Source: Saccoglossus kowalevskii
Lineage: Eukaryota > Hemichordata > Enteropneusta > Harrimaniidae
Assembly (NCBI RefSeq): GCF_000003605.2
Contig: NW_003107589.1
Coordinates: forward strand, 467,032-531,031
DNA: 64,000 nucleotides
Reading direction: 5' to 3'
Of the stretch, positions 1 through 64,000 are shown piece by piece. Made by a program: the position numbers and the translations under genes. The notes beneath the pieces were generated by a model. The model was given only the letters and a program-made list of their open reading frames with translations. It ran no database searches and had not been told where the DNA came from. Each line of letters begins with the position of its first letter. Position 1 is the stretch's first letter.

Positions 1-3000
1 CAGCAGTTATGTTTTATGTAGTATCCCTTAATTTTTACATAGAATTTGTATTGTATTTTGCAAATGATTCAATATCTTACTATCCAAACCATAGAAAACG
101 CAGTTAAGCTATATTGTACTCAGAATAGTATCCAAGAAGTGAGTATACGACAATATTTCGACCAGTTTCATGATATATATATTTATTTTAGGTCGACTTG
201 TCAAAATCGAATGGAACACTCGCCATTTGAGGTGCTGCTTATAATTATGCTAATTTTATTTAAAAGGCAATTCTGAGACACAGAAATAACTTCCAAGCAG
301 CAAAAACCATAATCAAATGTGATACAGCATCAGAAATTTGATACTTGCAATCGTGGTTAAGTGAAATAGGCCCTTGAAGTAGCATAAATCAATTATAGAT
401 ACATCGAAGGATGGGTCAAAGTCGCACCCATATTTTGGCAGATTTATTATTGCTATTGTTTAGTTAATGACACAATTGTAACTAAGTATCGGGAGGTGCA
501 ACATTTTGTACACATATATAAATGCTTGACTTTGACAGAAATGATCTATCTTCATGCCAATCATAAAATATGTAGTTTAGTGTATGTTCTATTTGTAAAC
601 GGTGGAAACAATTTCATGAAGGAAATGCAATACATTGCATGATTTAAACATACATTTCAATTCTGACAATTGAATTGTTCCAGCCTTTATTGCATTCGTT
701 GCTCATACGTCATATATCGTCATAGCTGTCGGTGACATTCACTTCATCGCGCACCCAATCTCATTAAACCAAGGGCCTTACGCAAAAGTGTTGGATCAGT
801 GATACATTCTCCTTTAACGATTTGTAGGATAATGTAAATGCAATGTAACTATACTAGTTGCACTCCCTGGGTTCCATGAGTAATTAGCTATTAGTAAGAA
901 GATAAAACACGTAATAAATATAAACACAAACTGGATAATACTTCATTATATCTATTTTTAATTTGTCGCCGATTTGGCACGTATTGAATAAATAGAGAAA
1001 GCCGTAAGTTATTAAAAGCGGCGTACATAGCAGTTGTAAGAAATATTAAACAGCGCCGCCACAGGCAAAGAACAATTGCTCGCGCTTCCACTCTCGATTG
1101 CTATAAAGGACGACAAAATACACGGGGTATGACACAACGCATTCGATTTTCGGACACGTACGCGAACATTATTTATGGTATACGTAATGGACGGTGAAAA
1201 ACCAAATTCGCATAATTTTAGTGTAAAATAGTACGTAATTCTTAAATGCTGGTCTTGAAAATCTTTATGAAATGCAGAAATAAACCAAATTCATCGTAAA
1301 ACACTTTGCTAAATCAAGCCTATCTTTCAAGTTATTTTATCTTGGCGTCGGTGGTATTAATATTGTTCAAAATCTGAGTTACCCGGGGAGTTGGTTGTTA
1401 ACAACGCATCATTAGCTTTAGTACAGCAACGGTATATTATTATTTTTTTTATCGTCGGTAAGATTATTTCGTCATCATCGAAATAAGTTTAAATATGCAC
1501 AGAACGGCAGCTACGATCTATTGATCGACTGGTCAAACTGTGACAATTTTATAATTGTCTCTTAAATCGTGGTCCGATACGGAATTATCATGACTGGTCT
1601 ATTCTGGGGCGTAGTCATTGCTATTAATTATTCATGAAATGCAGTGAAACAGTTCCAAAAGAGGGAAGTGAGCGTGCGCTTGTGCAAAAGACTCAACGCG
1701 TCAGGCCGCGTGTGCGTAATATGCATAGTAGAACAAGTCAGACCAAAAGCTGTCTTTCATATTAATTAGCAGCTTACATTAAAGCGGGAGGGTCGTCACC
1801 TGCGCACGCGCGGAAATTGAGTCCTTAGCGACGATAACAACACACGCTAAAAACGCAAAGGCTCATGGGTAAACGCTTGCTTGTAAACAATGATACGCTA
1901 TGGCCATCTAAGTACCTACATCAAAGAAACATAACAAACAGCATTACTTCTTTCAAATTACGGCTGAATCAGTGTCTTATATGTCTTATACGACATGAGA
2001 TCCCGTCGAAGCTAAATAAATATTAAATATCGTACGACTCTGCGCACTGTTCATGATTGCCAAAAATGATAATAAATTGCGACTTTTGCGAGAAAACTTT
2101 GAACATTGGAGCACAGCGTTCAAATCGACTACGTGGCGTCAACAACAATCACAACTATTTTTGCTTGCTTCCTTCATGTACGGAAATAGTGTTTGGTCGG
2201 TATTAACGTTAATATTGTTGTTGACTTTTCATGAGCCTCTCCACTCCATTTCGAATACGAAATTCAGAACGCGTACTGCATTGAGGATAAAATCTAACCC
2301 TCAAAATGAATTATTGCACAAGTGAAATCTACATGGAAACCATTATACAGTGAAATCATAGTATTATGTTATTTTAGAATTATCGCAGTATATGCTATTT
2401 TTAAAACAACCATGGCGTTTTGTTATTCCTTACGATAGTAGTATAATCCCCCAATGGAAATGTCGCAGCAAAGTGATATAAATAGATTTGGATAAACAGA
2501 TTTTGATTTTCATTCTATAACGAGAACTGTTGTAAATTTCCCGGAGTCGCAAAATATAGACTCACTAAATGACAGCCAACTCTATAATTTCTATGTCAAC
2601 AGAAGACATTTGCAAAGAAAGGCCTATGCAACATTATATGGTTGTTAAAATGTGCAAATATGAGTTTGACTGATTATGGTGCAGTGTGTAAACATATTAT
2701 TATTACAGTAATTAATCCGCAGTGCCTCAAATGAGAAACGTTGTCTTGTGATTACAACATTGTCATAAAACACGCTTGACACAGCCTTTCTTTTGTAGTC
2801 ACAATAACATCCAATTATATTTAAACATGGATATCTTATAAAGCAAGTTGGATAGTGTTGTTGTCGAAATTAACAGCTTTTTATACTATATACAAAATAT
2901 CGGTAAACCATCATCAATATACAAAACATAAAAGTCCACGAGCCCGTTTCCTTAAGCTTCTTTGCATGCTAGGTGTTTGTATTCACTGACTATGTATGTG

Positions 3001-6000
3001 CACAATCTATGATCAATCATAATTGATAGTAATTGATGAGTATTATATTATTCTAAGTGCATATACACATTAACGACATCCCACTCATCTAGGACAACAT
3101 GTTGGAACACTTCCAACATGCATGCGGTAGAAAAATCATTGTGTGTAGTCAATGATTATTTACGATATTATTTTTGCGATTTCACATCTTTATGATTTAG
3201 ATTCGTTGGCATTTTAAAAAAACACAATAAAGCAATTACTCGTACGTGTTCGTCAACTGCGATAAATTTTCGGAACTGACTAAGCTAAAAAAAACAATTC
3301 TAAAGTTATAATTAACTTGCAGACACATGGGAATAATCTGAAAGTAACTGAAACCCATATATATAATCTTAATTAAAATCATTAAATTAAGATGCATAAA
3401 TATAAATCACTTATGAGTTTGTAATCACACGTCCCATGCTCGTGAACGTTCTATGTACAACTGAAATACAAACGCCTTCAAGACATTTATCATGATAACG
3501 ATTTCTTCTTACTCGAGCTACCTCTTTATGTACATTCGATTGTTCGTAATTTCTGGGTATTATAATTGAAATAGAAGACTTCGCATTGCTCAATGTTGCG
3601 TGACAAGCTCAGAAAGAAGTGAGTTTTGATTGTGTCTCGTTAAATATTGCGCACATTCTTGCTTATCAGGCAATAATGAATAGTGCTTCGGTCATTATTC
3701 CCCCAATCTACCATGTTTACATTCCATCTCCTTAGACGAATAGTGTATACCACTTCAGGTCACATTCTCAAAATCTGAGTAACATATTGCCTAGACAAAA
3801 TAATCTGCCTATACCTTTCTACACTACACGAGAAAATAGCTTCCGATTATTACTCTTTAATATTAAATATCCCAGCTTGTGTTAATTATTAATAATAGCA
3901 CCGTGTCATGTTATCATTACAACCATACTATGTTAGTATCACAGTCTTACAATACACAATTAAACTTGCGGTGTAGCAGAGAATGCTAATGAGCGGTGTG
4001 AGTGTGTGCTCGTATGCTGTACACGTTCTCATTCATATGAAAACATGTGCCATAAATATCAAATAATCCCTCACACGTACATTTACATATAATCTGGATT
4101 ATATCCGACCATCGTTTCTTATTTGAAATGTCAAGTACAAAGCAAAATGTTCATAGAAATAAATTGTTTTTTTTTTACAATCATATTAAAAGTCCATATT
4201 GTTTCAATACATTTTCATTTATATAAATTTGCTGGCCTCGGTTTTTGCGTATCTGTATTGATTATTTACACCTGAAATAAATCAATTTCATTTTCACTCA
4301 CATAAAGGTAACATTCCGTGTGGGCTTTTCGGAGGCATGGCTATGACTGAAATTGCACTCAAAACGTTTTAAGTAGTGATTTTTCATCAAAGAAACCGTT
4401 GCGTGTGTTTGCGTTTGAACGACAATTCTACGCGCATTGGCCTCGTCCATATTTAGAAATGTAATTCTAAGCAAGCTATCCTAGTGAGGGCTTTATTGCT
4501 AATTAAACATCGGGCACATTAACGAGTAGTGTTAGTGGATGTGTCCATGGCATATGTTCCTCCTTCCTTGAAAAATACTGTCTCAATTTATACATCAATT
4601 GATGGTTCATTCCATTATATATTACATATATTACATTTACTCTTATAATGAAAACACTTATCCATAAATGTAATTATGTTTTAGCAGTTATAATTTCAAT
4701 CTGAGTATAGTGATCAGCAAGTCTGACTCTTAATACTGTCAAAATTGCTGCAATAATGTTATAATAACGAAAGCTTGTTGGTCGAAACAGAACATTTGTT
4801 AAAATGCAATGTACAATAATTTGTAGATTACAATACTGTTTTTTAATACTGCATTTTGATGGGCATACACTGAATGACTTTTAAAAGTGACAGTGATAGT
4901 TTTAATATGCATAATATCAATGGTCTGCTATGCTGGGATCAGCCTTTGAATACATTTATATTTTAGTATAGTTTGAACGAGTCAATCGAATTGTAACCAT
5001 ACACCATGTTTGCCTAAACACGTTTATAGAGTACGTAACCAAGTTCTGTCGTTTTTGTTTTTTGCAGAAATAAATTTATTTGTTACGATTGAAATGTATG
5101 ATGATATTCTTGACCTAATTGGTTTACTTTATCCCCGGTTGCTTTACAATTCCTTTTCTTATACATGTCATATCGTCATGGCAACGATTGATATCGAATC
5201 CAAGGAGCACCTGGCATATATACATTAATCAGCAGCGACATCTGTATGAATCAATAGAAGAAAGTCTGCTTATCAAACGATTCAATGTACTCTACAGCAG
5301 TAGTGGGAAGTACCCGCATAGCGCCCGCTAAAAGTGATACATTATATTTATTTTACATTAATGCAGCTGTTACCGTAGTGATTGAGATGTTATTCAAAAA
5401 ACGCCCTGACAAATTTTACTTTGCTGCAAATCGAATAATAGTCAACTATTTCATATAGTACGATTAGAGTTTTTTTAGAATTATCCACCTTCGATATCTT
5501 AGATAGATCTTAGATTGATATTAATTTGGATGTTGCGATTTGTATTTGCCAGTGAACAGTTTCACTGCTCAATTCAATTTATTTCTTCCAGTAGTTAAAA
5601 ATTAAATTGAACATGACAACTTTATCTGAAAATTAATGTCGATTATTGCAGAAACTATTTCAGTGCTGAACCAGTCTATTGTGAGAGGACATAGGGAATT
5701 CGTTCATTCTCCAATATGACGAGGTGATTACAAGGATATTGCAAATTATGTACAAAGACATTTAATCTAGGTCTGTCCAAAGTTTATATTTTACGGTGTC
5801 TCTGTAATAATTCTATTATTATACTTCTGCCGGATCTAAAACTCATGGTGGAGGTCCAGAACTGGGATAGTGCATGATTACAAATATTGTAAACCTTTTG
5901 TTTTGAACTTCGTTTTCAAATATGTTAACCGTCTTGGAGATGACGCGCAAGCTTTTCATATTTGAAATTCTTAATTCCCAGTGAGGTAGATGCAATTACA

Positions 6001-6332
6001 TCGTGCAATGACGCGAAATAACGGCATGCTATATCTCTTAGAACTTTGGTGAAAATTGTAATGATGGTCGTCATGTCATGGTAGTAATTGCTATTTCTAA
6101 CAGTTTAACGGTTTAGCGTTCGATAATCATCCCACAATTCATATGTGATAATCGCTTTACTATGTGATACAATTCTCGTTTTACTCACGTGATATTCTTT
6201 ATATATCTCGAAAATACAGATTATGCGAATGAACATTTATCATGTGCGATTCCTTTATAAGACTGAGACTGAATCGTTGCTTTGCCCCGTAATAATAAAA
6301 TGTGACTACGAGTGATGGAAACAGACGCCGCA
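1..6332. other. Non-coding AT-rich stretch
   Basis: No gene is supported here. Open frames are short, lack family motifs and are not flanked by convincing splice signals. The longest with a true ATG is 90 codons at 2053-2325; it has one hydrophobic stretch but nothing I recognise. The only structured site I noticed is the short perfect inverted repeat at 3098-3120, listed separately. It most likely represents intergenic DNA upstream of receptor A. Confidence 0.6.
3098..3120. repeat. Short perfect inverted repeat
   Basis: Ten-base arms, CATGTTGGAA and its exact reverse complement, are separated by three bases. It could form a small cruciform or be a dyad binding site. A stem this size is only modestly unlikely by chance in 64 kb, and nothing nearby indicates a function. 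Confidence 0.5.
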
Positions 6333-6476
6333 CTCAGCGCATTTTGGTAAAGTAGTTACGTAGTAATATTACTCCGTTCGTTTTACGCGACATTAAGTAT
6401 ATACGTACACACTCAACGTCAAATAAAACGAACGTGGTAATATTACTACCTGACTACATTATCCGAATGCGCTGAG
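6333..6476. mobile_element. Foldback/MITE-like hairpin element
   Basis: About 144 bp that is almost entirely an imperfect inverted repeat. The left arm starts CTCAGCGCATT at 6333 and the right arm ends AATGCGCTGAG at 6476. Inside the arms GTAGTAATATTAC and CGTTCGTTTTA recur in inverted orientation, giving ~60-bp arms around a ~25-bp centre. It has no coding capacity. This architecture fits a non-autonomous foldback or MITE, but I see no clear target-site duplication, so the family is unassigned. Transcribed, it would fold into a long hairpin. Confidence 0.65.
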
Positions 6477-7877
6477 AATTGTTGCTTTTCTTGATGTATG
6501 CCATATCACTCACAATTACTTCTTCTTGGTAACATTCCCAACTGCGTTAAGTTGTATTCAAATCAAAATGTTTTTAAATACAATGTTTACTTTTGTTATG
6601 ATATGTTTCTACATTCGAATATACTGGCTTGAAGTAAAACATGTCACACAGTGTTTGTTCAGTTGTCGTACGTCTGGATGTAACTAACATTAGCTATGCA
6701 AACTATAGTTGACGTCTATGATTGTGTACGTATATAGCATTAATACCAGTTCAGTGTCATTACTAGATATATATTATATGTGGAACAAGCGGGGAAACAA
6801 CTGCAGTGTTTTGTATGTCTAAATACTAAAACCTTTTAAAATTCCCACAAAACATATGTTTTTTTTCCTTCGGTGCTTAAGTCCATGGCCACCTCTATCT
6901 CAATCCACATATCGATATACACGTCAATCACGACTTCGCTAAAATGTCCGTGTAGGTTGTCAATATCCTACTCCAAACTACCCGATGCAGGATGTGCTTG
7001 AGTTTGAAGATTTCTTTACTTTACAAACTGTCTACTTTCTTATGTCACATGCGTTTACAACTATCATATATTATACCGGTTAGCGAGTTGATCCGTGTAG
7101 TTCTAAACATCTGTCTGGTGAATTCAGCACCTTGTTTTTTATCGGCATTTTACAGGTTTAGTAGTGAGTGTTTTGTGAGCGCTTAGCACAGTTGCGCCTT
7201 GAGCAGACCATGTTTTATGTACCCCAGGGAATTGTAGATGGAATTTAATCATTTCGCACAGTGACCTGCGATAATAATTTACATTGCATATGATCAGTTG
7301 TCTGAATATATGGCGATATATAAATATCCACAATTTTGTCCTTCTTCTTTATAATTTTACAAAAAAAAAAAATAAAAAAAATTATACGTTTTAATTAAAT
7401 ATTTCCCTGGGGAAGTACAATAAAGACAACAACTCATTAGTAATATTACTTTACGGCAAATACGACATCATCGTAATTTGTAATTACCAAATGTTCTCGT
7501 GTGACCGAGTTAGTGGGCGTTTGAAGAGTCCTTCACCCATTTGTAAACCTTATATATGGTGCCTGTCTACAGTAATGATACCAATCATCGCAAGTGCCTC
7601 CCATTGACAACATCATTTCAGATTAAATATCGGGCCAAGGACAGTTGCTGTAAATGTTTTTTTAATAATCCATTTACGGAATATGTAACGTTGCGTCCAC
7701 ATTCAATATTACCATCTCATCTTTCTTCCCAGAAAAGATGTTACCTATTAGGAACTACTTATGAAACCACAAATCAAAAGACTACAGGCGCCTTTTGTTG
7801 GAATAATAGAATATTGTATTTATATACGCAATTCATATATAATCTTTAAATGATTATTAATTAAATAACATTTGTGA
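6477..7877. other. Non-coding stretch between two hairpin elements
   Basis: Only short frames with no recognisable product. It contains an A-rich run at about 7361-7382. I see no gene, RNA or clear regulatory site. Confidence 0.5.
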
Positions 7878-7993
7878 GGGTAATATCATGATTTGTTGTC
7901 TGCCCAAGGGTTGGTGGTCTTCGGCTCTGACATCACTAATAGTATGGTGATGACCAACAGCTCGAAGAGAAACAACAAATCGTGATATTGCCC
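7878..7993. mobile_element. Inverted-repeat (MITE-like) element, about 116 bp
   Basis: The arms at 7878-7899 and 7972-7993 are 22 bp long and match as inverted repeats at all but two positions (GGGTAATATCATGATTTGTT against the complement of AACAAATCGTGATATTGCCC). Interior blocks around TTGGTGGTCTTCGG and CTCGAAGAG also pair partly, so the whole unit folds back. No open frame is present. It is probably a small non-autonomous element or the remains of a hairpin repeat; I found no second copy in the window. Confidence 0.55.
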
Positions 7994-9736
7994 GAATGAC
8001 CATGTGTTGTTTATTTTATCACATCGAGCAAACATTCATCATGCACACATAGATCTAACCATACACCACTCACACCCACTCTCCCACAAAATAACAACAC
8101 TTATATTTGAAGCATGCAATATTTTATTTTATGTATTATAACAAGTTTCACATTACTCACTAGCATACATACATTGTTTACTGGAAAAAAAACTGCTAAA
8201 TACACATAGTAATACACATACACGCCTTTGCCGTACATTTTTGCTTCATATAACAAATACCCTAAACATCAAAACAGAGTATCTTACTTTCTATTCATTC
8301 CGGCACGTTCGCTGTCTATTTCGAATGGTTAAAGTTCGTTCAAAACCTTAAAATCAACCCCGAAAGCAACAACGGCCGAGCAGTTGACTGTATATTTGTG
8401 TAACATTCATATATTTGATTGAAGTGACGCAGTTGAAAATTCGTATCAGGATAAGCATTGTGATTTAGATGGCGACTGGAACACATAATGTGGTAATGTA
8501 CCATTCAATATTACTATTTATTATACATAATGAGAAATAGTATGCCTGAATTAAAAATACACACTCAGAACATTCCGTTTTAGAATAAAAACGTACTTTT
8601 TTGACTTGATGGTATTCTTAAAAAAAATACTTTCATTTGGATCCAGATTAGTAAATTGAATTGAATATCAAACATAAACACCATATATAATGCAGTCACA
8701 ATATTATTGCAAGTGTTGTTTCCATAGCAACGGTTCTATCATATGTGTGTTCATCTTGAAGGCATGGTTAAATATTTTCTCCTGAGTTTGTATTGTCTTT
8801 CCAATGTATTATTGAAAGCTTCTTAAATGAACTTAATTGAAATATTGTAGGGAATATTTTGTTATGGAACATATGAATATTTTCGCCGCAGTCGATATGA
8901 ACTGTTGTACTGACGGTATGATACGCCGTCTAAATCGCCGAAAGAATATTCTTCATGAATTTAAACTATATCGCATCTGTATTTTAAATGAATTTATTCA
9001 GGTTTGTCAAGTTTGTTACTATGGCGTTTCAGTGATACAACAGTACACTACATATTTTTTGATATTCGTTTTCTTCAAGCAAACGAATCATACTCAAGAT
9101 AAAGATGTAAATACGAACAGGAGAAGGTGGTCACATGAGAATCACTGTTATTCAGAAACTTTTTACTGTGACATGTTTCAGATTTCCGGGGTGTTTCTCG
9201 GGAATGTTGTTCGTTCAATACATGGCATAGTTACTAATTTGCTCGGCATACACTCATTAATTTGTATTCAGACACGTTACACCCAACAAATAGTAGCATT
9301 CTCGAATCTAGATTGGTACTAGTGTTTCTGAAGTCGACAGACAATGATATAAAACAAACACTGAAGTAAACAGACCACACACAACCATGCGATAGTTATG
9401 CAACACCGTCAAGTTGTATAGGATCACCACGCAATGAGTCAGTTTGATAAAATACAATACATTTAAATCGTGTAACTATATAAAACCTGAACATTTCACA
9501 GTTACGAAAACAAAGAACATATGGATGATTTGTCATGAAATTTTTAAATTTTCAAATTCAAATTAGCGTTTATGTAAATTAGTTATGGAATTTATGAAAC
9601 CACTTTAACAGCAGCTCTAAAATCAAATATTTATCCTTAAAAAATGTTTTTAATAAACATCGCAAGCGTAGACGTTAAGATTTTTGTGAAATTGTGCACT
9701 GGGAAAAAACTTTGGACCTTTGATACGGAAATTGTC
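7994..9736. other. Non-coding stretch
   Basis: This contains the longest unexplained open frame of the left half (8837-9322, + strand). That frame begins at a TTG, has cysteine/tyrosine-rich AT-biased composition and no domain I recognise, so I treat it as chance. Nothing else is supported. Confidence 0.5.
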
Positions 9737-9900
9737 AATGAAGTGTTACTGTTGAACATGACAAGTTGTGATCTCAAAACTTGTCATCGTCGAGATTCAC
9801 AGCCCCCCCCCCCCATTAATGAAATGTTACTGTTGAACTTGACAAGTTGAAATCTCAAAACTTGTCATGGATCTCGACAATCGTCAAGATCCATAGCCCC
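9737..9900. repeat. Two-copy ~81-bp tandem repeat with internal hairpin and poly-C
   Basis: Unit 1 starts at 9737 and unit 2 at 9818. Both carry GTTACTGTTGAAC followed by ACAAGTTG, a short spacer, CTCAAAACTTGTCAT, then an AGATTCA/AGATCCA-AGCCCC segment. Within each unit GACAAGTT and AACTTGTC face each other as a hairpin. A run of 12 C (9803-9814) separates the copies. It looks like a small tandem duplication of a hairpin-bearing unit. Function unknown. Confidence 0.75.
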
Positions 9901-10399
9901 TCCTAACAATATAAACGTAATCTAATCATGAATGTAGTCTTCTTCTTTAGACTGGCAATGACACAGACCGCTGTATAAATAATCTGGTTCTATAATCTTG
10001 TGTAGACTTGGACGTTGCACCGTACCAGTAGACATCAATTGGCTGCTTATTGCAAGGTCAAATGACACGGAATTGTACACACAGAGTTCAACCTCTAACC
10101 AAACACCCCAGCTTTAGATTGCAGGCACAATCTGGAACAAGTTCGATTCCTAATCTTAAATAGATTAGGCAACAATGCATTCAAAATAATTGCGCCAATT
10201 TTCCGTACTCACCATACCACGCACAATGAATAGTCTCACTTGCTAACCATTCGTTAGGCACGTGTTGACCCGCTACATTTATAGCGTTTCGTTTCATCGG
10301 TACACTTTTACTCTCGATCTTCACAAAATTACCATGTTTAATAATAACTGATCTTCGTTGTGATGTAGACCTAGCAACTAAGTTGTAAATACACACGCA

Positions 10400-10770
10400 A
10401 CACTGGGAGATTAATAAATTCGGTTAGGGGGCGCGTTCCTATTGACGTGGTCGAAGTAGACCTCCGGTGGGCTGGGTTTGTCAATTGATTTGAGCTGATA
10501 GTGGGGCGAGCGCCTGCCGCACCTCCCCCTAAATCCGCAAAGCGACAATGCAAATATGTACTCATCAGTTAGGCTACTGGAGTTCACAGATTGGCTCAGC
10601 ACTTTGTGTGCACGACATGTAACTTACACGATGTTACAACAGATGTATTAATCTTCGTAGTCTACCCCGGCGGAATCTAAACTTCGACTCGTTCGGATAA
10701 TAAACTGAATTCAACGGCCTGCCCAGGACCTGTATTGCACACACGTTGTGTGGGGTCGATCGCTGCGTTA
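10400..10770. other. GC- and CpG-richer patch
   Basis: Local G+C and CpG density rise well above the surrounding AT-rich DNA, with stretches such as GGGGCGAGCGCCTGCCGCAC and CCCCGGCGG. Short overlapping frames exist on the minus strand but none has a recognisable product. It may be a promoter-like patch, an unrecognised 5' exon or an old repeat; I cannot tell which. Confidence 0.35.
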
Positions 10771-13700
10771 AGGTCACGTTTCACACATAATCTTATTGTG
10801 AATAGTAACTATCAAAAATCGCTCTGCAAATGAAGAAAACTTTACGTTTATATACACTTAATCCATATAAACCTTGATTTAGTGCCGAGGGAAATTGTAT
10901 TGGCAGATGACGATCAACCCGGCATATTATTCTAAATCGTAATTGGCTAGTTATTTACGCTGACATCATAGTCTTGCATGCTATAATGACTTGCAACTTG
11001 ATGACAGGATTCCGATTGCCTTTATAGTAAAAGGCAAGATATTGAAGTTTGTTTGCATGTAATCAAAACCTCGTGGCCTAACTCGGTGACCATGGCAAGT
11101 TAACACACGTGTAATTGTTATACACTCTATTGCATTCATCTTGCATTGTAATTAGCATATGTGAAATCAAGTTGAAAATCGTCAGAGAAAATCGAAGACC
11201 TCACCAACAGTCTCTTATACGGGAGTAGAAGAAATAATCAAGTATCTTGTACATACTATGTAGTGATCTGATCCGTAATTCGCGTTCCATACGTAGAAAT
11301 GAGTTTTAGAGTGTTTATGTTCTTTAACAAAAGACATAATGAAATCAAATTACTGTTAGTTAAGTAGTAAAACGAATTATGCCGAGGTGCGTGATGAGTT
11401 TAACGTTGTATTCGTGAAATCATTTCTTCAATGACAACCCTGTTGTCTTCCTAGTGTCTAATCGCATAATTGAGAATGGCAATTGTCTAAAATCAGGATA
11501 GTCTGCGTGTTTAAACTCTATAATACTATTATCTGGGATGTATGTTGACAATATAATGCTCTTTTTGCATACATAACTGTATTAAAACACAAACATAATA
11601 TATTACCGATAACGTATTTTTCTTCAACAAATACGTGTGATCACTAGTCACACTTTTGCATATTCACAAATATTGGTCGAATACCGTCATGCGTATAACC
11701 ACGTCCTTTGACGCAAGCCTTGAAACATATGTAGTATAACTCAATACCCACGTCCCATCCTCTTTACGATGATTACGAGTCTATAAAACAAATAACATAC
11801 GCGCTAGTAATGGTGCATAACATATGGTACATGAGTGAGTGCGAAAGTGTTAAAATGAGAGTTGTATCTTCTTATTTTTGCCAATTATTTTAAAAACGTG
11901 TCTTTATTAAAATCGATGGTAAAGTCACCATCGAAGAACATGCACAATATGTGTCGGCTAGAGTGTCCATGCCATCGTCTGAAATGTATAATCAACATAA
12001 AACAGTTCAAGTGATGTCATGCAATGTCTAGTCATTCCATGGGTGAATGGAAATGGTAATCGCCACTCAAGTACATTACAGTTCGCGCTTGTGCAATTTC
12101 CCTCGAGATTAAGGAAATTTACATTTTTGACTGCGAAGGCCATACATTACTCACGGAACAATACCTTTGTAATATATTTATGTGCAAGTTTGTGGGCAAA
12201 TAGAACTCAAATAGAATGTTTTTATCTATTATATTTTTAGTTTTGTTTTACTGTCGCTGCTTGTTTACTCGGATCTGGTTTAACTCTAGGCTATTTTTGG
12301 TATTTTGAAGAAAACAAATGTTTGACATTATAGATTAGACCTTGCTTACATTACTATACCATCTAACATTTAACATGTTACATTCACTCTTTTTAATAAC
12401 AACAACGTTTTGGAAAATATTGTGTTCGTTTGTGTGTGGCGACCAATTGTTCAACGGTGATAGTAGTTTACAATAGTAATATCCCGCAGTGACTACTTTG
12501 TAATAAAAATATAATATATTATAATAAATCGTATATTTACTGAAGCGAGCATTTAAAGAGTGAATTATTGTGTATTCTCGAACTCAATATGACCATCTTA
12601 TTGCAGACCAACTACCTTGTTAAGCTTTGTTCATTATTCAAGACCTATTTTGTTTATTTCCCTTGTGAAAAATCCTTTATAATTGTATTTGTATTTATTA
12701 CGTATTTTCCCTATAACATAGGAAATTAAATAAAATAGAACTAGGTTTTTATTCCCAGAGTGGGCACTGAACTATTAGTCATCCGGTATAAAGCAATTGC
12801 TAAGTATTTTCCTAGCAGGGTTTTCATTTTTGTAATGTCATTACAATTCTTTACTTTGTTATTGGCTATTTTAGTGGCCCAGTGAATCACCCCCCTTTTC
12901 AAGCTAACTAAGAAGCCATACTCGACAACTCATACATTTGGTTTAAACCAGACCTTAATAAAGGAGCTGACTCTAACCAGTAATGTAGTGTATTGTTGGC
13001 CTTAAGGTAGAATAAGCTTTTTAATATGATCAGTTTTTTCCGAATTTGAATAACGAGTATTTTTTATTGAAATAGCGGAAACATTAGCAGACAATGGGCA
13101 TTATTTTGTTTGAGTTATGTTACTTTTGTTAGACACACAGCTTCGAATGCTTAGGTAAATCTGTAAACCCGCTGTCTTGGCAATTAACCAAAGTTAAATA
13201 AATGCAAGGCTTTATATAAAATGAACCTATGTCTTATGTTTAGATCTATGTTTCCGCTTCCATTTTAATCAAAATCAATAAATGTTAAGGTATACAAAAT
13301 TGTTCTTCATAATCTATTTAATATACAAATATTTTCAGTTGAAATGATTATTTTCAAGTAGAAAGGATTATACTCGAATTGATCATCAAGAACTTCACGT
13401 TTGGTCTTGTTCCTGTGTGCATTAATTCAACTTCATAAAGTAAGTTAATCTAACATTACATTCAATTGAAATTACAATAATGTATGAACAGTATCAACCT
13501 ACTTGAATCAAATGTGGTTTTGAAAGTCAATTGTAAAACTCTACCTATGTACCAAAGACAAAAGCAATATTCCTTGAGAAGCTAACGCCTACTGACATAG
13601 ACAATTTAATGCAAATGTCAGGTCTTATGCTAGCGATCCACCAGGTTTGTAACACTACGAGTTCTTTGCCGATTATCTCCCAATGAAAAGAATTTATGTA

Positions 13701-16700
13701 AAGCAAAACTCGGTAATGTAAAATACTTTGGTGTGCAGTTGTTTACTAATTAAAGAAATCACCTAATGAGGTATCAACAGACGGCCGTCTGACATTTTAG
13801 AAACCGCACCGGACACTCAGACCAACAACAGCACGTTTCAGCAAGCGAAAGATGATATTTATCCCATAAAAATGCACGACACAAATGGAATTGATGACAA
13901 ATATAGTCTCGTATTTACTATTTTCTGCTCCCCGTATGCAAAATAGAAAAAAGCTAAAATATCAGTATATAATTATAATGACCAGTATGAGCTATGCTTA
14001 TATATCATATCTGTAGTGCCAAAGTGCAAAAGACTAGTTATCCGTAACAGAAAGGACGGAGGAAATTCTATAATGTAATGTATTATTTGCATCTTGGCTG
14101 GGACATTAAACCATGAGGTCAGAGTGATGTCACGTGACATGTAATTATCGGTTTACGCGAACGAAATAGTAAACTATTGTCAAATTACAAGTTAATTTTG
14201 CCTAGGTCATGCATTCGGTACATCCTCTGGGCCTGTCTTATATGATTTGGTGTAAACGTTTTTAATTTTCTGTATGATGACATGATGTGCTTCTACTATT
14301 CCATAATATACAGCGGTTACGCTAATGTGTCGCTCTCGTACATTTGTTGCTATAGCAATGAAAGAAGCTGATTCTCTATGGGGGAACTCAGTAGTCAAAT
14401 ATCATCTCGGATACTGAGTTCCTTTCCCTGGTAATGAAAGAAAATCACTTTTCTATTGAAATCGTTTGGACTTTCTTCTGAAAGGATAATTTGATACTGT
14501 AACGAAGGAGTATGACATTAAAGATGTGACTAGTAGATGTTGTCATTGACGCAGATTGTCTGCACATGTAGATTCAGATGTGACTCCACATTTGTGCGTG
14601 TATTGTTAGCAAATGGTCAGATTATCACACGTATGCGTTCCTGATTGGCGCTGACATCTGACACTGCTCCACTCAAAGTTGAGTCATTCCCGACAAAGGT
14701 TAACCTAAACGTGACTGCATCAGAAAAATAAAAAGAGTAAAAAAAAAACGGTTTTGCGGACTAAAAGATGGCCGACGCTTAATTACCGACCCGGATTATA
14801 CGCATGTCATATCAGGACCATCAGGGACGTTCAAACCGTTAGACATTTTATTGATCTGAGCATATCTTAAAAATCAAAATAATCTAATTGGATCTTTTCA
14901 ATTTACCGGAAGTTGAAATATAAAGTTGATGAATAATCTTGTGCCAGAGGCCAGAGAATATGTTACGGCCTCCAATATTTGCCACATAAAATTTGGCGAT
15001 CTAAATATGTTCCAAATTATTTTAATTTAATGTCAGTTGAACTTAATATCTCGAAAACACGGATGCCCTGGCTGTATGTGTCTCTATGTGACGATTAAAC
15101 TAATTATGTTACTGATAAGATGCACGTGCGAATGTAACTACTTGAGTCTCAAACAAGAAGAGACTGTGGCCTGAATGCGCCCAATTGCTTCAAAATTACA
15201 ATAGAGTTGAAATTACCGACACAAAACGCAGCAGGTGTATTGTCGATACGTATCAGTGACAATTGACAGGAAGACTACTGAGACTTCTCGCGTTTTTCAC
15301 GGCGTGACTAAAGACATATTTTTTTGAAATTGTCAACATTTTCACACCAGTCTTATTACTTGTATCAATGAGCTTGAACAACGCTAATACAGATCTGAGT
15401 TCGAGGCGTGTTGCGCCACTCTGGTAGAGTGCTGTGATTTTGGCTAGCTATCCCCATCGATATTGTGAAAATGGGAAAGGTCGTCTGATGATAAGCGTGT
15501 TGCTGCATCTATAAACAGTTTCTCAAGCATTCGTCATATCTAATGGCGTTCGCAGTATGTCTCTATATATTCGTACGTAAAACTTCTTGCATGTTAAGTA
15601 TATCTGCTCCATAATACAACCCATCGAATTTAATTAATGCTTTCTGTAATCATACGGCGCCAGGACTTAGGTTGAAATGATAGAGCCGTCAGCAACGCCG
15701 GTGATTGACACATGTTTTCCTGATGAAACGATTTCCAATTGATGGTAAATAATGCTTTGAGGAGCAGGTTGCAAAGGAAGAAAGAAGTGAAGAAGTTATT
15801 GGGTTAATTTTAATTACATGTCCTAATTTAGTTTTTAGTTGACTGTATATGTTTTTAGCAGGCCCCTCGATAAAAATGATATACATATGCAGAAGACAAA
15901 ATTCAATAATAATCAACTTATCCCTTCAGATGTCCGGCACATTATTTCATTTTTTCCTCAGGTAACACGTGTATTCTAAATGACCATGCTATTTGCAAAG
16001 CCAAGTACACTATGTATCGAGATAATGTGTGCTTTGCTCATTTCATAAAATCTATTCACTTTGTGCCAGCAATTTGTAGAATCAGAGGATATCAAATTGG
16101 GTATGAAATTGCTCTTCAACCTTGTTATATAATGAAAGATTCTCCTTCCGTTGGTCCTTACGGTCTCCTACTTTGATGACATAATGAGTAACATTGAAAG
16201 AATATAACGTTAAATAATGAATGCAGTTCTAATTTATTTTCGCAATGATAGTCAGCGAGAAAAAGGAAATAACTAACAATATACACCACTATTAGATTTT
16301 ACTTGTACTGTTTGTTCCTTGGGACGCTCGAGTTAAAATGGCCATTATTTGAGATTATCGATTTGTCAATCAGGAAAATAACACATTTCTAAGGTTCAAT
16401 TGTTCATGACGCTATTTTAGTCTTGTTAATATCACCATTGATGGTTCAAACTGCGAATTATTAACAAATCATGAAATTGCCAATACAAATGATGACAAAT
16501 AGACATGTAACGTACAATGCGCTAAACCATCATGAAAGCCTACATGTATGTTTTTCCGAAGTAGCCCGCAGTATACCGTGTCGTACTGTGACAATATAGG
16601 GCGTGCACGAATCATCCTATATGCATCCGGCCTACTGCGACAACGTTGCTTTATTATTAATGGGGACATATTGTACGCCTAGTAACAGCAGCAGCAGCGA

Positions 16701-16984
16701 ACATCGCCATCGTGGTTTGCTGGGTTAAAGTTACATTATTCATCCGCAAATGTTTTACCATGCATAGACAATTTGCCTGCAATGATTGCGCAATGAAAAA
16801 TACCCATCCAATATCAACAGCCATATGGGGATTTCAACAAAGTACAAACATATAACATGAAAAATATACATGGGACAAAGTACTTTTACACACATACATA
16901 GGTCAATGTTTACAGTTGTACAAAACATATTGTGCTCCACGAGAGAAACAATGTACAAAAGTATGATTTATAAACCTCAAAGTT

Positions 16985-17033
16985 AGAACCAAGAAGTGTT
17001 GTCAGGTGTTTGCAAAGGAGTGAGCCTATCCTG
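16985..17033 (+). repeat. Dispersed repeat, copy 1
   Basis: Shares GAACCAAGAAGTG and TTGCAAAGGAGTGAGCCTAT (followed by CCTG) with a second copy at 42125-42163, which lacks a ~10-base insert after the first block. The similarity is short, so this is probably the edge of an old interspersed element. Confidence 0.5.
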
Positions 17034-20000
17034 CTTTACCGGGAGCAATAATCTAAAATCTATTAAAGTACAGCATGTGAATGCAAACATTATCACATTT
17101 TTATGAGGACTTGTGCTTTTCCCAACAAAAGATCAAGGTTGGTATTATAAATGATAAATAAGACTGCAATATCACATTATTTTATTCGTGATAAAATGAA
17201 ACACAAACGATGATATTTTCTATTGTTTATTGATATTACAGTATTCTGTTTATCATTTTAAGGACAAACCCATTAACTGACAGCTATTAAAATAAATACA
17301 CAGACATGTCTGTAACATCCAACTGACAGCTGCTACATACAGCGTGTAAACGTGTAATTCTGTACAATATATTGCAAATCAAGTCTCACAAAATATGAAT
17401 CTACAAAACAAATTTACAAATTATTTAATTAATATTGGCGTTGGTGCTGAATTGCGATGCGTTGTTTTGCATATTTATTAAATTCTACTGTAGTAGTATC
17501 TACATAAGTATTGCATTTAACATCTAGAATAGTCAAAGTTGTTTAAGTATATATTTTATACATTCGCTTCTAATGGATCATTGGTTAATTTCAAGATTGA
17601 TGGTCGAATGACCGCAAAAAATACTTGTCAACAATGACAAAAATAAAATAAATAAAAAAGATACACACTACGAATAATAAGCTTACCCAACGAGCCAGTC
17701 TCCCATCTGATGCTGTGTTTATACTAACCGTGAAACATGCTGATGCAAGATTATGTAAACTATATATTTTTTTATTAACAAGGCGCAACGAATGCTGCTG
17801 TATTTTTATAGCGACAATACTGTAATTGTCACTGATCAGTCTAGCGTGAGCTTTAGATTAATTTACGGATGACTGGTGAAATTGGTTGTCATAGAAATAA
17901 ATAAATGAAACAGGATATTTTTAAGTTTAACAAAGCATTCCTGTCAGAACTAATAAGCGCATTATCTAGTTGCCGTCGTGTTGGTGATGATGCTGGTAAA
18001 CAAGCCATTACATTATTAAAAGCTTAACAGTGATATTGTTAATATCAAATTATGTTAGCATGGCAATGCGTTTTATATATTTAGTAAAGTAGCATTTATG
18101 GTTCGCGCTGTACATGCAGTGTTGTTTACTGGCTGGTTGATAGGATCGTTGGCTTAGTTACTTGGACACGCATATCCCACTCCTGATGAATATTGACCTT
18201 ATTCATCTGGTACATACATCTACTTGTATGAATATAATGAGGTTATATGATCACACAGTCTAAAAAATGGTTCATATCGTTAAAAAAAATCATGATTGCT
18301 TATGACTTGGTTGTTACGGTATAACGTCATATAGAACAGTATGTTCCAAATTGTATTCACACGAATACAACAAGTATTCGTTTAGACCAAAAACCATCAT
18401 CAATTGTTCTCGTTATTTTGTAGCTACAGAGAAAACCAAATACAGCAGAATAATAATAATTAGAAAAAACTCATTTCCAAAAAAAATACTTATACCACTA
18501 TTAGTTCAATATTAATGCGTCGAAATTGGGTTGACAAGGAATCCGCCGAAACAATTTCGGATCTAGATTGCCAGCAATAATCATCAACGATTTTTCCCAT
18601 AATGTTCCTAAATTAAATAGAGAAACCGAAAAAAAATAACCTTCTTGGCGGCGGTAATAAATGTAACTGAAAGCAGGAATAATCAGTCTGCTGTCACGAG
18701 GTAGTTAATATAGAAATGTTAATGGTAGAAAGTACACATTTGGAAACAATAAGAACATTTTAATATTATTATGGCATATTTGCCGTAGATCTATGGGCGT
18801 TAGACATATGAATAATTCATATGGTCACATTACCTGCAAAGATTTTATTCAAGCATCTTCTACCATGTGCAAAATATGTAGTTAGTAGTGAGTGTATATT
18901 TACTCTATGATGCTACACAATGAGAACCATAATTTCCGATATTATTTCACTAAAAATACAAAGAAAATACATTGAAATAATCGACTAAAGCATTTACAAT
19001 ATGCCCCGCAAATTTGAGGTATAAAGAGATAGATATCGAAAAGGGGAGATACTTTTATTTAAATCTGCTCATTATTCCACAATTCATAGCAAAACAATTT
19101 GGTATAGTAGCTTGTTCTTAGGATATGAAAAGTATGTGATACAAATACATAAGTACATGCACTGGAGAGTAGGTAGGTTGCTAGTTATGGATGTAACAAC
19201 AACAACGATGACAAATATAATTACAAAAACAATAAGCTAACAAGTAGGATATGCTGACTAAGCTAAGCCTATGCATGCTTTCAAGCGAAGCTTTCCCCAA
19301 GCCTAATAATCGTACCAAATAGAATAAGCTATCCAGCAAGCTACAATTTTACAAGTCTGATAATCACAACAGAAACAAATGACCTATTAGTAAGTCTAAT
19401 AATCTTAACAATAACAATGTGCTTCCCCTCAAGCTGCACGTTTTAAAACACAAGATTTTAAAGAATACGTTTAATCCATTATACATACATGGTGGAAAAA
19501 TCAAAAGTGTTAATTAGAGGCACTTAGAAATATTATTGTATATAACTTTGAGTTAAGAATATATATTGACAAGGTAAACAGATATCGTATTATATATTGA
19601 ACGAGTATATTTGGCTTCCATTATGTGAGCCTTTAATAACAGATGACATTCGAACAGGCAGATGTCATATTGCTTAAAATAGTATTACAAATGGAAATAG
19701 ACTGTTCAAAAATATAACCTGACAGACAGAAAGAATTATAGCCATATACTCACTAGCAAGGCTAAAATAAGTAGTCAATAATTTGACCCCATCATCGTTT
19801 CTTATCATGTTTAAATGTTCAAAAAACACAATATAACAACGGGATAGCAAACTCATTGTTTTATTCCACTAACACACATGTCGCTATCTATTACTGTTGA
19901 ATGCCAACAAATATAACCCCTTGACATAATTTACCGAGATCAGCTTTCCGGTGAATAATTCTTAACATGCTACATTTGTCAATGTTAACCTGCGCAATTA

Positions 20001-23000
20001 CTCGATGACAAATGCATACGTCACAAGTGGCAGCGCGTCCATAGTATTTATAAGGTATGACACAAGAGTTAACTTTCAGTTAAATTACAAAATCCCAGAG
20101 TAATGTATTATTAAATGGTCTCATATTCGGCAAACGCCATTGACAGCTGTTTTGGTCACACAAAAAGGTGTCCTATATTTAGTACGATATATTTTTTGAA
20201 TGTTATTGAGCAGACGTTGTCAGTATCCGACGAAAATGTTGCCACTTTTTTTTCATATTGATTTTGTTTAGACCTAAACATAAAATACAGCAGACATTTA
20301 TGATCATGGTAGATTACCCTCGCTCCAATTGTCGATACACTGTGTCTTAGAATTACCCTTAGGAAAATGTTAAAAATGAAGTAAAATATAAATCACTTGT
20401 ATAAGTCGAATTCATCAGAGCATATTGCCATGTAGAGCAAAAAAGACTTAAGCAAACTGTGGGCGATGATGATTATGATAAAGTGATTGCATAAATATTT
20501 AAATAATTTTCATTAGTCACAAAAGATACGTTTTTCCCCGAACATCATTTGAATCATCATCATCGTATTAAAACCTAATATACGTAAGAACACCTTATTT
20601 TGCATGGAACAAAATGAAAATTACAAATGCATTGAAATGCATGCAAATAATCTTTTATATAAAACATAACTCTAAAATTTAGTTATTTCTTTAAACATCA
20701 ATTGAATGCACGAGATAAATTAATAAATAATGATCGCTAAATCGCTCGATTCGGCTAATGTCAACCAGATTACAATGAAAAGTGTGACGACCTCTCGGGT
20801 AATTGGTGTAAATCAATTATGCACGATGATGACTTTATGAATTACTGAAATGAAAATTAAGCAGTTTTCCTTTGTTTTCGGTGAAGTGTGAACTCAATAA
20901 AAAAGATCCCCTTTGAAGGGGCTGATACATTTTGTTCCTATGGGACAGTGCAGTGTTTCAATCGTGTAATATATTGAGGCAACGCATGTTCCGGCAATCG
21001 AATGTAATGTTCCATATATCGGACGTGACTAGCTGACTAGCACATGTTGACTGAATGTATATTTGAGTTGATTGTATGACAATGCGATACGTTGCAGTAA
21101 TTTTACGTTTCACTGATGAAATGATTAAATTTAATTCTTTCCAATTCCGTAAAGGACAAACGTTCATGCACAAACAATCCGAGGTCGCGTATCGTGATGG
21201 ATAACACATACTGTAAATCTGATTACTTGGTACATCTGCTTCATGAGAAAACATGGGAAATGTTAGAACTGTCAGTTAACTCACAAAAAGCATTAGTAAA
21301 ACAGAATATATACACCAATTTTGACACTGACGTTAGAATGTATGAGATGTGGTCATATAACATCAATGAGTTGCCATTGAAATTAACTATAATCAGATAA
21401 AATAATTAAAAAAAAATAAAAATAATGATAACATACCATTTATGTCAGTGTCAATATTAAACGCATAAAAATATATATACCTGTTTGACGTTATAAAACA
21501 TGATTGTATTACAATATATTAATGCAAATGCTCCATAGAGGGGTGAAAAGAAAACACAAAAAACAACAAAAGTCAGAATGTTTGCTGCATCATTTAGCTT
21601 GAAAACCCTGTAGTCTACAAATGAATTAACTTAGGTTAAAAATCAGAGCCAATGAAGTGGGTCTAACAATTTAGATGGTGGATAAAATTACATTTATCAA
21701 CATAATAATGTGTGAGGCTCTTCTAAAAATTCAAGACAATTTCAAATTGGCCAAATTTCAATGTTTTGTTGATTTGGGATACATTTTCTCTACAGCAGTA
21801 TGTGTAATTTAAGATTTGTCATTAGCCTTGCAGGGAACTTTCATAGACGATTACAAGCTACATATTAATAAAATAAATGCTCCAGTTTTCCAAATTCTGA
21901 TGGTCTATGGAGTATTTGGTTTATGTGTTATGTGTTTATGTCTACTAGAATTGTTTTTCTTAATGATACTATAGTGGCGAAAAACCGAAAGGGTCTAACT
22001 ACATTGATCTTGCGATATATAGCCGTACACAGATTTACATGAGAAATGAAACAGTACTCGCTCTATATTCGCCGATATGTAATCATGTTACGGCCACTGG
22101 CGCCTAACTGCCTATATGTGAGCAGTTGGCTCGTGGTTCAGGCGTGAATTCGGTTCCGAAGTACGTAGGCGATATGTGAAGTGTGTAATTAAGTCGTCAC
22201 AATCCCGTTATTATTCGCTGAGAAGATTACAAAACATACAATAGCGAATGCATAACAAACACATTTCATTTATTGCTGCGACAAAAGTCTGTTCTAACAA
22301 TGCCGGATATAACGTGTAAATAAGATGTCTACTACAGCGCGAAATGCCACAGACCATCGACGTGTAATATTACTACACTGTTTTAAATATTAAATTCTTT
22401 CTGTAAAACATCTATTGCATGTTTGTGTGTTCGTTTTTTTCTATTTCTTCGTTGGTTATTTTTATTTCTACGAGAAAAAATATGTTTCCTTATATATGCC
22501 ATCATTTATATGGAACATTGAAGTAAAAATACGTAGAAAGCTTTAGTTATAAAAAACAACTTATAGGCTTACCATAGGATTACGCTGTGGGATTCACTTT
22601 TGACGCACAGACTAGTGTGAAATCGTTTTTTTTAACGGATTAACTATACATTCAATCCCACGTCATTAAGTGTTCTAATGAAGAAATCACAGGATGTATG
22701 ATCCCTTTAATATAGGAATTGCTCATCAACAGGGTTAAATAATCTTCTCCAAAAACGGTGCGGAAACGCTGTCAAGGTTTAGCGAGCTGTTTTTCCAATA
22801 AATACGTGTCGAAATGTATTATTTTTGTTGAAAACAATTGTGAAACCATTATTATAAAAAAAAACAAATGTGGAGACTCTGTTGAACGTGAAAATCATTT
22901 TTTTAATACTTTATCTTGTTACATATATGTTTTTTTAGTTTTAAATGTGCAGCTATAGTTGTGTTTAGAATCCAATAATACTTTATACTCATAGACTATT

Positions 23001-26000
23001 TTGGATTTCTATATACACTTTCCGTGGGCGTAATTCAATTTAATATTAGCTAGTATGTATTATGTAATAATACATTGCCTAAGACTGATCATTTCGTTTC
23101 CATGAACACAGACATCAACCATGTGTTAGTGACGCAATAACACAGATTTGTCTGTTGATCATTGTGATGGTTTGTTTATCTACGTTAAAGCATGCAATTA
23201 TATTTTACTGAGACATGAGTCATCAATTAAACTATTGCGTATGTCTGTCTAAGTTTGGTATGTGATAATAATATACTAATTCGACATAGACATATAATAC
23301 AAATAATGGAATAGAGTAACTGCATCGCTGATATATCTCACGCAACTCATTCTGTTCTGAAGTCATTTGATTCAAGGCATAGCAAGAAGATTTTATTGCA
23401 GATATCGCCCTTGATCAAATAACTTTAACGGAGAATTATGGTTGGTGTCGACGATATTATTTAATGAATAAACTTGATAAAGACGTTTTGAAATCAGGCC
23501 CCTTACTAAACTAAAGACGAAATAACTCTGAATACGTAACATCTAAGTTGATCACTGTCAAATTGCCCTTGAATCCTTATATCTACGTTATACCTACTTT
23601 GTGCATAACGGTCTTTGTTAAACTCAATAGGGATAAAGGTTAATACTTAAAGTAGCTTAATATAGATTCGAATAAATAGCAGTTTGAAAGAGGAAATGAC
23701 ATGGCCTTGCATAATCGCGACTGTTGAAACGTTTGGTACTCTGAACTAATTGGTTTTGTGAGTCATTTTGTCCATGGGTGACTTTGTCAACACATTTGTC
23801 ACGCACGTGACAAGATTGGTAAGTAATGCCCTTAACGTAACTTTACTAAGAAACTGCGATACATTTAAAGGTACATTACGTTAACAGTAAAATATTATGA
23901 ACAATAAATATCGTGCTTTTCCTTGTGTCATCATAATAAACAAAATACTGTATTTGTGTTCTTGAAATTGTTGGTGCAATGTATACAAACTTTATCGGGT
24001 TAGCGTTCACCGATGCACGGCATCAACTATCTCCATCATGTTGAGGCGCATTTCAGAATGCCGCTAACTAAGGTTTAGAGTACATATCACATATGATCTA
24101 GGCCCGGTGGGTAACTGTTATGTACCGCTCCTCCTGGAAAAAAATCTTTTAACTGCTGAACAGGAGAATACGTACTAGTGATTGAAGGTTTGCCTTGCTA
24201 TAACCATAACGCATAACACATATTTTATGTCTTTCAACATCGCCGAAACCCCCGGTACATACTAAAAAATAGTGAATTTTAATAAGTTCGTATTGCCCGG
24301 TCTCGTAACACTATGGGAAGTGCGTCCTCACATCAAGGCAATAATTTCCCACGTATCACGCCTGGCCAAGTTCGCCCTGCTTTCATCAATCAAAATCAAA
24401 ACGCGATGTTCTAAATTACGTTGTGTGATTGTGGTCACGGCATGGTAAATTGTAATTACACCTATAAAGTATATGATAAAACCAAGCTCGGGCGCTTCTG
24501 CCGCACGACCTCGGGCTGCAAAAACCGTACCAGTCCGTAAAGAATATTTCTGCTGTTGTGTTCACTCCCTGACGTTGAATCACTCAGTTGCAATATCTGG
24601 CAAGAATTCCCGTAAGCTGCGATTGGGAGATTTAACACTAGATTATTTATAGTTCATTGTTATATAACGTATATTGTCCTTAGTACAAGTCCAACAACCA
24701 TCTAATTAAAAGTCCCTGAGTTTTTACAGGGGTACAATCTAAAATAAATTGATCAATCATGGCGACAATCACTAAACCAGCAGTTTTTCATGGCGATAGC
24801 AGCAACAGAGCAATTGTTAATCCGCCTACTCGGTAATAACTTGTTGGGTAGCATTTTCATTAGTACTATCACGGAAACAATAGAGGATATAATAATTAAA
24901 AGAGAGTATTTGAAAAAGAAAATTAAAGGGCAACAAGTGAATAATAATAACCTATTTTTCAGCCAGTATGACATCTAGCTGCAATACGTGACAGCAACAA
25001 TTCATATAATTCAATATCATAACACATTATTTTGGGGACATTTTCCTTTTATAGTTGGGATATATTGTGTGATAGTGTCTGGTTCTAGATCAATCAAAAT
25101 AAAATTTTGGGGGGATTTATGATATAATTTTGTTTTTGTTTAATTGTGAGAGTCGTACATCGAATTGCCCAACCTACATTGTGATTGGTAACTCTTTGGA
25201 ATTTAACAATTGTGAACGCCCTTTCAGAATTCGTTGCGCTGTATTCACACAATATGATGCATGTATGAGTAAAATATGTTTCGACTGGTTGGGTAATTTA
25301 CTCTAAAATAATCGCGCGCATGCGATCTCTTATTGGAGTGGAGCCGATGTACTCGAGCAGATACGTACGATACATAATGTTTTAACTAATTCCGACTTAA
25401 TTAGTTGTATTCATTTTCCATGAGAGCTTTCGATCATAGATAATACTGTTGAGGCTGCTATATACGAATGAGTGGCGCTCTTTGTATTTTAATATTAGCA
25501 CAAATGAATAAACTTTCGAATAAAATGTAAAATATATGAGATTAACCGAACTATACATCTTAATATGCCCGAACAAACATGTTCAATTATGATTATTTTA
25601 GTTTAACATCATTCAAATAATAGCTGGAAATAACTCACGAAAAACACCATTCTCGAAGGAGTATTCCTCAGCCATCATAATAACGTGAAACCAAATGTCA
25701 CACGCATGACGATGAAAATGTAGAGCAACTGATTATCATAATGATGTTAAAATTGGTTGAAATGTTATGTGTCATGTAACACACTAGTTTCCGATGCCGT
25801 GGTTGCAATACAACATTTGCAATTAACGTATGGATAATGGTGTTCTTTTCTTAAAAGATAAAAATATGACGTCTACATTTAAAATACATTCAATAAAATC
25901 CCGAGTCATGCACACCTCAGTCGTTTAGATGGAATCGACGAAAAAACTAGTTCGAATCGTGACTGTATCTTGTATCAAATGTGTAAAAGAGAACATTCTT

Positions 26001-26403
26001 TTATCACAGCACGTTTGACGCATAAAGACATTTTTTTGCGTTGACTCTGCAAAGTGCAAAAGTACTGGTAGTCACGTACCCGAAAATATTCGTGATTTTG
26101 ACAATGGTGAATGGGTTCACTTGGTGTTCCCGTCTTTTCTAAAATTAAACAAATCTGAACTGGTTTTGCCGCGATATTCATTGCGAGAAAAATGTAATAA
26201 TAATAATAAATAAAAATGTAGCTGCGTTGCAGCAATAGCATGTTTCGAGCCTAGCGTGGTTTACCCGGAACATTCTAAATTTAACATCATTAAAAAGACT
26301 ATAATAATTACCTTCTATTGTCAGACATTATTGTAGAATGCCTTCAAAATGACATGGGTTGCATTGTATAATCTGCATTAGTATTTTACTTAAGACATGT
26401 ATT

Positions 26404-26690
26404 CATATTATTGAGACACATGACCATATATGGACATCTCTTGTCAAATGCTTCCCTCTCGCACTAGTTGCATTGTCCTATCTATAACAGTCCTTGGTTA
26501 CAGTTATACATAATAATGAGGTCCAATCATCATCGAAGACCATTTGACATGTTAGCCACATCTCCTGTCGAATAGCTTCAATATTGTACTTGAGATGTTA
26601 CAGTTATGCATAATAATGAGATCACATGACCATATATGTTAGTCACATGTCATGTCCAGTGTTCCCAGTACTGCTCTGGTTGCATTTTCC
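26404..26690 (+). repeat. Degenerate ~100-bp tandem repeat, three units
   Basis: Units begin at about 26404, 26509 and 26609, each with a CATAATAATGAG-like start. Unit 1 and unit 3 share CACATGACCATATATG; units 2 and 3 share ACAGTTATRCATAATAATGAG. All carry a (CAT)CTCCTGTCGAA or TCATGTCC-like block, and units 1 and 3 end in a GTTGCATTNTCC block. Copies are considerably diverged, so this is an old minisatellite-like array. It lies 1.3 kb upstream of the receptor A start codon. Confidence 0.6.
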
Positions 26691-27981
26691 AATGATGCTT
26701 TGCAGAATAAGGAAAAACAATGTAAAAAAGCATTCTAAAATATTCTTCTTCAAAACGGCTTATTGCCTGGAGTTGGTCTTTAAAGATGTGTTCAGGGATA
26801 GTAGATTACTTAGGAATTATGTAAATGAGACGCAACACAATATTTCTAAAAAAATCTAGCGGCTAGGTCATGTGAACTATTTGGCTGAACTTAGAATTAC
26901 AATAGAGTTTCGACTCAAGTGGCCCCGAATTTCTAATAAACTTAATAAGATATACATAGTATTCATACGTGTACCAAGACAAGGGTTCTGATCCAGAGTT
27001 AACTGTAATCCACCGTTGAAACATAAGTTAACCCAGTGTCAACTCGTGCTAGTTCAGCTTGAAATTAATTGGCTGGTGACGGCCCGAGTGTCGCTCTAAA
27101 CCCTGATTTTCCATACGTGTGGGGTTAAAACACCATATGAAGACGCCATGGTGAAAATGCCATCAACTTCAATCTAAACTGATTGAAAACCGGAAAGCAG
27201 ATAAGAACATTTTTTGAGGATACGAGAATGTCAACTGAAGGCGACTGAGGAAGTTAATGACGAAGACAAGTTAAATATTCACATTAAAACCGGATTGAAC
27301 ATTTACCTTGTCGAGCCAGAGGTTTGAAACGAAATACTACTACGACAGCATTAACATACATTATTGTGATACATTTTGCAACGTTAAAAGAAAACCCGAG
27401 TTTAATCCACTGATATGAGCACGAATAAACAAGGATATAGGTAGTACAATTGTAAAGTGTTTTTATGAAGGTAATTCTTATTATCTAATTTGCAGTTTGT
27501 CATGTATTTGATCAAGTCACGCTTCCTCGTCACGATAAAAACAGCCAAAGAGGAAGTTATTACCTAAATGAGGATGTACTAACTATGCAATCAATGTGAA
27601 ATTAGTTTTAATGTTACTTCATTCCGCCTCCCACTCACCATTGTATTCACAAACCAAGAATACAAATTTACAAATTGAATCAACTTATTCACATTTATCG
27701 CAATATGTTTCGTTTGTTATTACAGATTTTGTAAGACTATGTAAAATAGATAGATGAACATATATCGTTGCTATAACAACGCACATATGTCAATTGCACC
27801 ACGTGACACGATAATTGACAGTCATCCTTCAGTCGTGTGCCATTCCATTTCTTGCGCAGTTTCACTTTGGAACACAGACAAGAATTAGTCTGAATCATGT
27901 ACTAAGTACGTTACACCTGTTGTTTCTGTCTCCATCACCCGTAGTATAGAAAAACACAGTACCTCCGGAGTGTACACCGTC
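26691..27981 (+). promoter_or_regulatory. Upstream region and putative 5' UTR of receptor A
   Basis: This is the non-coding sequence immediately 5' of the receptor A start codon, so it should hold the promoter or the 3' part of a 5' UTR. A CACGTG E-box occurs at about 27802. No convincing TATA box is placed close to the ATG, and an untranslated upstream exon cannot be excluded. The assignment rests only on position. Confidence 0.35.
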
Positions 27982-28332
27982 ATGACTTCGGTCGAAGACG
28001 TTCTGTCAAATTACACAGACATTTCGGAAAACGGTACGAGTAATTCGCCGTACTATTACTATGAAGGCGACCCACCAGTAAGAGTAGAGACTTGGTTAGT
28101 ACCTCTCATATTTGGTACGATATGCTTGATCGGTATCGTTGGGAATGCTTTGGTGATTGTTGTGATATTGAAGAACAAGCAGATGCGAACTGTCACCAAT
28201 TACTATATACTGAACCTGGCAATATCTGACGTCGCCTATCTTACATGTGCAGTGCCGTTCAGCGCCACGTCTCACGTTTCAGAATGGGTATTTGGGGAGT
28301 TCATGTGCAAATTCAGCTTTTACGCTATACAG
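27982..28332 (+). CDS. KISS1R-like: Receptor A coding exon 1 (N-terminus, TM1, TM2, start of TM3)
   Basis: Encodes residues 1-117. The extracellular N-terminus (about 1-37) has no obvious cleavable signal peptide and two sequons. TM1 is about 38-62 and TM2 about 73-94. The exon ends after CAG (Q117) within TM3 in phase 0, followed by a consensus donor GTAAGT at 28333. An equivalent exon for receptor B is not present in the window. Confidence 0.88.
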
Positions 28333-31300
28333 GTAAGTGTTTAGCGACGCTGCACAGAGCCGATACACATAATATCATATCTAAAGTACACTGTAACCTA
28401 AATAAATCCAGAGTATGTAAAATCACACACCTCTGGCAAGTGTCTCCATATTCCACGTGTTCATACAATCCCTACTTCGCGGTATAAAACATACAGGCTG
28501 CAGATTGAACATTATTCTCACGTATAAATAAGGCTTTAATAATCTAACTACATTGCATATAGAACACAAGATAGGAAAATAATAACTAAATACAGATACA
28601 TATATGTGGAGATTCATTGGTATCTAGTAACACATACAAACTGCCCATACCATGAAGGTGTAGCCTTATATACCAGTCGCTTTATCATATTCTGCAAATT
28701 GCATTACTGAAAATATATGGCTGCAGACACTTGCTCGACATTACCGAATGCTAACACAAAACAATTATCATACAATGACATTTTCATTTTTGTGTTTATC
28801 GATGCGTAATTCAGGTATTTAGAGCTCTTGCTATATACTGTGAGTCTTCTACCATTATTTCGTTTCACAAGAAATCGTAAAAGCATTTCAAATTCAGCGC
28901 TGCTAACATGGAAAAGTAAAGCAAGTAAATGACACCTAATAGACAGTTTATAATACGTTGATTCAAATTAACATGCAGCGACTACGTGATTCGAACTGGC
29001 AAGTCATCTAGCTACACGTCATGATCGGCGTGTCTCAATACATTGAAACCTTTCCATGTCGATCCCATCCACATAGCGTAGCTACACATGTAGCAACACA
29101 TATGTTGCCTCGACATGGACATACATATGGTGAAGAACATTGATAGGACGAGTCCAACTTTCACTCAATTAACCATTAAAAGGGGGAGCTCGTCGCGCCG
29201 CGCCTTGTTCGATAGGACACCCATAGCGACGTACACAACGCGCGGTAAACACGTCGTCTGTTTGTTGTTTGTTTTTCGTCAAATCATAATAAACTTCCAA
29301 TGAGAAGAGTTACTATAGATAAACCGCAATCTATGCGGTACGTATGGCGAGTTGTATAGAAATATCGTTTAAAACTGTTGACATTTGAAGAAGCATTGAA
29401 TAACTGAAAACGGAATGAGGCGACAGCTGGTGTCTGGTAGTTTTCAAATGTCATAATCTGGTCATTTCAGGGATTATTGTGTATTTCTTATTCAGCACAG
29501 ATTTGCATTCATAAAATTCGTTTGCTTTTCTACTGTATAGTGGATTAACCACGATTTCCAGGGGGTTAATCCACGACAGAGCTTCCGTATGACGTCATGT
29601 TTCTCTGGATTCTATGCCTCAAGCAGAGAGGTAAAAATGATACATTACGTATTTGGGCATAATCCTTGAAGTGAATTATGAGAATCAGGAAAACAGATAA
29701 ACAAACTGACTGACTAACTGACTAAATACCTTACTAATAATATAAATGACTGACTAACGTAACGGCGGTCGTAGACTTCAACTGTTCAATTGATTTGACA
29801 AACTAGCATTGGTGTATCATTTATGCATTATCTCTATCTGTACTATGTTATTACAAGATGGTAACAAAAAATATTTCATATTTCTTTCCATACCAAGATT
29901 TGTGTCCTAACACTGAACCCTAGATATAATCTTTTTGCCAACACCGTAACTTTTTTTATGATTTGCAAAAAAGGTGGAGCAGTCTAGCTTATATTGAATT
30001 ATCCGTTTGTCAAATGAATTGAAAAAGTGATCGATCAAAACAATGAACGGACGAATATTCAAACAGCGACAGAGCTGGCAAATTTCATGAAACCTCTTTT
30101 TGATTGCCGCGTTTCTAATTGTTTGACATATAGTATTTCGACAAAACGCAGGTCATGCCAGAAAACTACAATCGTACAAAAAAATATACATTGAGTGTAT
30201 TTATAGTCAGAGTCATAAATTTAGAAGCATTTTCAGACGTTTTTTGTAGGCAATTTATAGACCTGAGCCCCAATCAACATGCAAAGTGATTGAATGTCTT
30301 CTGATTTCATCTGAATGTTGTTATCTCAAACCGTGATATCTGCCAACAAACTGTGTGAAAGGTGTGGGTAAGTTTATTACTAAGCTGTTTAGGCAATACT
30401 TTTATACTTTTTATTTGACCTGAATGCCGGGGAGAGATTAGTATATATGATAAATAAATATGAATGTAAGAGAAATATGATCACGTGACTCAAATATATA
30501 GCAGTATAAGCTAATTATGTGGTTTTCGTAAAGATCCTTGTTACTATGCTCGAACTATATATACGATACACATTTGTGATTGTGTTAGGGATTTTTGACG
30601 AACTGAAATTCGATCATGTGAATATACCCAATAATGTTGAATTTATTAAAGCATGTACTCAGCATGGATTAACAACATGGACACAAAAAGATAGCTTCAT
30701 TAAAATAAGGTAAATTAAGCCATGCGGATAAAAAACATTTAAAAGAACATAGAGTGCACATGAAAGGATTGTCCATGTGTTTCATCATTCTCTACATTTG
30801 CTAATAATCTCAAAAACACATTTCTTGTAAATTTTGAACTTTCGCTTTTCGCAATAATTAATTATTTCAGCCGCCGAATCATAATTATGCCTTGGGCACG
30901 TTAATAAAAACTGATTGACATACGCCGTGCCTATTCATGGTATCTTCAACAGTGACAGTGACATTCAGCAGTAGTATATTAAATATACACATAATGTGGT
31001 CGATAATTGAGTAAAATTTACAACTATTCATTATCAACTCAATATGATTGTCTCCTGGACCGTGAAGTGATTACAGGTAATACGCTTTGATATTAACACG
31101 AGGTAGACTTGATTAATTAAAAAAAAAACAGATCACGTGAAGCCTTCTTGGAGAATCACCAGGTTTCTACAAGTTACTTCACTGAATTATAGTTTGAACA
31201 CTGACGGCAATTCACTTAAAATTAAACTCAAATCTGCACATGTAGCCGTATGCTTCTCAGAAATAAATCTGCAACATTTCAATGTAAGCTGAAACTAATG

Positions 31301-34300
31301 TTTTTTTAGACAGTAAAGCAGAGACAAGTTTTATACCGATTGAAAAATTAAAATTAAAATCACAATGGTATTGACAAATAATACTATTCGCAAACAAGTA
31401 TAGGGGATTTTCCGTACAATTGCGAGATCTCGCGAGATGTATGAAAAACGCGCGTCGAGCGTCTGCCGCAAAAATCGAACGATTTGATTTTGAACTAGAA
31501 TTTCTTTATTTCTTTAACTCACATCGACCGGCCGATCTTCGACAGAGGAATATTACTTCCGAATACCCTTACTTAATCAAAATTGCCTATCATCAAATGT
31601 GGACAGCACATTATTAAGCATGGAAATGTCCCCCAAAATACTTCGCGTTTGTCGAATCCCACGCGATGTTTGACGCCACTACGCCACTACGACGCTATGA
31701 CATTTGTTTGTCCTGTTTTTACGTTCGATTTCACGCATAACGCGTGATTCTCGCGTTATGGTCTATATTGATATAGTTTCCGCGTTTGTAAGTCATAAAT
31801 ATCATGAGTGAATTTGTTAGCATGTGATCTCATGAATATCTTATGTAATAATATAGATTGACTTGTACTTATATTATGTATCACCATAATAGTATTACAG
31901 TAACCACAAATATATTTCGTAACAGCATGCCAATATTTATTTCAACTATTTTCGTTTTGTTAATTCATAAAATGTATAGTCTCACAATAATAATGAATAT
32001 TCTGACTGACGCCACGTCGCTATACCAATTCATGTATTTTTATCGCTTATGTTATATTCCAGAAGCACCAGGGTATGACATTGATTTATAATTCCTTTCA
32101 AGTTAGTAATTAGAATACATGACGAATATATAACAAATGTATGATGTTTTGTATGGATAAAATTAAGTACTACCACATGGGAATGAATTACATAGCTGCA
32201 ATTTCAGTTTAAATTATTGCATTACTTTTTTCGCATATCAAAAGTATTTCACACAATCGTCGACGTCATGATGTAAATGTGTGTATGTATGATTACACGT
32301 AAGACCGCATGTAGCTATGGTTGGTAATTCTGCAATTCTCGTTAGAATTATGTGTCACTGTTTTTTCTTATTCTATAGCTGCGTATTTACCATTCTTGTT
32401 AACTGCTACTGTGTTCAGGTTTATTCAAACCTTCCGTTTCTTCCACATGATGTAATGATTGAAAAGCACTATCGACCAAATTATATTTAATGTACGAGTT
32501 CTTTAATCTCTTAAATTACAATAGAATGTGTCAGTGACTGATGTCTAACACGTGGCATATGGAAATACATAAACCGTCTTTGGTAGGGTTTTCATTTTTT
32601 AGAGTCCCACCAAAACATGTAATATGCTAAGAATGTATTATATCTTGTTTTAGTTTCATTGAGCAGTATTTTAGTATATATTCTTTTTCGGAAAGAAATG
32701 TTTCAGTCTGAAGGAAAACGAGGAATCGCATTACAATTTAGTTTACTGAAAACCGAACTATGAATGTTTACTAAAAAAAAACACTTTTACATTTAGTCTG
32801 CTTTATGCAACGATAACAACACCAATGTTATTGCTGACTGCATACAGCTTATGTATTAGATATAATTAGACAATATCTTGGACACTGCCTGTGGGGACAA
32901 TCTCTACTCAGTAGCTAAAAGTCAAATTAAATTAGCTTGTCACTTGCAGCGTTAAATATTTCGAACCGCTTTTTTAACCCTTCAATACAGTTCAACCACA
33001 TTTCATTAATAACAACTCAACGACTGTTGAAACAAATAGGCATATGTTGGCAATGTGTCAATCACTCAGCAAATTACCGATTGAACACGTCCACGCAAAT
33101 TGTGTCCGTCTCTTAAAATTTCAAATACTATTTATCAATGTATTTAATAAAGAATGTTGAAGGTAATATTAACATAATACTATATAGACCATTAATAGAG
33201 AAATATACCAAAGAGTGTTTTTTTGTCCTAGTTGTCGGAATCAATACAGGTTTGCCAGAAATAACAATGAAGATTGGTATATAATTTCAGTTACGCAAAC
33301 ATTGGATAAAATTACGTTGATTTATTGGTGTATGATTTATGTGGTCATGAACCACAAAGATTAATTATCATTTATTTGTGCATTGACAACACCGAGCCAT
33401 GATTGATCCATTGTGCTTTGAATAATGTAACGTATATGCACAATATTTACCCTCGTCAATCACCTCCCGCCTCAAATAACACATCAAATTAGATTTATAC
33501 ATACGTCGTACCACTAACGTACATATATATAAGAAATAGAATTCGTCATTACTCGTGTATTTTCGGCCTACAAAAACAGGATATTGATTCAATAAATGTC
33601 CCACCTAACCGGCGTATTTTTATTTCACTGGTTTCACCATGCATATCGTTGCGCCGGCCTGTTTTTTGCATTTTTTGCTTGCTGCTCAATCGACGACTTT
33701 TGATATGTACACCATAATAATCCTAGATTCGTTATTAACTTTATTAAATATTTGCTTAGTGAAAGATCATTGCTCATCCAGTATTTACTCTTACAGTACA
33801 ACAAATTCTGCGCCTACCATCAGCTGACAACATACGTCTTTCCCTGTAGATTTAATTAATCACTCAGTCTGTCCTGTCATAGGACAACAAACACCGCCTG
33901 TGTAAATCTGTGTGCGTGCGTTTTATTAAAATATCAAAACTACTTAATGTCACAAATACGTTTTACCCAGAATGAATTAATCTAACTAATGCATTCTGCG
34001 TAAACGCGTCATATTGGTATTCTACGCACTATATCAGAGTTGGTTGTCCACTTAATTATTGCAAAGCGTTATCACATGAAAACGTCTCATCTAAATTATC
34101 ATTGGGTTAATTTAAGTATATTATTTGCAGGGATCATTAAATTTGAAATCGGGGATGGGGTGCTTCATTGAGCATTGCCGCAGCCGTGTGTTATATGTGA
34201 TGTAGGATGTGTCATCTAAAACTTATTGACGCTGATCGATTTGCAGGCACAGGTTAATCATGTTTTTATCAGGTATTATTTAGTCTGATCGTAGCGTTAT

Positions 34301-37300
34301 CGATGTATCATAAACGATCATCATGGCAATGCTTGTCACATGCTGTGCTGATGGACATTAACGCGGGGACAATGCGTGCTGCGCATTAACAGATAGATGC
34401 GTGACATCGGGGTACTTCCAATACATCCAAATACTTTAAGTGGTTAATTACCTATGCGCCAAACTTCTATTGTGTATTTTCACATTTGACATAGTCATGT
34501 ATATTTTTTGTTTGTTTCCAGGTAACAGTTCAAGCAACATGCATTACTCTGACTGCCATGAGTGTTGATAGATACTATGCTATAGTGCATCCACTGAAAT
34601 CTCTGAAGACTCGCACTCCTAAGGTGGCCATTAGTGCCATTGCTGCTATCTGGTTATGTGAGTAAAATAATGAATAACGTCTTTCATCTTATCACGCTCA
34701 CAACTAATGGGTTTTAGTAGCATAGTTCGTATCCTGGTAACCACTCGAGATCTTAAAGATGAAACAGTGCTACACAGGTTTTGTGCGAACCTGGTCACGG
34801 GAAAGACAGTTACTAACTATTTTGTTTTACAAATATTGTTCAAAATAATGTTACATATGAAAATTCATACCTGAATTGTTTCTTCGTGGTCTTCCGTTTA
34901 GTGCCTGAAATAAATACACATTTCGATTCCCATCTATGTATTTTTTAACACAAACATGCAATTACAGGCTTGCTTGTAATATTTTTGAATATTTCTTCAT
35001 TTCTAAGCCTAGTCTAGACTGTTGTGAAAAGAAGGCAAATTTGTGAATATGAACCAACACAAGGTTACTTTGCCATGCAAATGTGATTAACGTGTTGAGT
35101 GAAAGAAAACATTTCAAATACATATTATCAGACCATAAAGACGAAAGTACAACATACAGTTCAACTTATTTAAAACATTAGAATATTTTGATTGATTTAT
35201 ATAGTCTGTTTTTCTCGTCGGGAAAATATGTTTTAAGTAGCATCAGTTAGCACATAATTGAATATGCGTTGGGTACTTTATTTTCCATGATGTTTGACCC
35301 GAAATGCTGTTTACTGGCCCATTTTATGAATCAAAATAATTACTTATATTTTTGATATGCTGCCATATTCTGCTTTTTGAATATAAATGAATTATATGCA
35401 TTACATATCATATTCGTGATGTATTAGCCAATTTATAAGTAGGAATATTGTGTATGACGCCATGCCAACACAATATGTATATAACAAGTTAACTGTGCAG
35501 ACCAGTCATTTCATTGTTATGTACATTGTTTTTCCCTATTATAATCATGGCACTGTTACTTGGGATGTTGGTATGAGTAAGTATTTACGACTACCAAATT
35601 AAACAGAAATTCGGGGACTGTATGGTTGCTGCACCAACACTAATCACTTGTTCAATGACTTGCCTTATGCATTAATGGGTTGAATACACGCACCTTTAAA
35701 CCGTCAGTAATCGAAGCTCTGATAAAAATAAATCGATATATACGTTTATTTAAAGAATTTGTTCTGATTTTTTCCCATTCGTGTTAGTGTGTCGTTTGTG
35801 TTTTTCTTTATATATAACATGCACAGTTTTTTTCATGTTCTTGTATGTATTGATCCGCATTCCAAGGTCTTAAACATGATATACGTAGTGTACGTGCCAG
35901 TAATAGTGGTTTGCAAGAAATAAGTAGCACACTTTCTGTGTACGACTTTCTAAATCCCGGGGATAGTGAGTAGCGGTTTTTTTTTTATTTTAATGATCAA
36001 AAGATGTTTTTGTGTCAATGAAAATACACAAACGCTCTGATGTACTACAACAAATGTAACTATGTTACAAAAACACGAGATACTATACTTTAAGACAAAG
36101 GACCACCATCGCCAAACCGCTGTACAAATATACTACGGCAAACAATATGAACATTATGGTGCAAAGCCTACATTGAAAACGTAGTATAAAATGGCTGCTA
36201 GGAAAGAATGCAAATCACAAGAAACTATTTTCTTTAAATTCAGATATGCGATTATAAATCGAGATGGCAGCGCACATTTCAGGGGGGCTGGTTCAAATGA
36301 TGAGTAAAAAAAAACATGTTTCGCCTTATTTACGGTATTCACATCCGTTGCTCATGAGAACAGCAAATTTAAATATAACAGATTGACCGAAGACTTTGTT
36401 GAAAATGCAATGTAAACGAAAAAATGGCGGGCATTTCAAAGATATAAAAATTACAAAAATCAAGCTTGTTTGATGTTCCGGAATTTTGAACGTGCACATA
36501 CATGCATAACAAGACCTAGATGTAATTTTTGTCAGGTTTAATTAAAACTGCCGACATACAAACATTTTAACGAATGGTGTTCCAGAGCCATGTTTCTGAT
36601 ATGCATGTGCCTGTAACACACAAACACGCATTGTATTTAAATTGTGGGTTAGCAGCTGCACAGCCAAATGTTTGGCATGTCATAACTGATTGCAACCACA
36701 TTTACAAAGCATGTCACACATATTGACATGCATTCGTTTCAAGTTCTGGTTTAATCTCGTATCCATGGTAGCAGAAATGCAGCCCGACATCGATACGCTA
36801 CTGGATATACTAGATCCCAAGCGTTGCGAAAAAATTATATTCATTATGGAAAATAACATTAAGTCTTTATGTGTTGAATGACTTCACTAATGTATCATAA
36901 ACATATGTACACACACAATCCAAGAAAATCCTGAAAAATGTCGAGATTTGAATTAAAAGTAATGACATGTTTTCGCTGTAGCACATGTAAACTGCTGTTA
37001 AATTATAATACTTGTAAATTATATTTTGACTCAGCGAATAGTTTTACTATAATTTTGTACATTAATTATTGACATTATATAATTGTATAATGCTCAATTC
37101 CTTTATAATAATACTAATATACTGTACACATGTACACTTGTCAAAACAAGAATTTTGATTGTTTTAGAATTACGGTATTGGTTTATCAAATCATTTTGGG
37201 CGTGATTGTATCTGCTTTGATAATTCGTTTATATATTTTAATTAAATATAAAATTATAACTTTCATAATGTGGTGTCGATTGTAGACTTAGAATGGAATG

Positions 37301-37989
37301 TGAATAGAAAATTTAAAATAACTTCAAATTTGTTTGTTTTTCACTAAATAGGTTCATGTATGGTTGCTGTTCCCGTTGCGATTTACAAAAAGATTGTCTA
37401 CTTCGAATGGTATGGTGTTCGTCCATTTTGCTTTGACGTTTTCCCCACGCTGCAATGGGACTTTGGATGGTACGTGTACACTTTTATTGCAGTCTACGCG
37501 CTACCAATTTGTATTATTACCATCTGTTATTCCAAAATGCTACGCCAACTATGGAATCAAGTAACCCCTGGGGAGGAGTCCGCTCATCATACACAAAGCA
37601 TCAAGCAAAAGAAGAAGATCACTAAAATGGTTTTCATGGTAACGTTGCTATTCTTCATCTGTTGGATGCCTATTCACATTCAAACCATCTGGACCAGAGT
37701 CGACACAGAAAGTTACCATGCTACAGAGAATGTATATTACTATCATTTATTTGCTAATTGCTTGTCGTATGCAAATTCTTGTCTCAATCCTTTCATATAC
37801 GCCTTTATGGGTGAGAACTTCAGGAAATGTTTTCGAAAAGTTTTCGCTAAGTGGTTCAAGAAGCATTCGGCAACAGTCGCCGCAGTTGGTCAGGGGCAAG
37901 GCGGAGTTGTAGGTAGCAATCTCGGAACATCGTCGATGTTGGCTCAAAAACAGGGTGATGGCACACTCGAAACCTCATCGCGTACATGA
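27982..37989 (+). CDS. KISS1R-like: Kisspeptin receptor-like GPCR (receptor A), complete, three coding exons
   Basis: Spliced as 27982-28332, 34522-34657 and 37352-37989, giving 374 residues. It is a class A seven-transmembrane receptor predicted in the plasma membrane; family members bind kisspeptin-type amidated peptides and generally signal through Gq. Visible hallmarks are N-glycosylation sequons at N10 and N17, GN-V in TM1 (G54-N55), LAISD in TM2 (79-83), C109 at the top of TM3 pairing with C189 in loop 2, D133-R134-Y135, W161 in TM4, CWMP in TM6 (266-269) and NPFIY in TM7 (308-312). The [14 protein letters not shown] block at the end of TM3 is what points to KISS1R/GPR54 rather than galanin or allatostatin-A receptors. 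The tail of about 50 residues is Gly/Ser-rich, with C322 as a possible palmitoylation site. The start is the first in-frame ATG, with G at -3. Ligand identity is inferred from family only. Its convergent paralogue lies at 59.2-62.1 kb. Confidence 0.88.
29540..29597. promoter_or_regulatory. Paired K50-homeodomain-type sites next to a full CRE
   Basis: GTGGATTAACC (29540-29550) and its exact reverse complement (29564-29574) flank a 13-base spacer. Each arm contains GGATTA, the core bound by K50 homeodomain factors (Otx, Pitx, Goosecoid). TGACGTCA, the perfect cAMP response element bound by CREB/ATF dimers, follows at 29590-29597. All lie 1.2 kb into intron 1. The motif matches are direct observations; enhancer function is inference. 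Confidence 0.4.
31411..31770. promoter_or_regulatory. CpG-dense intronic patch with TCTCGCGAGA motif
   Basis: Within AT-rich intron 1, CpG dinucleotides cluster strongly. TCTCGCGAGA at 31428-31437 is the palindromic promoter element recognised by BANP and typical of CpG-rich, TATA-less promoters. Further palindromic CpG blocks follow: GCGCG, CCGGCCG, and CATAACGCG at 31736 facing CGCGTTATG at 31752. This could be an internal or antisense promoter, or a transposon-derived patch. A 65-codon frame starts here (31420-31617), but its product is not recognisable. Confidence 0.4.
34522..34657 (+). CDS. KISS1R-like: Receptor A coding exon 2 (rest of TM3, DRY, loop 2, TM4)
   Basis: A 136-bp exon coding residues 118-162 plus the first base of codon 163. 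It carries VQATC at 120-124, the D133-R134-Y135 motif and W161 in TM4. It enters in phase 0 after a T-rich tract and CAG, and leaves in phase 1 at GTGAGT (34658). The receptor B equivalent has the same length, encodes the identical peptide and differs at only two silent positions. Confidence 0.93.
34658..37351 (+). other. Intron 2 of receptor A (2694 bp)
   Basis: Starts GTGAGT and ends in a T-rich tract followed by AAATAG. No embedded gene, RNA or element is recognisable. The sequence next to the splice sites does not resemble the corresponding intron of receptor B, despite the near-identical exon 2 beside it. Confidence 0.85.
37352..37989 (+). CDS. KISS1R-like: Receptor A coding exon 3 (TM4 end to C-terminus)
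   Basis: A 638-bp exon completing codon 163 (TGT, Cys) and encoding residues 164-374 and a TGA stop. It contains loop 2 with C189, TM5 (about 203-226), the basic third loop ending [10 protein letters not shown]6 with C266-W267-M268-P269, TM7 with N308-P309-F310-I311-Y312, helix 8 (about 316-331) and a Gly/Ser-rich tail. The receptor B exon has exactly the same length. By hand alignment without gaps the two share about 163 of 211 residues, with changes concentrated at the exon start and in the tail. Confidence 0.93.
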
Positions 37990-39004
37990 AAAAATTCGCA
38001 TTATTTTACAACACTCTATTCAGTCGGCTGCAATGCAAAGTGCAAATGTTTAACACGGAACTCAACACCAATTCGTCGCATTCTTAGTGAAGAAATGTTG
38101 ACCATACATTCATTGTTAACCCGGCGTACAGAAAACATATTCTCTATCATCGCTCTACCGCGTAAGAATGCAATGGGACGTCACACGATCCAGAATGTTT
38201 ATCGTAACGTTCCAAATGATACAACTTTTGTATTAAAAACAAATATATTTACTATATGTGTTTCTATTCTATATGGGACGTATACATGCACAGCTTGCAG
38301 TTTGTTCTACTATAACACTGTCCGGTACAAGTAGCGATGTACGCGTTGAGAAAACAAAACAAAACACACTCATTATACGTGCTTTCGCGAGTTTGGTATA
38401 TCGGTGTTCATCAATAATTAATAGTACTTATAACACACTATCACTTCGTGGTTTACTGAATAATGTTTTTATACAACAACTGTACCGTGTCTGTTTGGGT
38501 CGAATCTCAAAGCACGTGCAAAACTATATCGTGTATTCATGTATACGTATAATCATATTGTCGATTTCATGATTGCTTCAGACTGTGTATTACATGATAT
38601 TTTGTGTAGACACACAACTACCCATACCCATGTTTAATTGCTGACCATATAACGCTAAATATACTATACGTAATTTTTTTATTAACTGCCTGTGAAATAT
38701 ATATATTTCATACATTGCACTAGTGTTTAATTATTTTTTTTTTAATATGTCATGTTATGTTATGTTACATTCGAATGAAGTAGCGATACACAATATCCAC
38801 AACGTACATTAAAAATTAATTTAAAAACAATAGTATTATAATGCATGGTTAAACCAGTGAGAAATCGTATTAGTATGACCACATTTATAAGGTCCTTGGG
38901 TAGCCAGGCATTTAAATGCTCAAATGTGAATGTCAGATTTAGAGATATCTGTGTCACCACAAATGAGAACATAATTATAATTGAATTTTACCATGGCAAA
39001 TAAA
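37990..39004 (+). other. Probable 3' UTR / downstream flank of receptor A
   Basis: Non-coding sequence after the TGA. Possible polyadenylation signals are ATTAAA at about 38232 and AATAAA at about 38999. I cannot tell which, if either, is used. Open frames here are short and unrelated to any family I recognise. Confidence 0.4.
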
Positions 39005-39966
39005 TAACCTTTTCTAAATGTTTTGATGCGTCATGTTGGTTGAATTGGGATGTGGTAATTTATCGACATTATACATGTGATCGTTATACCAATGCTCCTG
39101 CTGTTTTGCACGCCATTTAGTATATTTTCAATTACAGTCACGTTAAACCACTTTCGACGTAACCACGGGAATCTGCAACATCAAAGCAAAACAACATCTA
39201 ACCAATACAATAGTGGGCAACGAATTAACGGAGATGAACATATCTTACAGAAAGAATTTTGAGTTTTAGAGCGTTGTTAACTGAATGATATTACATAACC
39301 AGAACTATGTATAAGCCAATGCCAACGAAATGGTGATGTATTTAACCCAGTAACTGTACAGTAATTATTAAAGCGTGCTTATATTTATTTACGTTTTTTT
39401 CATTTATATTTAGCATATAGCATATATTATACTACACCTAATACTGTCAATAATAGATTTGCAAACACTCGTACTAATATTATAAATAAATGAATATATT
39501 TCAGCAACCATTTTTCATCGCATATGAGATGACGCTTATTTTAATTAGTGGTCTGTCAGTAATGTGATTATTAAATGATTAATACTGTAACAAGAATAGC
39601 GCTCGTCTCGAACTTAACAATTTAAACACATAACAATTTAAATACGCAGTCAGATTCTGCGTAGCGAAAAGTCACAGTATACAAATGATATAGATACACA
39701 ATACAATTTTATCGGAGAATATAGATGCAACTCCCAGGACGTCATGTCATTTTTTTTCCATGAGAGACAGTAGTCATAATCCACATGTGACATTCACTAT
39801 TGTAATTTCGAGTCATAGTCAGGGAGTTATTATCAAATCAATCAGACAGTTAGTTAGTTTAGTAACATTGGGGGCACATGGGTGAATATCTTGATTTAAA
39901 ACAGATTACATTATTCAATTCATCAAATGTTAACCATTGAATATTTTGACATGACTGATTTTTCAG

Positions 39967-40039
39967 TCATCTAAGTGACTGAATGCATCGTTACGCAACA
40001 TACAGTGTGTATTGATGTGAATACTTGGAGTGGAAGCTT
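39967..40039 (+). repeat. Dispersed direct repeat, copy 1
   Basis: About 73 bp matching 41719-41790. Shared blocks are TCATCTARGTGACTGAATGC, ATCGTTASGCAAC, TACAGTGT, ATTGATGT and ATACTT followed by GTGGAAGCT. I count only about seven mismatches. The copies are 1.75 kb apart in the same orientation, which suggests an interspersed element or a local segmental duplication. Confidence 0.75.
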
Positions 40040-41718
40040 CAACAAATATGAATTAATAGCACTGGATAGATTAATAACACACATTTTAAGTCAGTATTAT
40101 AGACCCCACTAACACAAGCCGTTTCTAAACGTACGCCCTCTTGAGATAAACATTGGTCTGTATGTACTACATAAGTAAACCAACGTTCTGGTATCAGAAT
40201 AGAACAAGCGTACCGACAATTCAATCAACTCATTGATATTGAACAAAAATATGCCTTTTCAGGAGGACGATTCATTCAAAATAATGGCAGGGACATATAC
40301 TCCTTGTCCAGTAATTAACAGACATTACTTTGTGAAAGCGTACATATGGGAAAGTATGTAATATTGTTTTATAGTTGGCTTAGAAATGGGAAATTCTCTA
40401 CAAAAAGGTATGAAATATATAACCACATATGATTGTGTATGTTACCGCATTATATTTTATTGACAGTTATCGCACAATATGGTGAACTGATGTTTCGGAA
40501 ATTTACATACAAGAAGAAGAAAGCCGACATCCTCACACAAGTAGCGATTATATGAATGGATCGTTCGGAAAGGATAAAAGAATATAATTTTAAATTCATA
40601 ATCTTGTATAACATTAATATGTGAATTGATACCAATTCGGAGTTATCTGCGTTAGACCGTCGTTGATTTGATGAATATATATTTTATTTTGAAAAGATGA
40701 ACTTATAAATTATAAGATAAAAAATAGCATATATATGTCGGCAAATGAACCCCTGTATTGGGAATATATACTAACCTGTAAATACTTGCGGGCAATCCCG
40801 ACCCCAATCCCGCATTCACTCTTCATAAATAAATGAAACATTAAAGAAATTTGTTTATTAAAATGTTAATTTATATTTCCATGATAAGTCTATGATGATG
40901 AAATTCATGTGAGAGACTCTTACACAATATGTCTATCTCGGTAAACTCTTTACGGACATCAATGACGTGAAAACTGTTATATAAGTGGCGTTGGCATTTC
41001 TTCACTTAGCGTCAAATATGCTTTGGATCGGGGTTTTCTAAAGCAACAAATTTGTTTCTCAAGGTGATTTATATTAAAATATGCATCAACATGAGACATA
41101 AGACAATGCATCAACGTAAGACAATGAATATTGTTTATATATTGTTTTTTTGGTGATTTTCAAAAGTAAAATAACTAAACTGACAAAACTAATTTCTTAA
41201 ACAAGTAGAATTGAAACAATCGTAACCAGGTAAACGTAATTTCAAATATTCATACGCGAAAACGATGACTCATAGATTCACGCGTCCGCACCTGTATCTC
41301 AGACACATCAAATATTGTATTAACCAATATATTAATATTCCCACTATTTCAATCATGACATGTCCATCTCACAATGGAGATAAAAGGCTAGCATGCCCAA
41401 GGACACATGAAGCGCATCAAATAAGAACATTGTTATTTAGAAAGAAACACATCCCGTACTGTTCATTTAAATATATAATATATACTCTAAAAGGTCAGAA
41501 TATTGAATACTAGTAGTCGTCTTCATAATTTCATAATTTTAGTGTAACACGTCTATATCGCTGATATTTGTACAGTAAAACGGACCCACAGACACGTGTT
41601 TATGAAGTAAAATAAATGTAATTTCTAAAGCAATTTGTCAGATCATCTGATAAAATTACATGTTCGGGTTTCTTGTAATTGTTATATTGTGAGATGACCT
41701 TTTTTTGACGGTAACATT

Positions 41719-41790
41719 TCATCTAGGTGACTGAATGCATCGTTAGGCAACGTACAGTGTTTATTGATGTGGATACTTGTGGTGGAAGCT
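41719..41790 (+). repeat. Dispersed direct repeat, copy 2
   Basis: Second copy of the repeat at 39967-40039 with the same block order. Sequence beyond both ends does not appear to match, so the boundaries are reasonably sharp. Confidence 0.75.
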
Positions 41791-42124
41791 GCTACTTGTT
41801 TGCCAACCTGGATGGTTGGGGGTTAGATTGTTGAATATTTTAGTGCTTTTCAGCGTATGGCGTTTTCTTATGCGTATCATCGTATAGTTTGTAAGTGTAT
41901 CCTGTGTGCAAGTCTATTATCAGTTTATTTAGTCTCCCATGTACTGTAAATTAAAAAGCCATGATTTACCTGTTCATTAATTGAAAATTAATAGTCGTAC
42001 ATGAATTTCAAAGCATTTAACTATATACTTTGACAAAGTATATTTACACATATATTTGTAGATGTATACGGTAATACATACATTAATAAATTTGCTACAC
42101 AAGATGAAATGAAAGGGTAATGTT

Positions 42125-42163
42125 TGAACCAAGAGGTGCTTGCAAGAAAGTGAGCATATCCTG
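42125..42163 (+). repeat. Dispersed repeat, copy 2 of the 16985 family
   Basis: GAACCAAGAGGTG and TTGCAAGAAAGTGAGCATAT (followed by CCTG) match 16985-17033 in the same order, with a shorter spacer. The match is short and could be extended only by a search. Confidence 0.5.
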
Positions 42164-44574
42164 TCCTACTAGCATCACCTGTCATCGGAGTAGTCAATTT
42201 ATTACATTATAGATACAATGATTGATGTTGAAACAATCAGAGATCATCTGCCTAGGTAATTTGTAATATTTTGTTTAGGATGTCCACCATTGAAAAGCTT
42301 ATATAAAAATCCTTCTGATTTAACAATATTCTATAAAAGTTTCTCAAACGCATCACATTCAGTTCAGGCTCTAGTATATTGAACAAGCTGGGTAATGTAT
42401 GCACCATATGACTATAAATAAGGGGGAAATTGGTAGTGGTACAAATCATCACTTTGGTCATACATTTGTCTTGTATCTAGTAGGAAGGTTACGCTTAAAA
42501 TCAAAATCGAGTTAGTTATATACATATGAGATGAAAGAACTTGATTCAGTGAGTTCAAGTTCAGGTGAATATATCATAGAAAAAAGTGTAGAAAAATAGA
42601 GTATCAGTTATACCTGAGTTATGACCACCAGACTTCACAAAAAAAAGCACAAATATAAACACATCTTTTGTGTAGAACGGGTTTGCATCAGTTGTTAAAA
42701 TGTACTTGTATTGCGGTGATATATTAAAACTTGATATCGTTGAAGCGTAATTTAAATATGCCATGTACTATAGTGGGAAAGTAAAAAGTAACAAAATAAC
42801 CAAGGTTGAGATCTTTGAAAGTTCTTTGTTTAAACAGTTAGAACCTGTTATGAATCTTGCTTTATATGATGTTTTGTGCAGCTTAGCTATCCATGGAGCT
42901 TGACAAGTCATTGATTTTTTTCCAGAGCGGAAATCGCTAATGTTGTCTTGAATGACTAGATGTTTGTTAAAATGTCATTCTTGCTGGATGTAGACAGTTT
43001 GTAGGCAGAATTACTGAATGCAGCAAGAAACCATGTTCCTTGATTAAACATCATAATAATATCTCCTACAAACAAAGACAACAGTATTAGCAGCTTCATT
43101 ATCAGAGGTATTAACATATTTGTAATGAAGAGAAGAAAGACGTTTGCATGCTTCCAAATTACAAAATTTATATTAGGGCTTACTCCAGAAGAATGATTGC
43201 TGTGCATACTGCACCTCTAACAGCTTTTATTCATTCTAACAGTGTGCCAGGTTCAATCTTCTCCAATTTAGATCACTTATTAGCATACTTTTCAACACGA
43301 GGATTTTTTAAAATGACACCGCCAATTGATTTTACGATGCTCAATGGATGTTGCCACATGTCATTATTTTTTGAAGAACAAATTTATTTCAATCAATGTA
43401 CTATGCAGCCAATCGTTTAAATTCGTTTTTTGTATTAAAGTATTCATTGAAGCAAATAATATATTACGCATACATAGACAAAGGTTAATATTCCTTTAAC
43501 ATCTTCCACTCGACTGATCTTGTTTATGTCTCACTTGGATAGTCCGGTTATTCCATATTCTTTATGTCTAAAACAATTGTATTATTCACTATGTCCCAAT
43601 ATGATTACAGTTGATTTTTCGTATTATCACTCTGTCTCGAAAGATTAATAATACCGGATGATTGTATACATTAAAAAATGATAACTGAGATATGCAGTTT
43701 GCCCTCATACAAAAGCGACATTCATATACATATATCTGCATAAATCTGCAAATACCTCAAATAACATGAATATTAGAAAGCCGGCGTGTTTCAAATATCT
43801 ATTCTTAGTGTGGTAGTTTAAATTATATCTGATTTAGTCACGTGGCAGTGCACAGGCAACTTTTAGTTTTTTTAAATACGCTAACATATTTACAGTTCAA
43901 AAATAAAATAGGCAAAGTAATAATGTGAGTTATATCCTAATAGGATGTTCATGTTTTTTTAGACCAAATTTTATAAAGTGATGCTTTATAGATTTTTAAA
44001 ACTGATCGTTTTGGAAAATAAAAATAATAACAAATATAGCTACAAAGCAGCATTTATAATAAATATAATAAATACCTGGTATTAGATTAAATGACACATA
44101 ATGTGCATCGGAACACATAGCAAAAGTGTATGTAGTGTCTAATTTGCCTAGTGGATTTGAGGGCTGGGAAATTTTACTTATTTAATGTGACTTCACGCGC
44201 ATTCGACATGAATAGTTCATTGAATTTAGACATTGAACCAATGTAGAGGATAATCATTACGACCTAGTACGGAATGGATCATGTTTACAAATTTATTTTA
44301 TAGAAAAATTTTTAAAACATTTATTAAAGATTAGTTAATTGTGATATTTTTCAGCATGATTTAATTATTTTGTTTGATATTTAATCTTTGAAAATTAGTC
44401 CACGATTATGATTTATCTTCAACAAATATTACTTTAGCAGTATAGATGAATTGATTTAAAATCACTAGAATGTCGATTAATATAAACGTATAGATAAATC
44501 CGGAGTGCACGTATTCTTATACTTTCATTGTTACATCAACAAGCTGATACTGCTTTTTCACATATTATTTCACC

Positions 44575-45130
44575 ACTTTCGTTCAGTCTGTAATTCCTCA
44601 AGGCACAGTTCTAGGCCCTCCCTGTTCTCTTCAAACTGTTCGTTACTGATCTGAAAACAGTGAACACCCTTGCATGCCGATGACACAAAGATATATTCAG
44701 CTATTAAAATTAAAAACTCAGCTTAAGCATGATCTTTAGGAACTACAAAACATGTTTACATCCTGAAAAATGTAAGAAAATATTAGAAGAAGTGTCTAGT
44801 GAGAAGGATTTGGGTGTCACTATTGACTTTTCTGAGTATGCCAGTAACTTTGTCTTGCTATCAAACCACAAGTCGTTGTTGTCGTCGTCACACTTTTAAG
44901 TATAAAACAAAAATAATTTTACATCTATCCAAGGCACTCATAATGCCTCATATGGAATATACATCATGCACATGGTCTCGATACTCAAAGAAAGATAATA
45001 CTAATATAGAACGTGCTGAGAGGCGTGCAATAAAACTTGTTCCAAAAATACGAAACCTATATTATACTGAAAGACTGAGAAGCCTCAAACTCCCAATGTA
45101 TTTTATGATTTTGCAAACAAATTATTACTC
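44575..45130 (+). pseudogene. Decayed non-LTR retrotransposon reverse transcriptase (C-terminal part)
   Basis: Conserved RT landmarks occur in the right order with frameshifts and stops between them. VIPQGTVLGP (44593-44619) corresponds to the PQG-LGP block. LFKLFVTDL-like residues follow in another frame. ADDTKIYS (44676-44699) is the catalytic ADD box. SEKDLGVTID (about 44798-44827) follows. Last comes a thumb-region stretch in one frame (about 44918-45100) with SKALIMPHMEYTSCTWS and ERRAIKLVPK. That thumb signature is typical of CR1/Jockey-type LINEs. No endonuclease or 3' tail is evident, so this is a dead, truncated copy. Confidence 0.8.
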
Positions 45131-46188
45131 GATATATATATATATATCAGTATCACGACTAACATGGATTATTTGCGTAAAGAGCAGAATAGCCTACAGT
45201 GGCAATTAATAGTTTTTGTAAAGCTGGTAAAGCAGTTTTGTTCCGTTTATGTAGTATTATAACAAACGATTTGTTCTTCAATTAAAGTTATTATTCATAT
45301 AGTGCAAAGAAGGGAAATTAGCTTGCGGCACATGAAATGTGATTAACGATGATAGATCATTTTAAAATATGACTTGATGACACATGACATGTAAGTATAT
45401 ATAACAATACGTTATTTATTACGTTATTTAAATCACGTTACCTTATCTTTCTAATTCGTCCTTGCTTCGTGTAATCTAATTTACAGCCACGAATATATAT
45501 AAGTCTACCGTTACGTCAGAATTCACATCAGTGTTATCCGACATTTACTGTTTTAACAAGGTGAATTCGTGTACGATTCGTGTGAGTGAGAATATCCGTA
45601 TTAGTTTGCAGGGAATACAGAAGTTAGAAGGATTAATAGCTTCACCAAATGTTCGACACTAAAACTAAATCTAGTTTATGTGCGGAGATGATATAGTGCG
45701 GGACGCTATCGTTTGAACTATTTATGTGTCTGTTGTTTAACGTATTATGCATACTAATGACAGAAACAAACTGCAGTGTTACCTGATGACAAACGTGTAT
45801 GGCAATCTGAAATAGAGTAGATGATGTAGCAATTTGAACATAAATGTACATACGATTTTTGGAGTATAACTCTATTCCTGCGAATTGTGGGTACCGGACA
45901 TTATCTTTCATTATGATATAGGTTTCAAATCACAATAGAATTTGTATCAAGGCAAAGAGCCGCGTAGTTACTTGAATATAATACTATGTTTGCGAGGCAT
46001 GGTGTGATTCTGTTTTATTTAATAACATAGTGTAATAAGCATGCCCTGGACTCGTGTTTAGCAAAAACAAGCTGTTTTGAAATGGCGGACGGATACACCC
46101 AGAGTGAGCTGTCAGCTGCAAAACACAGGGAACTAACTCAACTCTAAGAGCTACGTGCGTTAGAGCTTTAAGCTACTACAGCAAGCCT
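45131..46188. other. Non-coding intergenic stretch
   Basis: Short AT-rich frames only. It may include the unrecognisable 3' remainder of the retrotransposon just upstream. Nothing else is supported. Confidence 0.45.
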
Positions 46189-46930
46189 CAGAAGTATTGG
46201 AGCAGCCAATTTGCAAAATGGCTGGCGAAATGGCTATATATATGGATTTTGACTAAACAGTTGGCTTTCGAATATCGCTGGCGCCGACTCGTGGTCGCAT
46301 CCACTCTGGGCGAGTCTATATTGCATTAGGGGACATAGAATACTTTTCCGTAGGCTGGTTCATGTCTTAATTTTCCTGAATGATTTACATTCGCGAGACG
46401 TGATAATTTAGAAGTAGTTTCTCTGGTCAGACTGAGAATTACCACAGTCAAATGGCGTACAAGTGACAATATGATAATGCGATTAATTCACTGATATTCA
46501 CTATATGGGGGTAGCCATCTTGAACACTGCTTGAAACTGAATAAAGAGACAAGTTGGGAAATAGTTTCCTACAAATCAGGGAATAGCAAACTTTCACATT
46601 CAAATGATCCGTTGAGGTAACATTAAGCCTACATTAAGTCTACCTCATTCGTCGTTTTTGCGTGGACTATCCCTTGTATACGAACACCTTATTACACGAA
46701 GATCATAAAACACTTTCCCTGGTATATTTGAAAGCGAAATCGCCATCCAACTGAAAGACCGTCGCTGATTAGCTCTTAAAGTATGACGACCGTCTTCTAC
46801 TGTTATATAGTTACACCCAGAGTGGACGTGGCCACAAGACGGCGCCAACGAGATTCGAAAGCCATCTGTTTAGTCAAAACCAAAACAGTTCGCTAGCGAT
46901 TTTCTAAATTGGCTGTCCCAATACTTACTG
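46189..46930. mobile_element. Element with ~130-bp inverted arms
   Basis: The left arm (about 46189-46322) and right arm (about 46801-46930) are inverted copies. Shared blocks, read on the left arm, are AGTATTGG, CAGCCAATTT, TTTTGACTAAACAG, TGGCTTTCGAAT, GCTGGCGCCG-like and CCACTCTGGG. I estimate 75-80% identity, with one arm carrying small indels. The ~480-bp centre has no coding frame of note. It could be a non-autonomous DNA transposon with long terminal inverted repeats or two opposed copies of one short repeat. No clear target-site duplication was found. Confidence 0.65.
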
Positions 46931-48784
46931 TAATTGTCAGACAGGCGGTCGGGTGGAGATGGATGGAGAGTGGAGATTTATGATTTCAAAACTTGTTGTT
47001 TGTTTTTTGACAGAATGTAATATATTGCATCTGTTTTATCTAACCCCAATAAACTCACGCACAAGACTGGCCTTAAATTAAATGTGTTTTTTCCTGTAAG
47101 ATATCACACACACCTAAACCATGTTTATCATTACACGCAGGGTAATTCTATTCAACACCAAAATTGGTTATAACATCAAGGTATAGGCAACAATGAGGGC
47201 ACAGAAAACAAGAATCATTTGTATTTATAATATAAAATACCCGCGGCGCTAAAACAAAAAAATGAGATGGGTTACATCATAGCAATAAAGATTTATGTAA
47301 TGTGTATAATGTACAATGAGTTAATAGAGTCCATATGTGGTATTCTGTGTTATTTGTTCGTTTATTTTTGTACGTTCCGTAGCGTTATTTGTTTTTTTTA
47401 TATACCGTAAAGGCATATATTATATGGACACGTGTTAATTCAAAAATGTATGGTTATTAGATTTTAAAATAGATCTTTCGATTGGAACACATGTACAAAC
47501 CATATGCGTAGTGCGATTGTAAAGGATTATTTGAGGACATATGAATTGGTTTGATAATTAAAGTAATTTCTTATTACCACGTTCTGTATTACATTATTAC
47601 CGTTTCTAAAAACGCGCAGATAATAATTTAAAAGCATTGTCGATGTTGTTCTCCATCTGTGATGCTATTCATTGTTATAGAATAAAGGAATGATCATTTG
47701 GAAGTCTTCAGAGGATTCTAATTTTAATAGCAACATTACATTATTAGTGTGTATTGACCAACGGCGCCGTACGTTTCGACGATGTGTTGGCATTTCTGGG
47801 ACATCCGATTTTATCATTCTTCGACAGTAGGAACGTGTTTTCAAGGCATTTTCATATTGTAGTAAATAACTGCGATATTGTTATTCCATGGTGTGTTCAC
47901 TCATTCGGTATCACAAAGGTAACTTTAGCTTATTGTTACACGAATTATTGAAAAAAGCAGCACGTGCTTCTTGAATATAATTGGTACAACATGTGGAGCA
48001 AGAAACAGTATTCTACGTTTTGACTATTGATCTTTCTGTCGATTTGATCATGCATACAGTTATATGTCATCCAGACTGCGTTGAACGGCTTTACAAAACG
48101 AGGTAACTTGATTCATTATCACAATGCATACGATATGGCGAGTCATCTTTGTTGAATCCTGATTGACTAGTATTTTATGCCTAGATACCCTGGGCCATTC
48201 TCGTGTATTCCCTCTGGAGTCCTGGAGAAAGAATGCAATGTTCAATGTTTGACGATCTCGCAGACGCAGTGGTATCATTGGTAAAACAAACAAAAACACA
48301 AATATGTATACAAATATACATATGAAAACCCATGATGTATTCCTTATATTGATTTATAACTATTATCGCTCTTTCGCACATATGTTGTTCGATACAGTTA
48401 TAATTTTGCAAAGTGTGCACGAATTTGTGTACAGTCTTTGTTAGTTCGAGTATAAACTTGTACAAGCGTGAGTGTGTTGCAAATTTGTAGAAACTCATTT
48501 CATATTGGAATTTTTTTTTAATATCGAGTATAACTTCATTAATCGTTATGCAAAAAATACCAAATTTAAGGAAATGATATAACCGTAGTTATACACCATA
48601 TATTCTGTAGCATCACAAATATGTAATAAATACAATATAAAATATGATCATTTAATGATGAGAACTGGGTCCGACGTAGTTGTCAGTATAGTTCCTAATA
48701 TCATCGACCATACAAGATTGAAACGAGGGGTTGGTAAAACACAATGAAACATTTACGTTGTTAGCACTGGATGATGAAATATCC
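46931..48784. other. Non-coding intergenic stretch
   Basis: No gene supported. Overlapping frames near 48060-48500 on the minus strand are short and without motifs. No repeats stand out. Confidence 0.5.
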
Positions 48785-49260
48785 TTCCGACCGCTCTTAT
48801 CCGGTTTAAGCTGGAATAATTATTGTAATATGATCCTATAATTGTGGCTGGGGGATAGTACAAAACAAAATATATGATCATGCCGCAAGAAATAGAAGAC
48901 AAACCATCTTTTCATAACCTTCTCAGTTTGAGCTGGATTAATTTTCTGCAACATGATACTGATTACTGTCTGGTTGTGCAGTGTTTTTTATACTATCAAC
49001 GTCTAGGGAGAAATACAGGACATGATCGCTCGAAGTAATATGTTTCCGTGTCAGCTGGATTACTTTATAGTAACAAGTTTCCTGTTTTGTTTAGGTGTAC
49101 ATGATATGAATATATGCTCTTGTTAGGGGAAGAGGAGACTCGATTCCCTCTCCTGATCAGTGCAAATTTTGGTTTCTGTTGGATTGATTCATAGTAACAC
49201 GATACACACCACTGTCTGATTGTGCCATGTAGGGTGTGATCATATATGATAGTATATTAT
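48785..49260 (+). repeat. Degenerate ~122-bp tandem repeat, four units
   Basis: The core AGCTGGATTAATT-like motif recurs at 48809, 48931, 49053 and (as TGTTGGATTGATT) 49177, giving periods of 122, 122 and 124 bp. Each core is followed by TTNTNGTAACANGAT-like sequence. Units 2 and 4 also share ACTGTCTGRTTGTGC, and GATCATATATGA/ATATGATCATG blocks recur. Units are well diverged, but the period is regular, so this is an old satellite-like or minisatellite array. Confidence 0.7.
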
Positions 49261-50400
49261 GTATATTATGCTTGTGCTGAGCTACCAGCATCTACGAGTG
49301 GTCAATTGAGCTGCCCAAGTAACAGTGAGGTTTTTCCGGCGAAATCCTGGCGGTTAGAAAAACATTGGAATAGCTTTTCATGTATTTTCATGCATACGGA
49401 ATGGTGGTCCTAACCGGGACATAATTCTTTGAGGTATAATTCTTCTAAAAAGCAGCTTTAAGCAAATTTAGTGTACAGGGTTTGGTAGGGTGCGGCAATG
49501 CACTGCAAATATCGCATGGTAAGCGGAACTTGTCTTTAACCTGCTTATTAAGTTGAAGAAATTGACGTGTAAGTGTTATTTTATTCTTGAACTGGTATGA
49601 GATGCTATTTGTCAACTAATGTTTCATTTATTTTTGCTTCAGCCTAAGCAGCAGAAGAATTGAATGTACCCACACATCTCACTTCATAAACATATTAAAA
49701 TGGAAACAAATACAATAAGAAAAGCGTCCTCTCGACAATTGATATTGCGCCAAGGCAATTGACTTTGACACCTGTATGAGTGATCTAGAGCAGTACAATT
49801 GAGCTTCACTTAGTAATACAAGTTGTATTTAAAGACCTGCATAAGCTAACACGTAATGACTAGGGCTAGTTTCAGGCAATGATGTGATTCAGTGCGTGTC
49901 ATATGCTTTCAAAGTCAATAGCATGCTGCGCTTATATTGGAAACTTATGAGCCAACTAGTACAGGGAATATACACATGATAGTCCGAAGCCCGATGTGCG
50001 AGAGGGATATTTCGGTCATAGAGCTGTGAAAAGTTTTTTATTTGATGTATTGATTGTCGTGTCGTGTCGTGCTCGTGGGGAATGGGATGACATTCTTTGG
50101 CTTTCATGTGGTTAAACTACATATTTTTAATGTTGATGAGTTTGGACAACTATGAAGAGCATATGCATTTAGCTGTAGCACAACTTCAAGCCACATAAAA
50201 TGCTTGTTCTTTTTATATGGACTGAGCATCTACACTGAATTTATGATGAATTTCGCCAACAAGGAAATGCTGAACACAGGATATTGACACTACAGTCTGT
50301 GAATAATCCCAGTTCATGGATAAGCTTATAATTACCACACACTCACGCGTTAGCTTACCAAGAACTATATGTCTTTTACTGACCAAAATGAATGAGACAT
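49261..50400. other. Non-coding stretch after the tandem array
   Basis: No supported gene. A small GTCGT run occurs at about 50057-50070. Composition becomes slightly more GC-rich to the right. Confidence 0.4.
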
Positions 50401-52497
50401 ATTGATTTTATTATTGTGGTATGTGCTGTACTGGAGTAATTTAATCCTTATTCAGATACATCCATTGATTTCATGTCTTCACTACAACTTTCAGGACCAC
50501 TGGAAATGCATTGCAGCCACCAACAACCTCACTGTAGTGTCTACGATTCTAAAAGATGCATTTCAGATATGGCTGAGGAAGGACTATTTATTTGCCCCAT
50601 GTTATATTTCACATTAACATTTGTGTAAACTAAATGGAGTCCCCAAACATTTTTTTTTCTGCCACGTAATCATTTGGTCTCTGGCTTCTAGATCTTCAAA
50701 TATGTCTTAACAGTCATGGATGTGGTCTTACAATTTGAATATATGCAGATTATCCGGCAATTAAAGATGCATCTACAATTGTAACTCTCTTAGCCATGAA
50801 CCAGCTACTGGCCAAGCATAGCATTTCTGTCGAACACAGGCATGTTGAAATCAATTGGTACCATAGGATTGTGGAGCATTGCCGAGCAGTTGTTTGACTG
50901 TCGTTTTGACCAGAGCTGCGACTTTTACCAGGTGCTCAGAAAACCTAATGGGCGTTATTGTCATTTTGACCTTGAATCAAGGAGAGCACTTGCATAATGC
51001 CTAAAGTTGCATAATGCCTAATCAGAATGTTTACCAGAAACACACTCGTCAACTGTAGTAGTTGATAGAGCATAAGCTGCCCAAAGTGTTGGTGGTTGTA
51101 ACCTCTCCCTGCCTGACGAAATGTAGGAAGGTCATTGATCTGATATGATTCTTTCAGGTGTACACTCAGTCACCAAAAATGAGAAGCATGTCTTATATCA
51201 TCTGTTTGGTGGGCCACTTTGGTTTGGTAGGTGTGTTTGGTAACACAAAGCTTCTTGTATGCCACCTGAGACTAAACTACTAAGCACCAAATCTCCTTTT
51301 TATTTGCTTGAACTTGAAGTCAGCCAGACATAGTTTCATATATGCCTTATGTGTTGTCCAGTCAGTCTACACTAAAATGTTGTGTATGTTAAGATTTGTA
51401 GACACATAGAAGTTTAATGTTACAAGCTGCACAGTCTTTTGATTGAGCATTGAGCTGTAAGATGTAGTCAACCATTTTGGCATTTCTCAGCCACAAGCTT
51501 CTTCTAGATAGTATTTCATGAATTCAGCTATGACATCAAACTTTTTTGATGGACAGGTTTGTGTTTGTTTGTGCTAATACATATACTCCACAGAGGACAC
51601 TATGAAGTAGACATAAATGGCCCACTCAAGTTAGTTGTTAATGATCCTTATTTTCCGTGGGTTGTGGATGGTAATAACCATAAAGTTCACCACCATTATT
51701 CAACCAAATGCTAGTCAGCTGTGTAGATAAGAGTTTCAGCTACCTCAATTACGATATTAAAACCTTAACTGAGAACAAGCACTTTTTATGCATTTTGAAC
51801 AAAATTGGTAGCACTTAGTCACTTGGCTTTTAGGATATGACAGATTTACACCAGAAGATGTGATAGAGCCATACATATTTTTCTGACACTAAACCTGGTT
51901 GATTTAAGACATGTTGTAATGTGTCAACCTCAACCTCTTTGTAGTAGTTTTTTCCTGGAGCTAATCACATTATTGGTGAAAGATTGCCTGATTAGCAAAG
52001 CTGACTTGACTAAAGCGTACATCTTGACTATCGAGCCAGTCCTAAAAATCTTATGAATCGACTGAAATGCAGTCGAGAATTACATGATAACTTACATAAT
52101 AAACTAATCACTCATCATATCAGGTGTCCAAATGTTTTTTGTGTCAGACCTGTACATAACTTTCAGGAGCGTCACATACATTGAGGCTTTCAGGGAGGCT
52201 AACCCACGCACTCATGACAGCATGACAGCATGAAAGCATGGCAGTTGGAGGACAAAAATCCTTATTGTACCTCTGTAAAATAGGTAACTACTCAAGTCTT
52301 ATTTTGAATGGGGGCGCACACCTCTTGAAATATGGCTTGTCCTTGCGTTCCTCTTAAAGGCTAGCTGGTATCAGGCTTTAATTTTTATGCTGATAATTGC
52401 ATTATAGTCCATTGAGTTCCAGAAGGTTTCATGACCATGTCCTACACATGTCTCTGAATGTTGTTGAGAAGGCTGCCCCGGACCAGGAATTTGTTTA
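50401..52497. other. GC-richer block of decayed, coding-like sequence
   Basis: Composition and texture differ from the AT-rich surroundings. Both strands show runs of 20-60 codons interrupted by stops, as expected of an old transposon or processed insertion. I recognise no domain. Small internal duplications are visible: TTGCATAATGCCTAA twice at about 50990-51020 and CATGACAG-type units at 52213-52244. It is continuous with the decayed minus-strand coding remnant to its right. Confidence 0.3.
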
Positions 52498-53110
52498 TTA
52501 AGTCATAATTCTAGCAGCTTGATATATACAAAATGACTGGTCAATAAGGATCTCATCAGTCAGTAGGCATGGGCTTCTGTAATGATTGATGGTCTTGTGT
52601 AATTTGTAAACGTGGCCATTTTGAAGCACGAACATTGTAACGGATTTTTTGCAATCAAAATCTAAAGGCCAGACAATTGGCTTGTTCCTAGTTGCTTTAC
52701 AAATCACTTCTCGCACACCCGTTTGTAGATCTGAACCTGCCTTGTCTGCATAGACATTATTATAAATGTGCACTACATCCTCTACAGAGATTCGCATTAT
52801 GTTGAAGTTCTAACTCAGTTTTTTAATCAAATTGAGCTAATTTGTTGACGGTCTCTCTTCCAGCCTGTAATTTGGCAAGTACAATTTTTGCTACTTGCTA
52901 CAACCGTTCTCTCCCAAATTCAGCATTTACTTGTTCAAGTGTAATACCTTGTATGAACCTATTTCACTTAAGTTTATTGTTCAGCCATTTGATGCTCAAT
53001 TGTACAGCATTGCCAACCTAACCCTTTTCAAATGTAGCTCTTTCATATTCTCTGTTGTTTAACCAATTTGCCCACCTAAATTTGTAAATCAACAACTGCC
53101 GGGTGTTTAT
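52498..53110 (-). pseudogene. Decayed coding remnant, unknown protein
   Basis: Read on the minus strand from about 53100, one frame gives long protein-like runs such as RWANWLNNREYERATFEKG, then QGITLEQVNAEFGRERL and KIVLAKLQAGRETVNKLAQF, broken by several stops. A shifted frame then runs open from 52797 to 52498 (99 codons), starting MRISVEDVVHIYNNVYADKA. The charged, low-tyrosine composition is unlike chance AT-rich frames, and continuity across stops suggests an inactivated gene or transposon ORF. I do not recognise the family. It could also be an intron-containing gene misread as broken. Confidence 0.35.
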
Positions 53111-53308
53111 GAATGCGTTTTAGAGCCTGTATTTACTATAAGAATAATTAACACAGGGAAACTCGTAGCTTCACTTCCTGATACTGAGTACGAATTACAC
53201 ATATATTTTATTTAACAATATACAGCATACAGTGTTTCCAATCATACACTATCCCGCTTCTGACATTAAATGTCACAAGGTCGGATCAATTATTAAGCCA
53301 AAGCACCC

Positions 53309-53371
<63 letters not shown>
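53309..53371. repeat. (AAT)n microsatellite, about 21 units
   Basis: An uninterrupted trinucleotide run of 63 bases. It translates to poly-Ile in one frame, which explains an artefactual open frame over it. Likely polymorphic in length. Confidence 0.97.
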
Positions 53372-53372
<1 letters not shown>

Positions 53373-56300
53373 TATGTGTGTGCTCTTACTAAGTTAATAA
53401 TTACACAATTTGTGTAATATAGGGTATTTAGACTGATGGTCACCAGTATAGTACAATTCAATTACATATAAATAGACATGAATGCACAGTTGCCAATTTT
53501 ACACATACGACGCCCAGGAATAACCATCATTTGTTAGGTAAGCCATAATTATGCTTGATAATCTTACCCTTATTATTGTTTGCCTCTGCAAGAGTTCAGA
53601 GATAAGCGCGACATTCACCATACACCAACACGGATATGGTTAGCCATAAAAAATAATAGATACTTTAAATTAAAAAGCATGGTATAATAAAAACCGTGTG
53701 GGTGCTGCAATATTTGCTCGTGCCTGAATTTCCAGACAAGTGTCAAGTTATTGCGCATGCTAGAGAAATACAGCAACCATCGTGAAGTTCACAAGTTTAA
53801 GTGTAGAAATTTACCTTCGCAACTGTATCCCCAGATTGCCTTTCGCATTACACGTCATACGTATATATATATTAAACGACGATTCCGGCTGTGGTAATAC
53901 GTGAATCCGCTTACCGCATTTCAGGGTTGCCCAAGGCGTGGACCCTCATTGTCAGTCAAAATCTTGAGAAGGAACCGTGTGGAACCACTCGGTTATACGT
54001 CAAATACTGGCCATGACATAACAGTATATTGTATCAATCTCTCAATGGTTGTTAACACATTCATCCTCCAGATTCCCATCAGACATTTGTAGGTATAGTG
54101 TTAAATATATTGGCTGTTTATGATATGATTAAATACATAAATAAATCTTTCGTGTTAAACATATAATCCGTTTTAATGAATAAATGGAATGTTTTTTTCT
54201 TGGCAATATCTTGTTTCTAATTGTCAAGCACTTCAAATGGTCACATTGGAAATTAGTGGCATTTACGCATTGAAACCAGCCGTAACGTTTTTTTCAATGG
54301 CAGCATCAAAACACCACTTTTATTTTCACAACCGTACACGAACCTTTTCACAGTAAAGCTTGGCGAATATAAGAGTATTCTTCAAAACCTCTTTCACAAC
54401 AGAATATGAAAGAGCTTAAAATAAGTTTCTTTATACCCTTTAGTAATTGGTATATCATAATGGTACTTCAAGTCACATAATGACGGACCTGTAATGGTGT
54501 AATGTGTAACGCGTCAATGTCCTTTGGTATTTTGAACTTAGCCCCTGCAAAGATAACTCTAATAGCTGCTCTGAGATGATGAGAATAAGTGGGTGAGTAC
54601 AATGAAGTATAACAATGGAAATAATATACACTGCCTTCATTGTGTTTATTAAAATGTGTAAATAACATATCCAATGGTAAATCTTTCTATAAAAGTCGTA
54701 TATAAAAAATTACAAATCCACACACACAAAACAAACGAAAGATATATGAACTCCACGGTATACATGAAGTGATGTCACATGTGTCGCCCGTAATATATCA
54801 TTCTGATGCATAATCAAATGGTTTCTGAATGAAATCTGATGTGGGTATCCGACAGGTTAGATTGATACGCTGTTGTTATTGGAAAGAAAAATGACAAAGC
54901 TAGTCAGCCTCTACTAACCCACAGTTTCAACGAAATAAGCCCGTGTCCTTAGATAGTTATGTACCTATTCAGAAAAATAAACGTTAATATCTTAAGACAA
55001 CTTTTTTATGACCCAGACATAAATATAACTTTATGTGGCGTTTTATGGGCCCATTATGAGTAACCAATACAATCTAGAAAATTCATCTTTCTCTTTCCTG
55101 ATTGGGATAATGGTGTAATCCATTATTTGTCATTATCGATGCGCATACACAGTTAGAAACACGAATATAAATAGAAACGTCGCACTGACTTTTTTATCTT
55201 ACAATATCAGAGATATCCCTGACAATATCTAAATATATATATATATCTGTCAGTGATTGCTTTTACAGTACAAAGGCCTTTTCGGGCCAATGTCATCGAC
55301 TGATCAACTGCTCGGAAACGTGGTTTATTATCTGCGTAGTAGATTCAAATGGCAGATGTAGGGATATTTTGAAGGAGAAACGTCACTTGAAACGAATGAG
55401 CGACTCGCCTCGTTAAAATCATAAAACGTACTGAAAACTATATACATGAAAATGACTCGAATAAAGATTGACATACATCGTATCGTAAAAACCGTTTTCA
55501 TGGGAACAATACATATACAGATAGCGTATATTTAGGTGAAACGTAAACTCTGTGAAGTTATTTAGTAGAAATATTTGAAATCACATTACCGGGGAACCGA
55601 GAAAACATATGCTTGGGCAAGACAATAAATGTCGCTTCAATGGGATGTAAAAGTGAATGAAGAGATTTTTAATGTCCTGTAATATATTGCCAATTTTCAA
55701 AATACAGTAAATAGTTAAGTTAACTATGTGAGTGAAGTTTTGCAATCGCACATGTTATATTATCAAAACGAATAGCACTGGTGTTGTCTGCACTCGACTC
55801 CCCCGAACATTACTAATATCCATTTGTTTCATACGATTATTAACACAATTCTCAACAGTATCTTTTAAAAGAAGGCGGTGATGGGCGATAATTTTATAAA
55901 GGTAGTCAATATATAAATAAACATTTCCTGGTACATATGTGGTTTGCCAGTAATGAGGTACTTTCAATTCATTTAAGACTTCAACGTTAGCTGAAGTACT
56001 GACCGCATAAATTAGTAAATCAATTCAAAACTATATAAAAAGATAATTTCAATTACTAGAGGCAATAAGGTGAGTTTGCGACATAAGTTACCCATTTATA
56101 ATCTATAATAATGCTAATTATTTTATTGCAGTAACTTGATTAAAGTATTGAAGACGTTGAAGAATTGGAACGTTTGTAAAACAACGATTAGTATTTATGT
56201 CCACTCACGTAATGTATCTTGACGCGTTTTTGAAGTTACTTTATAAGGTGATTTATGTTACCTACTAAGAACACTTCACATATGTACGAGGAATTCAATC

Positions 56301-57189
56301 AAGCTTAGAAACAATTGCCCTCATCGCATTTTCCTTGAGCAAAATATACTTTCGGAGATTGTGTTGATTCCATTCTGATGTTTTATTTTAAATAGGTTAT
56401 AATAACAGCAGTATGATTCTTTATTAATCGTATGATTCCATCCATCACGATGGTGCAGATGTCTTCATGTGACGTTATTAGGTTATAGTCGAGATTGTGC
56501 ACACAGAGAATCAAATGTAATCCGAGTCACTAAAACACGTTTACTAGTAACTGGTGTTGTGCTAATTAAATATATACATCAAAAGTAATCCCAGTAGACT
56601 GATGCATACCTTTATCAGTGTAAACCTGCCATGCTGTGAGTACACTTCACATACTTAGGCATGTTGCACAAACCACCAATACATATAGTCTGTACTGCTC
56701 CGCTTTGTCCATCTTTCTATTATCGAAAGGGAACTTTGCAACATTCCCATGTGTTTACCATTGATTACAATTGCTCTTTACATCTTTGTTTAGCGTCTGC
56801 ACTATACTGTAATCTGGCTTCAATTTTCTCGGATCAATAGATGCAGAATATTTATATGTTTATTTCATGCATTTGTCTTCACTATTACAATTTTGAATTC
56901 TCTGTGGTGACGCTCTATGGCACTATTTAGAAATCCATTATTATTCAATATCAAGATTTGTCCTCCATATTAACCTAGCACGTCCAACGCAGTGTAATAT
57001 TCCCCATAACAAGTAATAATAATTTTAATCTTATTTGTACAGAGAAACAGATTTAGCAGATAATGGCTGAAAACATCAACATCCAGGATTGATTTAGTGA
57101 AAAATATTGAAATCATTCAATAAATCCGGTATTGTATGATCATGCATTAAATAACGTGCATAAATAATTAAATCAGTTTGGAGGGGGGG
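53372..57189. other. Non-coding intergenic stretch
   Basis: No gene supported in about 3.8 kb. It contains a short (AT)n run near 55230. Other frames are short and featureless. Confidence 0.5.
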
Positions 57190-57715
57190 GTATTAGCTCG
57201 TCTAACAGAACAGCACAACTAGCTGCTTCGGTTGGCGGGTGCAACGGGCAAGATAACGTCACTGTTTTGTGGCGTAATTACTTCACTGATTTACTGCCTT
57301 CTGTGAACGATAACAATAATGAAACCTATGAGAAGTCTGGAATATCGGATATTGCATTTGAACACGGTATGATTGTTGCTACATCAGAAATCAAAAGTGT
57401 TATTAAAAAATAAGTATGGGTAAATCAGCAGGGTCTGATGGTATAGTTGCAGGGCATTTGATGTATTCTCGTACTATCCTCTCATACCATGTCTTGCTGT
57501 CGTTATTGCTCACTATGAGTGACGTTCGTGAATATTTGCCTCAGCTAATGTTAGACACTGCATTGGCTCCAATTGTAAAGAATACGTCTGTAGATACTAG
57601 TAATTCTAGATTATATGAAGTTATCATTTTGACTAGCTGTGATATGTGTTTGGAAACTAGTGACCATCAATTTGGGTTTAAAGAAAGTTACTCAACTGTG
57701 TATGTTTTATGTTAA
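57190..57715 (+). pseudogene. Decayed non-LTR retrotransposon reverse transcriptase (N-terminal part)
   Basis: In one frame about 57220-57410 reads VGGCNGQDNVTVLWRNYFTD and later ATSEIKSVIKK, the linker upstream of the RT domain. After a one-base-type shift, 57416-57715 reads GKSAGSDGIVAGHLMY, then LPQLMLDTALAPIVKN and HQFGFKESYSTVYVLC. These match the K-GxDGI, P-x-L-x-P-I-x-K and QFGF blocks of LINE reverse transcriptases. The YRPI-type block is eroded. A G8 run precedes it and it ends at a stop, with no catalytic ADD box downstream. It is a dead 5'-part fragment, of similar CR1/Jockey type to the copy at 44.6 kb but covering a different part of the domain. Confidence 0.78.
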
Positions 57716-58582
57716 AAAAGATTATTAATCTATATAAATATAATAACTGCCCATTTTTTTCTTTTTTTAAAATGCCTATTTTTTTACAATTAGAATATTA
57801 GTGTTCTAATATCAATATTATGTGTATGGGGATCCACTTCGTCCTCCACTGTGACGTACGTAATCAATATCTTCAAAACGAAAACCGAATTTCGTTGTGT
57901 GGCTATTTGTCATTATGAATACAATAAACAGATAACTTCAGAGCGCGACGGCGTATAAAAACACAGTATTAGGAGGCATCGTGGTAAAATGGCTTTGAAT
58001 CTAGACTCTGAAAATCGGATTGTCAATTCTGCAGTCGCGTCTGTACCATGTAATTATTCCCCTGAGTATGGAACTGCACTCTTTGAGCGTCTGAGCGTCT
58101 CCCCATCCAGCAGTAGATAGGTATGGTGATGATATTTAGCTAATGCTCCATGAGTTTACAGGCTACGATAGTGATGATGGTTTATGAATTGATTTGTATG
58201 GCCCAGTTACTAGGTCTAATATTGTAAAGCGCCTTAGCATTTAAGCAATTCCATAATATTAAAGCGATTCACCCCCCCCCCCCATCTAGAAGCTAAGGTG
58301 TAACACGCGGATGATCATGTTTAACTGTCAAAGCGTAAAATGAATTTGATTTATCTTATAATTTTTGATCGTAAATAATTAGTACTGATGTTACAATAGC
58401 AGTTGAAACATTTCAATGAAGCGTTAAATTTATTAAATACAAACGCCACATTGAGAATGCAATGAAAACAGACACAAAATGTATCAATATATATAGTTCC
58501 ATATGCCTCGCTTGGTTTCCTTTAACTTTCAATTTATCCACTTGTTTCAGAGATGTATATGGTATGTACAGAATATACACAC
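57716..58582. other. Flank of retrotransposon fragment with TATA-like box and short frame
   Basis: TATAAAA at 57954-57960 precedes an ATG at 57989 that opens a 43-codon frame ending with TAG at 58118-58120 (starting MALNLDSENRIVNS). A C12 run sits at 58272-58283. TAATATTGTAAAGCGCC near 58217 resembles the kind of tail seen on some interspersed elements. This may be part of a mobile element rather than a gene; the peptide is not recognisable. Confidence 0.3.
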
Positions 58583-58721
58583 TGTGTTTTGTGTTGTCAT
58601 GTTGTGTTGTGTGGTGTGATGTGATGTGATGTGGTGTGTTGCGGCGAGTTGTGCTGTGACTTGGTGTAATGTTGTACTGCTTTGTGCTGCCCTGCGCTGT
58701 GTGGTGGTGTGGTTTTGTGTT
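58583..58721 (+). repeat. GTG/TGTTG-rich minisatellite
   Basis: About 140 bp of strongly purine/pyrimidine-skewed GTGTT, GTGAT and GTGCT units, including GTGATGTGATGTGATGTG. The strand skew makes long open frames on both strands, which are artefacts. It lies about 480 bp beyond the receptor B stop codon. Confidence 0.85.
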
Positions 58722-59199
58722 AACATTATTTTTCATCGAAGTAATAAAACAATTTTACAAGACACAGTAATATTTTATGTTAACACAAACAATCAAATAA
58801 TAAAACACTTATCAATATTAAACCCACATATTACTGAATCGGTTGTATAACTTTTACGTGTGAAGTTTAGTATTTGAATTCCGAAATGGTACACGTTTCC
58901 TGCAGCTCTATCGCTATGCGATATTTAAGCCGGATCACTTTCTTCTTTGTATGACTATACACTGTGTGCACTGATCCGGTTCAGTTACTCAATTGACATA
59001 GATAAGGCATATACAAGTTTCAGTAGGGATCATTTGTATAGTTAAGATAATTACATTTAACATCACTTGTATGATGACATCAATGACCTACTGTTTAATA
59101 TCGATGTTTTATGCTTTGCGGCCTACGTGTGTCTTAAAAAGAAAACACGTTGTAGTACGTTGTGTCAGTTACGGTATTTGAAGAATATTAATTGTATCT
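58722..59199 (-). other. Probable 3' UTR / downstream flank of receptor B
   Basis: Non-coding sequence downstream of the receptor B stop on the minus strand. ATTAAA (plus-strand TTTAAT at 59094-59099) lies about 100 nt past the stop and is a possible polyadenylation signal. No other gene is visible. Confidence 0.4.
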
Positions 59200-59837
59200 T
59201 CATGTCCGTGCCGACGTTTCAAGCGTGTTGTTTCCTTGCACGGGCGCCGATGTCGACAAGGATCCAATATTGCTTCTGGCGATGCCACCTTCTGCTTGAT
59301 TCATAGTACCGACGGTCGCCGAGTGCTTCTTCAAACATCGCGGCATAACGCCACGGAATGATTTCCTGAAGTTCTCACCCATAAAGGCGTAGATGAAAGG
59401 ATTGAGACAAGAATTTGCATACGACAAGCAATTAGCAAATAGATGATAGTAATAGATATTCTCTGTAGCATTGTAACTTTCTGGGTCGACTCTGGTCCAG
59501 ATGGTTTGAATGTGAATAGGCATCCAACAGATGAAGAATAAAAACGTTACCATGAAAACCATTTTGGTTATCTTCTTCTTTTGTCTGAGACTCTGTGTAT
59601 GATGAGTCGACACCTCACCAGGTGTTACGTGGCTCCATAACTGACATAGCATTTTGGAATAACAGATGGTAATAATACAAACTGGCAGAGCGTAGACTGC
59701 AATAAAAGTGTACACGTACCACCCAAAGTCCCATTGTAGTGTGGGGAAAACGTCATAGCAAAATGGACGAACACCGAACCAGTTAATGTAAACGACTTCC
59801 CGGTATATGGCAACGGGGATTGAGACAAGACAAGAAC
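59200..59837 (-). CDS. KISS1R-like: Receptor B last coding exon (TM4 end to C-terminus)
   Basis: A 638-bp exon, the same length as in receptor A. The acceptor is GTTGCAG just upstream (plus 59838-59840 reads CTG). The TGA stop is at 59202-59200. The TM6-TM7 segment differs from A at about 8 of 204 bases, whereas the first ~28 codons and the last ~45 are much more diverged. Confidence 0.92.
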
Positions 59838-62105
59838 CTGCAACATAAACAATGTAACTTGTTATAACAGTGCCATAAAAAACACGACGCCGGTGTCTTT
59901 AATTTAAGCTACCGTTTACTTCCAGTGACACACATATTCTTATCTTATTTCAGCGTTTTACGTGTTTTACATTTAGCTGTATCCATGTTATGTATATCAA
60001 CAATATACACAGTGTGTAGTGTCACGTTGTACAATGTCATACTTATTCGGTTCTGCACTTCAATCCCATAATGCAGTATTATATTTGGTAGAAGATTATA
60101 CCTAAATAAAGTCATATTGTTTCCAAGTTGAGGTAACATGAATGAGATACTATTTTTCACACTTCTAACATAAAATCCGGATTCACAATATATTGCTTTA
60201 TATTAAGATTTCCACGGGGATTTGGGGTTGCATTTGTGTAACCTGGCATTCAGATATATTTTCGGGGCTTGCAATATGTAGTACGCGTTCGATTTCAATT
60301 CTTAGGTATGAAAACGCATTGCATGACAAAATTTAGTATATTTCAACTAAGTGGCGATAAAATCGCAAAGCATTTGTATGATAGCAAGACCAAATCGGCA
60401 GTTTTCACGAGAACACGTCCCCAAGTATGATGCTTTTAGTTTAGTTGTGATTGTGATTTGTGAAACAGAACTAGACAGCAGACTAAGCGAGTGGCAATGA
60501 TGGACGCAATGATGACGTAACGTATTCGAGTCGTATACTCTGTAGCAAGGAACGTCCACGTCGTGGTGTGAAGTTTTTTTGCAAATGCGTTAAAATATTA
60601 ACAATGTTTGCAATAATAGTTAATACTAGAAATAAAATAATTATTATTGCTTTACAAGGTTTACCTGTTTTCAAATTGATCGATTGATCACACAACCGCG
60701 AACACCATTAACAGTGCTCCTAGTTGCATGTTATCAATGTCGTTAGATATTTATACCAGTTTACACACTTCAGTTTCATGTCACAATGCTGTCAGATGGA
60801 TTGTCTCCATAATAATCATTGCTTGCTAATTTGCAGCAATGTGACGAAGTTTCGTGATAATGCATGTGGTTAATTTAGTTGTGGCCACATCTAATGTTTC
60901 ACGTCATGATTTTATTTCACCGCATTCTAGAGCTACGCTACATGCTGTTAAATCGTATCGGGGTTTCAGATCGTGTTACAGTGATCAGTGAGCGTACGAA
61001 ATTTATGTGAGCACCGCTGTGAATTATAAGGGTCATTGCAGAGTATATTCTCATATCACGTTTCAAAAATGATGCCTTATCTTGCAGACATGGGTGAAGA
61101 AATCAGCGTACTAGGTTACGTTATGATGAGACACGTTTTGAAGAAATGACTCGACTTCAATCAAACACATTAAGCCGTATACAGACATGTACAACTAAAA
61201 AGAAAGGGTGGTAAAGCCGTATATTGATGCGTTCTGTGCTGTCTCATTAAATCAGGATGGAGTGATATAACAACAATCATTTATAAATATAACCACATAA
61301 AGATGATCAAATCTTACTGAAATGTTGGTTTTCATACAATTGTGTGGGCAAAGTGACCACATATAATGCGATGCGAAAACTAAGGATAGAGTAGTCGCCA
61401 TTTCGTCGTTCTAATCCTAGATAATTTGGACATACGACGCACACTATTATAGGAAATGACACATAAAATCATTAGTAATACACCGCCAGAGAGAAACGTA
61501 GCCTTCCTGGAATGCGACGTATTTGATATTTTGCCATGAGCCCGGTAAATTGTCATATTGTACTGTAATCCCTGAGGTTCGCTTGACAAAAATGAATTTT
61601 AATAGATGACGCCTTTTGAAGACATCGTCGCAACCCCGCGTCCGTCTTTTTTTTACTTGCAAGTGGAACTGTTTTATTAACAATAAAAATCGGGAAAAAA
61701 TAATAAGGCTGAAACATGCATGTACTTCGACTCATTGCATATTCTGCATCCGGGGTTTGAATTCAGATTCATTGTAAATTGCTCAAGTACTACGTATACG
61801 TACTTGAGTTAGACCGGTGTTATATTGCAGACAAATGACATCGTACAACGCATTGAAGTGACAATATTAAGCAAAATATAAACCCTGATCTTGTTCATAA
61901 CTAATTTATTGACAATTTATACTGACAATATCGACAGTATACAACGCCACACATCATCACTGTACTTACATAACCAGATAGCAGCAATGGCACTAATGGC
62001 CACCTTAGGAGTGCGAGTCTTCAGAGATTTCAGTGGATGCACTATAGCATAGTATCTATCAACACTCATGGCAGTCAGTGTAATGCATGTCGCTTGAACT
62101 GTTAC
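59200..62105 (-). CDS. KISS1R-like: Kisspeptin receptor-like GPCR (receptor B), partial: last two coding exons
   Basis: Minus-strand gene with coding exons 62105-61970 and 59837-59200; the first exon is missing. The 257 visible residues cover TM3 from VQATC through the C-terminus. DRY, the loop 2 Cys, CWMP in TM6 and NPFIY in TM7 are all present and no reading-frame defect is seen, so the gene looks functional. It is a paralogue of receptor A (same exon lengths, same intron phases). Differences include an N-glycosylation sequon NAT in extracellular loop 3 (A has HAT), Cys instead of Arg after SKML in TM5/loop 3, and a rearranged helix-8 end ([14 protein letters not shown], so the candidate palmitoylation Cys is displaced). 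Receptor A's intron 1 is 6.2 kb, and only 1.9 kb remains to the window edge, so exon 1 probably lies outside. Ligand preference may differ from A. Confidence 0.88.
59838..61969 (-). other. Intron of receptor B (2132 bp)
   Basis: Minus-strand donor GTAAGT (plus 61964-61969) and acceptor CAG at 59838. No embedded gene or repeat is recognised. Its ends do not resemble the corresponding receptor A intron. Confidence 0.85.
61970..62105 (-). CDS. KISS1R-like: Receptor B internal coding exon (TM3-TM4)
   Basis: A 136-bp exon, phase 0 in and phase 1 out, with an acceptor read as CCCCAG and a GTAAGT donor. It encodes the same 45 residues as receptor A exon 2. The two nucleotide differences are silent (Ala GCG versus GCA, Thr ACA versus ACT). 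Confidence 0.93.
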
Positions 62106-64000
62106 CTGGGGATGACAGTTAGAATATCATGAACAACGTGTAGGTAGCTATGTTACTGTATCGTCGTATCGCTGCGATTGCAACAAGTTACAATATGTTG
62201 CGTGCCTGTTGAAAACAGACGGTCGGTATTGTGATTATTGCGTAAGAATAATCGTCACGTATGCCTGTGTGCTGCAACAAGAATATGTCATCGGAATCAC
62301 TGTAAATACTACTATGAAACAATGTATGAAATGATTGTCGATGTATCAATATGATTCATGCGTCTATCTTGTGGATTAGTATAGTACAAAGAAAAACAGA
62401 AATCCCAGATGTTCAGCATGTGTCTATAACAGGTTAAAGTCGGCCATTCATAACCGGCTCACGAAACCGTGCGTGATCGCGTTAGGAAAAGTTGTATTTC
62501 ACTGCAGTTGGATTAATCATTTGATTGGGCGCGCGAAGGAGCTGTCGCAACCAATCAGCGTTGCTGTATCATAAATGTGAAGCTCTAGTATACATATAGT
62601 ATAGTATAGGTTTTGCGCTGATTCATCCGGAGTCAAAAACAGAAGGTCTATATTCGTTGACACATTTCTAAAATTTTCTTATATCAACGTTAAAAATTGT
62701 TTGTGGGCAAGTGAATGAAGACGATTGAATGTCTAAATATTTGTGCAAACCGTTTTTTTAGTAAATTGACCAAACTGTCGAAAGTGATAACGTATTGACT
62801 TGCCGGGTCCGGTCTATTATTTCATGGTCAGTTCACAGAGAAAAATCTAGCAACACGTTTATTTCTATATTCCGCCATTTTTAATTGTATCAAGTAATAT
62901 GTCGTTTCTATCGTGAAAACTGATTGGGTAATGCAAATGAGCCAAAGTGAATCTTATAATCGTTTGAGGGCGTGGTATATACAGCACATCGTGGTGAAAT
63001 TCGCCAAGGATTTATGCTGAGGTTTCGGTAGAATAAATGGTCGAAATGGTTGAACTATGCACGGCTATCGCTAATATGGATTTTATTTCATCTGTTTTAG
63101 TTGAATAGTCAAGGATGATGCACCAAGCCTTACTGCTCGCCCTTACTATTAGCGAATGAAAATAAACAAGTCTGTTAATGTCATAGTCCCCGTCGTGCGT
63201 TTAAATATATTATTGATATATACAATTGCAATGAGCTTAGAAAGCTTTACACATTCATTGAGTTTAATTCTAATCAGTGATTGGCCAGTATTGGAGGAAA
63301 CACGAATTGGCTTTCTCACTAGCTATTCGTATATATATATGTAGTTTTGTTGTTTGAAATGCACATGAAACACTTTTTAGAATAAGTTTTAATTTTGTTA
63401 CATGTAGGGAAAAAAGAAATGTTTGAATATAATACATATATTTTACAAAGTACTTCTTCATAATCCAGAAAGGTGTCAATAACTGTAGAGTTCCAGAATT
63501 AAATTGCGGGACTATTGATGTCGATATTTTCTAATTAAATTTGCACGTCTGAAAAATGGTTAAAACATGATACTACCGGTAACATCCAAGCGGGCGAAAC
63601 GACCACTTGGCGTAGTCATAATTGGTAGTTACAGTGAGTGTAAAGTAATAATATTTTAGTTGTTTTTCCAGATAAGCAATGCGCGATATTTATAATAGTA
63701 CAACAGTTTTCGTTCATAAACGAAGGCTTGATAAGTCAATAGGTGGTCATCCTCATGGAAAAGTTATACAGCGTATCGCCGATAAATTTAAGTTTTCTAT
63801 GTACAATGTGAGCGAATTTAGTATAAATAATACAAGTGAAGCATTAAGAGGCGGTAGTCGTCGCACCGCGCATGTGCGAGAAATGGGTCTTATACAAACG
63901 AAGATATTGACTTTTGCGCACTCCAACGAGTACACACAGAAAGGTTACCAAGCTTTAAATAGGTTTGTTTTTGGTGTTTTAAGGTGTCGAAGGATCGCCG
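62106..64000 (-). other. Partial upstream intron of receptor B
   Basis: By analogy with receptor A this is the 3' end of a long intron. I searched it on the minus strand for an exon-1 equivalent (TM1-TM2, NxxGN, LAxxD, ending CAG before a GT donor) and found none. Contents of note are the motif cluster at 62.5-62.9 kb. Otherwise it holds short meaningless frames. Confidence 0.65.
62510..62938. promoter_or_regulatory. Motif cluster: GGATTAA, paired inverted CCAAT boxes, octamer
   Basis: GGATTAA sits at 62510-62516. TGATTGG (62522-62528) and its exact inverse CCAATCA (62551-62557) form a pair of opposed NF-Y-type CCAAT boxes flanking a GCGCGCG stretch. A third inverted CCAAT core (62923-62927) adjoins a perfect POU octamer ATGCAAAT (62931-62938). 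The cluster lies 0.4-0.8 kb upstream of the receptor B TM3 exon. Individual motifs are short and occur by chance; their grouping is the only argument for function. Confidence 0.35.

Follow-up and report, generated by a model that had tools for sequence, protein, structure and literature searches.

Mosaic identity between two inverted kisspeptin-receptor-type genes of Saccoglossus kowalevskii probably reflects patchy gene conversion

The window, a 64,000-nucleotide stretch of Saccoglossus kowalevskii DNA, contains two genes, here called A and B, which judging from their sequence look like old GPCR paralogues of the kisspeptin-receptor type. Their coding sequences are nearly identical in patches and no homology is left between their introns; both observations are direct. 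The explanation that fits best, and that we consider probable, is patchy gene conversion between A and B where islands of homology remain. From this pattern we infer that conversion took place, as well as its direction, its date and the way heterology limits it. The evidence comes from one sequence pair.

The genes are inverted and convergent (tail-to-tail), and about 21 kb separates their stop codons. Transmembrane segments were placed by alignment to KISS1R and from general GPCR anatomy. The following features are used below:

27982..28332, forward strand: coding part of gene A exon 1, TM1 to the start of TM3, supported by ORF, Pfam 7tm_1 and splice sites
34522..34657, forward strand: gene A exon 2, spanning TM3-DRY-ICL2-TM4 and almost the same as exon 2 of gene B
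37352..37989, forward strand: gene A exon 3, end of TM4 to the C terminus and stop, phase-1 junction
37354..37398, forward strand: stretch immediately past the exon 2/3 junction (codons 47-61), highly diverged, with 27/45 bases shared
37630..37827, forward strand: low-silent-divergence tract of gene A exon 3, codons 139-204, TM6-TM7, 190/198 bases as in gene B
37828..37986, forward strand: C-terminal tail (codons 205-257), highly diverged, with 93/159 bases shared
59200..59837, reverse strand: gene B exon 3, frame intact through the stop
59362..59559, reverse strand: counterpart low-divergence tract of gene B exon 3, matching codons 139-204
61970..62105, reverse strand: exon 2 of gene B, almost the same as its gene A counterpart

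The start codon of gene A is presumably the first Met of the open frame, and a phase-0 donor, GTAAGT at 28333, closes exon 1. The introns flanking exon 2 of this gene measure 6,189 and 2,694 bp, with junctions 28332/34522 in phase 0 (TM3) and 34657/37352 in phase 1 (TM4). Intron 1 of gene A and intron 2 of both genes are canonical GT..AG introns, and the intron evidence for gene B consists of the acceptor of intron 1 and the complete intron 2. No exon 1 of gene B was found in the window by tblastn. It may lie outside, as the window extends only 1.9 kb upstream of gene B exon 2 and intron 1 of gene A spans 6.2 kb.

Pfam 7tm_1 scored above the cut-off in all three pieces scanned (exon 1 and exon 3 of gene A, exon 3 of gene B). 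The best solved-structure match of gene A was KISS1R (E 3.7e-71; a comparison with PDB chains only, with no tree), the runner-up molecule among the PDB chains was galanin receptor 1 (E 1.7e-56), and KISS1R was likewise the top solved-structure match of exons 2-3 of gene A alone. This closeness was measured on gene A, to which gene B is linked by the 77% identity in exon 3. According to the accessible part of PMC9400282, kisspeptin-type receptor genes, those of Asterias rubens and of other taxa examined there, carry two conserved introns, one in TM3 (phase 0) and one in TM4 (phase 1), which were not seen in galanin and allatostatin-A receptor genes. The KISS1R match together with the TM3/TM4 intron phases leads us to the kisspeptin-receptor type; A and B look like such receptors by sequence and gene structure, and their activation by a kisspeptin-type peptide would be predicted.

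Exon 2 of gene A (34522-34657, forward strand) and of gene B (62105-61970, reverse strand) match at 134 of 136 bases. Our re-count thus agrees with the initial annotation, which had reported near-identity with two silent changes: both differences, A/G at position 15 and T/A at position 27, are silent, and the two translations of 45 residues are identical. By Nei-Gojobori/JC, dS is 0.06 and dN 0 in exon 2, and dS is 0.78 and dN 0.13 in exon 3. The longest exact run in the spliced alignment is 113 bases (coding positions 28-140). Conserved degenerate codons are altered in 40 of 196 cases, divided into 2/43 in exon 2 and 38/153 in exon 3 (Fisher p 0.0024), and for four-fold-like codons only the numbers are 2/29 vs 29/76 (p 0.0015). 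Under an even silent rate exon 2, as a pre-named block, has a permutation p of 0.0019, and the chance of any 43-codon block anywhere being as low is 0.048. Without the C-terminal tail the contrast with exon 3 becomes marginal (2/43 vs 22/126 in codons 46-204, p 0.043). At residues differing from human KISS1R, A and B differ from each other at 0 of 19 in exon 2 vs 18 of 106 in exon 3 (p 0.07).

The introns around exon 2 had been described as not alignable, and the intron pairs tested are indeed at the level of shuffled sequence. Four 500-bp flank pairs were each compared with 300 mononucleotide shuffles; the three intron flank pairs were no better than shuffled sequence (p 0.55-0.97), and the 3′ flank pair gave p 0.043, uncorrected. 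Ungapped identity in the 60 bp flanking exon 2 is 21/60 on each side, and the introns and 3′ flanks of A vs B yielded no match with E <0.15. Comparison of the whole window with itself (E<=1e-6) resulted in five pairs, two of which connect genes A and B. One is formed by the exon 2 copies, with 96% over 156 bp and ends near the exon edges; the other, by the exon 3 copies, has 85.7% over 532 bp.

The coding alignment of exons 2 and 3 comprises 774 bases without gaps, 648 of them identical. Protein identity in exon 3 is 77.25% over 211 residues, matching the earlier estimate of about 77%, and this average hides very unlike stretches. The exon 2/3 junction coincides with a step from 136 of 138 identical bases in codons 1-46 to 27 of 45 in the next stretch, and dS beside exon 2 is 1.65 (codons 37-66) and 1.40 (codons 49-78). 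Overlapping 30-codon windows range in dS from 0.12 (codons 157-186) up to saturation in three windows from codon 205. The sliding-window dS proposed in the initial annotation thus showed an uneven exon 3 next to unalignable introns, and the uniformly low dS that a simple recent duplication would leave was not seen. Altered conserved degenerate codons number 3/57 in codons 139-204 and 35/96 in the remaining exon 3. Exon 2 (2/43) and codons 139-204 have an equal silent rate (Fisher p 1.0), and both lie below the other exon 3 codons (p 4.8e-5 for exon 2; p 5.7e-6 for codons 139-204, a tract picked post hoc).

A two-rate HMM (rates 0.05 and 0.48) improved on one rate by 2dlnL 17.6, a value attained in 0 of 200 permutations. 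Its low tracts are codons 1-46, 62-77, 86-94, 97-107 and 139-204, where the three short tracts around TM5 are weak, with only 9-11 informative codons each. Judged by the variance of 15-codon windows, silent changes are clustered in the whole alignment (p 0.0001 in free shuffles, 0.00025 within degeneracy class) and in exon 3 alone (p 0.00055, within degeneracy class), and the clustering is marginal when limited to codons 46-204 (p 0.043). We also scanned for fragments using our own GENECONV-like script, which is not GENECONV itself. At mismatch scale 2 the scan recovered coding positions 1-140 and 434-613 (both p 0.0002), at scale 3 positions 28-140 (p 0.0002) and 434-613 (p 0.0018), and at scale 1 a single fragment 1-613 with no significant second (p 1.0), which is a plain contrast of core vs tail. 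Among residues unlike human KISS1R, A and B differ at 3/60 in exon 2 plus codons 138-205 vs 12/35 in codons 46-66 plus 110-137 (p 0.0003; TM5 codons 67-109, with 2/29, omitted and the segments picked post hoc). Much of the contrast is carried by the tail and the TM4-end/ECL2 stretch. Given the scale dependence of the fragment scan and the marginal clustering in codons 46-204, exon 2 does not form a separate class.

Conversion is expected to leave paralogues with alternating tracts of high and low divergence, silent sites included, and the alignment displays such a mosaic, marginally so for codons 46-204 (p 0.043). With a dS of 0.06 beside diverged coding sequence and unalignable introns, the exon 2 copies seem to descend from a later common ancestor than the sequence around them. 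We suggest that the duplication was followed by divergence of the introns and 3′ flanks and, within the coding sequence, of the TM4-end/ECL2 stretch, the C tail and part of ICL3, and that conserved exon segments would have remained alike enough to pair. Short ectopic conversions could then have copied the sequence of one gene, or of an unseen third copy, onto the other, so that silent divergence was reset in exon 2 and the TM6-TM7 portion of exon 3, perhaps also in pieces around TM5. The tracts would end at the edges of exon 2 because the flanking DNA is without homology, with no recognition of exons by the machinery. The initial annotation had proposed exon-limited conversion between the inverted paralogues. 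Conversion stays the best reading, and the restriction to exon 2 is given up in view of the equally low tract at codons 139-204 and the weaker ones near TM5, so that this first explanation was probably right in kind and too narrow in place. Conversion mediated by cDNA is disfavoured, as the introns are retained and the identity goes no further than the exon 2/3 junction. An intron lies at this point in genomic DNA, and a spliced cDNA donor would not explain the step found there.

The short island, the inverted arrangement of genes more than 20 kb apart and a GC3 that is not raised count against conversion. Tracts down to a dozen bases are on record in the available text of PMC3409193. In the part of PMC3966223 at hand, intron divergence is described as a possible impediment to conversion, and adjacent inverted paralogues as able to convert. 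In elegans, as far as the accessible portion of the source goes, conversion declines with distance and may favour paralogues of the same orientation.

Silent and protein divergence climb together along the gene, and constraint could yield the same. Purifying selection at the nucleotide level (splicing enhancers, codon use, RNA structure or an embedded regulatory element) might hold the silent sites of exon 2 and TM6-TM7 with no exchange needed, an explanation we find unlikely. It gains from the position of exon 2, which is short, internal and set between long introns, where exonic splice enhancers are plausible, and from the coincidence of low silent change with conserved protein segments. However, nearly all silent sites would have to be fixed in two separate segments, and splice enhancers usually lower dS only modestly. 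The splicing or regulatory code inside exon 2 that the initial annotation offered as its other option found no positive support: the RNA fold of exon 2, computed on the A copy only, has a z of +0.90 and is equalled or beaten in stability by 166 of 200 shuffles, no Rfam match at the gathering threshold occurs in the window, and each of the five other frames of exon 2 holds a stop. The A-copy fold and the Rfam scan of the window accordingly lend no support to a structured RNA or an RNA gene in exon 2. An overlapping reading frame is likewise unsupported, given stops in the two forward and three reverse frames; in one reverse frame the stop comes first and 44 open codons follow, an opening that we put down to chance.

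Duplication followed by uneven silent rates and chance would place low rates in the 7TM core and higher ones in the tail and ECL2, with fast introns and exon 2 at the low end. The finding of a 43-codon block this low in 4.8% of permutations, the p of 0.043 for exon 2 vs exon 3 codons 46-204 and the scale 1 fragment scan, which separates core and tail only, are all compatible with it. We nevertheless hold it to be quite unlikely, since the overall clustering is strong (p 0.0001-0.0006, and 0 of 200 permutations for the HMM) and the stretch adjoining exon 2 is strongly diverged (dS 1.65 and 1.40). An assembly artefact, where the reads or gap filling of one exon 2 copy were used at both places, is very improbable. 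The longest exact run of 113 bases is short enough for short-read mis-resolution, but two differences and distinct flanks were kept, the window is without N, and low-divergence stretches return within exon 3, interleaved with differences.

Gene conversion itself is well described, and the A/B case is ordinary in kind. In the available text of PMC3728101, exon-restricted conversion is reported for GOT1Sd/GOT1Sr of the copepod Tigriopus californicus. Conversion there is largely restricted to exons and, as in A/B, goes with an intron too diverged to align; in contrast to A/B, represented by one sequence pair with coding segments among diverged islands, several populations were sequenced. The human pairs BMP8A/B, DDX19A/B and TUBG1/2 are similarly mosaic, with some exons concerted and others divergent, and BMP8A/B is inverted like A/B; unlike A/B, whose introns are not shared, these pairs were chosen for shared exons plus intron (PMC2720389, in the portion accessible). 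The Asterias rubens kisspeptin-type receptor genes have TM3/TM4 introns as in A/B and some lie in local clusters, and Branchiostoma floridae has an expanded set of such receptors; the accessible part of PMC9400282 makes no mention of gene conversion for either. Among the matches listed there was no published description of conversion in kisspeptin receptors, which is not proof of absence. Literature joining 'kisspeptin receptor' and 'gene conversion' concerned, in the parts available, LH receptors and thyrotropin subunits and receptors, and the accessible text of PMC4489612 and PMC4062910 contains nothing on conversion.

Raised GC3 was reported for converted mammalian regions, in the human pairs and not significantly in rodent Bmp8a/b, in the consulted portion of PMC2720389; GC3 is not raised in A/B. 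The values (A/B) are 0.33/0.35 for exon 2; in exon 3 they are 0.41/0.43 for the low tracts and 0.43/0.49 for the high ones, and exon 1 of gene A (28084-28332) has 0.51. This common but not obligatory mark of conversion is thus absent from the low tracts, and the trend in exon 2 is the opposite. GC-biased conversion was rejected for this reason. In gene A, GC3 of exon 2 is 14/43 vs 40/79 in the TM part of exon 1 (Fisher p 0.06).

If the conversion reading is true, segments of these genes have different histories, and dating invertebrate kisspeptin-receptor duplicates by whole-gene trees could mislead. The pair would, moreover, show cleanly that conversion can persist once intron homology has become unrecognisable, in an island of ~136 bp, shorter than is usually thought efficient. 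More speculatively, and doubtful in our estimation, recurrent very short conversions (islands of ~130-200 bp in inverted genes) might preserve a shared G-protein-coupling core (TM3-ICL2-TM4 and TM6-TM7) in the two receptors by domain-wise concerted evolution. The TM4-end/ECL2 stretch, the C tail and part of ICL3 would be exempt, so that ligand preference and regulation could diverge through them. In that role conversion would be a modular editor of receptor function.

Six peptide patterns for relatives of gene A exon 3 gave 45 matches in GTDB genomes and 4 in IMG/VR, with 0 confirmed in either. A tRNA scan of the window, which used the bacterial code, found none. Open frames at 44787-45209 and 57168-57715 resemble by eye pieces of LINE-type reverse transcriptase; the three frames scanned had no Pfam match at E<=0.001. 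An imperfect inverted repeat at 46192-46926, with arms of 88 nt (46247-46334 / 46792-46879, 81%) and 41 nt (46192-46232 / 46886-46926, 83%), is perhaps a small terminal-inverted-repeat element. Downstream of gene A lies a 77-nt direct repeat (39967-40043 / 41719-41795) whose copies are 88% identical and 1752 bases apart, and a perfect AAT microsatellite of ~20.7 units occupies 53309-53370.
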